Part shown: in pieces, positions 1-64,000 of the stretch
Layout: each line of letters opens with the position of its first letter
Position numbering within the stretch: the first letter of the stretch is position 1
NCBI GenBank assembly: GCA_964036045.1
Contig: OZ038388.1
Coordinates: 35,418,497 to 35,482,496 of the forward strand
Source of the DNA: Eutreptiella sp. 'Long Island Sound 2002'
Taxonomy: Eukaryota > Euglenozoa > Euglenophyceae > Eutreptiales > Eutreptiaceae
Direction of reading: 5' to 3'
DNA length: 64,000 bases
Program-made: the position numbers and the translations under genes
Notes under the pieces: generated by a model
Database searches by the model: none
The model's input: the letters and a program-made list of their open reading frames with translations, nothing else
Told to the model about the DNA's origin: nothing

Positions 1-390
1 CCACTCCTCGGGCACAGGAACACTGGGGCCCGGAGGGTCCCAGGTCCACACCCAGTGAACCCCAGCAGGGGTGAGCCGGGGGGCGCGCCGCATGGAGCGG
101 CGGGGCACGCCTGGAAGCGTGGCGCCTCCTGATCCGAACCACAGGGCAGGAGTTGCAGTTGGAGTCTGCAAGATACAGGCCCCATGGAACGGAACCCACG
201 TCGGCGTGGTCAACCCAGCCGGCCGTCCGTGCTCATACGCCGTGTTGACGTACGAGGGCAGCGACGGAGGCGGGTTGCTGGGGAGACGTGGGGTTTGTGG
301 GGGGACTGGCACAGGCACTGCAAAAGCAGCAGCTGGCGCAGTCGCTGGAGGAGAGGCCGAACGGCGGGGCACACTCTTCTTTTTAACCAT
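1..390 (-). CDS. LINE ORF1, N-terminal part, second copy (partial)
   Basis: An open frame starts at the ATG at 390-388 with MVKKKSVPRR and runs off the window edge. It matches the frame starting at 41299 in LINE A almost residue for residue. The visible part is rich in Pro, Ala and Thr and contains aromatic-containing stretches such as GLTTPTWVPFHGA and GVHWVWTWDPPGPS. No known domain is recognised. Two nearly identical copies that both keep this frame open support it as real coding sequence. The remainder lies outside the window. Confidence 0.6.
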   Translation of the reverse strand, partial: MVKKKSVPRRSASPPATAPAAAFAVPVPVPPQTPRLPSNPPPSLPSYVNTAYEHGRPAGLTTPTWVPFHGACILQTPTATPALWFGSGGATLPGVPRRSMRRAPRLTPAGVHWVWTWDPPGPSVPVPEEW

Positions 391-1423
391 ACTGCTGACA
401 AGAAAAAGAATAAAAAAAAAATAAAAAAAAAGAGACGAAAAGAACAAGTTATGCAAGCTGAAGGGAGTGGTCTGACAGATTGGAACAAGTCGGGGCGATA
501 TCTGAAGCGCGCACGTGCGCTTTGTCTGAGACCAGGGGGGAAAGCAAGAAGACCCAAAAAGAGTGCCTGACTTGAAAACTCTGCTGTTTGTTGACTGTTT
601 AACCACAGACTGTTTTTTTGCAATAGTCCAGAGAGAGGTAGGAATAGGCGGAGTGTGACTGACTGTACACTGCTGACTGAAAACACTGTTGCGCCTGAGT
701 GTAGTAGATACTGGAAGGATAGTTGGTTTTGAGACCCTAAGGTTAGGTTTGTATGGCACTGCCTGCACTGGAGTTGGTACCCCAGCAAATCTGTGCGTTC
801 GTCAACCTGCACAATCACTATATCAGACGGATGCAATATCGTCGACGCGCTGGGCCAAAATGAAGTAAATCGAACTTGTGAGTCGACTGAACGAATGGCC
901 GAAGCATCAAAGGGGGACTATGAAGACTGAAGTCAATGGGAGACTATGAAGACCAGGAAGATGAGTACTGCAGACTGAGGCCCTTCAAAAAGATGCGATC
1001 TGCCTGAAGAACGAAAACCGTCCTGCGTCGTCCCCAACGCGCGAATTGGAGGATGAGCAAGGAGTACAACAAGATCCAGCCGAAGTGCAGAAGAGAATGA
1101 GGACAGCGCCAACGCGTCTGAAAGGAATTCGAGTACAACACGTAGCTGTGGACCTCAAGCAGGGCAGCGTCGAAGCCTTGAAGAGCGACAGCGACCTGAT
1201 GGGAGTCTGATGGATCGTAGGAGTGAGGAGTCGTCAACAACGACAAGATCGGCACCAATCACGACACCGCAGCGTCGAGGAGCCACGACGACGCAACGAA
1301 GTACGCCCGCGAGGTCTTCGACGAGGGGGGAGTGAAGTGGACCCACAATCCTAAGCTCCAAAGGTTAAAAAGGTTTTGACAGATCAACACATTGATGTCA
1401 TTTTACTGGCATGCATGTCATTT

Positions 1424-1487
1424 GCTGATGCATGATGATCATGATTTGGATGGTCGCTGATGCATGATGATCATGATTTGGATGGTC
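1424..1487. repeat. Two 32-bp tandem repeats in the LINE leader
   Basis: Two adjacent 32-bp units (1424-1455 and 1456-1487) begin GCTGATGCATGATGATC and contain the palindromes TGCATGATGATCATGATTT and TGATCA. The same pair occurs at 42340-42403 in the other copy, where the second unit has two changes. Tandem repeats in a LINE 5' leader are often promoter modules, but that role is only an inference here. Confidence 0.8.
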
Positions 1488-1796
1488 ATTTATACTGATT
1501 TTGCATCATTGCAACCCTGTGTCTCTAAGGCTATTGGAGTCGCTTTTACTACTATTTAACACAGTTTCGTGCTATGCGCCCCTCTTTGAGTGGGAGCCTT
1601 TGTGGGCTATTGGCGCTATCCATTCTTTTGCTCTTGGTAGGAAATACCCATGGTGGTCACATGTGCACAACACAAATAACAAGCAAAGGGCAATAGAGAA
1701 AGCAAACACGCAAAGCGTTGTAAAGTAAACGAAGTGAATGGGAAACTGCGAGTGTAAATAAGTCAGTGGTTTGTCACATACTCTGTGTTTGTACAG

Positions 1797-1811
1797 GTAG
1801 GTAGGTAGGTA
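1797..1811 (-). repeat. (TACC)n tract at the LINE A 3' end
   Basis: The plus strand reads GTAGGTAGGTAGGTA, which is (TACC)n on the minus strand. It abuts exactly the point where the second LINE copy begins (1796). Many LINEs end in a short microsatellite instead of poly(A), so this is taken as the 3' terminus of LINE A. Confidence 0.6.
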
Positions 1812-3100
1812 TCTTCGGGAGCTCGGGATGCCTCCTTTGACATTGCAGGAAGAAGGTCTTACCAAGAAGACGTCCTGTCCCTCCCACCGCCCTATGTCAG
1901 GTGCCTCTTGAGCCGCTCCCGCATGTGCTTGGGAAGGCATTGTCGCGGCCACCCGGTCCATGTGTCCCAGGTGGGAGGGTGTCCCCACATGTGTCCATGG
2001 GTAGGGCCACATGCCCCCTCCTTTGGGCGGCAGCTCTGGGGGCTGCCCAGCCGTGTGGAGTATCTCTCACCACAAGGGGTATTGCTCCCGCTAGTCTACG
2101 GTACGACCGCCTCACCCTTGTGATTTGAGTTGCGGGGCCACTCTGCTTGGCAGGTGACCCCCTCCTGGACTGTGTACTGGCTCGCCTGTCACCGGTTGCT
2201 TCCATGGCTCCGGGTGATGTTTGCCATGGTCCCCGATGCAGCCTGGCCGGGCTCGGACCAATGGCCTTGGAGTACCGCTCCTGCCAATGGCCCGGTGGGT
2301 CGGCTGGGTCGCCCCAGTGCGTCCGACCCATGGGGTATTGGTTCTTTCCTGTCCCTCGGCCGCCCTACGTGTGTGCAGTGTCCTGGGCTGCTTGGCTCCT
2401 GTTCACCGGTGTGCCCGCGCGGTTTGCTGTGTTGCGTCTGCGGTGTTCTGGGCCACTTGGCTCCTGTTCACCGGTGTGCTCGCTAGGTGTGTTGTGTGGC
2501 GTGTGCGGTGTCCTGGGCCACTTGGCTCCCGTTCTCCGGTGTGCGCGCTGTGTGCGGTGCGCGCGTGCCATGGGTGGTTGTGTCCCTCTTCCTCCCCCCT
2601 TGATTTTCATTTTTTTTAAAGAAAAGGAAACTGCAGGCACGGGCACAGGCAGCTGGTGCGGCGGTGCAACAGTGTTGTGTCCTCTGGCGTGTGTCGTCGG
2701 TGCTGTGGCGGCGGTCGCGCCCCAGGGCCGCGGCTCGCGCGTCCTGATGTACACGGGCTTGGGTCAGGGTGGGTTTGGTGAGGTGTCTCTTTGCTTCTGG
2801 AGCTGGCTGGTTAGGCGGCTGTGTGGGCTGTGGGTGTGGGCTGTGGTTACGTTGTTCCCTCGGCGGGCCTGGTTAGGAGTCAAGGGTTAGCGGTTTCGGG
2901 GTGTGGCTCGGGTTTGATTTGTGTTTGGGTTTTGGCTCGGTTAGGCGGTTGCAACGGTAGCGGGCCTGGGTTCGGTGTTTTTGGGCGTAGTGGTGCTCGT
3001 TGTCGTGTGCGTTGGCGTCCTTCGGCGTCCGGTTCGTTTGGTGACTTTTGGGCGGGGCCTGGCGTGGCGCCCCGTGGTGGTGGTTTGCTGGGTAACGGGG
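1812..3100 (-). other. LINE A 3' non-coding region
   Basis: This lies between the end of ORF6 and the (TACC)n end. Open frames here overlap one another and have simple composition. It contains a 65-bp tandem repeat (2381-2571) and an A-rich stretch on the minus strand near 2608-2620. No gene is recognised. Confidence 0.5.
2381..2571. repeat. Three copies of a 65-bp tandem repeat
   Basis: Copies start at 2381, 2446 and 2511. Each begins T(C/T)CTGGGC, continues CTTGGCTCC and contains CCGGTGTGC. The units differ by a few substitutions. They lie in the LINE 3' region. Confidence 0.8.
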
Positions 3101-4034
3101 TTAGGTGGCGGCGCCGCTGGCCGAGGGGTCAGGCGCGTCGTGTTGTGTGGTGCGCACGGCTCCTGGGGTGCTGTGGGTGCCGCCGGTGTCGGTGCGCCGA
3201 CGCTTGTGGGGTGGTGAGGGGGTGTGTTTGTGCGGGGCTGGGCTTTGGGTGATGTCCCACAGGCGGATGCCGTCTTGCTGTGTCTCCTGGAGGGTCTCCC
3301 GCAGGTGCCTAAGGACATACGGGTGGTCCTGGGGCGCGGGGAGGTTGCGGGGGTGGACTCCCAGGGGTTGGAGCGCATCGGCCAGCATGGCTTCCCATGC
3401 GGCCTGCGGCATCCACCCCCCCCGCCGGCCGGAGGCGGCAGTTCTCCACCGACCCCTTGCGGGGCCGATGGACCAGGCCCTCGAGGGAGGGCTCTCCCCG
3501 GGCCCACTTTCGCAGCTCCCAGAGCTGCGTGTGGGTCCAGCGCTGCCACCATTGTCCCTGGGCGGGCCTGCGGTCTTGGGCGGAGGAGTGGGCGTGGGTG
3601 GGTGTGACGGGGTCGTGGGGACCGGTGGCGGTGGCGGGCCTGGCGGATTCCTCGTAGTCCTGTTCCGTGGGGGTGCGCGGGGAGTGGGGGCGCGCGCGGA
3701 TGTGGACCCGCGGGTGTGCGCGCACGGTCTCCGCCTCGGGGTTGGGCGGGGACTCGCGGCGGCGGCGGTAGTGGGGCATGCGCTGCATGTGGGCTGTCAT
3801 CGGGGGTTGGTAGGGGGGCGGGGATGCTGCTGGCGGACCCTGGCGTCCTTCTGGCCTGGTCAGGGGGCGGTCCGTGGGCCTGGGGTGCGGGGTTTGGGAG
3901 GTGGCGGGACGAGGTGCGTCGTGCTTCAGCTAGCTCCGCTGTGAAGGTGGTGGCGGCGGCGTCGGTGACGGTGGGGGGGCGCCGTGCTGGGCGCTGCTGC
4001 CTCCGGGCCTGGGACGGCTGGGGCCGAATGTCAT
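3101..4034 (-). CDS. LINE ORF6, unknown protein, frameshifted
   Basis: The ATG at 4034-4032 overlaps the TGA of ORF5 (ATGA), so translation could couple to ORF5. Coding character moves between frames at runs of C. The MTFGPSRPRP start frame (frame of 4034) shifts to a frame containing FTAELAEARRTSS near 3977, then to the frame with MTAHMQRMPHYRRRR near 3815, and finally to the frame starting MPQAAWEAMLADALQ near 3420, which ends at 3101. A Trp-rich segment, QGQWWQRWTHTQLWELRKWA, is the most distinctive feature. The C-terminal part is Pro/Thr-rich with a basic KRRRT patch. About 290-310 residues would result if the frames are joined. No family is recognised. The frameshifts may be sequence errors in homopolymers. 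Confidence 0.5.
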
Positions 4035-4570
4035 AGAGGACGTCCTCGGGGGGGCGGGCTCGCGCTGCCGTCGTGGCGCCGGGTTTGGACTTGGGTTTGG
4101 GCTTGGCTGCGGGTTGCGGTCGTGGCGCGCTGACGGGTTTGGGTGGCTGTTTGGCGGCGGTCTTGGGTCTCGGCTGGGTCGCGGGTGTGGGCCTCGTCGG
4201 GGCGTGGGCCTTGGCGGCGGTGGGGTTGCTCGCAGTGGGGGCGGGTTTGGGGGCCCGTTTGGGAGGTGTCCTTCGCGGCCTGGGGGGTGGAGTGCTGGAT
4301 GAGGACGTGGTGGTGGTGGTGGATGAGGTGGTCGTGGTGGTGGAGGTTGTGGAGTCGGAGGCGGGAGAGAGGGCTGTGGGAGACGGCGGAGGGTCCTGGG
4401 CTTTGGGGGCGGGCGGATGATGCTGGGTCCTGTAAGTAGCGAGAATGAGCCCGCAGGTTCGGGCACCGGGCGTGTGCGCCCCTTTCCCCTGGTGATCCGT
4501 GCGTGCTGGTGCTGGTGTGGCGGCGTTGTCTCGGCTGCGGGGGCATGTGGGTTACCCAGGGGGTGGCCAT
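4031..4570 (-). CDS. LINE ORF5, His/Gln/Thr-rich protein
   Basis: The proposed start is ATG at 4570 (MATPWVTHMPPQPRQRR), overlapping the last codons of ORF4, whose TAA is at 4554-4552. The frame stays open for 179 codons to the TGA at 4033-4031. The product is low-complexity and basic, with an HHHDHLIHHHHH stretch and many Gln, Thr and Arg residues toward the C-terminus. It resembles a nucleic-acid-binding tail by composition only. No domain is recognised. Its neighbours on both sides overlap it by a few bases, which supports its being part of a packed series of ORFs. Confidence 0.4.
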   Translation of the reverse strand: MATPWVTHMPPQPRQRRHTSTSTHGSPGERGAHARCPNLRAHSRYLQDPASSARPQSPGPSAVSHSPLSRLRLHNLHHHDHLIHHHHHVLIQHSTPQAAKDTSQTGPQTRPHCEQPHRRQGPRPDEAHTRDPAETQDRRQTATQTRQRATTATRSQAQTQVQTRRHDGSASPPPRGRPL

Positions 4571-5297
4571 ATCTGCTCCGGGACGTGCGGGTGTGTTTGC
4601 TGGAGGTAGTCGAGGGTCTGGAAGAAGCATCGCTGGATGCCGGGCATGTCCTCCTCTGTGAGGTGGGGGTAGTTTTGGATGGGGGTGTCTGGGCCCGGCC
4701 ACAGCAGCGCCATGAGGCGGGCTGCCACCATGTATGGGCAGAGCTGTAGGGTGGTGGAGCAGGGGGGGGTGGGTCCCCTGCGGATTGGGGGGGCTTCCCT
4801 CTGCTGGGGGCGCAGCGTGACCACCCACACCCATCGGTCCGTGGGGATCCCCCAGGTCCGTTGGGTCCACTTGGCGAGGCAATACATCGCCCTACCAAGG
4901 CCCTGGCAGCTGCTGCGGATGGAGAGCAGCGTGTCCAGGGATTTGCGTTCCCACGTGCACCAGATGTGGGGGTCGCCCGGGTCGTCCCCCCTGGCGTACG
5001 TGTCGGGGCCTGGGTTGTGTGGGGGGGGGGGGTGTAGTCGGCGGGGAGGAGGGAGTCGGTGCCGTGTACCACCGAGTGGTTGGTGGGTGCGTGGTAGTGG
5101 GTGGTGGAGAGGGTGTAGTGCAGATTGTACATGAGGGTCATGTACGTGGAGCGGGCGGGCTGCCGCTCGTCGGGGGTGGGGATGTCCCCCGGGACGTGGT
5201 GCCTGAAGTTGCTCAGGGAGGCCATCCGGGCTACCCATGTTTCCCGCTCCCACTCTTTGGTGTTGTCGGGGGTGGCGCCGGGTGGGGGGTGGGCCAT
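4552..5297 (-). CDS. LINE ORF4, unknown protein, one frameshift
   Basis: It starts at the ATG at 5297 (MAHPPPGATPDNTKEWER), only 12 bases after the TAG of ORF3. The N-terminal part, including WVARMASLSNFRHHVPGD and TYMTLMYNLHYTLSTTHYH, is in one frame. At the C-run near 5021-5030 coding continues in the next frame with IWCTWERKSLDTLLSIRSS, LGRAMYCLAKW and CPYMVAARLMALLWPGPD, ending at the TAA at 4554-4552. The composition is that of a folded globular protein of about 245 residues with many Trp, Leu and Tyr. No family is recognised. The shift at a run of ten C may be an assembly error. Confidence 0.5.
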
Positions 5298-5309
5298 GTC
5301 GGGCTCGTG

Positions 5310-5850
5310 CTAGCGGGTGCTGCCCTTGGTGTCCACCCGCCCCGGCACGGGGTGTCCGACTAGGTGTCGCCCCCAGTCGATGGGGGGCACCCAGATCCGG
5401 CTCCCCGTGGGGGGCGGGCTCTCGCCGTCTGGGGTGGCGCGTGGGGGGCGGTCGTGTCGGGCGACGTGGAGGAAGGCGTCGAAGTAGAAGTCTCTGACGC
5501 CTTCCCCCAGGGTGGCCGCCTGGACCAGGGTGGCCGCCCGGATGCGGGTGCTGGTGCCGGAGGTGCGGAGGCAGAGCACGACGTCGTGTTCCCCGAGTCC
5601 CCGGAGGTGCTGCCGTACCGCTGCGGGGTCGCGCAGGGCGTAGGGTTCGGCCGGTGCGGCGGCTGGTGGTGCGGGGTGTGATGGGGGGGGTGGTGTGGGT
5701 TGGGGGGGGTGGTCGTCGCTGTCGCGCGTGGGGTCCGGTGATGGGGTCTCTTGTGGCGGTCGCGGGAGGGGGGATTCGCGGTGGCGTGTGGTGGCGGGGG
5801 TATCGACGTCAATTGGCTGGTGCTGGCTGCCGCGTGTTGCGTCCGTGGCC
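5310..5850 (-). CDS. LINE ORF3, C-terminal part (beyond the gypsy-1 insertion)
   Basis: This continues ORF3 after gypsy-1. Reading through one copy of the target site gives RDQATDATRGSQ, followed by a Pro-rich linker and then a well-formed domain: EPYALRDPAAVRQHLRGLG, EHDVVLCLRTSGTSTRIRA, GVRDFYFDAFLHVARHD, and the end DTKGSTR followed by TAG at 5312-5310. The frame agrees with the segment ending RDQAK on the other side of the insertion. The domain is not recognised. ORF4 starts 12 bases downstream. Confidence 0.5.
5846..5850. repeat. Gypsy-1 target-site duplication, left copy (TGGCC)
   Basis: TGGCC immediately precedes the left LTR and is repeated at 17236-17240 immediately after the right LTR. 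Five bases is the usual size for this superfamily. Confidence 0.9.
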
Positions 5851-6635
5851 AGAAAAGCTTATAGTGGTTTCAACACTGTGTTTTTGCTTCTCCTGCTGCT
5901 TGCTGCTGGTGTAGGGTTTCCTGCTGGTTGTTTTGGAGATGAAAAAATTTTGTTTGCTGAAATACAGTCAATCCAGGATAGCCCAAGCCAGAAGTATGCA
6001 AGGAGAAGAGAATCAGGATCAAAGCATGAAGGGCTGCAGTGTAAACAGTGAAAGATGAAAGGATATTCACAGAAACCGCAACTCAGGTCAAATCGGATTG
6101 CATATTCACAAAGATAGCCGAAATGTTTTGGAAAAGAGTTGGAAAGCTGCCCCATGGTCACTCTATCTCCACAGTGCCATCTCAGGAGATGTGCACTCTT
6201 TGTTTTGGGTCCCATATGTGCTGAGGTGGCAGGGCATGTGGCGATGAGGTCACTGCCATGTCACATGGGATCTTCCTACTTAGCTAGGCTGACCGGGAAT
6301 TGAACCCAGGACCTCTCAAAAAGAGGTGCCCAGCCCCCTAGGGTGCATACCACTAGGACAGCTAAGAATTCATGAAAAAACATAGATAAATTCATAGGCT
6401 CTGCCCTGGATATGTCAGTACTCAGTCAACTCAGGAAAAGATGATTTGCCTCACATTGGAAGGGGATTAAGGGGTCCACTCCATATCCTGATTGGGTGTT
6501 TGGTTCCATAGGTCAAAATGTGTTATCACCACTTTTGGTAGGGCCAATACTAAGATAGAAATGCCTGGATGCTCAGTGCATCCCTAATACAACTAGGGTA
6601 TGCCTCAAAGCATTGGAAAAGCACTTTTTCTTACT
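5851..6635 (-). repeat. Gypsy-1 3' LTR (left)
   Basis: On the minus strand the LTR runs AGTAAGAAAAAG...CTTTTCT. It matches 16450-17235 with about 20 substitutions and one indel. The ends are AG/CT instead of the usual TG/CA; the boundaries are fixed by the TSD outside and by the polypurine tract inside. Confidence 0.95.
6279..6366 (-). other. tRNA-like segment inside the gypsy-1 LTR
   Basis: On the minus strand there is an A-box-like TGTCCTAGTGG and a B-box-like GGTTCAATTCC at tRNA-like spacing, with a hairpin (ACCTC, T-run, GAGGT) between them. The outer bases CTTAGCT and AGCTAAG can pair. The same segment is at 16879-16966 in the other LTR. No convincing 7-bp acceptor stem or anticodon arm is present, so it is called tRNA-like, not a tRNA gene. 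It may act as a pol III promoter or be a SINE relic. Confidence 0.45.
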
Positions 6636-6645
6636 CCCCCCTTGT
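6636..6645 (-). promoter_or_regulatory. Gypsy-1 polypurine tract
   Basis: On the minus strand ACAAGGGGGG immediately precedes the 3' LTR start AGTAAG. This is the expected place and composition for the plus-strand primer of reverse transcription. Gypsy-2 has CCAGGGGGG at the equivalent place. Confidence 0.8.
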
Positions 6646-7925
6646 GCTGTGGTGGCCACCAATGTCGCACTTTAGGAAAAAGGGATTTTTTCTTGGCCTT
6701 TCCTTGGTTTCCACATCTACTTTAAAATACCTATAGTTTCCCTCACACAGAAAAATGGGCGCTCACCATGGCTGGCGCTCTTTTGCTGCTCTGTTTGTAA
6801 CATTTCCTACAGAAGACTCCGCGCTCATGGCGCTGCCGGGGCTCCTTTGGCTTGGTTGGGTTAGTTTGGGAGCATGCCAAATAATGTGCAAGTGCATCCC
6901 TCCCTCAAAGACGCAGCGCGACACAAACCCAACGCAAGACACAATATACACACCCGCATGGGTTCTCGTAAACCTGCTGGCGACCTGTGACCTGTTTTAG
7001 GGCATGGGAGTCGTAAAAAAAAATTAAACTGCCCCTTGGTGGGGTCTTGGGTTCTGCTCAGTCTCTCCAGGCTGCTGCGTTTCGGCCCGAACACGGCCTA
7101 CTCAGCGAGGCTGCGTGTGGGTATCTGCAGAGGCAGGAATGGGATAATTATCGACGAATCCACGCAAAAGCGAAGCGACGACACCAAAATCCGTCAAATG
7201 ACGGCCTAGAATTTTTCTAAGACAACACCCCTGAGCAGAATCCAATTGTACATCAGAAGCACATTTTTATAAAAATTATAGTCATCTCTAGAATTTTTAA
7301 ATCAAGAAATTCCTACGCATAAAAAGGCGGCGCGCAGGAGCGGCTCCTAGCGAAGCGCCGGAAAATGCAGAAATAATGGCATTATAAACGTATGTCTCAC
7401 GTAGTCTTGAAAATGACGAGACACACATTAATAAATAAACATACAGATTCCACCCACACTAATAGAAGTATCAAAAATCCAAGAATTCGAAAATCAACGA
7501 AAAGACTTCAATGAATCAGGTATAACCTACAGGTATGCTCGTCTCGTATGCCGCATACCCATTGCTCGTCTCGTGTCTCCGTGAACGAGTCTTGTAGCAG
7601 CGCTAACAACGATAGAACGCGATAGAGGGATTGATTAGAAAGATTGCAGATGATTAGAGGTCAGATCAGGGTGATTAGACATACACACAAGTGCAGAGCG
7701 ACGTTCTTCGCTTGCGCCCCGTTTTTCCCCTCACCTTGCTTCACTCTCCAGCGGTAGGTAAGGTAGGTACGCCCAGGTGGGGCCACCCCCTGGTGGTGTT
7801 CGTGATTGCGGATAAGATGGGCAGGTTTGCCCAACACAGTGGTGCATGCTCGTGCATTCACACACGCATTAAAGGGTAGGCCACGCGAAGTGCGCACGGT
7901 AAACCTTGTTTAGGCTACCGAGGGG

Positions 7926-7959
7926 CTCCTCGGTACGTTCTTTAAGAGAACCTGAGGAG
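7926..7959. promoter_or_regulatory. Conserved hairpin in the gypsy-1 3' region
   Basis: CTCCTCGG (7926-7933) pairs with CTGAGGAG (7952-7959), and GTTCT pairs with AGAAC inside it. The same structure occurs at 25856-25889 in gypsy-2, where the outer stem is perfect. It lies in the conserved non-coding block. A role in RNA export, packaging or 3' processing is only inference. Confidence 0.5.
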
Positions 7960-8906
7960 TCCCTTAACGCTTGCTTGCTTGACAGGGGAGCTGATCCTTC
8001 AGCGTGTTTGCGGACAGTGTATTATAGGTCACACTGAGAAGCGTATAATACGTGGAGTGTGGCTTGGTTCCTCCGCCGCAAACACCCCTTCATTTGCCTT
8101 TGCTTTACAGCTGGGCAGGTAGAGTGATTGGTGCAGCAGCATACCATTTTTTTCATGCCCTGCTAAACAAGGGCGCAGATCACACAATCAAGTAACTCCG
8201 CCTCTGCCTGTGGCAGAGCAGGGAGTCCAACTTCATCGACATCTGCGCCGTGCACGCAAAAAGAGCACCTCTTCCCTCCAAGCCCTAGCAGGGGAAACGC
8301 GTTGTGGCGTCCCCTGTTAGGCCACAGTTGCTTAGCAGCGCTGTGTTCTCTTGTCTTCTTCACAGGAGGGTTGTTAGGACCCACGACATGTTCTTCAACA
8401 ACACCCAGTAGAGTGTGCGTGTTGGAGTGGTAGTGCTGAGTGGGGGCTTGAGCCAGTTGCAGCAGTGCTCGCCCACCAGGATGGTTCCACTGTAGGGTGT
8501 GTAGGACCTGTAGTGCGTGTGTCACTGTCCCACCCGTTTCCTGCAATTTTAGCAGGGTTGGTGGGCTGTGGCAGTGGTTAGGTCAGTGTTTTGGCCACTT
8601 AGCAAAACGGCGTTTTCATGCCTTCGTAGCTTTTGGCCACCCCTCCCTGTAGTAGACAGATAGGTAGGGAAAACAATACCTGGATTAGTACGCTGGGTAT
8701 TCCCCAAAGGTTTTGCGCCAGCACAGAAGTTTGGGGGCTTACGGGAGGGGAGACCCGGGGCGTACCCCGTGGCATCAATAAGCCAACCCTCCAGGTTTAG
8801 CAAGCGTGCAGACTTGGGTATAATTAGGACACCACTTCTGCGGCTTGCTCTCAGGACCTTAGGAATAGCACAGTAACACATACGCTTAGGCAGGTAAGGG
8901 TAAGGT

Positions 8907-11900
8907 TCAGTCCCTAGCTTTAGTCTTGGAGGCAAGCGTCTCAGCGAGCCTCAGCAACTCACCAAGGTTGTTCTGGGACAAGTAGTCAACCAGAACTGAG
9001 TTTAGGCGTCCCTCAGGTAGAACAAACGCAGAGAAGGGCTCCCAGGTGGCCTCTTTGACTCCGAACCCTTCCCAGAGGGTGAGGAAGCGCCAACCCTGGC
9101 GATAGCGGTGGCGTAGGACAGACTTCACCAGGTAGAAGCCCTCCTTAGCCATCTCCTCGGCGTTCATGTCGGGGAGTTCACCTTCAACTTCCATAGGGCT
9201 GGCAGCCCCTTGTAAGTCCAGAGCGGCGATTTTCTCGTCGTTCAGCTCCCACTCCTCCCCACAGAGGTCTTCAGGATCATAGTAGCGCTTCAGGTGTTGA
9301 GCAGCGCACACCAGGGTCCCCCCTAGACGGGGAGAACACCGCAGGGTGATACGGTGTCCATCCACTGATAGAATCTTGTACGGCCCAAAGTATGGGTCAT
9401 CGCTGGTAGAGCGTGGCCAGGCGGGTAGTCGACTGTGGTGCACCAGCACCCAGTCCCCCTCTTGGTAGGTGGCCGGTACTCGGTGCTTGTTCTTCTTGTT
9501 CCACTGACGCTCCCTCACTCTCTGGAGCATAGCCTTGGCCTTGTCCACCTTTGCTTGTTGCTCTTGGACCCATTCACCCACAGAAGAATGGGTGTCCTCT
9601 GGATAGGGGGCATGTAGGAACCATGCCGGGCGCCCTAGGAATAGCTCATGGGGCGAGTAGCCAGTAGCTGAACTCTCTTGGGAGTTCATCATCAAGGATA
9701 TGACGGGGAGTAGTCTCACCCAGTCTCTGGTGCGTTCAGTTTTGCACCATATCCGTACATTCTCCTTCAGGACACGGATCTGTCGCTCACATAGGGGGTT
9801 GCTCCTGTGCGAGTAGGGAATCCCCGTAGACACCTGGACATTGAGGGACCTCAGGACCCTCTTGTACCAACCGGTATCTGACCGTACTCGTACGTCCTCA
9901 TCGGAGTTGATCTCCTTGGGCGCCCCATAGACACAAAACCACTCCTCCAGGAGTATCTTGATAGTCTCCTCCCCGGTAATGTGCTTGGTACATGGGAACA
10001 CCCTGGTAAACCTGGTCAACCCACAGGTTACCAAGAGGGCGAAGTCATAGCCACCGAACTTCGGCATCTGCGTGTAGTCCACGTATAGAACACTGTTAGC
10101 ACAGTGAGGGATGGGCAGGGTTGAGTAGAGACCCCTGTCCCTGATATCCCCTGGTTTACTGGACCTACACGGGCACTTGTCCACGATAGGCTGGAGGGCT
10201 TTCCGCAGTTGGTCGTCAGTCCACGTAGTGTGGAACCACTGCTTGAACAGCCTCAGGGTACGGTCAGCACCCACATGACCGCTGGACTCATGGGTCCACT
10301 TCAGCAGCGCTTGGACTCTGTCACTAGGCACCACAATGCGGTCCTCGTGCCAGAGGTAGCTCTTGTCCCTCTTCCACTGGTCTTGGTTGACCAGGAGGGG
10401 TTCAAGGCGTTTCTCCAGGCGCTTGTAGATATCCCCAAACTCCTTCAGGTACTCCGATTGTTGGAGTCCATCCAGGGGGCGTATCATCGTCATGTTGGGG
10501 TCCAAGTGGACGTCCATACGGCTGAACGCCTCCTTAGCCAGCGCTTCAGACCGGGCACCAATCAGGGCGTCGAAGTTGTTGCGGCTGATGTAGTCGGCAC
10601 ACTCGTTCTTCACTCCCTGGATATGGTGTACCGTCAGCCGTAGTTGACTGAGGTAGGTCCACCAGCGCCGTAGCTTGGCCTTCTCAGGTGGGGGACCCTT
10701 CTGCAAACTGCGGACCGGTTCTTGGTCGCACAGCCAGACCACAGGGTTACTCCCCAACAGTCGTGCTTGTGAGGATAGCACCAGCATACCCGCGAGCAAT
10801 TCCTGCTCATAGGTGGAGTAGTTCCCCCTGGCCTGGTTCCACTTCCAGTTCCAGTGGCCCAGAGGTACTAGGACCCACTTGTCGTCAGGGTAGCTGTGCT
10901 TGAGGGTTCCATCTCGGTTGAGACCCTCCGTCCCCCATTGGGAAATGGCCGAGTCGAACTCCTCCTTCTCTAGTGCTTGCCATTGGAACAACGTTCCACC
11001 ACCGCCCACATTGCTGGCGTCGGTCACCAGGATAATCTCCCCTTGTGCCCTAGGCACGCCCAAGCACTTAGCGTTGGCTACCTTGTCTTTGAGCTCGTCA
11101 AACGCTTGTTGCTCTTGTGGGCCCCAGCGCCAAGTAGTACTCTTCTTGATCAAGTCCGTCAGAACGGCGCTGGTGTAGGTGAAGTTTTTGATGTGGCGGC
11201 GATAGAAGTTGCACGCCCCAATGAAACTGCGTACATCATGAAGTCCTTTCTTGGGGTCTTCGTGTCGTACCTTGGCATCCATCAGGGGTTTGGCCTTACA
11301 GGCCGCTGGGGTCCACCACCCATAGCCAACATCAAACCCCAGGTACTCAATGGTCTCCTGCATGAACTCACACTTCTCTAGCTTGAGTCGTGTGTGGTTC
11401 TCCTGGCAGACCGCAAAGAACTCACCCAAGAGGATTGGGTGATCCTCCTGGGTATTGGTCCCGAGGCATACATCGTCGACGTGAGCCTCCATCTGGGCAC
11501 CACGGGATATGAGCTCCTGCACCTTAGGTCTCCTTCGTAGGATGGACAAGATCTTGTTCATCAGCTCTTGGAATAGAGCGGGTGCGTTAGCCACGCCAAA
11601 CGGCATGACCTTCCACTTGAACATCCTCCCCTGAGGGGTGATGAAGGCCAGTAGTTCCTGTGCGTTGGGCGTCAGGTCAACTTGCCAGAATCCGCTCCTC
11701 TTGTCCATTTTGGTCTTGTAGCGACAGGAGGCTATCTTCTCCAGGGTAGACTCCATATTGGGAATGGACCCTGAGTGGTTCAGCGTTTTCTTGTTCAGCT
11801 CTCCGTAGTCCACTACCAGCCGTTTGGCTGTAGACCCAGGTTTAGCCACCAGGAAACAGGGGCTGCAGTGTAGGGGGTAGTCCCCGTCCTTGTACTCCAG

Positions 11901-13838
11901 GACTAGGCCAGCGTCGATACACTCTTGTATCTGTCGCTCAATCTCGTCGGCCTGCTCTTTAGGAGCTGGATACGGTCTCCTCCGGATCTTGTGACCCACA
12001 AACTCGGGTTTCAGCTTGAGGTCCATCTGTACCAGCTTGTCACATGAGGCTGGAGGGGGTAGTTCTCCGAACACCTCCAGATAGGTCCTTATTAGCTTCT
12101 GTACCCGCGGGTCCAATACCTTGATCTTGTCCTCCATGTCCTCGTCAGAGTGTAAGTTGCTTGCCCCCTGAGTAATAGACGTCGGGAGGTGGTCCTCCAC
12201 CGACTCTTCGCCCGTGGTAGTGTCCTTCAGCCCTTGGTAGGCATAAAGAAGGTCTTGTTCAACCATCTCCGGTGGACGATGGCAACATAGGCACGCTCGA
12301 GGGGGTTCACATACACATTCCTCCGAGAGGTCGTCCTCCTCTGGGGTCCTCACATGGGCGCCCCACACGCTCTTCATAAGCTTGAGATCTACCTCCCTTT
12401 GCCAGGTGGTGATCTTCTGTTCGAGGTCCTCCCTCAATTGGGATAGGTCTCCCATACGTCCTTGCTTCAGTGGCCATGAGCTGCGGGTAGGCTTCGCGTA
12501 GCATAGCTTTTTCGCCACCAACTTCCTCTTGGAATCCACATACTCCCTTAGCCTGGATCGAGGGTCCAGCTCCTCGTCCACGGGGTCTTCCACCCTCATG
12601 GAGAGTAGGGGTTTCAGTGGGGCGACGTACTCGGCGTTCTCCACTTCCTCCACACAGGTCTGCACGAAGAAGGCGTCGTGCTCAGTTTCGTCCTCTGAGT
12701 GGATCGAGCTAGGTAGCTCAGATAGTCCACACTCAGAGACTCCATCAGGAACAGGTACATGACAGGGAGAGTTGGGGGCGTTGGTGCCAGTCACGACGTA
12801 CTCATCTCCTCCGGGTGTAGTCTCAACAGCATCTTGAGGTCGTAGGCGATCCTTCAAGTCACCCAAGGCGAGTCCGTCGCTTTCTCGTTGTATAGCCTGG
12901 ACCAGAGTCGGGTCCAGATCCTCCCAGGGGATGGAGGTAAGACCTCCGTCCACCACGCTCAGCATACTCCCCCATCTGGGTTTCCCAATAGGCGTCTTAC
13001 GACCCAGAGGCACGTAGATGGCCTCATCAGGTAACCGAACAGAGCTGATAGTCAGCCTGTCCAGAAGGATTCGCCAGTATTCGTTGCCCCCATGGGCGCC
13101 CCAATTGGGGGAACACAGGACCATACGGGAACGTTCCAAGGCCACCTTGGTCAGCACCTTCCCCAGTTCACTGAACCTGGGGTTCCCGTAGGCCGTCCCG
13201 AAAGAGGACCAGTAAAATTTGTAGCTGCAGTTCTTCCCCTTGCTGCAGTAAAGGTCCAGTACATGCTGCTTGTCGCTGGCGAACAACTCCACACTCAGGT
13301 CTTCTCGAGAGTAACCCAACTCCTTCAGACCTTGGTCTAGGACTTCCCCCAATAGTTGATAGTCCTCAGTTTTGGAGGCCGCCATCATGTTCGAGGGCTC
13401 CTCCTTCGATAGCCTCAGGTAACTCGAGGTATGTTCGGACTGCTCCAGTGGCACAGACTCTCTGCCACTGCCGTGGTCCACGTAGAGGAGGTAGGGCGCT
13501 TGCAGCGTCAGGGATTGTATCTCGGAGTGCTGTACGAAGAAGTCAGTCCCCAGTACAAAGTCGAAGGCCTCAGTGTCCATCACATAGAACCGATGGGCGA
13601 TAGTCCGGGAGCCCATAGGTACCTCCACTTCACAGTCCCCGCAACTGTGCACCACATGTCCATCCCCCATGCGTATAGCAGCGGTGGTCATGGTGTTCTC
13701 CAGGCTCCCACAAGGTAAAATTTTCTTGGCAACTATAGATATGGTGGCGCCAGTGTCCAATACCCCCAGGTATTCGCGTCCCCCTAGTCGGATACGTACC
13801 CAAAACACCAGGTCTTGGGTACCACCAGAGCGTCCCCG
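8907..13838 (-). CDS. Gypsy-1 Pol (protease, RT, RNase H, integrase, chromodomain)
   Basis: Pol is in the same frame as gag, separated only by the TGA at 13841-13839. No ATG is near the junction, so expression as a Gag-Pol readthrough product is likely. Domain order: retropepsin (VLDTGATISIV); an extra domain with VELFASDKQHVLDLYCSK and AYGNPRFSELGKVLTK; RT with VDLTPNAQELLAF and the EAHVDDVCLG catalytic motif; RNase H (ILVTDASNVGGGG); integrase zinc finger (HESSGHVGADRT with CPC) and DDE core (YVDYTQ, INSDED, NPLCERQ); and a C-terminal chromodomain (GWRFLTLWEGFG, EATWEPF). The readthrough part has about 1640 residues and no internal stop. It ends with TGA at 8909-8907. It is highly similar to gypsy-2 Pol in RT and integrase, less so in the N-terminal third. 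Confidence 0.95.
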   Translation of the reverse strand, partial: RGRSGGTQDLVFWVRIRLGGREYLGVLDTGATISIVAKKILPCGSLENTMTTAAIRMGDGHVVHSCGDCEVEVPMGSRTIAHRFYVMDTEAFDFVLGTDFFVQHSEIQSLTLQAPYLLYVDHGSGRESVPLEQSEHTSSYLRLSKEEPSNMMAASKTEDYQLLGEVLDQGLKELGYSREDLSVELFASDKQHVLDLYCSKGKNCSYKFYWSSFGTAYGNPRFSELGKVLTKVALERSRMVLCSPNWGAHGGNEYWRILLDRLTISSVRLPDEAIYVPLGRKTPIGKPRWGSMLSVVDGGLTSIPWEDLDPTLVQAIQRESDGLALGDLKDRLRPQDAVETTPGGDEYVVTGTNAPNSPCHVPVPDGVSECGLSELPSSIHSEDETEHDAFFVQTCVEEVENAEYVAPLKPLLSMRVEDPVDEELDPRSRLREYVDSKRKLVAKKLCYAKPTRSSWPLKQGRMGDLSQLREDLEQKITTWQREVDLKLMKSVWGAHVRTPEEDDLSEECVCEPPRACLCCHRPPEMVEQDLLYAYQGLKDTTTGEESVEDHLPTSITQGASNLHSDEDMEDKIKVLDPRVQKLIRTYLEVFGELPPPASCDKLVQMDLKLKPEFVGHKIRRRPYPAPKEQADEIERQIQECIDAGLVLEYKDGDYPLHCSPCFLVAKPGSTAKRLVVDYGELNKKTLNHSGSIPNMESTLEKIASCRYKTKMDKRSGFWQVDLTPNAQELLAFITPQGRMFKWKVMPFGVANAPALFQELMNKILSILRRRPKVQELISRGAQMEAHVDDVCLGTNTQEDHPILLGEFFAVCQENHTRLKLEKCEFMQETIEYLGFDVGYGWWTPAACKAKPLMDAKVRHEDPKKGLHDVRSFIGACNFYRRHIKNFTYTSAVLTDLIKKSTTWRWGPQEQQAFDELKDKVANAKCLGVPRAQGEIILVTDASNVGGGGTLFQWQALEKEEFDSAISQWGTEGLNRDGTLKHSYPDDKWVLVPLGHWNWKWNQARGNYSTYEQELLAGMLVLSSQARLLGSNPVVWLCDQEPVRSLQKGPPPEKAKLRRWWTYLSQLRLTVHHIQGVKNECADYISRNNFDALIGARSEALAKEAFSRMDVHLDPNMTMIRPLDGLQQSEYLKEFGDIYKRLEKRLEPLLVNQDQWKRDKSYLWHEDRIVVPSDRVQALLKWTHESSGHVGADRTLRLFKQWFHTTWTDDQLRKALQPIVDKCPCRSSKPGDIRDRGLYSTLPIPHCANSVLYVDYTQMPKFGGYDFALLVTCGLTRFTRVFPCTKHITGEETIKILLEEWFCVYGAPKEINSDEDVRVRSDTGWYKRVLRSLNVQVSTGIPYSHRSNPLCERQIRVLKENVRIWCKTERTRDWVRLLPVISLMMNSQESSATGYSPHELFLGRPAWFLHAPYPEDTHSSVGEWVQEQQAKVDKAKAMLQRVRERQWNKKNKHRVPATYQEGDWVLVHHSRLPAWPRSTSDDPYFGPYKILSVDGHRITLRCSPRLGGTLVCAAQHLKRYYDPEDLCGEEWELNDEKIAALDLQGAASPMEVEGELPDMNAEEMAKEGFYLVKSVLRHRYRQGWRFLTLWEGFGVKEATWEPFSAFVLPEGRLNSVLVDYLSQNNLGELLRLAETLASKTKARD

Positions 13839-13841
13839 TCA
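13796..13841 (-). promoter_or_regulatory. Gag/Pol readthrough site: TGA CGG with a downstream stem-loop
   Basis: The gag stop TGA (13841-13839) is followed by CGG. Sixteen bases further on, GTACCCAA and TTGGGTAC form a perfect 8-bp stem with an 11-base loop (13822-13796 on the minus strand). UGA-CGG followed by a 3' stem-loop is a known class of stop-codon readthrough signal in plant RNA viruses. Pol continues in the same frame. Confidence 0.65.
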
Positions 13842-16349
13842 GAACTCCGCGGGACAGGTCACCTCGAACCCCTTGTTCCGCAGTTTGCGGGCCATCCTCA
13901 TGAAACGGCTCCTCTTCTTAGCGTTGCCGTCATCATCACCTTCATGCCCACGCTTGGCTCCTTGTTCTTGCTGGGCCTGCGTTTGTGAGCGTGTGGTAGG
14001 ACCAGACTGCCCTCCAGAGGGCTCGGAGTTCCCCCCTGGATTGGGGTTGGGGATGCCTCCGTTCTTGTCCTTGTTCTTGTTGTCCTTGTCTGGCTGGCGG
14101 TTAGCGCCTCCTCCTCGTGCACCTTGACCCTTTTCTTGCCCTTGACCACGTCCTTTCGACTTGCCCTTGCCGGAGTCGTTGCCTTTGCCTTTGCCTCCAC
14201 CTTTGCCTGAGCCTTTGCCAGGATCTTCACCCTTAAGCTTCGCCGATAGGCGTTGCTTATGGTAGCACTCATCCTCGTAGTGCTTCCGCTTCCCGCAGAA
14301 TGCACACGTGATGGTGCACCTGTAATGATCCGGCAGCTTCGCTTTGGCGCCGGTGTTCTTCTCCTGCTGCTTCCCCTGGACTACGAAGCAGTCTCGCTGC
14401 TCGCAGTCAGGGGCGTGCTGCAGGTGGCCCTGCTCGTCCCTGGCATCACACCAGAATAGCTCCTTAACGTTCTCCATGATACGGGCGTGGGCGTGTTTGG
14501 GGGTAGTCCCCTGCCCAGGTCGGGACCCTTGGTACCCTTTGCCATGGCCTCCAGAACCTCCACCACCAGGACGGTAGTTGTTGAAGTGCTGGTCGCTCTC
14601 CTTCTCCAGCGCCAGCTCCAGGAGTAGCACGCATAGATCTTCGTCGCGGAGGGATCTAGCCTTGCGCTCCGCCGTCGAACGGCACTCGTCCCATAGCTCT
14701 CGAGGGAGCTTGGCCACCAACCAGAACAGCAGGTCGTCGCTGCTGTAGGAACCGGGCGTCAGTCGTCCAGCCCAATGATCCAGGTCAGCCAACAGCTCAG
14801 AGACCCTGCCAGGTTTGGCGTTGTTGGGCAGCACGGGCAGGTTCTGGATCTCGGCCCTGATGGAGAGGTCGGTTTCGTAGGTCGGGTACTGCCTCTCCAA
14901 GGCAACCAACACATCAGCAAAGGTGGCGGAGTTAGTCACGATCTGCCTGACCTGCTTCTCCAGGTACTTGGTCTTGCAGCACTGCAGGAGCAGATCGCAC
15001 TTGACTCGCCCACTAGCGTGGGTTTGGCTGGTCAATCGGAGAAACCGGCCAAAATTCTCAGCGAACTCGCTGAGGTCCTTGCCTGTGAACTCAGGCAGGT
15101 TCACCACGATCTTGGAGGTGGCAATAGCCTTCGCCTCCTGAGACCTGCGTCCCTCAGGGCGTCGGGTCTTCTTCTTCTTCTTCTTCTTCTTCTTCCCCCT
15201 TGGGTCCTCGGGGTCCTCCGGGTCATCGTCCTCCGAGGGCGAAGCAGAAGTCATTGACGGTGGCTCGTCATCGGAGGGGTCTCCGCCTAGGTCACTAGAG
15301 CCATAAGGCTCCACGTCCACCATTGCCCTCAAGGCTGTCAGCCCCAGCCGGTCCAGCTCGGCCCTCGTAGAGTTCGTCACGTGGCTGTAGGGCGGCTGGG
15401 CCGTTCTCGGTACGAAAGGACTTCTCGGTATAGCTGCAGGAGTCGGCATCGGTCGGCTCCTCAGGCTCCCCAGGGTGTTTGTCAGCCCTGCCGCCAGGTG
15501 GTTGGCCTGTACTCGATGGGGTGACATTCCCACCGTGGTAGGTGACGCTTGGGGCGGTATCATCAGGGGCTCCAGTTTCTCTCGGATCTCTTGAGTGAGG
15601 TCGCCCACGATTTTTGAAGTGGCTCCTCGGAGCACCTCGTTGATCTCCGACCGCGTCAGGGACCTGTTGGAGGATCTCGCCGATCCTCTATTCCTGCCTC
15701 CAAGAGACTCAGGTCCTCTCCTCAACCCACTCAGGGGTGCATACCCAGGTGCATACCCAGGAACATCCACATAGGTTCCAGTAGTGGGTAGTGGATGGTG
15801 ATAGTCAGCCGCATACCATCGCGGCGCAGAATTCGAAGCCACCGGCTCACTGGCAGTAGTTGCCTCAGGGAACGCAGTGGTAGGTGGGCCCATACCATAG
15901 GCGGGGTAGGGAGGCATGCCAGTAAAGCCTGTGCCCTCTGCCATAGGCGGGTTGGTTATGGGAGTGGATGTTGCAGCGGCTGGGTCTGGAATTGGGAGTG
16001 TGGTGGTTATAGGAGAGGGTGATGCGTGGAGGCCAGTAGCGCTTGGTGCGCCTTCGAAGGTAGGGTCATTCGTCAGGTCTTGCCCTTGTTCCTCTCCTTT
16101 GTCTGCTTCGCCTCCAGCATCCTTCTCGCTCTCTCTCTTCCTCTTCACAAGCTGAGTGACCACCTCTTTGACTGAGAGGGCCCTGAAGGCCATCTGGAGT
16201 CCAACCAACGAGTCCTCAGCCACTTCCACTGGCCCATGTAAGGGCTCCGAAGGTACAGCGCTAGGTCCAGGTCCAGGTTCACCAGGTGCTGGCCTTGCCG
16301 GTGCCTCAGGCGCTGTCTTCACGTCGGCGTCCTCCTTCCTTGTGTCCAT
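13839..16349 (-). CDS. Gypsy-1 Gag
   Basis: Starts at the ATG at 16349 (MDTRKEDADVKTAPEAP), about 100 bases from the 5' LTR, and ends at the TGA at 13841-13839, giving 836 residues. The N-terminal 370 residues are Pro/Ser-rich and probably disordered. They end in a lysine run encoded by a (CTT)n tract on the plus strand. A capsid-like helical region follows (VVNLPEFTGKDLSEFAENF to LALEKESDQHF). A zinc knuckle, CAFCGKRKHYEDEC, fits C-x2-C-x4-H-x4-C. A Gly/Lys-rich basic tail precedes the stop. The product should form the virus-like particle and package RNA. Gypsy-2 Gag shares the capsid and knuckle sequence. Confidence 0.92.
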   Translation of the reverse strand: MDTRKEDADVKTAPEAPARPAPGEPGPGPSAVPSEPLHGPVEVAEDSLVGLQMAFRALSVKEVVTQLVKRKRESEKDAGGEADKGEEQGQDLTNDPTFEGAPSATGLHASPSPITTTLPIPDPAAATSTPITNPPMAEGTGFTGMPPYPAYGMGPPTTAFPEATTASEPVASNSAPRWYAADYHHPLPTTGTYVDVPGYAPGYAPLSGLRRGPESLGGRNRGSARSSNRSLTRSEINEVLRGATSKIVGDLTQEIREKLEPLMIPPQASPTTVGMSPHRVQANHLAAGLTNTLGSLRSRPMPTPAAIPRSPFVPRTAQPPYSHVTNSTRAELDRLGLTALRAMVDVEPYGSSDLGGDPSDDEPPSMTSASPSEDDDPEDPEDPRGKKKKKKKKKTRRPEGRRSQEAKAIATSKIVVNLPEFTGKDLSEFAENFGRFLRLTSQTHASGRVKCDLLLQCCKTKYLEKQVRQIVTNSATFADVLVALERQYPTYETDLSIRAEIQNLPVLPNNAKPGRVSELLADLDHWAGRLTPGSYSSDDLLFWLVAKLPRELWDECRSTAERKARSLRDEDLCVLLLELALEKESDQHFNNYRPGGGGSGGHGKGYQGSRPGQGTTPKHAHARIMENVKELFWCDARDEQGHLQHAPDCEQRDCFVVQGKQQEKNTGAKAKLPDHYRCTITCAFCGKRKHYEDECYHKQRLSAKLKGEDPGKGSGKGGGKGKGNDSGKGKSKGRGQGQEKGQGARGGGANRQPDKDNKNKDKNGGIPNPNPGGNSEPSGGQSGPTTRSQTQAQQEQGAKRGHEGDDDGNAKKRSRFMRMARKLRNKGFEVTCPAEF

Positions 16350-16432
16350 CTTCGTTCGCCCTTCTGCTTATATGTGACTGTACTCGGCGCACTGGATGTA
16401 CGGCACGGGGTTGCTGCCGGTGCGCAGAGACA

Positions 16433-16449
16433 GTCTGCCTCTTGCTACC
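16433..16449 (-). promoter_or_regulatory. Gypsy-1 primer-binding site
   Basis: On the minus strand GGTAGCAAGAGGCAGAC lies directly after the 5' LTR end (CTTTTCT). With the last LTR base it reads TGGTAGCA, as expected for pairing with a tRNA ending in ACCA. Gypsy-2 has GGTAGCAGAGAC at the same place. The tRNA species cannot be named from this alone. Confidence 0.65.
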
Positions 16450-17235
16450 AGAAAAGTTTATAGTCGTTTGAACACTGTGTTTTTGCCTCTCCTGCTGCTT
16501 GCTGCTGGTGTAGGGTTTCCTGCTGCTTGTTTTTGGAGATGAAAAGCTTTTGTTTGCTGAAATACAGTCAATCCAGGATAGCCCAAGCCAGAAGTATGCA
16601 AGGAGAAGAGAATCAGGATCAAAGCATGAAGGGCTGCAGTGTAAACAGTGAAAGATGAAAGGATATTCACAGAAACTGCAACTCAGGTCAAATCGGATTG
16701 CATATTCAGAAAGCTAGCTGAAATGTTTTGGAAAAGAGTTGGAAAACTGCCCCATGGTCACTCTATCTCCATAGTGCCATCTCAGGAGATGTGCACTCTT
16801 TGTTTTGGGTCCCATATGTGCTGAGGTGGCAGGGCATGTGGCGATGAGGTCACTGCCATGTCACATGGGATCTTCCTACTTAGCTAGGCTGACCAGGAAT
16901 TGAACCCAGGACCTCTCAAAAAGAGGTGCCCAGCCCCCTAGGGTGCATACCACTAGGACAGCTAAGAATTCATGGAAAAACATAGATAAATTCATAGGTT
17001 CTGCCCTGGATATGTCAGTTCTCAGTCAACTCAGGAAAAGATGATTTGCCTCACATTGGAAGGGGATTAAGGGGTCCACTCCATATCCTGATTGGGTGTT
17101 TGGTTCCATAGGTCAAAATATGTTATCACCACTTTTGGTAGGGCCAATACTAAGATAGAAATGCCTGGATGCTCAGTGCATCCCTAATACAACTAGAGTA
17201 TGCCTCAAAGCATTGGAAAAGCACTTTTTCTTACT
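16450..17235 (-). repeat. Gypsy-1 5' LTR (right)
   Basis: Upstream LTR of gypsy-1 on the minus strand, 786 bp, about 97% identical to 5851-6635. It carries the tRNA-like segment at 16879-16966. It ends at the TSD copy 17236-17240. Confidence 0.95.
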
Positions 17236-17240
17236 TGGCC
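17236..17240. repeat. Gypsy-1 target-site duplication, right copy (TGGCC)
   Basis: Matches 5846-5850 exactly and abuts the outer end of the right LTR. Confidence 0.9.
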
Positions 17241-19168
17241 TGGTCTCGGGGGGGAGGCGGGGGGGGGGGTGGTGTGGGGGTGGCGCTGTTGGTGGTGGGG
17301 GGGGCGGGGGTGGGTGTTGTGCTGGCTGGGGGTCTGGGCGTCCCTGTGGGTCGTGTGGGTGTTGCGTGTGTGCGCCGTGCGGCCCTTGCGGTTCTTGACT
17401 GGTTGTGGTGCCGGGGTGTGGGTGGGAGGCGGCCGCATGAGCGTCCGGGCGGGGCTGTGGTCCGTATGTAATGGGTGGCTGCTGGTGGATGGTGCTCGCT
17501 GGAATGGGATGTGGGTGGGGGGGCTGCTGGTGGTGGTGGGGCGCTACTACTAGGCCCTGGTGTTGCTGGTGTGCGTGCGTGGCTCCTCGCGGGTCCATGG
17601 GGGTGTACCGTGGCTCGTGTGTGGTGGGCCCGTGTAGCGGGGGCGGCGGGTGGTGCTGGACCGCGTGGTGGTGGTGTTGAGGGTGTGCTTGTTGTGTGTG
17701 GTACCCCGGCGTTGGTGGGTGTGGTGGCAGGGGCTGGTGGTGGTGGAGTACGTGATGGTGTGGTGCGGTGATGTGCGCTATGTGGGGTGGGTGGTTCGTG
17801 GGGCCTGGTTGTGCTGGGGCGTGGTGGGGATGTAGCTGGTGGGGGTCGCTGTAGAATGGGGGCATTAGGGGGTAGGGGTTGGGAGGGACGGGGGCGTGGT
17901 GGTGGTGTTGTTGGTGCCATGTCCCCTGGCTCTGCGCGTATGGTGGTCCTGGCATGGTGTTGACGTGTGTGGGCGGTGGTGGCTGACTGGGCTGCAGGGT
18001 TTGGGTGCTGCGGTACGGTGGTGGTGGTGGGCGCTGGCGGTGGCGGTGTTGTTGGTTTGCCCCGGGGGTCTGGGCGTTGGGTGGTGCGGTGTGGCTGGAC
18101 CCGGGCCCTGGTCGGGGCGTCGCGCCCTGCTGGCGGGCGCGTTGGCGGGCCCCCTGACCAGTCTTGGTCTTCTTGGCCTGGTGGGTGTCGGGGGCGGGTG
18201 AACCCCCCTGTCCCCGTGGGGGCGACGGGGAGCGGGCGTGCCAGCGGTGTGCCTTTTGGAGGCTCGTCTTGAGGCCTCTGACGTAGGTTTCCTGGTCCGT
18301 GAGGCCCATCCGTGTGGCGGTGGCCTCGTCGGGGGCGGCCAGGTGGGCGTCCCGAAAAGACGCCCAGCCCTCCGGGGGCTTCTGTTTTGCGGGGTGGGGG
18401 TAGTGTGCCGGGTAGAGGAGTGCGCTGAGTGGGTAAGGTGTTCCCTTCCGTCGGCCGAGGGCGTTGTTGAACCGGCGGCAAGTGATTCGGAGGTAGGCTG
18501 CTATCTCCTCTGGTGCCGTGTCGGCCCACGCTTCTGGCGTCAGGGCTGCTGCTTGGGGGGCTGGGAGTTGTGGGTCTGGGAGGTGTAGGTCACGGTGGTG
18601 GAGGTATAGGGCGAGGAGGATATGGCGGGCCGCCACGTTCAAGCCGCCTCCGCTGTGGCGTAGGGGTGGGCTGTGGGGGGGTAGGGGTGTGCTGTCCGTG
18701 GCCACGGCTATGGTCCATGCGTGGTCCGCCGCGTCCGCCACGTAGTACCCTCCCAGGTGGTCCCGGAGGGTGTCGGTGAGGAACCCGAAGAAGCTGGGGT
18801 GGCTGGCGGGGGGGGGTGCGGCTGGGGCCGCGGGCCGCTCGCGGTGGTGGGGGTTGAGGTCCCCGCAGTGGGGGCAGTGGGTGAGGCGGTGCGCGGCTCC
18901 CAGGCAGACCCAGTGGTCTGGGTTGCAGGGCAGGGCTGTCTGTGGTAGCCGCTGGCGAACGCAGAGGGGACATGCGGTGGCTGGCGGTTGGTGGTACCTG
19001 TGGACGGACGGCGGCGTGGGGGGATGGGGGCTGGTGGCGCGCGCATGCTGGTGGGAGTGTGTGCGGTGCCTGTGGTGCCCGTTTGTGCTTCGCCAGTGCT
19101 GTGCTCGGTGGACGGTGTGTAGACGTGGTGGGGGTTCCGTGTTGGTATGTCACGGGGTAGGTTCTCAT
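17241..19168 (-). CDS. LINE ORF3, N-terminal part with RING-like finger, frameshifted
   Basis: The ATG at 19168-19166 overlaps the ORF2 stop (ATGA). The first about 50 codons (MRTYPVTYQHGTPTT) are in one frame. A C-run near 19014-19027 leads into a second frame with a cysteine cluster at 18976-18864: CPLC, then C-x3-H-x2-C in CNPDHWVC, then H, then CPHC. This spacing is RING-like. A compact domain follows (SFFGFLTDTLRDHLGGYYV, AARHILLALYLHHRDLHL, EEIAAYLRITCRRFNNALG, MGLTDQETYVRGLKTSLQK), and then a long Pro/His/Gln-rich linker interrupted by gypsy-1. A second shift, at the C-run near 17258-17270, is needed to join the C-terminal part at 5850-5310. RING fingers are often E3 ubiquitin ligases, but function here is not shown. 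The total would be about 800 residues. Confidence 0.5.
19165..19168 (-). promoter_or_regulatory. ATGA stop/start overlap between LINE ORF2 and ORF3
   Basis: On the minus strand CAACCATGAGAACC contains the ORF2 TGA (19167-19165) and an ATG (19168-19166). The same ATGA overlap occurs between ORF5 and ORF6 (4034-4031). Such overlaps are used by some non-LTR elements and viruses for termination-reinitiation. Confidence 0.45.
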
Positions 19169-20814
19169 GGTTGGTAGAACAGGAATTTGAGGAGGTGGGC
19201 TTGGTCTGTTGGGGGCAGGGTTGCTGCATGCTGCAGGTATTTGTGGATGCGGTATGTGAGCTGCTTCGCCGTCTTGGCAACGGCCGTCCGCTGCATGTGC
19301 GCCGCCGTGGCCTGAGGGTCCTCCGCGTGGGTGCGTAGCAAGGTGTAGACAGCAGTGGGGACGAGTGCCCTGCGGACCGCCTCGAGTACCTCTGTCTGCT
19401 TGAGGATGGTGGTGAGTTGCTGGGTCGCCAGGGACTGCATCAGCCATCCGGCGTGCTGTGCGATGGTGTGGGTTGGGTTCCAGTCTGTGAGGGTGTCCAG
19501 TCCTCTGTACAGGGGGCACACCTTGAAGTGGTCCCAGGTTTCTTCTTCCGTGTGGCTGCAGATGCATTTGGTGTATCCTGCGGGGACGTGGATCAAGCGG
19601 CGCGCATACCATCGCTGGTATCGGGTGAGAAGGGGAAGCTGTTCGAGGGCGAGTTGGAGTCATGGCTTTTGTAGGTGTGCTGGGAGGCTATCCGGGCGCA
19701 GGGCGGAGTAGTAGAGGGGGGTGTGGACGGAGTCTTCGAGGCGTCGGAGGAGTTCGGTGTTCGCTGGGTGGCCCAGTGTGGTGGCCAGTTGCTGGATGGG
19801 TGTGGGGTAGTGGTACTGCTTGTCTCGATACGTGTACGGCGTGTCCTCGGGCATCCATTGGGGGGGCTGTGTGGCCGGGGGTATCGGGGGCAGGTGCTGC
19901 AGGTGGCTGTGGTGTGGGGTGTCCAGTCGCACGTGTTCGAGCCCTGGGGTGTAGTTGGTGTTCTGGTGTTTGGCCTGCGTGTCTGCGCGTCCATTGCCGT
20001 ATGTGTAGCGGTGTGACTCCTGTTTGACGATGTGTAGGGCGTCCTGGGGGTGCATGCCCTTGAAGGCCATCCATAGTCCCAACGCTTGTGTGGTGAGGCC
20101 GGACTCCAGTGCTTTGTGGAGGGGCAGGTCCGCAAGGCGCCTGGTGAGGTGGATGTCCACCGTGGCGTCCAGGACTACCCAGATGTTGCGGGGCCGGATC
20201 GTCGCGGGTGGCGGTGTGGCGGTGACAGTGTCTGCCATGGTGCGCAGTTTGCCGTGGGAGGATGCCCCAAAGATGGCGGCCCCGGTGTGGTGTTCCACGT
20301 GGAGGCCGTCCGCGTGCCGGGTGATGCGCACGGAGGCGCAACCAACCGTGGGGGTGCGTTGCTGGGTGCCGGATGCATTAGTGAAGTAGATGATGTTTTT
20401 GTCGCTGGGTATGGGTAGGCGGGCAATTGCTGTGGGGAGATACACGTCGATGGGGTTCCCCTGGGCGGTTCTGGAGGTGATTTGCGCGGGTTGCAGTAGT
20501 GGCGCCGCATAGACGCCTATCCCCTGGGTGATAATGGCCTGGGCTCGTGGGGTGAGGCGGAGGAGGCCCCTGTCTGGGCGCCCCTGGGTGATATACGCGT
20601 ACATCAGGTGGAAGAGGTATCCCGTATTGGGGTGGAACTTCTGGCACGTGAAGGTCTGTCGCCGCTCCTTGTCGTCCTTGTCGCCGCGGAGGGTGGGGCA
20701 TTTGTGCTGTAGGGGGTGCATGGGTGCCTCCTGAGGTCCTGCGCGGTGCGGGTCGCAGCGGTCGTACTCTATGGCAACGCTGTCTGGGTCTGCCCGCTCG
20801 CTGGTGAAGCCCAT
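19165..20814 (-). pseudogene. LINE ORF2 C-terminal part: RNase H-like region and zinc finger
   Basis: From the ATG at 20814 (MGFTSERADPDSVAIEYD) the frame runs to a TGA at 19662-19660, then continues in the same frame through LALEQLPLLTRYQRWYARR to the TGA at 19167-19165. RNase H landmarks are IIYFTNASGT, HGKLRTMAD, NIWVVLDATVDIHL and YGNGRADTQAK. The expected first Asp is Asn and the expected Glu is Lys, so two of four catalytic acids appear to be lost, each explainable by a single G-to-A change. After the internal TGA comes a finger, CICSHTEEETWDHFKVC, of the kind found at the end of many LINE ORF2 proteins. It follows the RT frame with a frame break. It is probably inactive in this copy. 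Confidence 0.65.
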
Positions 20815-21058
20815 GTCGCCGTGGGTGTTCGGGTCCAGGCTACGTGCGCCGGGTGGTCTGGGGGTACCGTGTTAACCCAGGGGGAGAGCCATGCCTGCTG
20901 GTCGGCGGTGGCGGCGGCGGTGGGGGTGTGGTAGTGGGTGGAGATGAGGTGTAGCAGGGGCCTAGGAGTGTCGAGGGCTGCCAGGCCGCAGTGCCAGCAC
21001 GCGCGTGGTATGCCCTGGTCACTGTGTCTGACTGGTGGTACATCGTTCTCCGGTGCAT
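20769..21058 (-). pseudogene. Displaced-frame Cys-rich segment between LINE RT and RNase H
   Basis: Upstream of the RNase H part, the most protein-like frame is one base off the RT frame. It includes PRACWHCGLAALDTPRPLLH and QQAWLSPWVNTVPPDHPAH and ends at a TAG at 20771-20769. The last part of the RT frame is also Cys-rich (CYPHCPVTPCPL) before its TGA at 21021-21019. Two frame changes within about 250 bases suggest mutation or sequence error in what was a continuous ORF2 with a CxxC finger. Confidence 0.4.
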
Positions 21059-23839
21059 TGTGTTTGGGGATGGACCAGGGGGCATGGTGTCACTGGACAG
21101 TGCGGGTAGCATGTTTTGTGGCTGTTTGGTGCTAGTAGCAGGATGGTGGGTGGTGTCCAGCCGTCGGCTGACGGGGTGGGTTCCTCCTCCGTCGTGCCGC
21201 CGTCGTTGGGGGTCTCGTGCTCGCTCGGGCGGGGCCGTGGGCGCTGGCGCTGGAGGGCTGTGTACGCCGTGTCGATGTCCTTGGGCCCCGGCATGTCGCG
21301 CCCTGCCTTCGTAGCACATGCGCGGAGGTACGCTTGGAAGACGTGGCGTGCTGGCCATTGTGGGTCGGAAAGGAACGGGGCGTGGTGGGCGTTGCATTTG
21401 GCCATGATCTTCATCTGTGTTGGGGTGATATACACTATGGTGACGGTGGCCCCCACGAGGCGCAGGGTGTCCACCTCGCCTGCCGGGTGTCGCTGGATGT
21501 CGGTGTGTGTGGCCACGAGTGGCCCCTGTTGATCGCAGTGGTGGTTTGTCAGGATGGCGTGTGTGTGGTGCGGTAGGAGGAGTTGTAGCTTCGCCCAGAT
21601 GCCAGTGCCCATGGAGGTGGAGACGCCGTGTTGCGCCAGTATCCACCTGGGGCAGGTGTTGCGGGCCATTTGCGCTTCTTTTATGCGTATGGCTGCCGCC
21701 TCGCGAACTTCAGGTTGGTGGTTGTGTGTCAGCCTGTGTAGGAGGTGCGCTGCGTGTTTGGCATAGGCCATGTAGACCAGGGCGCCTGTATTGTCTCCGT
21801 GGTAGCGCCAGTGGGCCATCATGGCCTCCTTGGGGAAAGACGCGCGCCAGCCTCCGTGTTGCGCCCATGCCTTCGTCACTTGCTGTCGAGCGTGGCGTAG
21901 GGCGTCTTGGGGGCGCGGGAGGTGCAGGGCTTGGTACCCGATGGCCGCGTTGAGCACCGCTTCCATGAAGTACGCCAGGCCCTGCGTAGACAGGAGGTCC
22001 CACCTGGCAATTTGGGGTAGCCGGGCGAGGCGCTCTTCTAGCTTGCTTGGGACTGTGATGTGGTGGTGCCGCGTGGCCTGTGTGACTCCCAGGTGGACTG
22101 TGGTGTCTTCCAGGTGTAGGGGTTCGCCTTTCCGGATGTGGGGGGTGGGGGTCTTGGCGTCGGCCAGCCCGACCGATTTGCAGGGGTGCACTAAGAGCTG
22201 GTGGGCGTCCAGGTAGGTTGTGGTGAGTTGGAGAATGGTGGACGCTTGCTCGGTGGTCGTTGGTAGCCCTGCGTTCTCAGGGTCGCGGTGGCGGGTGGCC
22301 GTAGTTAGGAGGTTGTCGTCCGCGAAGTTGATCAGGGGGGACCGTAGCGGGTATGGGGCGTACCCCGGGTATACCCGTGCTAGCTCGAATGCCAGTGGCA
22401 GGGTGACGAGGAGGTAGAGGAAGGGGCCTTCGGCGCCTCCCTGGGGGACCCTGCTGTCTGTGCCGGTCCAGGGAGTGAGGCCTGCGGCTGTGATGACGGC
22501 GTAGAGTCGGGTCTGGATGTACCCGGTCATGAAAGATAGGAATGGGAGGCCCATGGCATCCCATACCTCCGTGAGGAGCCGGTGTGGGGCGTGGGGGAAC
22601 GCGCCTTGGATATCGAGGGAGGCGATAATTATCTCGTAGGGGTTCATGTCCAGTGCGGTGTCCTGGAGGAAGATGGCCTCGTGGGGGGACCTTCCGGCCA
22701 TGGCTCCCCACATGCCGGCGGGCACGTGGGCGACGACCGCCGGCGCGATGCGGCCTAGGATGAGCATCCACACCAGCTTGACCTCGGTGGTGGCGCAGAC
22801 TATGGGCCGCCACTTCCCCGGCTGCGCCCAGTCCCCCTTCTTGTAGAGGGGGTGGACGAGGTTGGCCCACTCAGGGGGGATGGGCGTGGCGCCCGTGACG
22901 ATGTCCCACAGGCGGGCTGCCAGGCGGCGTTTGACGGGCAGGGTGAGGCGTTGGTACGCTTCGGCCGGCAAACCGTCGACGCTGGGCACGATCCCCTTCT
23001 TCAGGCGGTCTAGGGCGCGTTGCAGTTCTGAGATGCTGAAGGGGTTGTGTTCGATGGCGCGCCGCTGTTCCCGGTTGAAGACCCTGGGCACATGCTCGCG
23101 GATGGTGTTTCTGGTGTGGGGGTCGAGCTCGGGGAGGGCGTCCCCGTGTTGTGCCTGGAAGCTGTCCAGGACTGCCTGGAGGACGGCGTCCGGGTCATTG
23201 GTGAGGCCTCCTTTGGGGGTGTGCACCGCGTGGACGGTACGGCGCCCCGTGTCCTCCAGGATGCGGCTGACGTACCGTAGGGACTTGTACAGCGTGTCGT
23301 TTCTGCCGTATCTTTCTCTTTCCTGGGCTGCGGCCGCTATGCGGTGGGCGTGCCATTCCTGGAGTTGGTGGCGGCGGGTGGTGAGGAGCGCACGGAGGTG
23401 GGCGTCCCGGTCTCGTGCCTCCGGTGTGCGGGGGCGTAGCAGGGTGGCGAGTTCCTCTTTCGTGGTCCAGATGTCATGGACGAGTTGTTGGAGGGTGAGG
23501 TCTGGTGGTGCTCCCGTGTGGTTGGTGTCACGCTCCATGCCGCATGCTTGTGCCGCCCGGCGCATGGCGGTGGTGAGTGTCGGTGCATCCGGGCGGCGCA
23601 GGATGGCGTGTAGGGCCCTGTTATACCTGTGCCAGGCGCCGTGGTCGTCCTCGGCCGGGAACTGCAGTGTGGATGGGAGGGTGTCGTCTGGCAGGGTGGC
23701 CGCGGGTGGGGGTAGGTTGGCAATGATGAGGTCGATGCAGAGGGGTCGGTGGCCCGTGCCTGTGGGCGGCAGGTCCCCGTAGGCTGCTTCGTGGACGCGC
23801 ACCGTGGTTGGGTCCCCGTGGCACGTGTCGATGCGGGAA
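21019..23839 (-). CDS. LINE ORF2, reverse transcriptase part
   Basis: This continues the endonuclease frame after gypsy-2. It begins with the end of the endonuclease (SRIDTCHGD, then TGTGHRPLCIDLII). RT motifs follow: RLKKGIVPSVDGLPAEAYQ (motif 1), WANLVHPLYKKGDWAQPGKW with RPIVC (motif 2), SLDIQGAFPHAPH (motif A), DSRVPQGGAEGPFLYLL (motif B), INFADDNLL (motif C, FADD catalytic pair), and LLVHPCKSVGLAD (motif D/E). It is open for about 935 codons to the TGA at 21021-21019. The RT would copy the element RNA at a nick made by the endonuclease. The FADD motif and the order EN-RT-RNase H fit the APE-type LINE groups. The split by gypsy-2 makes this copy non-functional as it stands. Confidence 0.9.
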
Positions 23840-24563
23840 GAAAGATGTCCTTGAATTATGCCCTAGGTCTTTTGATGTATTCCTGCAAGTTGGTTTTGTA
23901 GTTGAAAACCCCAAACCAAAGCAGCAAGTAGAGCAAGGACTGAATATGGATCGAATCAATGAAATCAATGATTGGTTTTGGAATCCAGTGTAACACAGAA
24001 GGGCTGCAGATAGACAAAGCAGGTATATGAACATAGATTCAATCACAAATGGTTAAAGCAAAAGGTTTTATATGAAAATTGGTCAGACTCTAGCCTCAGA
24101 GGTTGCAATAGGCACTTCATGTGCACTCTTTTGGGTGAAATGGTGCTGGTTAGGACTGAGGGGCATAGATGTCAGGACCACACAGAAAATGACTTGGCCA
24201 AGCAACTGAATTCAGAAACAGTTACAAAGTAGGACCACAATAAGTGGTAGAATCAATTGAGTATAGGGGTCTTGGGGTGGGAGACCACTTAGGCTTAACC
24301 TCCAAGGACCACAAGCATGGAATGCCTGATTTATTTTGGTATGACCTCCATGAAGGAAGGTACCTCCGCTCAGTTGAGTGGTAGGGGTGAACTTCATGGG
24401 GGGGCTAGGGTCACAACCCTAGTTACTTTGAGAAAGTGTACTTTAGGCTACAAAAGAGAGATAAAAACACTTAAGTTTGTCTCAGCATCAACAAAGGGTT
24501 TTAAGGGGGGCTTAGCCTGGATCAAGCCCTCCAAGAAAGACATGGCAGTGACTTTTTCTTACT
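23840..24563 (-). repeat. Gypsy-2 3' LTR (left)
   Basis: 724 bp. On the minus strand it begins AGTAAGAAAAAGTCACTG and ends CATCTTTC. It is identical to 34212-34935 except for two substitutions. Confidence 0.95.
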
Positions 24564-24572
24564 CCCCCCTGG
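24564..24572 (-). promoter_or_regulatory. Gypsy-2 polypurine tract
   Basis: On the minus strand CCAGGGGGG lies directly before the 3' LTR start AGTAAG, the equivalent of the gypsy-1 tract. Confidence 0.8.
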
Positions 24573-24809
24573 AGTACTAGTTGATCAAGCTAGTAGGACC
24601 AAGGAAAAAGGCTCAAATATTCCCAAAATTACCTCAAAAAAAATGCATTAAACTTACCAAAAACATTCTCATCACTTCATAGAAGCCTATCACACTGTAG
24701 GGACCCTTGAAAAACAGTGTAATGTACCGTGAATGATGTCCCTTCGAAGGGGCATTCCTCAAAAGTCGCCGGCGTGAGGCGAAAACTTTTGGAAGAAAAA
24801 AAAAGTGTG

Positions 24810-24885
24810 GGGGCAGTGGGAATTGAACCCAGGACTCCCTGTCCAGAGCACATGTGTCTGTCCACTAGGGAACAGTCGAACGCTC
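24810..24885 (-). other. tRNA-like segment in the gypsy-2 3' region
   Basis: On the minus strand CCCTAGTGGACAG (A-box-like) is followed by GTCCTGGGTTCAATTCCC (B-box-like). The second motif is almost identical to that in the gypsy-1 LTR tRNA-like segment. No good acceptor stem is seen. It may be a SINE relic or a pol III promoter. Confidence 0.4.
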
Positions 24886-25855
24886 TAATGCGGACGGTTA
24901 TCGCCGTATAAACAACAGTTTAGTAAACGTCCTGACCAAGGGCCAGGGCGGAGCAATACTCCCTATGGAGGACACAAACCCCCAGGAGCAGAAAAAAATA
25001 GAAAGTGGTACCAGCAGGGAGTGATTCCTGCGGTTTTGCGGAAGGGGTTGCGATTTAGCAAGTGAAATCGTTGAAAATCGACGAAACCACGCGGGAAATC
25101 GTCATTTTTACACATAACTTAAAGTCGCAGACAAGCGCAAACGAAGCGGACGCCAAGAAAAGGGTTGCGCAAGCGAAAACGGCTTTTGGAAAAGAAGGTA
25201 TGAGCCGTAGTTTTTAAAGTTTTAAAGAAAATTTTTGCACAGTTGCATCAAAATTTTTATAAACTTCAGAGTAAAGAATTCAAAATCAGCCCACACCACA
25301 GAGCAGTTCAACAACCCGTCTCTCAGGTATGTCTGTGTCACTTCACACTCACGCATTGCGTTCGTGTTGGTTGTTCCGTCAAAATGTTAGGGTTGTCAAT
25401 GCTGTGCTCGTTGGGGGGTCGGGTGCTCATCTCTCGTGCTCTGCACAGGCGAAAGCAGGAATGAAAGGTATGTGATGCGAATGGAGCGCGCAGCGCGCAC
25501 GTAGGGTTAGAATATGCGCTGTGCTCGCGATGCATGTGCCTAATCTAGGCATCCACACGCTGTATCGCTTCACCTGTATCCCTAATCCACCCTTGTTTCC
25601 TTCTTCACAGGTTAGCGTTTGTACGTGTGCGGCCGTAGCGTTCAAGTTGAGTTGCTTAAAACGCTTAGGTTTGTTTTGTGTTCGTTTCAATGCGGCATTC
25701 GCACGATGCATGGTGAGTAAGGTAGGTTAGCCCAGGAGGAGCTCACCTCCTGGTTGAGTCTGTGGTTACGCCTCCCTTCCCTGCGTGCACATGATGCATT
25801 AAAGGGTAGGCCACGCGAATTGCGCACGGTAAACCTTGTTTAGGTTACCCAGAGG

Positions 25856-25889
25856 CTCCTCGGTACGTTCTTTGAGAGAACCCGAGGAG
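25856..25889. promoter_or_regulatory. Conserved hairpin in the gypsy-2 3' region
   Basis: CTCCTCGG (25856-25863) pairs perfectly with CCGAGGAG (25882-25889), with GTTCT/AGAAC inside. This is the counterpart of 7926-7959. Confidence 0.5.
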
Positions 25890-27176
25890 TTTCCTAAAGC
25901 TTGCTTGCTTGACAGGGGTAGCTGCATCTGCAGCGTGTTTGCGAACAGCGTATTATAGGTCACACTGAGAAGGGTATAATACCTGGAGTGTGGCTTGGTT
26001 CCACAGTCGCAAACGCCCCTTCATCTGCCTCTTTTGTACAGGTGGGAGAGGTTAGGGTGATTGGTGCACGCGGCAGCTGCCTTCGGCGGCTACCATTTTT
26101 CTGCCCCAGCAAAACAGGGGCGCTGATCACAAATCAAATCACTGTGCCTCAGCCAGGACTGGCGAGGACAGTTCGACCTCAACGACATCTGCGCTGTGCA
26201 CGCAACGAGAGCACCCCTTCCCTCCAAGCCCTAGCAGGGGAAACGCGTTGTGGCGTCCCCTGTTAGGCCACAGCTGCTTAGGAGCGCTGTGTTCTCTCGT
26301 CCTTTTCACAGGAGGGTCGTTAGGACCCATGAGAACTTCACCTCCGCAACGCCAAGTAGAGTGTGCGTGTAGGAGTGGTAGTCCTGAGTGGGGGCTAGAG
26401 CCAGTTGCCCAGTGCTCGCCCACCAGGATGGTGCCACTGTAGGGTGTGTAGGACCTGTAGGGGGCGTGTCACTGTCCCACCCTTTTCCTGCAATTTTAGC
26501 TGGGCTGGTGGGCTGTGACAGTGGTTAGGTTAGTGTTTTTGGCCACATAGCAAACAGGCGTTTTGCATGCCTTCATAGCTTTTGGCCACCCCTCCCTGTA
26601 GTAGACAGATAGGTAGGGAAAACAATACCTGGACTAACACTCTGGGTATTCCCCCAAGGTTTTGCGCCAGCACAGAAATTGGGCGCATAGGGGAGGGGAG
26701 ACCCGGGGCGTACCCCGTGGCATCAATAAGCCAACCCTCCAGGTTTAGCAAGGGCGCAGACTTGGGTACAATTAGGACACCACTTCTGCGGCTTGCTCTC
26801 AGGACCTTAGGACTAGCACACTCACACATACGTTATGGCAGGTAAGGGTAAGGTAAACCCTGTAAGGAAGGGTAGAACCCCATGGGTCTGGACCAGTCAG
26901 GGGTCCTAACTGTGGGCTCGCTTGTCCCCAAGGAGGGAAGACACACCTTGCCTCATAACACCTTGCTTGTCATTCCCCCCTGGTGTAGAAAGCCACCGTT
27001 CTTCGTTGGCTCACCAAGGTCATTACATTAGGGCAGTACCCATGCAACACATGGTCAACAAGGCAAACACTCGCTGGGTGGCTGCAATTTTGATAAGCGG
27101 CCACCTGGCTCACGCTGGAAACCATAGGCATGGGTCTGCAGGGCACAGACAGGGTCAGTAGACTGACACAGGGTAA

Positions 27177-30100
27177 TTAGTTTCGCTTCTTACGCTGGGA
27201 CATAGTCTCAGCACGGGTTAGGAGCTGCCCCTCGTTGTTCTCAACGAGGTAAGTGCGGAAGATGGGGTTGATACTCCCATCTGGTTGTATGAAGGCTGAC
27301 ATAGGTTCCCAGGTCGCCTCGGACAACCCATAGCCATCCCACAGGGTAAGGAATTTCCAGCCCTGTTTATACTCGTGGCGAGCAATACCTGCAACCACGT
27401 AGTAACCATCGACTGCCATCTCATCGGCAGTCATCTCTTCGAGTTCGTCTGCCTCCTCTGGACTGGCAGCGTTCTCTAGGTCTATACGTTCAATCTCACT
27501 GTCGCTGAGGCGCCACTCATCCCAAGACAAGTCGTCAGGGGAGTGATAGTGCCTCAACTGCTTAGGAGCACATAGCAGTTCACCACCTAGACGTGGACTG
27601 CACCTGACATGGATCCTGGATCCATCTATCCTGATGATACGATAGGGTCCAAAGTAAGGGTCCTGTAGGCAGTTACGTGGCCAGGAGGGTAGGCGTGAAT
27701 GGTGTACCAAAACAAGGTCACCAACCTTGAAGCTGGCAGGTCGCCGTAGGCGGTTCCGTCGGCTCTGTTCACGGTCACGAATGTGCCTCAGGTTAGTACC
27801 AGCCTGGTTAGCCAGAGACTGCTTGTGTTCTAGCCAATCTCCCACAGGGCTCTTGAAGTCCTCAGGAAAGGGGGTTTTGAAGAACCAAGCAGGTCGTCCT
27901 CCATGGAACAGTTCGTGGGGGGTGAAGCCCGTAGAAGAGCTCCGCTGTGAGTTCATGGACAGAACTGCCCAGGGCACTAGGCGTACCCAGTCCTTGGTGC
28001 GCTCCTGTTTCATCAGGATTCTTAAGTTTAGCTCCACCACACGGTTCTGTCTCTCACAGAGAGGGTTAGACGTGTGAGTGTAGGGCACACCTGTGGTTAC
28101 CTCCACGTTGAGGGCATTTAGCACTCGTTTGTACCACCCAGTGTCACTGCGGATGCGTACATCTTCATCAGAGTGCACCTGTTTAGGTGCTCCATAGGGT
28201 TCGAACCATTGTTCGACCAACATTTTTACAGTCTGCTCACCTGTGATTTTCTTATTGCAAGGGAACACACGGGTGAAGCGAGATAGACCACAGGTGACCA
28301 CGAGGCAACTATCATAGCCGCCAAAGCGTGGTAAGCCGTGGATGTAATCCACGTAGAGAAGAGAGTTAGCACGATAGGGTATGGGTAAGCTGGAGATCAG
28401 ACCCCTATCCCTACTGTCACTTTGCTTGCTGGCATGACAGCCACAAGCATCCACAATGGTCTGCATACGCGACCTCAGTTCAGTCAGGGTTAGACTAGAG
28501 TAGAAACACTCACGGAAGAAGTCCACTGAGCGATTAGCGCCAGTGTGACCAGAACTGAGATGGGACCACTGTAGGCACCCATCCAGTCGTGCCTCAGGCA
28601 CCACAATTCGGTCCTCGTAGAAGAGGTACTGATTGTTTTTATACCACTGGTGCCCGTCAATGACACGGGGTTCGAGACCAGTGTTGAGGGTTTGGAGAAT
28701 TTCTTCATACTCTGACTGATAGTCGGTTAGACTCCAACCCTCCAGGATTCCAGCAGTGCGCATGGACAGGTCAAGCTGGACATCCATACGCTGGAAAGCC
28801 TCTTTGGCGAGTGCCTCAGAGCTCTCACCAATAAGCGCATAGAAGTTGTTGCGCGATATATAGTCAGACACTTCATTCTTAATCCCGGGGATATGATGCA
28901 CTGTCAGCCTGAACTGGCTCAGGTAAGTCCACCACCGTTTTAGCTTCGCTTTTTCTGGTGGTGGGCCCTTCTGAAAAGACTTCACAGGCTCCTGGTCACA
29001 CAGCCAGACAATAGGGTTAGACCCCAGGAGTCGGGATTGTGAAGATAGCACCAACATACCGGCCAGGAGTTCCTGGTCATAGGTGCTGTAGTTGGAACGC
29101 GCTTGGTTCCACTTCCAATTCCAGTGTCCCAGTGGCACCAGTCGCCACTCACTGGTAGGATAGTCATGTTTCAACGAACCATCACGGTTCAGTCCAGTAG
29201 TACGATAATGGCAGTGGGTTAGCTCAGCGGGGTTAAGCTCCTGCCATTGGTAGATCGTACCTCCCCCCCCTACATCACTGGCATCAGTGATCAGGACTAT
29301 CTCGCCCTCAGGGCGGGGAACTCCCAGGCAGTTGGAGGAGGCAATCTTCTTCTTCAACTCCTGGAAACACTCTTCCTCTCTGGAGGTCCACCTCCAGGGA
29401 GTAGTTTTCTTGATTAGGTCAGTGAGGGGTGCAGAGGAGTAAGTAAAATTGTGGATGTGACGCCGATAGAAATTACAGGCGCCCACAAAACTCCTCACAT
29501 CGTGTAGACCCTTCTTAGGTTCATCGCGAATCTGCATGTCCTGTAGGGGCTGCATCTTAGACGCGGCTGGTTTCCACCAGCCATACCCCACGTCGAAACC
29601 CAAATACTCCATCTCCTCTTTCATAAACTCGCATTTTTCGAGTTTGATTCGGAGATGGTTTTCTTGACAGACAGTGAAGAATTCACGGAGGAGAAGGACA
29701 TGGTCCTCTTTGGTATTAGTACCCAAACTCACGTCGTCGATGTGAGCCTCCATTTCTGCACCCCGAGAAATCAACTCTTGTACTAGAGGCCTGCGCCTCA
29801 GTATGTACAAAATTTTGTTCATAAGCTCCTGGAAGAGCGCTGGGGCGTTAGCCACCCCGAAAGGCATAACCTTCCACTTGAAGACACGACCCTTAGGGGT
29901 TATAAAGGCAAGCAGCTCCTGAGCTGCGGCGGTTAGGTCAACCTGCCAGAAACCAGAGCGTTTGTCCATTTTGGTCTTATACCTGCATTTGGCAATACGC
30001 TCCAGGGTGTTTTCCATGTTAGGAATACTCCCTGAGTGGTTCTGGGTTTTCTTGTTGACCTCACCATAGTCTACAACAAGACGTAGAGCAGTCGACCCTG

Positions 30101-31979
30101 GTTTAGCAACAAGGAAACAGGGGCTGCAGTGATGGGGATAGTCCCCATGTTTGTACTCTTCAACGAGGCCAGCATCAATGCATTCTTGGATCTGGCGCTC
30201 GATTTCTTCAACCTGTTCCTGTGGCGCGGGATAGGGACGACGCCTCACTCGCGTCTTTTCAAATTCTGGTTTCAATTTCAGGTCCATCTGGACCAGTTTT
30301 TTGCAAGATAGGGGAGGCGGCAAGGCGCCGAACACCTCCTCATAGGTTATAAGCAGTTTCTTCAGGCGGGGGTCAAGGTTAAGACTCTCGACTTTCTGAA
30401 GGAAATCCTCCTCAGCATGGAGGTTGCTTTTTCCATGTTCTTTCTTTTTATGCCGATCAGCAGTTTCGGCAGGTACAGTACCATCGTCCCACTCAGGGGG
30501 ACATTGCTGCCCATAGTGTAGAGAGTACACTAGAGGTATCTCAGGATCAGGCAGCGTATAGGACTCATCGTCCTCCTCAGACCAGATGGAGTATTTCCAG
30601 GTCTGTCTGAGGTATTGCAGCCGCTCTTGGCGCTCAATACCTTCGGCCTTCAGGTACAGCAGCCGTCGGAGTTCTTGCGTGTCATGCTCAGACAAGGGCA
30701 TGTTATTAGCAGCAGGCCGTGCCAGAGCATCAGTACTCCGGGCCACGGGTTCACCTGTGTGCACAGGCTGCATGTGTAGCACTGGTTTCCCAACAGAGGA
30801 AGCGGGTTCAGAGGTTGACTCTAGATCTACCTCCTCTAGCAACAGCTGGGCCACAAAAGCACTATGTTTTAGGTCAACACAGCTGGGATCAACAGAGGGA
30901 ATAGTGCTGGCGATCTCAGACAGTTGGTCGTCAGCATCCTCTTTTACAGCTGCAGGTTCCAGATAGTCATCAGGAGACTCACACCCTGTAAGTGTGGCAG
31001 ATAGGTGCTCAGGAGATCGATTTTTGAGATCATAAAGGGTCAGGCCACGATTTTCGGCCATGACCTCTTTTAGTAGCACCTGGTCCAGGTCACACAGGGG
31101 TACAGGATTGAGAGATCCATCGATGATGGACAGGAAACTGGGCCACTCAGGGGCCTGCATAGCTGTGTCTGAGTCCTCAGGCACATAGATGGGGCCGTCG
31201 GGGAGTTGCACTCTTCCCACGGTCATTCGGTCAAGCATACGGCGCCAGTAAGCATGTTCACCAGAGCAACCCCAGTCAGGGGTGCACATAACAACCCTTC
31301 CTCCCTCATAAGCGATCTTGGTTAGAACCTTCGCGAGCAGGGAGAAGGGGGGGTTAGCATACGCTAGGCCCATTGCTTTCCAGAAGAATCGGAAAGCATT
31401 GTTCATTTGTTTCGAGCAGTACAACTGCATGATGTGCTGTTGTTGGCTCGCAAACAATTCCACCTGGATCTCGTCCAGGTTTACCTGAAGGGCCGCCAGT
31501 CCATTTTCGAGAACATGACGGGCCAGTTGGTAGTTTTCAGTACGATAGTTCGTCTTGGCTGCGTAGCGCAGCCCAGACTCTTTTCGTCCTGACAGCTCCA
31601 AAGGAACGGAGAATAGCCCACTGCCAAAGTCGCAGTGCAAAGAGTAAGGACGCTGTAGGGACAGCATTTTAACATGGGGGTTTCTTCTTAGAAAGTCAGT
31701 GCCAATGACAATGTCAAAGGCGTCAGTGTCCAACACTCTGCAGTGTTGGGTCACGGTTTCGTCGCCCAGACATATGGTCACATCGACCCCCCCCAAGGAA
31801 TGGATGGTACGCCCATCCCCTACTCTTATGGCCACAGTCTTGGTCTTCCTGAAAGTTTTAAGCAGGCGCCGGGCCACTATGGAAAGTGTTGCACCGGTAT
31901 CAAGCACTGCTCGAAAAACCTGATCCCCGATTTTCACGAGGATCCAGAAAACCAAGTCCTCCTCTTCGGAGCCGCCCCC
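27177..31979 (-). CDS. Gypsy-2 Pol (protease, RT, RNase H, integrase, chromodomain)
   Basis: Same frame as gag across the TAG at 31982-31980, with no nearby ATG, so made by readthrough if expressed. Order: retropepsin (AVLDTGATLSIVARR); an extra domain with VELFASQQQHIMQLYCSK, LAYANPPFSLLAKVLTK and VVMCTPDWG; RT (VDLTAAAQELLAF; catalytic EAHIDDVSLG); RNase H (VLITDASDVGGGG); integrase (HLSSGHTGANRS with CGC; DDE residues in YVDYIHG, VHSDED, NPLCERQ); chromodomain (GWKFLTLWDGYG, EATWEPM). It ends at the TAA at 27179-27177, about 1600 residues, and is intact. The extra domain resembles one associated with DIRS-type RT proteins, and its NPPF motif recalls adenine methyltransferases; its role is unknown. 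Confidence 0.95.
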   Translation of the reverse strand, partial: GGGSEEEDLVFWILVKIGDQVFRAVLDTGATLSIVARRLLKTFRKTKTVAIRVGDGRTIHSLGGVDVTICLGDETVTQHCRVLDTDAFDIVIGTDFLRRNPHVKMLSLQRPYSLHCDFGSGLFSVPLELSGRKESGLRYAAKTNYRTENYQLARHVLENGLAALQVNLDEIQVELFASQQQHIMQLYCSKQMNNAFRFFWKAMGLAYANPPFSLLAKVLTKIAYEGGRVVMCTPDWGCSGEHAYWRRMLDRMTVGRVQLPDGPIYVPEDSDTAMQAPEWPSFLSIIDGSLNPVPLCDLDQVLLKEVMAENRGLTLYDLKNRSPEHLSATLTGCESPDDYLEPAAVKEDADDQLSEIASTIPSVDPSCVDLKHSAFVAQLLLEEVDLESTSEPASSVGKPVLHMQPVHTGEPVARSTDALARPAANNMPLSEHDTQELRRLLYLKAEGIERQERLQYLRQTWKYSIWSEEDDESYTLPDPEIPLVYSLHYGQQCPPEWDDGTVPAETADRHKKKEHGKSNLHAEEDFLQKVESLNLDPRLKKLLITYEEVFGALPPPLSCKKLVQMDLKLKPEFEKTRVRRRPYPAPQEQVEEIERQIQECIDAGLVEEYKHGDYPHHCSPCFLVAKPGSTALRLVVDYGEVNKKTQNHSGSIPNMENTLERIAKCRYKTKMDKRSGFWQVDLTAAAQELLAFITPKGRVFKWKVMPFGVANAPALFQELMNKILYILRRRPLVQELISRGAEMEAHIDDVSLGTNTKEDHVLLLREFFTVCQENHLRIKLEKCEFMKEEMEYLGFDVGYGWWKPAASKMQPLQDMQIRDEPKKGLHDVRSFVGACNFYRRHIHNFTYSSAPLTDLIKKTTPWRWTSREEECFQELKKKIASSNCLGVPRPEGEIVLITDASDVGGGGTIYQWQELNPAELTHCHYRTTGLNRDGSLKHDYPTSEWRLVPLGHWNWKWNQARSNYSTYDQELLAGMLVLSSQSRLLGSNPIVWLCDQEPVKSFQKGPPPEKAKLKRWWTYLSQFRLTVHHIPGIKNEVSDYISRNNFYALIGESSEALAKEAFQRMDVQLDLSMRTAGILEGWSLTDYQSEYEEILQTLNTGLEPRVIDGHQWYKNNQYLFYEDRIVVPEARLDGCLQWSHLSSGHTGANRSVDFFRECFYSSLTLTELRSRMQTIVDACGCHASKQSDSRDRGLISSLPIPYRANSLLYVDYIHGLPRFGGYDSCLVVTCGLSRFTRVFPCNKKITGEQTVKMLVEQWFEPYGAPKQVHSDEDVRIRSDTGWYKRVLNALNVEVTTGVPYTHTSNPLCERQNRVVELNLRILMKQERTKDWVRLVPWAVLSMNSQRSSSTGFTPHELFHGGRPAWFFKTPFPEDFKSPVGDWLEHKQSLANQAGTNLRHIRDREQSRRNRLRRPASFKVGDLVLVHHSRLPSWPRNCLQDPYFGPYRIIRIDGSRIHVRCSPRLGGELLCAPKQLRHYHSPDDLSWDEWRLSDSEIERIDLENAASPEEADELEEMTADEMAVDGYYVVAGIARHEYKQGWKFLTLWDGYGLSEATWEPMSAFIQPDGSINPIFRTYLVENNEGQLLTRAETMSQRKKRN

Positions 31980-31982
31980 CTA
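31980..31982 (-). promoter_or_regulatory. Gag/Pol readthrough stop: TAG GGG
   Basis: Gag ends KFPDEE-TAG and the same frame continues GGGSEEEDLVFWILVK into protease. UAG followed by G is the stop context used for Gag-Pol readthrough in gammaretroviruses. No long stem is obvious immediately downstream; GAGGA/TCCTC could pair weakly. Confidence 0.6.
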
Positions 31983-34082
31983 TTCCTCATCAGGGAATTT
32001 CACATCCACTCCTGCAGCCATGAGGGACTTGGCCATCGAGGCCAAGCGCCTCTTCTTAGAATTATTCCCCTCAGGGGTAGCGTTATCCCCTTGGGGGCGC
32101 TTCTGGGGGACACCTGCGGCAGGAGCGGGTGTAGCAGCAGGAGTAGGCGTAGCAACGGGCGCTGATGAGCGCCTCTGGGGGTTAGGGGGTCCAGTCTTAC
32201 CACCCCCCTTGCCACCTCCTTTACCTTTATCCCCATTCGGGGGATTTCTGGCGGGCGTCGGGTTCTTCTGGCGCTCCGCCTCCTGACGCTTGAGTTTGTC
32301 ACTCTCGCGTTTCTTGATGTGGCATTCGTCCTCATAGTGACGACGCTTGCCACAGTAACCACAGGTGATGGTACACCTGAAGTGGTCCTGATGGGTCACA
32401 GTTTTCCCATCTTTAGTATGCTGCTGACGTTTCATCTGCAGCATACAGCCACTGCGGAGATCGCAGTCAGAGGCATGACAAGGTCCCCCCTTGTCATTGA
32501 CAGGTCGGCAGTAAAACAGGGGGGGGGTGCCTGCATCAGTTGGAACCTCGTTCATGGCACGTAGGTTGCCCCTCCCTTTACCGCCTCCCTGGTTGGTGTT
32601 AGTGGGATTTTTATGCCCCTTCCCTTCGCCACGTTCAGGGGTAGGGGTACCACCTCGTCCCAAATGCTTCTTGAGGAACTTCTCCATGTGGGAGTCGTTC
32701 TCTCTCTCAAGAGCTAGCTCAATCAAGAGATCCACCAGTGTATCATACGAGTGGGTCCTGCTCTTCCTCTCAGAGGTTGAGCGGCAATCATCCCACGTAC
32801 GCTGGGGAATCTTACTCATGAGCCACAGGTGGGGCTCAGTGGCTCCGTAGGAGCCCACATTCATCCTCGAAAATAAGTACTCCATGTCGCACACATACTC
32901 AGAAATTCGCGCAGCGGATGGAAACTCCGGGAGCATAGGTAGCTCCTCGATTTGTGTGCGTACGCTGAGGTCAGTCTCATAGACTGGGAATGTTTTCTCT
33001 AACCTCAGGAGTACCTCCCCCCAAGTAGAACAGGTTTTCACAATCTGTTTGACCTGTTTTTGCAAAAATTTCTTTTTGCATGAGCGTTTTAGCAGTGAAC
33101 ATTTGGTGGCCACATCCACATGGGATTGGCCAGTCAACAAAAGGAACTCCGCAAATTCTTCTGCCCATTCAGGCAGGTTTTTAGGGTCGAACTCCGGCAG
33201 TTCCAGCTGGATGTTCGCCTGGGCAATTGGTCTGCCCATCTTCCCACCCCCCGGAGTTAGGCCTGAAGGCGACACGCCGGCAAGTGGGGCCAGGGCTGAC
33301 AGCCCTCTTCTCTCACTCTCTGTGACAGGCACGTCCTGTAGGTCCGCCATAGGCACAGTCCTGGCACGGGGGTGAAAGGGGCTGGGGCAGGTTACCTTAG
33401 GCAACAGCCTTGAGACCCTCGATCTCTTGAGATCTTCGGCCAGGGTACTCAGCCCTGGAGAGAGAGAGAGGAACTCAGGCTTGGGTAAGGGTTCTGCAAT
33501 ACCCAGTTTAGCCTTAATGGCCTCTGATAAGGCCGTCACATCTGGATCTTCTGATCCAGACAGGAATTTGGCCAGCAGCTCGGCCGTTTGATCCAGGGCA
33601 CCGTAGGTTGGCCTTGGATGATGTTCTTCGACTCGTGTTGGGCCCACTTCGGGAGCCCTTGGGGTTGGGTACTCAGGTCGTAGTCGTCTTGGCAGGGATG
33701 CAGTAGACGGAGGGCCCGAGTGTGAGTAGGACCCTAGATCTGTACGTGGTCCGGACCCATGTACAGCCAGTGGTTCCTCTCCATCTTCCCCACGGATGGA
33801 TTTGTAGTACTCATCGTGCGTGATGTACTCATCCATCTTCCTCTTCAGCTTCTCATATTCCTCAGGTCCTTCAATGGCAGTTGAGGATGAAGCTGGGCAA
33901 TTGGATCGTGATACTGAAGCAGCCACACGTCTGTGGAGGTGACTGAAGCTGTCTCCACCGTGTGCTGCTAAGGCCTCGGTGGTAAGGCCTTTATTCTTCT
34001 CCGCCCTTCTGCGTTCTGGATCTCCTTGGGACCCAGATGCGCCACTGAGGTGATGTGGTGCTCGGTGTGGTGGTTCACTCAT
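31980..34082 (-). CDS. Gypsy-2 Gag
   Basis: Starts at the ATG at 34082 (MSEPPHRAPHHLSGASG) and runs 700 residues to the TAG. The N-terminal about 290 residues are low-complexity. The capsid-like region begins near IQLELPEFDPKNLPEWAEEF and shares spacing and many residues with gypsy-1 (for example KKFLQKQVKQIV, FPVYETDLSVR, LIELALERENDSH). The zinc knuckle is CGYCGKRRHYEDEC (C-x2-C-x4-H-x4-C). A basic Gly/Lys/Pro-rich tail precedes the stop. Role: particle formation and RNA packaging. Confidence 0.92.
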   Translation of the reverse strand: MSEPPHRAPHHLSGASGSQGDPERRRAEKNKGLTTEALAAHGGDSFSHLHRRVAASVSRSNCPASSSTAIEGPEEYEKLKRKMDEYITHDEYYKSIRGEDGEEPLAVHGSGPRTDLGSYSHSGPPSTASLPRRLRPEYPTPRAPEVGPTRVEEHHPRPTYGALDQTAELLAKFLSGSEDPDVTALSEAIKAKLGIAEPLPKPEFLSLSPGLSTLAEDLKRSRVSRLLPKVTCPSPFHPRARTVPMADLQDVPVTESERRGLSALAPLAGVSPSGLTPGGGKMGRPIAQANIQLELPEFDPKNLPEWAEEFAEFLLLTGQSHVDVATKCSLLKRSCKKKFLQKQVKQIVKTCSTWGEVLLRLEKTFPVYETDLSVRTQIEELPMLPEFPSAARISEYVCDMEYLFSRMNVGSYGATEPHLWLMSKIPQRTWDDCRSTSERKSRTHSYDTLVDLLIELALERENDSHMEKFLKKHLGRGGTPTPERGEGKGHKNPTNTNQGGGKGRGNLRAMNEVPTDAGTPPLFYCRPVNDKGGPCHASDCDLRSGCMLQMKRQQHTKDGKTVTHQDHFRCTITCGYCGKRRHYEDECHIKKRESDKLKRQEAERQKNPTPARNPPNGDKGKGGGKGGGKTGPPNPQRRSSAPVATPTPAATPAPAAGVPQKRPQGDNATPEGNNSKKRRLASMAKSLMAAGVDVKFPDEE

Positions 34083-34198
34083 TGTACTTGGACAGTTCGG
34101 ATAGGCCAGGTCCTTACACTTGGTGTGGACATTATGGACTTGTTGTTGAGCTTTTGTTCTGCACTTCTCAGGGTCTGTTCAAAAGGTCTCAAGGGACT

Positions 34199-34211
34199 GT
34201 CTCTGCTACCG
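34199..34211 (-). promoter_or_regulatory. Gypsy-2 primer-binding site
   Basis: On the minus strand GGTAGCAGAGAC directly follows the 5' LTR. It resembles the gypsy-1 site (GGTAGCAAGAGGC), so both may use the same tRNA primer. Confidence 0.6.
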
Positions 34212-34935
34212 GAAAGATGTCCTTGAATTATGCCCTAGGTCTTTTGATGTATTCCTGCAAGTTGGTTTTGTAGTTAAAAACCCCAAACCAAAGCAGCAAG
34301 TAGAGCAAGGACTGAATATGGATCGAATCAATGAAATCAATGATTGGTTTTGGAATCCAGTGTAACACAGAAGGGCTGCAGATAGACAAAGCAGGTATAT
34401 GAACATAGATTCAATCATAAATGGTTAAAGCAAAAGGTTTTATATGAAAATTGGTCAGACTCTAGCCTCAGAGGTTGCAATAGGCACTTCATGTGCACTC
34501 TTTTGGGTGAAATGGTGCTGGTTAGGACTGAGGGGCATAGATGTCAGGACCACACAGAAAATGACTTGGCCAAGCAACTGAATTCAGAAACAGTTACAAA
34601 GTAGGACCACAATAAGTGGTAGAATCAATTGAGTATAGGGGTCTTGGGGTGGGAGACCACTTAGGCTTAACCTCCAAGGACCACAAGCATGGAATGCCTG
34701 ATTTATTTTGGTATGACCTCCATGAAGGAAGGTACCTCCGCTCAGTTGAGTGGTAGGGGTGAACTTCATGGGGGGGCTAGGGTCACAACCCTAGTTACTT
34801 TGAGAAAGTGTACTTTAGGCTACAAAAGAGAGATAAAAACACTTAAGTTTGTCTCAGCATCAACAAAGGGTTTTAAGGGGGGCTTAGCCTGGATCAAGCC
34901 CTCCAAGAAAGACATGGCAGTGACTTTTTCTTACT
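34212..34935 (-). repeat. Gypsy-2 5' LTR (right)
   Basis: 724 bp, two differences from 23840-24563. Its outer end abuts the LINE endonuclease codons for GTHS. Confidence 0.95.
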
Positions 34936-35586
34936 TGAGTGGGTGCCGGCTTGGTGGGGGTAATGGGAGGGTGTGCCGGTGAGTCCTGCCGTGAGGTCGG
35001 TGAGGCCCAGTTGGTGCATGGCGTCCCGGACGGCTGTGTCGGTGGCTGTGGGTGGGCCGGTGCGGTCGTCCTCGGTGGGGGCAGCGTTTAGGTCGCCTAT
35101 GATGATGGTGGGTGCCAGGAGGGAGAGTCGGCGGTACGCCACGCTCAGGGTGTCCAGGAAGTCCTTGGTCTCCCCCCCGAATGGGACGTGCGTGAGTAGC
35201 ACGTTTAGCTGCCATCCGGGCCCCACGCACTCGTACGCCCCGAGGCGACCATCCACTCCGAGGTCGGGGTGGGCATGCACCGTGACCGACGTCTTGTGGT
35301 AGAGGGGCACCCCCCGTTCCCAGTGGGCGTGATATTTGTTCCCCTCCGGGTCCAGGATCGGTGCTGGTTCGGGTTGGTCCGCTCTGCGGAGGGCTTGCTC
35401 CAGGAACCCCAGGAGGTCTGCGCCTTGGGGGTGCGGCCCGGGCATGGCTTGCAGTGTGGCGGCCTTGGTGGGGTCGTAGGTGACCGCGGGCTCGTTGAGG
35501 ATGTTGATGCGGGCGTGGGCTTCCGTAGGTGCCGGTTTCTGGGGACCGGTAGCTGGGGGGGCGGGCCGTGTCTGGCCCTGGCCCCG
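34936..35586 (-). CDS. LINE ORF2, AP endonuclease part
   Basis: Same frame as ORF1 and directly after its TGA. The domain starts near ARINILNEPAVTYD and includes GVDGRLGAYECVG, NVLLTHVPFGGE, the catalytic IIIGDLNAAP, and TGTPSHYPHQAGTHS, where gypsy-2 interrupts. SRID and TGHRPL, which complete the fold, are on the other side (from 23836 down). APE-type endonucleases nick target DNA to prime reverse transcription. The first Met is MPGPHP at 35445, inside the domain, which supports production as an ORF1-ORF2 readthrough fusion. The alternative is that the TGA is a simple mutation of an Arg or Trp codon. Confidence 0.8.
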
Positions 35587-35589
35587 TCA
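35587..35589 (-). promoter_or_regulatory. TGA CGG junction between LINE ORF1 and ORF2
   Basis: ORF1 ends NLLDA-TGA, and the same frame continues RGQGQTRPAPPATGPQ into the endonuclease. UGA-CGG is a known readthrough context. A G-rich hairpin (GGGGCCAGGGCC against GGCCCGCCCC) starts directly after the stop. Confidence 0.5.
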
Positions 35590-38500
35590 GGCGTCGAGGA
35601 GGTTGATGACGCCCTGAGCTGCGGGTGCCTTGCGGTTCCGCTTCTGGGGCTGGAGTAGGGCCCATGCATTGTGGACTTCGCCCGTGTACTCGGTGCCGGT
35701 GAGGTGCTCCGTGTCGGGGGTGCACAGCTGCATGGGGACCGTCTCACGACCGGCTTGGTCTCGCCAGAGTTCGATGGTGCGCCCCACCTTCTTGTCGTTG
35801 GGGGTGGCGGGGTCCCACTTGACGTGGATCTTGAACCCCTGGTGGTCCCCGGTGACGAGGTACCGGTGCTTGACCTCCCCTGCGGCCCATATCCACTTGG
35901 AGGGGCCCGCGGCCGTGGCGTACTCGAACGGCAGCTGCACCCGGGTACCGATGGCGTATTCGGGATACAGGGCAGCGGCTTCCTCTTTGGTCCAGCTCCC
36001 CGACTTGGCTCTTGGCTTTGGCGCGGGTTTGGCCTTTGCGCGGGCCTTGCGCTTCTGCGCACCTTGGCGGCGCCGGGCAGCGGGTTGTCCCCGTTGGGGA
36101 GGTGCGCCCTGGGGCTGCTGTACGGGTGCGTGGCCCGGTGCAAACACGGGGTGTTCGCGGGCGGCTGGGACGTTAGGCTTGGACGTGGGGACGGGGTCCT
36201 TCAGCTGGAACACTTGCTTGGTCATGAGGCCAAGCACTTCCTCGGCCTCCTGCGGGGCGTCGGGCGGGTCCGTGGGCCAGGTGAGGAGCCGGTGCCCGGT
36301 GCCTGCCCCGTGGCGGCGCATGTGGGCCGTGTAGCGGGTGGCGTGGCGTGTCCACGCTGGGGTGCGTTCCGGGGGGAGGGGGCCTGCTGGCGCCCCCTGT
36401 GCCCAGTAGAAGGCGTGGTGCAGCGCTTCCCAGGCTGCCTCTGGGGCGTGGGGCATGCGTGCGGCGAGTCGCAAGCGGTCCCCTCCGCGTGGTGGGGGCG
36501 GGACTTCGTCGTCAGGGGCGTGTGCCATTGCCCGTCTGACCTTGCCGTGGTCGTCCCATTCCACCGTCCACCAGATGTCCCGGTGTTTGAGGATGTGGAC
36601 CTCCGTGGTGGTCGGGGGGGCGTCCATGGCGTCCCAGCTGACGAGCTGGATGGGGCGGACCGCAGGGTGAATCTTCGGGGGTGCTCGCATGTTGAGGATT
36701 TGGTGGATGTCCTCGGCGGTAGGGCCCGTGTCGGGGGCGTCCTGCGCTGCTTGGGCTAGAGGTGGGGAGGGGCGGTCCTCCCAGAGGCGGGAGGCGGACA
36801 CCGTGGCGTACATGGCTGCGATCAGGACGTGTTCCGTCAGCCCTTCCACCATGAGGTGGTTTTCCCCCTCCAGGTCTCGGCGGATGGTGGCTTCCGCCTT
36901 TAGGGTGAGGAGTGCGATGGCGCGTTTGGGTCCAGGTGTGGCGTGCGTCGGCTCATCTGGCGGGCGTCCGTTGGATGGGTTGTGGGGGGGGCGCTTCTGG
37001 AAGGGGGATGGTCCCACCGCCAGGTGCTCGACAAGGTGTAGCGGTATGGCGTGGTGGCGGTCCGCTGCGGGCAGGAGGTAGGGGTGTGGGTCCCCGGGTA
37101 TCGTGCCGAGGTATATGCCCCCCCTGTAGGTAGGGGTGGGCAGGGGTTGCTGCAGAGCGCCTACGCATGGTAGCGCGCACCGAGGGTTGCAGTGGGTGCA
37201 TTGGGCTGTTATGGGGTGCGGTACCGCGTACACGGTGAAGGGCCCTACCGTGCGCTGGATGTGGCGGGGGATGATGGTGCGGAGGTCCGCCACCCGTGCC
37301 GTGCGGCTTTCGCCATAGTATATCCAGAGTGTGTCCTCCAGTGCCATTTTGGGGCGTAGCTTGCGGGCAAGTAGGTTCAAGGTGCTTTTGTGGGTGGCCT
37401 CGGTGACGGTGCCGGGTCCAGCGTTGATGCGTGGGAGCAGGTGGTTTTGGTGGTGTGCCGCGGCCCGTCTGCGGGCGGTGTGGAGGGCGGTGCTGTCCGC
37501 GGGAGGGGGCGCGTGGTGGGTGGGCCTTTTGCGCGGGGTCGGGGCGACGTGTAGTGGATGCTTCCATGCCGGGCGCGGGTGGTGTTGCAGTGGCTGGAGG
37601 CCAGGGTAGGTGGTGAAGGTGTATATGGTGACGGGGGAGCGCTCATGCGTGGCCTGGAGGTAGTAGTGGTCGCGACCCGTGTTGTGGGTGACGATGACGT
37701 TTGGCGTTGGTATGTCGTAGTGGAGTGCGGTATTGGGGAGTTGTTTGGTGATGCGTGCCGTCGCTTCTCCCGTTTTGGGCGCGGTGTCGTGGGGCACGAG
37801 GATGTGGACTGCCCACGCATCGTGGGCAGGGAGGTCGAGGTCCGGTAGGGTGGGATGAATGGGGCGTCCCCGGAAGTGTGCGAAAGCTGGGTTGTCGCGT
37901 GCCGCCGTTTCTTTGATGATGGACGGTGCCCACTGGGGTGGCGCCCCAACTTGCTGGGCCATGGCAGCGACGGCGTGGGCGATCGCTGTGAGGTCTGGGC
38001 CGATGCCAGGCTGGTCTGCCAGTGGCTGCAGGCCCCCTTCTGGTGCGGGCTGGTGCCACCATAGGGTGTAGCCCTTTTGTGTGTTATCGTGGGGGGTGTG
38101 CACGAGGCCCTGGTGGTTGGAGATGGCGGTCTTGAGGGCTTCCGCTGCCTCGCGGTGGAGGGTGCGCGTGTAGGCCCAGACTCCGGTGGGGGGGGCCGCC
38201 CCGGTCTGGGATTCGGCCGTGGTGGGGGCCGGCTCGAGGGTGTTACTGGTGAGGGAGGGTCTGTGCAGCCCTTCGTGCAGGGGGGCGCACACGTGTGCCC
38301 ATCTGTCCGCCCATCCCTGTTGGGCGCTTCCTGTGTCTGCCCCTGTGGGCAGTCGCACGATGACCACGTGCCAGGGATGTCCCCGGTACTACGGTGGGGG
38401 GTGTGGTGTGCTCGTGAGCGTGTAGCCACACTTCGGTGTCTGCGTTCGCCGTCACGTAGTCCTCTCCCTCCGCTGTGTGGACGTTTTTGACGGCGGCCTC

Positions 38501-39648
38501 TCCCTCTAGGGTGAGGAGGAGGTGTGTGCCGGGGGGCTGTGTGTGCATCTTCGCGTCCCGGAGCCACAGGTACGTGAGCGCCACGGCGCCGGCGAGGATT
38601 TCCCCCCACGTGAAGGTGCCTTCGGGTGATGCCCACTGCAGGGGCAGTGTGCGGCGTCCCCGCGAGTCGTTGGTGGCATGGTAGTCGTGGGGGAGGTGAC
38701 GTTTGGTGAGCCGGTGGGGCATGCGTTCGGTGGTAGCTGTGGGGGGGTCCCAATTACATTCCTCCGGGGGGGGTGCGTCTGCGTCGTCCTCCTGGGGCTG
38801 GGCCAGCGGCAGCGCCTGTGCATTGGGTGTGGCGTTGGGTAATCCGCTGTGCGTGAGGATGTAGAAGCCCTCGGAGGTGAGTTGGAGGACGATGTCCCAC
38901 TTCGCCGTTTGCTCTGGGGACCACTGGTGGGGCCCGTCCTGCGGTCGGTGGAGGGTGACCTGGTGGCCCCATCTCCAGCTGTGGTAGGCGAGGAGGCTGA
39001 GGACGGTGTCTGGCTCCGGGTCCTCCAGGCTTTCCACGAGGGTGTACTCGTCCTCCCATTCTTGTGTGGGGGTGCCTGGAGGTGGGGGGGCGGTGGTGTA
39101 CCCGTGGAGTCCCGGCCCCGTGACGTTGGGCAGGTCGTGCTCGAGGGACGCCCGGTACTCGGCGGGCCCTCTGCTGGCTTCGTGGGTGGGGTGGTGGCGC
39201 CGCAGGGCGTTGGACAGGTGCGTCCAGGGCGCCCGCTCGCGGGGGGGGGGGGCGGGGGGGCATTTTGCGGGCTGGGGTGCGCGGGGCCGCTTGCTGCGGG
39301 CTCGAGCTCCGGCGGGGTGAAGTCCATATGATGCTCTGTGTCCTCCGTGTGTTGGAGTTCCAGCTCTAGCAGGCTGTCAATGTCAAGGGCCATGGGGTCA
39401 TCGTGTGTGTTCACGTGTTGCGGGGCTGCTTCATGGCACGGGGGGCGTGTGATGCTGGTGTTCGGGGCACGTGCGGCGGCCGGTGCGGGGTCGTGCGCCG
39501 GTGTCCGGGGAAGCGCGCCGTTTGGCGTGGTTGTGGTGTGTGGCTGCTCCCTGGTGGCTGTCCTGGCCGGTGGTGTTGCCCCTGTGTGCGGTTCGGGTTG
39601 TGGCCGGTGGTGGGCGTTGAGCTGGCGTGAGGTGTGCGGGGTTTTCAC
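35587..39648 (-). CDS. LINE ORF1, main part, frameshifted
   Basis: Three frames carry the protein-like sequence in turn. The first (39648 to about 39250) includes MALDIDSLLELELQHTED. The second (about 39245 to 38390) includes EDEYTLVESLEDPEPDTVLS and TWGEILAGAVALTYLWLRDA. The third (about 38390 to 35587) is a 900-residue open stretch. The first shift is at a run of C at 39241-39256. The long part contains a cysteine cluster, CTHCNPRCALPC, near 37165-37200, a basic Lys/Arg/Pro segment (RRRQGAQKRKARAKAKPAP), and a C-terminal module (IGTRVQLPFEY, WAAGEVKHRYLV, FKIHVKWDP) that looks like an SH3/Tudor-type barrel by pattern only. LINE ORF1 proteins usually bind the element RNA. This one is far larger than typical ORF1. 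No family match is claimed. Confidence 0.6.
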
Positions 39649-41299
39649 GGCTGGTGCCGGTGGGGTGGGGTGCGGAGTCGGTGTGGCGCGGCTTCGTTCC
39701 TGTGATGGTGGGCTGTGTTGTCCCGTGTCCCCGGGTGGGGAATGGGGGTGCGGTGTGGTATGATGGTGTTGTGTTGTGTGGTGGACTTCTCGGTGGGGGG
39801 GGGGGGGGCGTGTCCAGGTCTGGTGGGGTGGGTTGTCGCCCGTGGTTTGTCCTCTGGCGGTGTGGGGCAGCCCCGCGCGGTCTCTTGATCGTCCTCCTGG
39901 CGTGTTTCAGTACGTGGGCCGTGCGGGGTCGGTGTAGCGTGGGGCCAGGGGTCCCCTGGGGCGGGGCGTGCGGGACTGGAGTGTCGCAACCAGGAGGGTG
40001 TGTTCGTGTGGTGCTTGGGGGTGTCGGCCCACCGTTGAGTGGGCCCAGTGGTGCGGGGAGCGCCGTGTATGGGGCACGCGCGGGCTATTGCGTTTGCGGG
40101 GTCCGCGGGTCGGTGGGTCGCGGCATCTTGGGCGTGCTGTGGCCCCGGTGAGGTTCCCACCGGCGGTGAGTGGCGGTGTGTGGCTGGGGTGTATCGTTTC
40201 CACGGTGGGGGGGGGGCTATTTGCTCGGGTGTGGGGTGGGCCCGTGGTAGGCTGCCGGCGGGTAGCGGGTGTCGGAGCCTCACTGTGGTTGGGTCTTCCG
40301 CGGTGTCCCCTTGGTTCGTCCCGTGGTGGTCTCTGGTCGGCTGGCTGAAGGGGGTTTTTGGGGTGTACCGCATCCATGGCGGCACCATTGTGTGTTGGGG
40401 CGACGCAGCAGTGGGTGCGGCGGGTTGTGGGGGTGGGGCTTGTGTCGGTGTCGTCCGTGTGGTTGGCGGCGGTGTGTCGTGTGTCGTCCTCGGCGGCTCC
40501 TCATGGTGGTCTGTTGTGGTGGTGCCTGGGGGGTGGTCTTGGGCTTGGCGGTTCCTGGGAGGGTGCGGAACATGCGGGGTCGGGTTGGCTGGGGGGGGGG
40601 GGCGCGTGCGTGGGCTTGCGTATTTGCCTTCTGCTCTCCCCGCGGTCTCTTCCTCTGCCTTTCCCTTGCTCCTCTCCTTTCGCTGGCTTGTTTGGCTCTG
40701 TTTTTTTTTTTTTGGGAGGGGGGTGGCTGGGTTGCTGTGCGTGGGTGTGGGTGTGTGCCGGTGCCGGCGCCGGTGTGGGCGTGGGTGTCGTGGGGGACGG
40801 GGGTCAGGTGGCCGATGCCCTCCACTTCCACAATCACCTCCACGTCCTCAACCTCCAAGAGGAGTTCCTCCTGGGGGAGAGCGACAGGGCCATGGCGAGG
40901 AGGGATTACCCACTCCTCGGGCACAGGAACACTGGGGCCCGGAGGGTCCCAGGTCCACACCCAGTGGACCCCAGCAGGGGTGAGCCGGGGGGCGCGCCGC
41001 ATGGAGCGGCGGGGCACGCCTGGAAGCGTGGCGCCTCCTGATCCGAACCACAGGGCAGGAGTTGCAGTTGGAGTCTGCAAGATCCAGGCCCCATGGAACG
41101 GAACCCACGTCGGCGTGGTCAACCCAGCCGGCCGTCCGTGCTCATACGCCGTGTTGACGTACCACGGCAGCGACGGAGGCGGGTTGCTGGGGAGACGTGG
41201 GGTTTGTGGGGGGACTGGCACAGGCACTGCAAAAGCAGCAGTCGGCGCAGTCGCTGGAGGAGAGGCCCAACGGCGGGGCACACTCTTCTTTTTAACCAT
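39649..41299 (-). CDS. LINE ORF1, N-terminal part, frameshifted
   Basis: The ATG at 41299 (MVKKKSVPRRWASPP) opens a frame whose first about 230 residues look coding. They include TPTWVPFHGAWILQTPT, GVHWVWTWDPPGPS and an acidic patch, EELLLEVEDVEVIVEVE, followed by basic SQKKKNRAKQ. Runs of T and C near 40585-40702, 40203-40213 and 39797-39810 then shift the likely frame. The 40388-39645 frame is Pro/His/Thr-rich and ends at the point where the 39648 frame begins. The first part is repeated at 390-1. It could be a separate small ORF instead of the start of ORF1. Confidence 0.45.
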
Positions 41300-42712
41300 A
41301 CTGCTGACAAGAAAAAAAATTAAAAAAAAAAAAAAAGAGACGAAAAGAACAAGTTATGCAAGCTGAAGGGAGTGGTCTGACAGATTGGAACAAGTCCGGC
41401 CGATATCTGAAGCGCGCACGTGCGCTTTGTCTGAGACCAGGGGGGAAAGCAAGAAGACCCAAAAAAAGTGCCTGACTTGAAAACTCTGCTGTTTGTTGAC
41501 TGTTTAACCACAGACTGTTTGTTTGCAATAGTCCAGAGAGAGTTAGGAATAGGCGGAGTGTGACTGACTGTACACTGCTGACTGAAAACACTGTTGTGCC
41601 TGAGTGTAGTAGATACTGGAAGGATAGTTGGTTTTGAGACCCTAAGGTTAGGTTTGTATGGCACTGCCCGCACTGGAGTCCGTACCCCAGCAAATCTGTG
41701 CGTTTGTCAACCTGCACAATCACTATATCAGACGGATGCAATATCATCGACGCGCTGGGCCAAAATGAAGTAAATCGAACTTGTGAGTCGACTGAACGAA
41801 TGGCCGAAGCATCAAAGGGGGACTATGAAGACTGAAGTCAATGGGAGACTATGACAACTGCGAAGCCTCCAGGAAGATGAGTACTGCAGACTGAGGCCCT
41901 TCAAAAAGATGCGATCTGCGTGAAGAACGACAACCGTCCTGCGTCGTCCCCAACGCGCGAATTGGAGGATGAGCAAGGAGTACAACAAGATCCAGCCGAA
42001 GTGCAGAAGAGAATGAGGACAGCGCCAACGCGTCTGAAAGGAATTCGAGTACAACACGTAGCTGTGAACCTCAAGCAGGGCAGCGTCGAAGCCTTGAAGA
42101 GCGACAGCGACCTGATGGGAGTCTGAAGGATCGTAGGAGTGAGGAGTCGTCAACAACGACAAGATCGGCACCAATCACGACACCGCAGCGTCGAGGAGCC
42201 ACGACGACGCAACGAAGTACGCCCGCGAGGTCTTCGACGAGGGGGGAGTGAAGTGGACCCACAATCCTAAGCTCCACAGGTTAAAAAGGTTTTGACAGAT
42301 CAACACATTGATGTCATTTTACTGGCATGCATGTCATTTGCTGATGCATGATGATCATGATTTGGATGGTCGCTGATGCATGATGATCATGATTTGGGTT
42401 GTCATTTATACTGATTTTGCATCATTGCAACCCTGTGTCTCTAAGGCTATTGGAGTCGCTTTTACTACTATTTAACACAGTTTCGTGCTATGTGCCCCTC
42501 TTTGAGTGGGAGCCTTTGTGGGCTTTTGGCGCTATTTATTCTTTTGCTCTTGGTAGGAAATACCCGTGGTGGTCACATGTGCACAACACAAATAACAAGC
42601 AAAGGGCAATAGAGAAAGCAAACAAGCAAAGTGTTGTAAAGTAAACGAAGTGAATGGGAAACTGCGAGTGTAAATAAGTCAGTGGTTTGTCACATACTCT
42701 GTGTTTGTACAG
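40910..42712 (-). repeat. LINE A 5' end, direct repeat of 1-1796
   Basis: 1803 bp, about 98% identical to 1-1796. It contains the leader (42712-41300) and the first 130 codons of ORF1. At 42712/42713 the sequence diverges from the other copy into unrelated DNA, marking the LINE 5' boundary. The leader holds the paired 32-bp repeats (42340-42403) and no supported ORF. Confidence 0.85.
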
Positions 42713-42847
42713 CCTCAGTGTGATAGAATGAATGAGTCCAAGGTGCAGTGCTTTCTAAGGGGTCCTGGTTAGAGCCTAAATATTAGTCAAACAACATCTG
42801 CGTGCAGTGAAGGAAACGCTACGAGCAGCATACAAGAGTCAGAAGGT

Positions 42848-43120
42848 ATGCAAACAAACGACATGAAAGCCAACTGTCTCGCTCAGAACGCCAACGCAGA
42901 TGAGACAGGTTCTGATGAGTGCGATGAATGGGATGAAAGGGACCACGTGTTTGCAGAGCAATGGCAGAGACACCAGTACGAGTCGTATTGTTGGAGACAA
43001 CAAGGAGAGAGCCGGCAGCCCATGTCCTACGCTGACTGGTGGCGACTGAAGATGCTCTGGGATAGCGAGCAGAAGCTGAAGAACTGGTGGATCACAGAGC
43101 AGGAGAAACAGTGCGCCTGA
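42848..43120 (+). CDS. Small acidic/Trp-rich open frame, unknown
   Basis: A 90-codon frame starts at ATG 42848 (MQTNDMKANCLAQN) and ends with TGA at 43118. It contains an acidic stretch, DETGSDECDEWDERD, and a Trp-rich part, YADWWRLKMLWDSEQKLKNWW. It lies just outside the LINE 5' end and ends 14 bases from the hAT transposase stop on the other strand. Codon content looks protein-like, but there is no family match. It may be an exon, as the flanking sequence is A-rich and non-coding. The 135 bases before it hold nothing recognised. Confidence 0.3.
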   Translation: MQTNDMKANCLAQNANADETGSDECDEWDERDHVFAEQWQRHQYESYCWRQQGESRQPMSYADWWRLKMLWDSEQKLKNWWITEQEKQCA

Positions 43121-43134
43121 ACAGGTTTGAGTTC

Positions 43135-45120
43135 CTATTCCTCCTCCTCCTCATCTTCGTCAAACATATGGTCAGGCAACACACAGGGCTCTCTGAAAGC
43201 TGGGTCCCCAATCTTTCGCAGTAGCCTCATGTTCTGATAAATATAAACAAGCTTTTCCACCTTGTGGCCATACAGACGGTTCCTACTTTTTGAGTGCACA
43301 AAACCAAACACACTCCAGTTGCGCTCTGCAGCAGAGGCCACTGTAGGGGTTGAATGTACGCGCACCGCAATGTCCCTCAGCACTGAATTTTCATAGCAGA
43401 AAGCTTGGAACCAATTGAGGCCGCCAAGGGCAAGAGTTTCTTTGGTCCAAAGGCGTTCATCTGCGAACTCTCCACACCTCGTAAGGAACTGTTGCAGTTG
43501 CAGTTTGGCTGTTTGAGCATGGTCCTTGCCACCAAAGGATTCAAAAACCTGAGCAACATCATTCCTGATCTCACTGTCCTTCAGTGGGTCTTCCTCACGA
43601 GTCATCAAAGCAGGATTAAGCACATAGCTGGCTGAATGCACAGAATGGTGGAAAAACTTCCACCTTTCGAGTACAAGACTCTGTGCCTGTTTGTGTTCAG
43701 GTTTGGGAAGTCCCTGATGTTCAGCAACGTGCTGTTGGAACAAAAGCATCTCGTAGTACACCAGACTATTATAAGTGGACCCTTCTGTGTCAGCTTTCCT
43801 GATCATACGCGCCAGTGGCTGCAGCAATGTTCGACAACTCGACAACAGCTTCCAGAAGGTTGTGGAAAGGACGATCTCAGCAATGACTTCGGCTTTGGTG
43901 CTGTCGCTGGTGGCGTACGACCACTTGGTGTTGGACCAGTCCGGTGAGACAACCGAACTCTGAAGTGGCCCCTTGTTCTTCACCATGAACTTAAGACATG
44001 GGTAATTGGTTGCGAACCGTGTAACGCCAGGCAGTGGAGGCTCCGTCATATCCGGCTGTGCATCTTTTTCCTTGTGCTTCTTCTGCTCGTCCTTCAGAAT
44101 CCCAGAGGCCCTGAATCTGTTTCGGAAAAAACTGAGAACTGTCCGGCACTTGGTGATGACATCTTTAACAGTGGGGAGTGCACAGAGATCCTTGAACAGC
44201 AGATTGTAGCCATGAATGGTACATCCAATCTTTGTCAAAAAATGATCAACCTCAAATTTCTCAGACTGATCCAACACGTTCAGGGCAGCCTGCATCACAG
44301 CTGCATTATCTGCCACCACTGTTGAGGTGGGGCAGGGCAGCTGCAACTGACGAACCACCTCCAAAGCATCGTGAATGCCCTGTGCGATGTGGTCTGCATT
44401 TTTCACTTGTTTGCCAGGGTAGTCTGCCTTCACAAAAACTGAGCCACGGCGCCCAATCAGATTGTAATTGATGACAGATTGCCTGCGGATATTCGAGTAC
44501 CCATCTGTTGCCAACCCTGTGTGATGATCTGCAGCAAACACAGGGCCAATCTCTTTTGAAATGTTGTCGCAAACTGTGTCCAGCAAGCCATCAGCAAGCT
44601 TGTGCCTGTTGGGAGGATACAACTGAGAACCTGGTAGACCAGCATTCACACATTTGATCAGTTTGTCAATGTAGCGACGCAGCATCACATCTTCAGAGAT
44701 ATGAAATCGTATACCAGCGTGGTACATGAACACAGCAAAGGAAACATCAAGCTCTGTCTTCAGAGTTTCCTGCAATTTGTCTAGTGTTGCCTGCTTCTTT
44801 GGAGATGGTTCTGCAGCGGCATCAGGATTTTGTTGGCTCAGGAAAATCCTCTTTTTGTTTTGTTGATGCTCTTTTTGCTTCAGCTTTTCCTCAGCCTCCT
44901 TCAACAGTTTCTCTTTGACATCCTTCGGCACATTGGGGCAGGCAGCAACACCATGTCCCTTTTCCCCAGAGAAATAGGCACGAGCTCTTGCAGGTCCTTG
45001 CCAGCCCTTGCCCAAATAACCACAATAGTTGCAGTTGTAGTCATGCCCAGTTTTACTGGTTTTTGTAGCAAGGTTAAGTGTGAAATGCTGCTCAAGCAGG
45101 CCAGTGCCACGTGGTGCCAT
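43135..45120 (-). CDS. hAT family transposase
   Basis: The start is set at ATG 45120 (MAPRGTGLLEQHF); the frame also extends upstream without an ATG. 661 residues, ending with TAG at 43137-43135. The N-terminus has a BED-like zinc finger (CNYCGYLGKGW followed by HGVAAC). A central domain has the conserved hAT block (GLATDGYSNIRRQSVINY, VVADNAAVMQAALNVL). The C-terminal dimerisation region is ASAAERNWSVFGFVHSKSRN with LVYIYQNMRLL. It ends in a Glu/Asp tail. The reading frame is intact. It would cut and paste elements with matching terminal repeats. Confidence 0.9.
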   Translation of the reverse strand: MAPRGTGLLEQHFTLNLATKTSKTGHDYNCNYCGYLGKGWQGPARARAYFSGEKGHGVAACPNVPKDVKEKLLKEAEEKLKQKEHQQNKKRIFLSQQNPDAAAEPSPKKQATLDKLQETLKTELDVSFAVFMYHAGIRFHISEDVMLRRYIDKLIKCVNAGLPGSQLYPPNRHKLADGLLDTVCDNISKEIGPVFAADHHTGLATDGYSNIRRQSVINYNLIGRRGSVFVKADYPGKQVKNADHIAQGIHDALEVVRQLQLPCPTSTVVADNAAVMQAALNVLDQSEKFEVDHFLTKIGCTIHGYNLLFKDLCALPTVKDVITKCRTVLSFFRNRFRASGILKDEQKKHKEKDAQPDMTEPPLPGVTRFATNYPCLKFMVKNKGPLQSSVVSPDWSNTKWSYATSDSTKAEVIAEIVLSTTFWKLLSSCRTLLQPLARMIRKADTEGSTYNSLVYYEMLLFQQHVAEHQGLPKPEHKQAQSLVLERWKFFHHSVHSASYVLNPALMTREEDPLKDSEIRNDVAQVFESFGGKDHAQTAKLQLQQFLTRCGEFADERLWTKETLALGGLNWFQAFCYENSVLRDIAVRVHSTPTVASAAERNWSVFGFVHSKSRNRLYGHKVEKLVYIYQNMRLLRKIGDPAFREPCVLPDHMFDEDEEEEE

Positions 45121-45320
45121 TTTTGAAATCTGCAAACGTTCAGGAGGAGAATAACATCTAGGGGGTGTCTAGAAAACCCGACCGGACCTCCCCTGGTGGC
45201 ATGCCACCTACAGGTGAGTTTGCTAAGCCACCGAGTGTGGACAGCAGTCTGGATCTGGGTGGCCTGGCCCTGAGGATGTGGATGTGAAATGTTTGTTTTT
45301 GGTGCTGTGTGATGGGACAC

Positions 45321-45401
45321 ATCACTGATGACGTCATGCATGATGACATCATCAGTGATGTCACTGATGACATCATCATTGACATCACTGATGATGTCAT
45401 C
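45321..45401. repeat. Palindromic TGATGACATCA repeats upstream of the hAT transposase
   Basis: About 80 bases are made of overlapping copies of ATCACTGATGACGTCAT and GATGACATCATCA in both orientations, able to form several hairpins. The motif TGACGTCA is a bZIP/CREB-type binding site. The stretch lies 200-280 bases upstream of the transposase ATG, so it could serve as promoter or as a transposase-binding subterminal array. Confidence 0.6.
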
Positions 45402-45561
45402 AACCAGGTTAAACAAATATAGAACACAAGGTATCCAGAAAAAAAAATTAAGACAAAAAATTATTTTTGCAAACGATTGCAGGTTGTACACTAAAACAGA
45501 ATAGCTGCAAGTTCTAGGAACATAACTTCTGTGAACAAACAGTACTTTGTCAGGAAAATTT

Positions 45562-45638
45562 GCAATACAATACGTTACATTACAGTACTGTATCGGAACG
45601 ATACAATACATTACACGTACTGTATTGTACCGACCCTG
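45562..45638. repeat. Candidate hAT right terminus with subterminal repeats
   Basis: AATACAATACGTTACATTAC, GTACTGTATCG, GATACAATACATTAC and GTACTGTATTGTACC repeat a core of TACAATAC / GTACTGTA, ending CCGACCCTG. The copia LTR begins two bases further on. Confidence 0.5.
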
Positions 45639-45639
45639 T

Positions 45640-45735
45640 TGTTGACACATTGAATTGTCACTACTCAAGTGAGAGATCATTCCTGGAATTCACTGCATTG
45701 TTTGCTATTGAAAAGAGCCAAGGGAAATTGTAACA
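45640..45735 (+). repeat. Copia 5' LTR, 96 bp
   Basis: Bounded by TG and CA. It is followed directly by CTGGTAGCATCGC, a probable primer-binding site that resembles the GGTAGCA start of the gypsy sites. It is very short for an autonomous element. Confidence 0.85.
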
Positions 45736-45754
45736 CTGGTAGCATCGCTATTCC

Positions 45755-47398
45755 ATGGCTGGACTTACCTTCGATGATCTGGATCCTACTTATACTCCTG
45801 GGGCAGGACCTTCTGGCCACACTCTGTTATATCTTCCTGATGGTGTGACTGGCATTGCGCGGGGTGATTTGAACACGTCTATGGGCACGTTGCAAAGACA
45901 GTTATTTCAGCAAAATCAAGTTCTACATGACATGAAGCAAGCATTCGACGCACAGGTGCTTTCTCTACAGGCTGAGCAGCAACGAGTTCAACAAGACAAC
46001 GTCCACTTACTGCATCGCTTGAATACGTTACCCACTCCCATGTCTTCTGGATCTCCTTCGCAACTCGACTGTCCGACTTTTGGTTCTGAAGACAAGGCAG
46101 TGGACGGCAAGCTTGGTTTACACGAGTTTCACGCGTGGCGCGTACAGGTCGTCGCGTGGCATGCAGAGAGTACGCTTGCAGTGTCGACACGCAATGTTCA
46201 GGTTTTTACGAGGCTACGAGGGCGTGCGGCGCGCGTTGTCGCTGCGAAGATGCCACTGGACGCGCTTCGTACTGATCAAGGCTTTCAAGGACTACTTGGG
46301 ATACTAGAGTGGGCATACGGTGGAGATACTGCAGACAATATATTTCAGGCGGTTGTTGGACTGCTGGAGTGTAAGCGAGGTGACAGTGACATGCTTACCT
46401 CGATTAATCGGCTGGATAAGCTGGTCTATCGTCTTGCAAATTTTGGCATTGTCTTGGATGAGCGATTTTCGGGGACGCTGGCATTGCTGAACTCCAACCT
46501 GAATGCGGATCAGCGGGCGATGATAGTCGCGAGTACAGGTCGGTCTTTGGTTTTCTTGCAGGTGCTGGGTGCTATTAGACAGCTTTTTCCAGGCGCGTTG
46601 ACGTCGAGACCAATCGATTGCATGTTTGGGGCTGAGGCGCAGCGGCGGGGGAACAACAAAACACCAACCAGAAATAAGGTTAACGCGCAGAGTGGGTCCC
46701 TGGTTACCTGCTGGAAGTGCGGGAAGCGTGGGCATGTTCAACGTGATTGTCCTGAGAAGACGACGTCAGCTTCGACCCTGATGGCACGAGAGGTGTCGAC
46801 GGAAGAGGAAGGGTCTTCGCGTGCGGTGCCAACCGCTGAGAGCACGTCTGGTGGGGCTGGCATGCGTGAGGTTTTCTCGGTGGTTGGTCATGACACCACT
46901 GCTGATTTGTTTCACAACCCTGGTGTGTGTTTGATGGCGCAGTCTGGTTCATTGTCTTCTCCACTTCACAAGCTTTGCTCCGAATCTTTGGGTCGTGGGA
47001 TCATTGATCTTGGGTGTACCGACACAATGTGTGGGGAATTTTGGCTCGATCACTATCTGCGCAAGCTTGGACCAGATGGCTCTGATGTTCGTCGGAGTGA
47101 CACCAATGCGTGGTTTGTATTTGGGGACGGTGGCACGAAGTCAGCGCTCTACAGAGTCGACTTACCAGTACAGATTGGTGGTCGCGTGCAGTTCTTACGT
47201 ACGCACGTGGTTTCTGGGGAAACACCTCTGTTGATTGGCCGCCGATCTATGGCGAGAATGCGCATGAGGATTGACGCGGCGAACAACACGGTTACTGTAA
47301 ACTTGGGTGCTGGCAATTTTACGATTCGTTGTGCTGTCGATTCGTCCGGACATCTGGTGTTATCTCTTTGGGATTCATCGCATCGTGTGTCGTTGTGA
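45755..47398 (+). CDS. Copia Gag and protease
   Basis: ATG at 45755, 547 codons to TGA at 47396. The N-terminal half is a Gag-like helical region with a coiled-coil stretch (QQNQVLHDMKQAFDAQVLSL). The zinc knuckle CWKCGKRGHVQRDC fits C-x2-C-x4-H-x4-C. The protease motif is IIDLGCTDTMCG. The usual second residue of the D-(S/T)-G triad is Leu here, which may impair activity. LIGRRSMARMRM follows at the place of the second protease motif. The stop is TGA followed by CTA, and pol continues in frame. Confidence 0.88.
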   Translation: MAGLTFDDLDPTYTPGAGPSGHTLLYLPDGVTGIARGDLNTSMGTLQRQLFQQNQVLHDMKQAFDAQVLSLQAEQQRVQQDNVHLLHRLNTLPTPMSSGSPSQLDCPTFGSEDKAVDGKLGLHEFHAWRVQVVAWHAESTLAVSTRNVQVFTRLRGRAARVVAAKMPLDALRTDQGFQGLLGILEWAYGGDTADNIFQAVVGLLECKRGDSDMLTSINRLDKLVYRLANFGIVLDERFSGTLALLNSNLNADQRAMIVASTGRSLVFLQVLGAIRQLFPGALTSRPIDCMFGAEAQRRGNNKTPTRNKVNAQSGSLVTCWKCGKRGHVQRDCPEKTTSASTLMAREVSTEEEGSSRAVPTAESTSGGAGMREVFSVVGHDTTADLFHNPGVCLMAQSGSLSSPLHKLCSESLGRGIIDLGCTDTMCGEFWLDHYLRKLGPDGSDVRRSDTNAWFVFGDGGTKSALYRVDLPVQIGGRVQFLRTHVVSGETPLLIGRRSMARMRMRIDAANNTVTVNLGAGNFTIRCAVDSSGHLVLSLWDSSHRVSL

Positions 47399-47401
47399 CT
47401 A
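47396..47401 (+). promoter_or_regulatory. Copia Gag/Pol readthrough site: TGA CTA
   Basis: The frame reads RVSL-TGA-CTA-GCT and continues LASLPVGHSYSMFAAESW into the integrase part. UGA-CUA(G) is among the best-known stop-readthrough contexts. Confidence 0.6.
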
Positions 47402-47431
47402 GCTTCCCTGCCGGTTGGACACTCGTATTCG

Positions 47432-50280
47432 ATGTTCGCTGCTGAGTCTTGGGGCGATGAACGGCTGGCGCGCAAGGAATCGCTGGCCTTACATACCAAG
47501 CTCCGGCATGCAGCGTTTCCTCATCTGGTTGAACAGTTGGCTCTGGCGTATCCGGATCGAGATGCCTCTCTTCTTCGGTCTGTAACACGGGGATTGGTAT
47601 GTGAATCCTGTGAAAAGCGGAAGAAGGCACCAAGGCGTCCTTTGGTGGCCATGCCCAAGGAACCACATTTCAATTACGAGACGGGTGCGGATCTCTGGTA
47701 TCTTCGGGGACAGCCTGTTTTGCACGCCATCTGTTTGTTCACTCGCCTCCGACGTTGTTCTGTTCTTCGTGACAAGTCCGCCACACACCGGTGTCATTCG
47801 TTGTTGCATCTGTGGGTCAAGTACTATGGTCCTCCGGTGCTGTTGTACACTGATTTGGGGAAGGAGTTTAACAATGAGCTCATCAGGATGTTCGCTGAGC
47901 GTTATGGCATTACGCTGCACTGTGTGCCGGGTGGTTCACATTGGTCTTTGGGAGGTGTGGAGAGGCACCATTATCAACTGAGACATACCGTGGAGTTACG
48001 TCTGGAGGCGGATGACAGTCTGTCATTGCAAGATGCGTGTGATGTGGCATGCATGTCGTTGAACTATCATGCTATGCCGGATCGAGGTTTTTCACCTCAG
48101 CAATTGGTGTATGGGGTGTCTTCACGCTGGCCTGATTTTGTGGCTGCGAAGTTACCTGCTCTGGCCGAAACACCTGTGCCTTTTGATCATGTGGGCCACT
48201 ACATGGTGAAGTTCTTGGATGCTATGTATCGTGCACGGGAAAAATTTCATGCAGCGGATGTTCGTGCGAAGGTTTCGCTGGCAAAGCGTAGTCGGCCGTC
48301 TACTAACCGTAAGGTTGAGCTTGTGACTGGCGATACGGTTTTTTACTTTGAATCACTTGAGAAGGGCAAGGATTCTTGGCATGGGCCGGCTGTGGTCATT
48401 GGTGCTGACGGTGACTTTGTCGTGTTACGCCACGGCGGAAGTGTGAGGCGCGTACCTCTGTTACACTGCAGACCTGCTTCGGCGGTGCTTGGCTCTCCTG
48501 ACGTTAATCCCGGGGTTGCGCCTGTGGCAGTGCCTGATGCAGCGCAACAGGAGTTGGAAGAGTTGCTCGTTGACGAGGCGGGGAATGAGCTGAGCGCGGA
48601 GGAGGTTGCTGAGCTGAGACGGATTAGAGACGACAGGGAACCTGTGGTGACATGTTCGCGGGCCAGGGCTGCGATGTCCGTGCTTACGAGGTTAGGATCT
48701 GATCTTCTTGAGTTGGTCTGGCAACATTACACATCTCTGATACCTCCTGCTGTCTCGGGTGAGGTGTTCCTTTCATATTGCTATGTGGCGCATCGCTCTG
48801 CGCGTCGTGGCATGAGGGAGGTGACACCTGAAAGGGCACAATCGCTGGATTTTGTCGTGGCGAAGCAAAAGGAGTTGGCATCCTCGGTTGCTTGTCATGT
48901 GTACGACCTGGTACCAGACAATGGGCAGAAGGCGATATCGTGTCGGTGGGTTCTCATTGACAAGGTGCAGGACGATGGTTCACTGAAGCCGAAGGCGCGG
49001 TTGGTTGTGCGGGGTTTTCAAGAGGCGGGTCTGCGGGACCTGGATACCTTTTCTCCGACGTGTTCCAAGTCGACCTGGCGTGTGCTGCTCACGGTGGCTT
49101 CTTATCGAAGATGGGCTCTGATCGCTGTGGACATTTCCACTGCCTTTTTACAAGGAGGCGCCCTGCAGCGTGAGGTGTATGTACGGCCACCACAGGAGTT
49201 GCATGCACCGGGGCAGTTGTTAAAGCTGCGGAAGGCGGTGTACGGACTTGTGGACGCTCCACTGCACTGGTACCAGGCGCTGCACAAGGCTATGCTGTCT
49301 ATTGGTGCGATTGTGGTGCCGTTTGACCTCGCAATATACCTTTTTCGGGATCATGAGAATCTTTGTGGATCGGCAGCCGTTCACGTTGACGATATCTCCA
49401 TCGCTGGGACGGACTCTCTCATCTCATCCGTTCTGGAGGCGTTGCACGGTGTCTTCTCTGTTGGGTCTGAAAAAAGAGAGGAGTATGTGTTTTGTGGAGT
49501 GCATTTGGAATGCAAACGTGACGATGACAGCAATCTGATGGAGATGACGTTGGACCAACAGAAGTACATTGATGAGATCGCGGAGATATCTCTGGAGGAG
49601 TCTACAAATCCTGGAAGACTATTAAACGCGAAAGAGACCACTTTGTACCACGGCTTGATTGGAGCTTTGTCCTCGTGTACCGGGCAAACGAGACCTGACT
49701 TCTCTTATAGCGTGTGCCGTCTCTCACAACGATCAAGCAAACCTACAGTCTCGGATGCGCTTCAAGCGAACAAGACCTTGCAGCACATGAGGAAGAGATC
49801 GCTATTCATCAGATTTCCCAAGTTAGGTGGACCTGTTCTTCTTATTGGATACCATGACTCGTCATGGGGCAATGGGGAAGAAGGGAAAACTGTTGGTGGC
49901 TGGCTGTGGACTATCGCAAGTGTCGGTGAAGACAAGAAAGAGCGCTTCTGTCTGATCAACTGGAAAAGCCGTACCCTGCGCAGAGTCGTAAAGTCCACCT
50001 TTGCTGGGGAAACCCTTGCTTGTTCAGCCTGCTTGGATGACCTATTCTTAACGCTCAATGTCGTTACTGAGATTACGAAGATGCGAGTCCCTGTTACGCT
50101 GTTTCACTATTCGACCACGTCTATCTGCACAAGGCTGTGTCTGAGAAGAGACTTCTCATTGAGCTTGCGGTGATTCGTGATGCTATAACGTCTGGAGAAG
50201 TTACCAATCTGGAATGGGTGGCCACGCAAGATCAACTCGCAGATGCACTGACGAAGTCTGCCTACAGTTCTATATTCTAA
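47432..50280 (+). CDS. Copia Pol (integrase, RT, RNase H), frameshifted near the end
   Basis: From ATG 47432 (MFAAESWGDERLA), or by readthrough from 47399. Order: integrase zinc finger (HTKLRHAAFPH with CESC); integrase core with D, D and E in GADLWYLRG, LLYTDLGKEF and GGVERHHYQ; RT (SCRWVLIDKVQDDGSLKPKA, DISTAFLQGG, catalytic VHVDDISIAG); RNase H (HDSSWGNGEEG, STFAGETLA). The frame open to 50173 loses similarity at about 50110-50130. The end expected for the family, VYLHKAVSEKRLLIEL to QLADALTKSAYSSIF, is in the next frame and stops with TAA at 50278-50280. One small indel therefore truncates RNase H in this copy. Confidence 0.9.
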
Positions 50281-50752
50281 AACTCCCTCAATAATGCAGT
50301 GCTACCATGAGCATGAGAGTACCTGTTTATCGTCTTCTTGGTTCCGACTTGGTAAGGACTTTGTCGTAATCGCTGATCGATCTGTCATGCATGATCGCTG
50401 TGGATCTGGACATTGTTCTGCTGGGGCAGAAAAAGAAAAGACGGATGTTTTCTGAGTTCAGACGCTATTGTCTGTTGATCTATAATTAATTGAGATGAAA
50501 ATTTATCAGCCGGATCTGTTATCATAATTGGCGGAACATGGGATTTGCATCGCAAAATCCTAGGTTCGATTCCCGGATGCCATCCATGCATTTTCCTAAA
50601 AGCGATAAATCCATTTCAGCATGGGATGTTCCTAATCTATGACATTGATATAAAATGAGACTTTGCATGATTTACAAATGTTTTTATATCAATTTATAAG
50701 GTTCAAAAAGGCTTTTGTACCATTCTTCTTGCAACCTTTTAGGTTGGTGTTT
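50281..50752 (+). other. Copia 3' non-coding region
   Basis: 470 bases between pol and the 3' LTR, A+T-rich. It contains the tRNA-like segment at 50520-50590 and no supported ORF. A clear polypurine tract is not seen; AGGTTGGTG lies just before the LTR. Confidence 0.6.
50520..50590 (+). other. tRNA-like segment (A and B boxes)
   Basis: TGGCGGAACATGG fits an A box and GGTTCGATTCC is a perfect B box at tRNA spacing. GGATT and AATCC could form an anticodon-type stem, but the loop is about 10 bases and no acceptor stem forms. Probably a tRNA pseudogene or SINE piece. Confidence 0.4.
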
Positions 50753-50848
50753 TGTTGACACATTGAATTGTCACTACTCAAGTGAGAGATCATTCCTGGA
50801 ATTCACTGCATTGTTTGCTATTGAAAAGAGCCAAGGGAAATTTTAACA
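50753..50848 (+). repeat. Copia 3' LTR, 96 bp
   Basis: Identical to 45640-45735 except G to T near the end (AAATTGTAACA against AAATTTTAACA). Confidence 0.85.
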
Positions 50849-51970
50849 GATGTAAAGCACATTAAGACTCATGACAACATGACACAACAATTGGGAAAGA
50901 AAAACTCTCATGGCATGCCAAATATCCAATATGACCAAAATAGGTCACAAAATGCCAAACGCTATCTTTGGCCGGAACAAGCACTTTGTCTTAAATTCTC
51001 CATTTGACCAAAAAGTCAAAAATTGGAAAGTTTGAGGTCACAAAATATGTGTAATCCATTTGATGTGAATGGGAAATGAACACACATGATGAATGCACAC
51101 TAATACCTGGACACAATACCCCAATATTGAATGACGCGAACACATCAAGCTCTCAGCATGACGTTTGTTTATTGATGGTAACAACACGGCTTTCATCAAC
51201 ATACCATATCCCAATATTGGTTTGAACCCAATGTGTTTTGACGCTTTTGCTGCGTTGCACTCATCACAATTCATTGCTAATTAAACCCGATTAACCAACA
51301 TGCCCAATGACAATTGATTGAACAACATTGAACACGAGCAACCAGGATTGAACAATATGTGACTGTCATACACATAAAAGTATCATGTGCACATGAATGC
51401 ATTATCATTGTGTAGCACTCCAATAGCAGTCGTGTTGCAGCGCATCAACCCATTTGTACCTTGCATCAGTGCACCTACTTAAACACGGTTGCCCTTCACG
51501 CCGATTGTTCGTACGTCCCCTTGTCATACAATCAAAACAATTTCTCTCAAACATACAAACATGTGCTCACCACGGCCAAAGTGCCCGAATCATGCGACCT
51601 TTGCAGACATACTCACTCGCCTAGTGTCATTCAATCGTTGGTGATAGATCTAACACTGGCCAAATTTTTGCACTGTGTAGGGGGGCATCTTTGCACTGCG
51701 CGCTACTTTTAGACTATGTTCCCCCGGAAGAGCCCCCAGGCACATCCCTTGGAAGCGCCCTTAGAATTAGGTGACCCAAACTGCCCCAGCTCAAGAAAGT
51801 TGCAAACCACCTTCCCTGAACATAACACACATCATGCACATCTGGAAAGGCCATGAACAGCGCATTGGTCGCCACCCTCAAGAACACACAACTGTCTTTC
51901 TGGTCCATTGTCAACTACGTACACATTGAGAATACGCAACTTGTGTGCACAACATGACACAGTTGCAGAA
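50849..51970. other. Intergenic, nothing recognised
   Basis: A+T-richer DNA with many CA-rich and CACAAT-type stretches. Only short chance frames; no repeat, RNA gene or domain was found. Confidence 0.5.
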
Positions 51971-52246
51971 TCAAAGAAATGTCACACTGTCACATGTGTG
52001 CGTGTCAATGCAATCCGTACAATATTGCAATGCACACTTGTCACACATGGACATCTTTTCAGGGTCAAACTTGGTGCAACAAAGGGCACAAACATCCCCA
52101 TCATCACCCACAACATCCTCATCATCATTGTCCTCCTGTGTAGGTGCGGTCCATACATGTGTAGGTACGTGTTCCCACGGACCATATGGAGGGTACCGTA
52201 CCTGTCTTCGAATCAAAAATTGCTGCAAATGCAAGAGCACACGCAC
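51971..52246 (-). CDS. Possible Cys-rich zinc-finger exon
   Basis: An open frame on the minus strand ends at the TGA at 51973-51971. The part from about 52200 down reads YPPYGPWEHVPTHVW, then acidic EDNDDEDVVGDDGD, then a cysteine array CALCC, CDKC, CTDC, C before the stop. The regular C-x2-C pairs suggest a PHD/RING/ZZ-like finger. There is no ATG, but AG acceptors (TTTGCAG, AAGACAG) lie upstream, so it could be a terminal exon. No family is assigned. Confidence 0.35.
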   Translation of the reverse strand: MRVLLHLQQFLIRRQVRYPPYGPWEHVPTHVWTAPTQEDNDDEDVVGDDGDVCALCCTKFDPEKMSMCDKCALQYCTDCIDTHTCDSVTFL

Positions 52247-52257
52247 GTACTCATGAA

Positions 52258-52580
52258 TTCAAAGATTGTCCCGGTTTCCTCAATAGCACCGGAAGGTTGG
52301 GGCCCAAAAGAGGGCGGAAATGCTTTGTCACCCCTGCATTCTCGGGGGTCCCCAAAAGAAGGGGAACAAAATCAGAAGTCAAAACCTACGCCAAGGGTCA
52401 CCATGATGCACCACGCAACAAAGCGTGGATTCAAAGATTGTCCCGGTTTCCTCAATAGCACCGGAAGGTTGGGGGCCAAAAGAGGGCGGAAATGCTACGT
52501 CACCCTTGCATTCTCAGGGGTCCCCAACAGAGAGGGACCAAATCAGAAGTCAAAACCTACGCTACGGGTCACCATGATGC
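52258..52580. repeat. Tandem duplication, period 172 bp
   Basis: 52258-52409 and 52430-52580 are near-identical. Both start TTCAAAGATTGTCCCGGTTT and end CACCATGATGC, separated by about 20 bases. Small differences and indels show that the duplication is not brand new. Confidence 0.85.
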
Positions 52581-53582
52581 CCCTAGGGGCCCCTAGTATC
52601 ACAAAGTATGGGTCTCTAGTACGGCCAGACGCCCAAATAGTTGCACTGCGCGCGCACTGCGCTTAAGGCTCCCCCTAGGCACTGTGTGGGCACTACATGC
52701 ACATTGCATAAAACTCCCCAATGCTACCTTTGTATAACACGGCAAAGCAACAAAGCCAATAGGACACAAATTGGACCGCTGCTAACCTGGTACTTTGATG
52801 TACCCCCCCCCCCCCCCTTGCGCAAGCACGGCCGTGGTCCCAAAAGTCAGGTCAAAACGGCGGTTCAACGCCCAACCGGTGCTTAGACAAGGCCGTGCAT
52901 GCGCAAGGAGGGGGGGTACCTATGAAAATGTCAATTAGTGTTGTAGAGTACAACTATACAAAAGGATGGAGCATGGCAGGCGGTAAGCATGCTTCTCCAA
53001 CGCACCAGGCTTCTTTCAGACATTATGGCCATCAGTGCGGTGCCAGTCCCAATCAACCTTGAATGTCTTGGCCAGGTCGTTTGGTGCTGCTGCCAGGGAT
53101 GCATCTACCTCAGGCTCCGTCATCTGGCAAGCTGGCAAAGCCCTCTTACCAGACAGTACTCGAGCAAAAGGTGGAATCAGGAATCAGAGCAGTCCAGTGC
53201 TACGATTGTCAGTGTGGTAGCGGACATGACACGTCAGTAGGGCGAGCTAAATCTGAAACCAGAAGATGCAGCGGGAACTGCCACGCCCGTAGGCATCCCA
53301 AGGTGACCTATCCAACTTGTTTTCAGGCATACCTTGCCCACATTGTTCCTGTGACCCATTCTAGCCATCCACAGCCTGATTGACGCTAGCTGTAGTCTTG
53401 GTCGTAGTACCCGAATATATGCACAATGAGAAATACGCATGTTAGGGAAGGAAATCATATTAAGGAGCAATAGTCCATGGGGCTTCTACCCATTCCAGCC
53501 CCCAGACTCACCCAAGGGGCAAGTCGCGCGGGTTTCTGGAGAGCTGCCGCCCTGTATGACAAGAGGCTCCCCCCTCCGTCCT
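52581..53582. other. Intergenic with an unassigned frame
   Basis: Contains a C-run (52803-52818) and a plus-strand frame (53063-53383) with a Cys-rich part (VQCYDCQCGSG, CSGNCHARRH) that is not recognised. Otherwise nothing is supported. Confidence 0.3.
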
Positions 53583-54014
53583 TTAGGTTGCCTCACGTGA
53601 GGCCCGTCCATGCTTCATGAGCCCCTCCGCGCTGCTGGAAGACAGAGCACCTTCCTGCATGCTGTACAGCATGGTGGAGTGTCGTGCATGGGGGTCATGA
53701 ACCCATCCCTGGCTCTGTCGGGCCATGCCAGGAAATTCCGTGCAGAGACGCTGTGCTCCGCGAAGAGAGGGGAAGGTAAAGGGGTTAGGGGGCCACTCCC
53801 CCACGGAGGGTGGGGTAGAGTACTGGACTTCATACTGACCCATGTCTTCATCGCACTCACGATGAGTGCTGCCCGCTCGCGAGGCAGACATCACGCTCTC
53901 AAAAAGTGGAGCCAGCAGGGTGGGGGGCAGTTCGGGGGGGGTAGAACACCGGACGGCATACTGTTGCACATCCTCATCAGACGCACTCTGAGTGCTGTCC
54001 CTTGAGAAATACAC
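53583..54014 (-). other. Open frame with an internal duplicated motif
   Basis: A 143-codon frame holds two copies of a motif: STQSASDEDVQQYAVRCSTPP and STHRECDEDMGQYEVQYSTPP. At DNA level this is an imperfect duplication about 120 bases apart. No family is known; coding status is uncertain. Confidence 0.25.
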
Positions 54015-55725
54015 ATGTTAGGAGATGCACAGGCAGATGCACGATCGGATTCACGCCATTCGTGCAGGCATAAATTCAGATAGATGCATCGAAACACACC
54101 CCGGGCCTACTTATCTAACATACAAGCTGGTCAAGCGTTCATCGCATTGAAGAGGCTTGTTCAATACTGTTCTGTAGCCATTGGTCCCCTCATCAGGTTG
54201 CCTGCAGATTGGGTGTCTGCACATTGGGCAAAGATACATGGACCTGTAAGGCAAAGACCAGTTGCTTCTCCCACCAATACCTGGTCACATGCACACAATT
54301 GCACACCCACATACACACTGCATAGACACGTACACACACAATAAGAATCGCAAACACGAAAGCAGCAAAACACAACTCCTCCTCAGGAGCTGTCCAGGGA
54401 CAGCCCTAAGAGCCTTGTGTTCTGCATCACGACGAAGACCGTGCAGGCATTGCATGATGTAAGTGGTTATGCAGCATCGTCATCAAAGAAGAGAATGGTC
54501 ACCGTTCCAAGCGTACAACTGTCCCCGAGTATCAAATGTGCCGAGCCAAACAGAGATGAGGTGCACGCACTATGAGCAACCCCACGGGACATCGACAAAA
54601 CACAACAACTGGGTTCTTGGGCTAGTGCCGACTTGAATGGGCAGCTGGTACTTGTTGCAGATTCTACTCCAAAATGTCAGAAATCAACTGCGGCGAGTTT
54701 GGTTTGGTTTCAGTCAGTTGAGAAGTTTCTCTCTAACGGCAGCTGCTCAGCAGTGGCATGCAGTGGTGATAGCTTTGGAGAGCACAGTAAAGAAGCACAA
54801 TGGCGCCAATGCCTCAGATGTCACTGCCAGAGCCAAACGGCGTCAACAGAACTACCATTGGGAGAAGGGCTTTGCAGCCCGTTGTGCCTGAGATAAGGCT
54901 GTGCGTTACCCGTCCAGCAGCAAAAAAGAGACAGAAAGCACAACACATGCAAAACCTTTTAATGTAAAGCTGATGAACAGAATGGCCATAAAAACACAGA
55001 ACGCCCTCTAAAGTGAAAAAAAAATTTATTTGGTTGCAATCTGCTTGCGCAACCCAAGCCCAAAACCCTCAAAATGCATCACTACATTTGGTGCTGACCT
55101 GAAGTTAGGGCCCAAAGTAATATGGTCTGTATGCCCAGCCAAACCAGTCAAATGACAATCTTGCTTGTTTTTCTTACACCTTTGCGCGAGGGGCTCAGGG
55201 GGGGTACGTCTCAAATTGGTATTACTGACATTGTTTGGATCAATATCTACTTGCAGCACCGCCATGCGAAAGCCACATGCACTTGTTTTCTGAACGCACA
55301 CCCAGTGCCCCAGTAGGGGGATCTGCCGCTGCAGCAGTCTGTGTCACAAAAAATCATTACACTGATACTGAGACCTACAATGTCCATACGCATCTTACTG
55401 CATTCATGCAGGTGCTGGAGCTTGCATCTCGGTATTGGGGGGCTTGAAAATTGCCCTCACAGAACCCGTGGATCGTCGAATACTGGCGGCTTCGCCGCCA
55501 AGTGGACAAAGGGGGTTCGGTGCACTGGCTTACCTTGTGCCAAACAAGCTGTCATGAGAAATACAGAACTCGGAAATCTCAACGAGCAACCAGACATGGG
55601 TGATCAGCGGATATCTATTCCCTGAGAGCTTGTGTTACCATCCAGAAGTACTTGTTTTTTCAGCATCTGCGCACAGTGTTTCCATGTGCTCATGAGATAG
55701 TGCTGGATCTGATGTCAGTATAGAC
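54015..55725. other. Intergenic with an unassigned frame
   Basis: A plus-strand frame of 84 codons (54637-54891, MGSWYLLQILLQNVRNQLR) has protein-like composition and a basic end (KRRQQNYHWEKG), but no match. The rest shows nothing. Confidence 0.3.
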
Positions 55726-55912
55726 AGTGTACGAGGACAGACTCACAGGGCGGCGGGCCGATCCCACTATGTATAGTATACAGCACATATATACAGTATA
55801 CTCGACCACACATACTATCTGCTGTAGGCTGTATACTGTGTGCTGCATACAGTACACTATGCAGCATACGGTATACAGTATGAAGTACAAACCATATACG
55901 GTATCCAACAAC
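55726..55912. repeat. GTATAC-rich palindromic stretch
   Basis: Roughly 190 bases dominated by GTATAC, CAGTATAC, GCATAC and their reverse complements, for example TATAGTATACAGCACATATA and ACGGTATACAGTATGAAG. It could fold on itself and resembles decayed inverted-repeat DNA. Confidence 0.5.
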
Positions 55913-58257
55913 TGCATGCGTACGCATCAGAGTGCCACACCCAGCAGTGAAATGGGATAGAACCATTCAGAAACCCTAAAGAGTACATAGGAGAGCTCAT
56001 GTCACCATCCAGGAGTCTTCTGCAGGTGAGATTGGGGCATGAGGGTACCGATGCTTTTCAGGCTATTGTGTTGCAGTGGACACTGAATCATTCACCACAG
56101 GATGGCTCCACTATGGGGCGATACGCAGCACCTGCCATGTACAAGGATTTAATTGTCACGCTCAACTGTCTGCGTATTTTTTTTCGTGCATCCGCCAGTC
56201 CTGAGCTCGGCCCCTTGCGGGGAGCGGAGTCATGGCCACGCCACAGTCCGTGATGGTGTTACGTGCTGGTCTGTCTGGGGGTGTTTCACAAAACAGTCCC
56301 TTAATTTCCAGTCGAGGTACATACAATCATCAGGGTATGCCTTCCGGCCACGCGTCTGCAACAGACGCCAGGAATGGTATGATCCTCCTGAAACACATCT
56401 CGATCAACAAAAACCAAAGAATCCCAACAAAAATATCCTCAGAGATAACCAAAATATACCATCTCACTTCTGCAGAAAACACCTACTACCTCTCACTCCC
56501 CCGTCCTCCGCTCTATCATCTCACGCAGTCAAGTGCATGTCCATAACTAGCACAACTGATAGCACGATTGTCACGCTCAACTGTCTGTGTATGGTCCAGC
56601 ACTGGAGGGAGTTTCATTTCGGCCACGCCGTTGTCTCCACAGGAGAGGGGGCTTATGGGGGCGTTCCTGAACAGCGCGGGCATGGCGCCCAATAGTAAGT
56701 TAGCTTTCCTGTGACCAGCCTGAAAACCACCCGCCACCTGGGGAGCTACGTCCACAGGGCAAAAGCAACAGGTTTATATAGAAAACTGACAGCATTCTAG
56801 CATTTTCAATGTTTCTTACTCATTATCTGAGTGTTTCTGATAGTGTCTGAGGATATTTTTTTGGTCCAGACCAAGACGAGCTGGTGTACCCTGGTCACCA
56901 TATAGTACTCGAGACACCCTCTCAGAATCAAGGTTCAGAGCTTTCCAGTTCTACAATGATCTACGACGAAGGAGGAATCTGGGGAAGTCCTGTGTCTCGG
57001 AAGACGCTGGTTACCGCGGTCACCTTGACCATCAGGGAAAGCGGGTCGCACAGCATGCGAATAGCGCACGCACAGCGCACGGCGCCCCCTATAAGTCACC
57101 AGATTGAGATGCAATAGAGCATTGCTCGGGAAGGAAAGCATACCCAAGAGCACGGCTCCTTGGGTGCAGTCTTGCGGGGCTGGGTCATTCATAGTGGGTC
57201 ATCCATATCCAAGAGGATAGCGAAAGAGTCCCCATCTTTTTTTTCCAGCAACATGCCTGGCCTTGGGCGTCACTTTTGCGCCGTGAGCACCATGCTATCT
57301 AGAAAGGCAAAACTGCCAGGTCCACCACAGAGAAAAGCACTCCCAAAAAAATTGACGTACCACTCTCTGCGAGGCCAAACATTTCGCCAGTGCAATTGCT
57401 CAAAACACTCTGATGCAAATCAATGTGCTCCAATACAAATGCTCACATGGACAAATTACATGTGGCACAAACAAGTATCTATGCTTGACAGTAGGAGCAA
57501 ATCTGCAGATGAGCCCCCAACCGTACAAATCTGGATACTGTCTGAAGAGTGGGTAACAAAAGGAGGAGATGTACGTGCTTTTCTCATTACCAGTGTATTG
57601 GGACACACGCTCACAAGAGCTTTGGGCAAGTACATCAGAGCTGCCATACGCTCAGTCATCCATGCTACCGGCACACAGAGAAAAGGTCGTTTCTGAAGGT
57701 GCAAAGCTGTCCATTGCACTTGATCTCCGCAACCACGCCGTTCAGCATATTTCCCTCTTGGCCTGGATGTCAGAACTGGAGGATTTTTTTTGTTTGGGGG
57801 GGGGGTGCAAGTTTTGAACACTGCTGCAGTAGGGACATCTTCTTGGTGGGGTCTTGGTGGGGAATGCAAAGTGCACTACTTGCAGGCAGGGCAGGCAGCG
57901 GCGCAGAAGGGGCACATGCGCGGTGATGCCCATTTGAGCAGGGCAGCTCAGGTACACAAAATATGACTCCGAGCCCTTCAGCCCCTGTTTTGGGGCACAT
58001 TGCAACCCAAAATTTCTCACCTGCCCAGTTTTCAGACTGCTCCATTATCATAAGTATGGGGGTCCAGAAAGCCAGGCAGGTCCCTCTTCCCAGATAACCT
58101 GTTGTCAAACCCCTGCAGCTTGAACAACATGAGACAAACTGAACGAAGGGCACACACACAAATCGTCAGGACCGTCATCAGGGTGCTCAAGCATACGAAC
58201 ACCACAAAAAAAAAGCACAAGATAAGGCTCCAGAAGAACAAAGACCCATTACCAGCA
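55913..58257. other. Intergenic with diverged repeats and unassigned frames
   Basis: ATTGTCACGCTCAACTGTCTG occurs at about 56151 and again at 56570. 56762-56830 resembles 61757-61850 (AGAAAACTGACAGCATTCT followed by GCATTTTCA and ATTATCTGAGT). A plus-strand frame (57160-57696, 178 codons) is open but unrecognised. A minus-strand frame (58159-57770) is Cys-rich but unlike any family seen. Confidence 0.35.
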
Positions 58258-58341
58258 CCGACAGCAGTTGACGAGTAACCGACGGCGGTTGACAGGGGAC
58301 CGACGGCAGCTGACAAGCAGCCGATGGAGGCTGACAAATGG
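58258..58341. repeat. 21-bp minisatellite block, four diverged units
   Basis: Four consecutive 21-bp units start CCGAC or CCGAT (58258, 58279, 58300, 58321). The second begins CCGACGGCGGTTGACAG. The same unit forms the block at 62346-62429. Confidence 0.75.
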
Positions 58342-59268
58342 CTGACAACGATTGATCTGTAAGCGATGGTCCGTGGCACGGATCCACAAGATGTGAAATT
58401 GATAGGCAACGGCTGTTCACCGGTAACCAACAGCGGTTGGCCCAGAATTGACAGTGATTATCCTTCAAAAGAAATCATGAAGTAGCTCCTGGAACAATGC
58501 TGGGTTAATGCAGTGCTTCAGCCAAATGGCACTGCAACAGAGCCGCCTGTGGGGGTTCAGGTCAGCATTTGTTCCTGCTTCATTTGATGTGCTCGCGCGT
58601 GCAGACTTGCAGGTCGAAACCGGCCTTGTGCAAAGTGGCGTCCTGAACTTGTTTTGTGGGTCTGTTGCCCCATCCCAGCCCCCCCTCCACCCTGACGCCA
58701 GACCTGATCCGGCCTCCCAAAGCCTGGCAGCCCATGCAATCGTGGGATACTGTGGCCCATTTGAGGCATGATGTAGCCCATTCAACGGCTGCACCTGGCA
58801 ACTGGTGCACATACTCAGCGCTAAGCTGCAGGTGGTCTGACCGCCAGAAATAACGGGGGGCAGCGAAAACCAATCTGGGCATGCAGCACGCTGACCGGAC
58901 AGGCTGTTGGGCGGCCATAACATCAACAAACTGCACGCAAGGGGGGCGAAAGGAACATTACATCACCAAACATATCACACACACACCACACTGGCCTACT
59001 CCCCAGAGTTCCACGTAAAGAGGGGGGGGTCCGAGGGGGGGGGGGGTACCCCCCCACACACCCCTCAGACCAGCACTTGGCATAACCTGAAATAGCGTCG
59101 TTGCATACGGCAATGTGAGCATCCACCTTGGTAGCAAGGTATGGGCACACCCAGGGTCCAGTTTGGGCACTATTTTGGCTGATTTTCAATGCAGGCAAAC
59201 CACCCCCAAGCCACTCTACTCTACAAAAACGCGCATGGACCATGTGAAGAAGCCCCGGCCCCAGCAGA

Positions 59269-60751
59269 CTACTTCCTGGGCTTGCGCTTCACGGCAGCCA
59301 AGCGGTGCATCGCGTTGAGCATCGCCGGCATCGCCAGCGGTTGCGAGCGCCGGGCCGGGGCCTTGGGCTTGGGGAAAGAAGGCCCGTCCGTCCCTGGGGG
59401 CAGCACGCCCCTCACGACCTTGAGGGCGGTGGGGGTTGGGGCCGGCGCCGTCGCCAGCGCAGACTGGGAGGCGGGCGCCAGGTCGCCCGCAGCGCCGGCC
59501 CCGGCGGCCCCGTCGGCAGCGCCGGGTACGGGGCGCTTGGGCGGGGGCGGCTGCACTCCCTCGGCATCCGGCCGCGGACGCTTCGGCGGAGGGCTGGCAG
59601 GGGCTCCTGCGGGAGATGGCGGTTGGGGGGCGCCCACCGGCACCGGCCCCAGGGCCGCACTGGGCCGAGCAGGCGGCGCCAGGGCCCCCCCGCCGTCATC
59701 CGGTGACGCAAGCTGCTGGAGTATACCTGCCAGGTCACCAGGATAGTGAAAAGGGTCATAATACACTGGGCGTTCCTCCTGCGCAGCAATGAGCAGGCTG
59801 GGGTCTGGAAAACTGGAGCTTGCAGTGCATGGGTTCAGACTACTGCTGCTGCTGCTGCTGCTTACCACACTGTTAGTGGTGGGTTCACCCACATGTCCCT
59901 GGTCAACAACAGCAGCAGTGGGGGCTGCAGTGGGTGGATCCCTGGATGTGGGCTGTGTTTCACTTTCAGTGCCAGGCTCGGCGGTTGATGGCTGTCGCAA
60001 ATCCACAGACACAGCAGGGCCCGCGCGCGGCTGCCACAGCGCCGCTTTGCCCTCGTCGCGCCGGGGCCCGGCGGAGTGCGGCGCTGGCTCGGGGTCGTCC
60101 TTGGCCTCGTAGTCGGAGTAGTCACCCAACGGGTTGTACGGCTGGGGCCGGAACGCCTGGAGCAGTGGCGGCATGAAGGGCTTCTCGACGAAGGCCAGGC
60201 GGGGCACCTGCGGCGGCAGGGGCCCGTGGGCGTCGCCCCCCGGGGAGTCCGGGCTCTTGAGGGCGGTGACCGCCCACGGTGCCGTCCAGGGGCTGGTATG
60301 AGGGACGGACGCCGGGCCCCTCAGCAGCGGGTGCAGAGCTGGGCCTCGGCGTGCTGCTTGAGGAAGGGGCAGAGCGCGGAAGCGGAAGGCCGAGGGGTCG
60401 AGGACGCCGCCGGTGAGGGCGGGGGCACTGAGGCTGGGGCAGTGCGGCCTCTCGGGGGTGCCGGGGTGCAGGTCGTCTGGGGGAGGGACTGCGCCGCACG
60501 GTGGGGGCTCGGACTCGAACGGTCGCGCGGGGGGCGGGGCCGCGCGCAGCGCGTCGGGGAGGCGGTGCATGGCGAGGTTGACCGCGGCGATGGGGCACGG
60601 GTCGCCCGTCGGGGGGCAGAGAGCGCCCAGGGGCCGGCCGTCGGTGTTGATGTAGCAGCCGCGGGCCTTAGCGTCAAAGAGCAGCTGCCGCCAGTCGTCC
60701 GAGCAGCTCTGGAGCAGCTTCATGGCGTCGCCCACGATGATGAGGCTGAAC
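59269..60751 (-). CDS. UPF1-like SF1 helicase, last exon seen, Pro-rich tail
   Basis: The exon begins at 60751 after the acceptor CTGCAG and ends with TAG at 59271-59269. Joined to the exon at 62709-62552 it reads AITRAR then FSLIIVGDAMKLLQ and WRQLLFDAKARGC, which is the end of the second RecA domain of UPF1/SEN1-type helicases. After about 60 residues the rest (about 430) is Pro/Ala/Ser-rich and disordered, with a serine run from a (CTG)n tract (59842-59862) and a basic end (RSQPLAM to KRKPRK). Members unwind RNA or DNA with ATP. The long tail is not typical and may hold protein-binding sites. Upstream exons with the Walker motifs are not in the window. Confidence 0.7.
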
Positions 60752-62551
60752 CTGCAGCCAGGCACAGGGGCTGGTGCGGTGCAGAGGGAGCAGACTGGCC
60801 ACTAGGGGTCAGGTCAGACGTGATCGCAGGAGCTGGATACTACTGAGTCGGACATGGGACGCGGTTCGTTCCTACTGGGTTCAGGGTGCGACAGAGGCGG
60901 GTATTACTGGGCGGCACAGGGTACAGGGCTGACACCTGACAAACTTCAGTACCCCTGGGGGCATGTCTGGGAGGGGGCGAGGGCCATCCCAGAGTCAGTC
61001 CCAGGGTTTGCTCTGGGGGGGGGGGGGGCTCCGAAATCCAAAACTTTGTGAACCAAAGTGGCCCAAAACCCTCTTTTCATCCCATAAACCCCACTTTGTT
61101 GTACCACTGTAAGGTGCAGGTTCGGTGGTGTCGGGGGTGTCCCTCCTAGACAGGGATGCAGCTGGATCAGCGGGTCCAGCACTGAGAACATCCCGGCCAA
61201 CACAGGGCGTGCGTTGTCCTTCCACAAGAGGTATGCCCTCGCCCCCCCACTGTGAGGGGTGTTGGTGCTGACCTGCACCCTGCAAGGCTGAAGGCCGCAA
61301 AGCAACAAAGTCAGAACACAGAGCTCCTCAGTGACATTGCCATGGGCGCCTTTTGCTGTCACAAGATGTACCCACAGTGTACCAGGACCGCGGATGTGGG
61401 CTCGATCCTGTTACGAAGCAAACTACACCTATAAACAACGTCAGACAAACCAATGGAGATCCTCGTCCATGTGCACTGTGCCCCCCAGCCCTCCCCCCCT
61501 CCCCCGGTGGGGCCAGCCCAGTGCCCCCCCCCCACCCCCCCCCAATACCCATGGGACCTGAGGATCCGGATCTTCAACGGTCCTTCTGAGTGGAGGTCGC
61601 CTTTGGCCAGTGCGTGTGTCTCAGGGAGGTTCAGGGTCAGTGCCTGTTCCCGCTCCCACTGCCTATGCAGAGCAGCGGTCAGCCCTCATGCCTCCGCCGG
61701 TGGCTGTCACTGTACCCGGGAGAGGGGGCCTTGGACTGCCCCCTGGGCGTCGACGGGGTGAAAGCAGCAGATTTGGATAGAAAACTGACAGCATTCTGGC
61801 ATTTTCAGTGTGAAACATGGTTTGTTTCACACTCACATTATCTGAGTTTTTGGACTGCGTAGGACTGGGGCAGTCGTGTCTGGGCAGGTCACCTTTGCCA
61901 TGGGGGAAAAAGGACCCAAAATAGCCTACTTTCCGCACAGTGCGCGCACAGCGCACGGTGCCCGCCCCTACGGTGGGCGGGGTGAACAAGGGGGAATGCG
62001 ACGCTGAAGGGAACCCACGCCGAGTGTGCGCCGGGCCTCACTACGCCTGGGCTGCCCAGGGTCCCGCAGGCGTTGCACTCGCTGCGCCCCACGAGATCCT
62101 GCCCGACGGGGGCGGGACCAAGCATACAGACACCATGACACTCCCAACTGCAAACTCACTCCTGTTCCATGGCATCGGGGGAGCAGCCAACGGGCCCCAT
62201 CCGATGTCCACCTGTGAGGGCAGCAGGCCCAACCCCCAGTTTCGGCGGGCTCTATTTCCCCCATCCCCTTTTCCACTGCGACAGGGCGGTCAAAGAAAAA
62301 CCATCTTGTGTCCATGTCAAACGCAGCTGGAGGGTTGAAACGTAGCCGACGGCGGTTGGAGGATAACCGCCGGCGGTTGGAGGCTAACCGACGGCGGTTG
62401 GAGGGTAACCAACGGCGGTTGGAGGGTAACTAGGGCATTCCCTGGGTGCGGTACTTAATGCAGAAGGAAAACCAATAAATATGGACGTCCTGAAGGACCA
62501 CACTGCACTGCGCATTGCAAATCTGACTCAGGAAGAGGGGGATGCGGCACC
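60752..62551 (-). other. Intron of the helicase gene
   Basis: 1.8 kb with donor GAG|GTGCCG at 62551 and acceptor CTGCAG| at 60752. It carries the 21-bp minisatellite (62346-62429), a diverged dispersed repeat (61757-61850), a G-run and C-runs. No gene is supported inside. Confidence 0.65.
62346..62429. repeat. 21-bp minisatellite block, four units
   Basis: Units at 62346, 62367, 62388 and 62409 share the core CGGCGGTTGGAGG(A/C/G)TAACC. The second contains the palindrome AACCGCCGGCGGTT. The block lies in the helicase intron. Confidence 0.85.
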
Positions 62552-62709
62552 TCGCACGCGTGATGGCCGACTCCAGCAGCCCGGCATCGTCGAGCAACCC
62601 AATGGAGCCCGGCGTGCCGCTGCGGACACAGCTCACGATCACGATGTCCGCATGTTGCAAGAACCTGTCGACAGTCTTCACCTGCACCTCCAAATCCGGA
62701 ACGCGCTTC
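62552..62709 (-). CDS. UPF1-like SF1 helicase, internal exon (motifs V and VI)
   Basis: A 158-base exon between the acceptor CTTCTCAG| (62710) and donor |GTGCCG (62551). It encodes KRVPDLEVQVKTVDRF, DIVIVSCVRSGTPGSIG and ESAITRAR. KTVDRF...DIVIVSCVRS is motif V and TRAR is motif VI of UPF1-like helicases. In the family motif V has a Q-G-x-E stretch after the Phe; here it is LQHAD, so residues that contact ATP and nucleic acid are altered. Phase agrees with the next exon (AG|G giving Arg). Earlier exons were not found in the remaining 1.3 kb. Confidence 0.72.
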
Positions 62710-63447
62710 CTGAGAAGCAAGGCGCGTGTGGCGGGGGCATTTGGGGGGGGGCACTGTTGGACACACAGGGCACAGGTTGGGAGAACGGGCAGAGTGAGGC
62801 ATCGCTGTAGGCCCGGGCGTGTGCTGCATTTCCGTTCCCAGCACTCGCACCCCAGCCGACACTCCACACCGCTCTCCAACCCCCAATCAGTTGGCCACTC
62901 AACCGCTGGTTCAGCACCGGGCCAAACAGCGGTGAACCGCCGGTTAAACTCCCAGTTATAAACCCGTTGCCCGCCTGTTGGCCATGTGTTTAACGGGTGT
63001 TTGCCGATTGAAAACCGTTGAGCTGCTCAATTGATGTTTAACCGGTTCAACCGGTGGTCAACCGGTGTTTAACCGATTAAGACCAGTCGTTAAGGTGTTC
63101 AACCGTTTAAACCAATTCTTGGCCGGGTACTTACGCTTGGTCGGCCAATACGGTCCCCGCACGCCCTCCCCCGGGGGGGCGAGGCCGCACCCCAAGTAGC
63201 AAGGGCAGTGTGGAGGGCCTTGTGGGCGGTGTGGGGCGGTACGACCGCTTTCCCTCCCATGCATTGAGCGGGCGGGGGCTGCCCTTGCTGCAGCAAACCC
63301 CTCCCAAAAGCGACCACGCCACTTTGTACTGTCCGCGTGCCGGACAGGCAAACTCCTGTCTCCCCTGTTTTTCTGGGCGGACAGTAGTTCACAACCCCTT
63401 CTGTGTCTGTGCTGCGGTTCTGCGAAATTTTTATTTTTGTGTGCACC
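62710..63447. other. Intergenic or intron, AACCG-rich
   Basis: Dense AACCG, AACCGGT and GTTTAAC motifs at 62885-63115, possibly a decayed form of the 21-bp minisatellite, then G-rich DNA. No supported ORF. Confidence 0.45.
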
Positions 63448-64000
63448 ATGTTTACTTTTACCTCGTCGCCCGCGAAGACGTCCGCCAATTCTGGCTGAGG
63501 CTCTGGGTCGGCCAACCAGGACGTGGCCAATATGTCCCCGGACCACATGCGTGCGCTGCTAGCTCAGCAGCAAGCGGCATTGGCTTAACTGCAGACGAAA
63601 CTGGACGAACTCAGTGTCAACGACAAATCAGGCGTGCCGGATCTGACAGCCGCAGCGGTCACCGAGCTGTTGGCTAAGCCGAAGCTGGCGTCTTGGATGA
63701 GACAGTGTGGAGACGCACTGGGCGACTATGTCAAGGCAGTGGAGAGGCCTGTCGAACGGCCGGTTGGTAGGGCGGGTGGCGGTGGCGATCATGGGGATCG
63801 ATTGGCGTATCGGATGTGGTCCGTGTTGGTCTAGTCCCAGAAGGCCTACACGGAAAAGTTTGCCGACCCGGCCGCGCTATCCGCCTTACAAGCGACCAAC
63901 CCCTTGACGGCCTGGCCTGGCAGGACGCCCGGAACCAGGGTGGGGACAACTTTACCTACAAAGGTATCAATTTGCCACAAGGGGCGGGGTGTTGCACTGG
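63448..64000 (+). pseudogene. Gag-like frame with three nonsense codons (partial)
   Basis: From ATG 63448 (MFTFTSSPAKTSANSG) one frame reads through TGA (63496), TAA (63586) and TAG (63832) to the window edge. Between them the sequence is protein-like: MRALLAQQQAAL, LQTKLDELSVND, TAAAVTELLAKPKLASWM, AYTEKFADPAALSALQAT. The coiled-coil then helical composition fits a retrotransposon Gag N-terminus, but there is no zinc knuckle in the window to confirm it. The TAA and TAG fit C-to-T changes of Gln codons. Confidence 0.4.

What the first reader, a model, noticed from the sequence alone, without database searches (positions are those of the whole stretch)
1797..42712. An about 18-kb LINE with four extra ORFs after the reverse transcriptase ORF
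Seen: one strand, continuous C-rich coding from 41299 to 3101 once two gypsy elements are removed, with EN-RT-RNase H-finger in the middle and ORF3 to ORF6 after it, all inside a unit bounded by a shared 5' end and a (TACC)n end. Known: LINEs normally end shortly after ORF2 and are 4-8 kb; giant multi-ORF retroelements are known mainly from bdelloid rotifers (Terminons), with a different RT type. Inference: this is a new giant non-LTR group carrying accessory genes, including a RING-like protein.
Basis: partly seen in the sequence, partly recalled or inferred. Interest (0 to 1): 0.92.

Follow-up and report, generated by a model that had tools for sequence, protein, structure and literature searches.

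The report
Giant LINE with four reading frames
The window holds a damaged copy of a very long (about 21-22 kb when complete) non-LTR retrotransposon, probably from a euglenid, that carries two extra old genes after its reverse transcriptase gene and sometimes appears to duplicate kilobases of target DNA when it inserts.

Summary
The core observation holds, with corrections. On the minus strand lies a LINE (endonuclease, reverse transcriptase, RNase H-like region, CCHC finger) that continues far beyond the finger and ends in (TACC)n. The element starts near 40,809: the 'shared 5' end' is a 1.9-kb target-site duplication. The window copy is 5'-truncated (about 16.5 kb); two copies reach 21.1 and 22.2 kb and start with an array of a 65-bp unit that recurs in the 3' UTR. 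One sister locus, with 48% RT identity, has ORF3 and ORF4 homologues in the same order and the same tail, so the accessory ORFs are old. Inside the window's family, however, ORF3 and ORF4 show no purifying selection, unlike ORF1 and ORF2. Kilobase-scale duplications appear at 3 of 7 loci examined (1 complete, 2 as lower bounds). COX1 points to a euglenid host. Functions of ORF3 and ORF4, the LINE clade and the cause of the long duplications remain untested.

The parts
40810..42712 (-).
   Evidence: right flank matches it over 1,907 alignment columns at 97.3%, ending at the LINE start
35587..40809 (-). LINE 5' part: truncated leader and ORF1 (frameshifted; largest piece 35587-38367). ORF1 ends in a domain conserved in the sister lineage
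34939..35586 (-). ORF2, first part (endonuclease)
   Evidence: PF03372 in copy L023
23839..34938 (-). gypsy-type LTR element inserted in ORF2 of this copy (not part of the LINE)
19165..23838 (-). ORF2, second part: end of endonuclease, RT, RNase H-like region, CCHC finger; broken by frameshifts here
17236..19168 (-). ORF3, first part: RING-like Cys/His cluster and P/H-rich stretch; an ATG overlaps the ORF2 stop at 19168 (ATGA)
5851..17235 (-). gypsy-type LTR element inserted in ORF3 of this copy (not part of the LINE)
4552..5850 (-). ORF3, second part: globular C-terminal half conserved in the sister lineage
3126..4551 (-). ORF4 (basic P/K-rich part, then a Trp-rich conserved part), frameshifted here; boundaries mapped by hand from copy c27
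1812..3125 (-). 3' UTR
2371..2565 (-). three 65-bp units in the 3' UTR, same unit as the 5' array of the longest copies
1797..1811 (-). (TACC)n 3' tail
1..1797 (-). 3' copy of the target-site duplication (continues about 100 bp past the window edge, in L031)

Best explanation
This is a 5'-truncated, LTR-element-interrupted copy of a giant LINE lineage. A long element is about 21-22 kb: a 5' array of 65-bp units, ORF1, ORF2 (APE endonuclease, RT, RNase H-like region, CCHC finger), ORF3, ORF4, a 3' UTR with a few of the same 65-bp units, and a (TACC)n tail. It most likely moves by target-primed reverse transcription: ORF2 nicks the target, copies the RNA from its tail, often stops early (5' truncation), and the second strand is cut at a variable distance, from about a dozen bases to 1.9 kb, giving short or very long target-site duplications. 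ORF3 and ORF4 are old passengers, present on both sides of a split with only 48% RT identity; I infer that they are RNP or nuclear accessory factors. In a euglenid, spliced-leader trans-splicing of a polycistronic RNA (recalled knowledge, inference) would let four ORFs be expressed; coupled reinitiation at the ORF2 stop is an alternative. Shown here: anatomy, tail, truncation, flanking duplications, conservation of ORF order in one sister locus. Inferred: mechanism, expression and all functions of ORF3 and ORF4.
For: 40 scored copies (window included) at 97-100% identity among 1352 first-look candidates; 6 of 10 fetched copies run to the same tail with ORF3 and ORF4 in place and a further 3' locus, L033, is contiguous from ORF3 to the tail; single open ORF3 of 1,073 and 1,149 aa in c11 and c21, open ORF4 of 474 and 535 aa in c27 and c09, counted stop to stop; DB protein P0136 joins RNase H-like region, finger and RING-like part in one frame. 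Sister lineage (RT 48% identical over 88%), one locus: ORF3 homologue 27% over 256 aa, pairwise E 2e-11; ORF4 38% over 99 aa, pairwise E 2e-6; last ORF1 domain 34% over 110 aa, pairwise E 3e-10, endonuclease 50% over 288 aa; same (ACCT)n tail; 31 of 34 scored sister ORF2 matches have no internal stop. Long duplications. Purifying selection on ORF1 (28 of 49 shared variants synonymous, 12.7 expected) and ORF2 (40 of 66, 18.6 expected).
Against: Within the window's family ORF3 (11 of 40 shared variants synonymous, 10.7 expected) and ORF4 (12 of 29, 9.4 expected) show no purifying selection. The RING-like part is in frame with ORF2, not with the overlapping ATG, and 7 of 8 copies have a second in-frame stop there, so its start is unknown. 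Pfam finds nothing at E 1 in ORF1, ORF3 or ORF4 of this family. The ORF3 fold prediction failed (pLDDT 34). Each of the six copies that reach the tail has a stop or frameshift somewhere, so no single fetched copy shows the whole plan intact. Only one sister locus was read downstream of ORF2. The pairwise E-values are for tiny search spaces. RNase H rests on motifs and a weak fold match; Pfam and a profile comparison with an annotated RNase H were negative.
Confidence: 0.8

Rival explanations
1. An ordinary two-ORF LINE that merely transduced or fused with flanking low-complexity GC-rich DNA in one ancestor; ORF3 and ORF4 are passenger DNA whose long frames reflect the lack of stops in C-rich sequence.
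For: Long frames occur in several phases in this DNA; no purifying selection on ORF3 and ORF4 inside the family.
Against: ORF3, ORF4 and their order are recognisable in a lineage with 48% RT identity; 16 database proteins match ORF3 at 60-92% identity over 8-55% of its length, and sister ORF3 clusters P0141 and P0144 hold 48 and 37 members.
Confidence: 0.12
2. One reading: an 18-kb element with a 1.9-kb shared 5' module (a second element starts next to the tail in tandem) and six ORFs.
For: The 1.8-kb block does occur at both ends.
Against: None of the 10 fetched copies shows the block in its 20 kb; the block ends at the LINE 5' junction and continues into unrelated DNA on the other side (L031), as a target-site duplication must; two other loci show the same pattern with unrelated sequences.
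Confidence: 0.03
3. The kb-long repeats flanking some copies are pre-existing tandem duplications or later segmental duplications rather than target-site duplications.
For: Only 3 of 7 loci show them; c09 and c21 have short ones (c21's doubtful), c11 and c27 none; two of the three are lower bounds whose far end was not read.
Against: In all three the repeat begins at the tail junction, and in the window it ends at the 5' junction; flank identities (97.2-97.9%) are of the order expected from the 94-97% identity between copies; in the cross-locus control only c21's right flank matched other loci, through a dispersed gypsy sequence.
Confidence: 0.15

Closest known systems
RNase H-bearing APE LINEs, I/R1/Tad group including trypanosomatid L1Tc/ingi
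   Same: Domain order endonuclease, RT, RNase H, finger (recalled for the group); ingi/L1Tc live in Euglenozoa, as the likely host does
   Different: About 21-22 kb against long elements with the poly-A tract 5-6 kb downstream of Pr77 and duplications of 7-11 nt (PMC4035085, passages); extra ORF3 and ORF4; (TACC)n instead of a poly-A tail; no Rfam ribozyme match in three loci holding 5' regions
Terminons (giant Penelope-like elements of bdelloid rotifers)
   Same: Giant retroelements, also seen in head-to-tail arrays (PMC6431247, passages); extra ORFs are recalled
   Different: Endonuclease of the APE type here; Penelope-like elements have a GIY-YIG one or none (recalled). RT descent and telomeric location were not tested
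Drosophila telomeric TART/HeT-A
   Same: Sequence shared by both ends recalls TART, which has promoters at both ends (PMC4700185, passages)
   Different: Here a 65-bp array at the 5' end and few units in the 3' UTR; dispersed inserts with target-site duplications; four ORFs
Rotifer R9 LINE
   Same: [quoted passage not shown] the length of about 126 bp is recalled)
   Different: Here 0.66 to 1.9 kb, at unrelated sites, and not at every locus
Bdelloid LTR elements with captured ORFs
   Same: Extra ORFs carried by a retroelement (PMC5408684, search listing only)
   Different: LTR elements

Membership tests
Non-LTR retrotransposon (LINE) | RT together with an APE endonuclease in the same ORF | tested here: met
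   (L023 piece of copy c23); P0005 and P0017 carry both domains
Non-LTR retrotransposon (LINE) | No LTRs; constant 3' end with simple-repeat tail | tested here: met
   same (TACC)n end in the 6 copies that reach it, L033 and the one sister locus; the flanking repeats are target-site duplications
Non-LTR retrotransposon (LINE) | Variable 5' truncation | tested here: met
   c09, c15, c21 and the window copy start at different points; more first-look candidates for the 3' part (unverified counts)
Non-LTR retrotransposon (LINE) | Target-site duplications of variable length | tested here: met
   7 loci: window 1.9 kb, c15 at least 961 bp, c23 at least 656 bp, c09 14 bp in TTG-rich DNA, c21 about 13 bp by mapping (7 bp exact, within chance); none found for c11 and c27
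I/ingi group | RNase H domain after the RT, then CCHC finger | tested here: inconclusive
   D-E-D-H-D positions (recalled) complete in c23 and P0049; c09, P0053 and P0136 each lack one or more; low-confidence model ranks RT/RNase H chains first, best E 0.06, none at 0.001; Pfam and hhalign negative
I/ingi group | RT phylogeny within the group | not tested
   no reference RTs at hand; the 4 PDB sequences matched are L1 ORF2p or an RNA-directed DNA polymerase at E 0.003-0.007
L1Tc/ingi clade | 5' Pr77 hallmark with HDV-like ribozyme | tested here: inconclusive
   no Rfam match at E 1 in L029, L035, L017; the Pr77 sequence itself was not searched
Terminon / PLE | GIY-YIG endonuclease or none | tested here: not met
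   PF03372 found, no GIY-YIG family among the Pfam matches
Terminon / PLE | Penelope-type RT by descent; telomeric attachment | not tested
   no RT tree made; a match to RVT_1 does not decide it
RING finger protein (ORF3 N-terminus) | RING profile match | tested here: not met
   no Pfam family at E 1; Cys/His cluster C-x2-C-x11-C-x3-H-x2-C-x4-H-x4-C-x2-C only by eye

The most novel reading that the evidence does not exclude
A deep lineage of giant euglenid LINEs acquired two genes (ORF3, ORF4) before its radiation and kept them as parts of its replication machinery; they, or the size of the element, are tied to an unusual second-strand step in which the two target nicks lie up to 1.9 kb apart, so that an insertion can also copy a kilobase of host DNA, while 65-bp units shared by both ends renew the 5' promoter array.
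Probability: 0.3. Interest if true: 0.87.

Novelty: new variant of a known kind. Interest (0 to 1): 0.75.

Why it matters
LINEs are thought of as compact two-ORF elements. A high-copy LINE lineage of 21-22 kb with conserved extra genes would show that target-primed reverse transcription can carry a virus-sized gene load, and gives a system in which to ask what accessory genes do for a LINE. Kilobase-scale target-site duplications would make second-strand cleavage, a poorly understood LINE step (abstract of PMC6895275, seen in the listings), readable from genome sequence and would be a route for LINEs to duplicate host DNA.

Tried and rejected
Rejected: LTR or tandem-element reading of the 1.8-kb repeat; six-ORF reading. 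Led nowhere: fold prediction of the ORF3 C-terminal half (pLDDT 34); PDB sequence search with ORF3 and with part of ORF2 from mid-RT on; hhalign of three RNase H-like segments against the PF00075-bearing segment of P0149 (negative); Rfam on the window and on three loci with 5' regions; viral-contig scan (no match; the tool says that records of the window's own genome may be left out); tRNA scan; Pfam on flanking ORFs. Literature: paper searches. No title or abstract start in those listings described a LINE of this size, but I did not search every wording, and most subscription journals and bioRxiv are not held. Not reached: the third lineage (P0053 type) downstream of ORF2 and the genome-wide count of the duplicated target (genome search did not complete).
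Full report
What is there. The window is G000:C11:35418497-35482496 of a 2.28-Gb assembly. On its minus strand lies a LINE copy whose RT domain is clear (RVT_1, E 5e-15). Two gypsy-type LTR elements (pol with RT, RNase H and integrase matches in each) sit in it. A 2.7-kb piece of the ORF1 region gave 40 scored matches, the window included, at 97-100% identity among 1352 first-look candidates. I fetched 20 kb around ten of these 40, all plus-strand hits (written c09 to c27 after the first locus number). Nine of the ten run straight across the site of the first gypsy element (34939/23838); the tenth, c13, is broken before it. The six that reach the second site (17236/5850) run across it. L006 and L008, two further copies, agree for the first site and L033 for the second. 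Six of ten (c09, c11, c15, c21, c23, c27) reach the 3' end, GAAGA(T/C)ACC(TACC)n. Of the other four, c13 is interrupted in ORF2 by gypsy-like sequence, c19 is cut in ORF2 by the 65-bp array of a next copy, and c17 and c25 break off inside ORF3. None of the ten stops at the ORF2 finger with a tail of its own.

Boundaries. The block 40810-42712 recurs directly after the tail, from position 1797 to about 100 bp beyond the window edge (L031): 1,907 alignment columns at 97.3% identity. It starts at the tail junction on one side and ends at the LINE's 5' junction on the other, and none of the ten fetched copies shows it. That is the pattern of a target-site duplication. Two further loci show it with unrelated target DNA: c15 at least 961 bp (97.2%) and c23 at least 656 bp (97.9%); in both the whole right flank held matches, so the far end was not reached. 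In c09 the duplication is 14 bp, in TTG-rich DNA; in c21 it is about 13 bp if mapped on gypsy coordinates, but only 7 bp match exactly, which shuffled sequence also gives (up to 12 bp in 300 shuffles). For c11 and c27 none was found in the DNA held. So long duplications are seen at 3 of 7 loci. As a control I compared each right flank with every left flank: apart from the three self-matches only c21's right flank matched other loci (c15, c23), because its target is a dispersed gypsy sequence.

Length. Counting only LINE sequence, the window copy is about 16.5 kb (by hand from the coordinates). Copies c23 and c27 extend further 5' into an array of a 65-bp unit (about 27 units by length in c23, 40 counted in c27), giving 21.1 and 22.2 kb from array to tail. 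That the array is the true 5' end is inferred. The same unit occurs three times in the window's 3' UTR (2371-2565), and the c23 array matches the 3' UTR of c15.

ORFs. The DNA is C-rich and has long frames by chance, so I used landmarks and copies in which a frame is uncut. Stop to stop, ORF1 is open for 1,233 aa in c27; ORF2 is open along practically its whole length in c23, where a frameshift near its end lets the frame run on to 2,203 aa; ORF3 is open for 1,073 aa in c11 and 1,149 aa in c21; ORF4 for 474 aa in c27 and 535 aa in c09. Each of the six copies that reach the tail has a stop or frameshift somewhere, and the window copy has many. The ORF2 stop overlaps an ATG (ATGA) in 8 of 8 copies given to the script, the window included. 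But the RING-like part of ORF3 lies in the frame of ORF2, one step off that ATG, and 7 of the 8 have a second in-frame stop a few codons on; how ORF3 starts is therefore open. The RING-like cluster is by eye; Pfam gives no family at E 1 for ORF1, ORF3 or ORF4 of this family.

Conservation. A protein search with the RT piece gave 134 hits (120 listed; only the 8000 candidates sharing most words were scored). The listed ones come from ENA contigs except one JGI protein (P0048) and fall into relatives of 68-95% and others of 41-54% identity. One such sister type (P0049, 48% over 88%) has 34 scored matches in the same genome among 26,749 first-look candidates, 31 without an internal stop. Reading 8 kb behind ORF2 in one of them (L034) showed a 999-aa open frame that matches the C-terminal half of ORF3 (27% over 256 aa, pairwise E 2e-11), then a match to ORF4 (38% over 99 aa, pairwise E 2e-6), then the same (ACCT)n tail. 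Upstream at the same locus (L037), the last ORF1 domain (34% over 110 aa, pairwise E 3e-10) and the endonuclease (50% over 288 aa) are also conserved. I see no RING-like cluster in the sister frame. ORF3 searches returned 16 and 9 proteins, all from ENA contigs. P0136 carries the RNase H-like region, finger and RING-like part in one frame.

Selection, a result against. In an alignment of the ten copies (not all reach every ORF; columns with at least five letters), variants shared by at least two copies are strongly synonymous in ORF1 (28 of 49; 12.7 expected) and ORF2 (40 of 66; 18.6 expected) but not in ORF3 (11 of 40; 10.7) or ORF4 (12 of 29; 9.4); singletons are near expectation. Either ORF3 and ORF4 evolve fast or are relaxed in this family, or the sample is too small. 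Divergence from the sister (27-38% identity in ORF3, ORF4 and the ORF1 domain against 42-50% in parts of ORF2) points the same way: old, but loosely constrained.

Domains. Endonuclease and RT are supported by Pfam in copy c23. The RNase H-like region shows the full set of acidic and His positions (recalled) in c23 and P0049; c09, P0053 and P0136 each lack one or more, and two other rows do not reach it. A low-confidence model (mean pLDDT 37; 10-residue means from 28 to 74 over residues 41-200) ranks RT or RNase H chains in places 1-6, best E 0.06, none at 0.001; hhalign against an annotated RNase H was negative.

Host. COX1 gave 86 matches in the assembly, most of them stop-free standard-code frames on small contigs. 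The one read (C78, 25 kb) has as best PDB relative 8iuf_C1 with 684 bits, next 423; 8IUF is the Euglena gracilis supercomplex (PMC10884005, data-availability passage). The published E. gracilis chromosomes range from 22.7 to 121.4 Mb (PMC11252322, passages), whereas contigs here reach 193.5 Mb or more, so this is probably another euglenid or another assembly. One contig (C42) holds a second COX1 with seven TGA, open if TGA is tryptophan, probably from another organism.

Interpretation. The simplest account is a LINE moving by target-primed reverse transcription, with a giant RNA, two old accessory ORFs and a second-strand cut placed at very variable distance. Trans-splicing of polycistronic RNA, known for euglenids (recalled), would explain how a four-ORF LINE can express its downstream genes. 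Both steps are inference.

Noticed in passing
window 45639-50848: Copia-type element (gag with CCHC, pol with RVT_2 and rve) with a 97-bp direct repeat at its ends, so very short LTRs.
   Followed up: no
window 43135-45680: hAT-like transposase remnant (DUF659, Dimer_Tnp_hAT) next to the 5' target-site duplication.
   Followed up: no
c19 (L019+L020): Two head-to-tail copies 11.35 kb apart: the first is cut off inside ORF2 and directly followed by the 65-bp array of the next.
   Followed up: partly
c25 (L026, from about 6330 to the end): Array of 65-bp units over about 3.7 kb behind the broken copy, probably the 5' end of a neighbouring element.
   Followed up: partly
own genome, many small contigs: COX1 repeated on dozens of small contigs, consistent with a multipartite mitochondrial genome; the large contig C3 near 130.92 Mb also carries pieces.
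   Followed up: partly
G000:C42:17853-19202 (L039): Second COX1 with seven TGA, open when read as tryptophan; best PDB match chain 7jro_a (843 bits): contaminant, prey or symbiont.
   Followed up: partly
protein P0149: A different LINE-like protein (RVT_1 plus PF00075 RNase H) whose end reads into a piece of the sister ORF3, a sign of a nested 5'-truncated insert.
   Followed up: no
L031 614-5317, plus strand: The right flank beyond the duplicated target encodes, against the direction of the LINE, LTR-element-like proteins (aspartyl protease, RVT_1, RT_RNaseH), so the target region may itself lie in or beside a transposon.
   Followed up: partly
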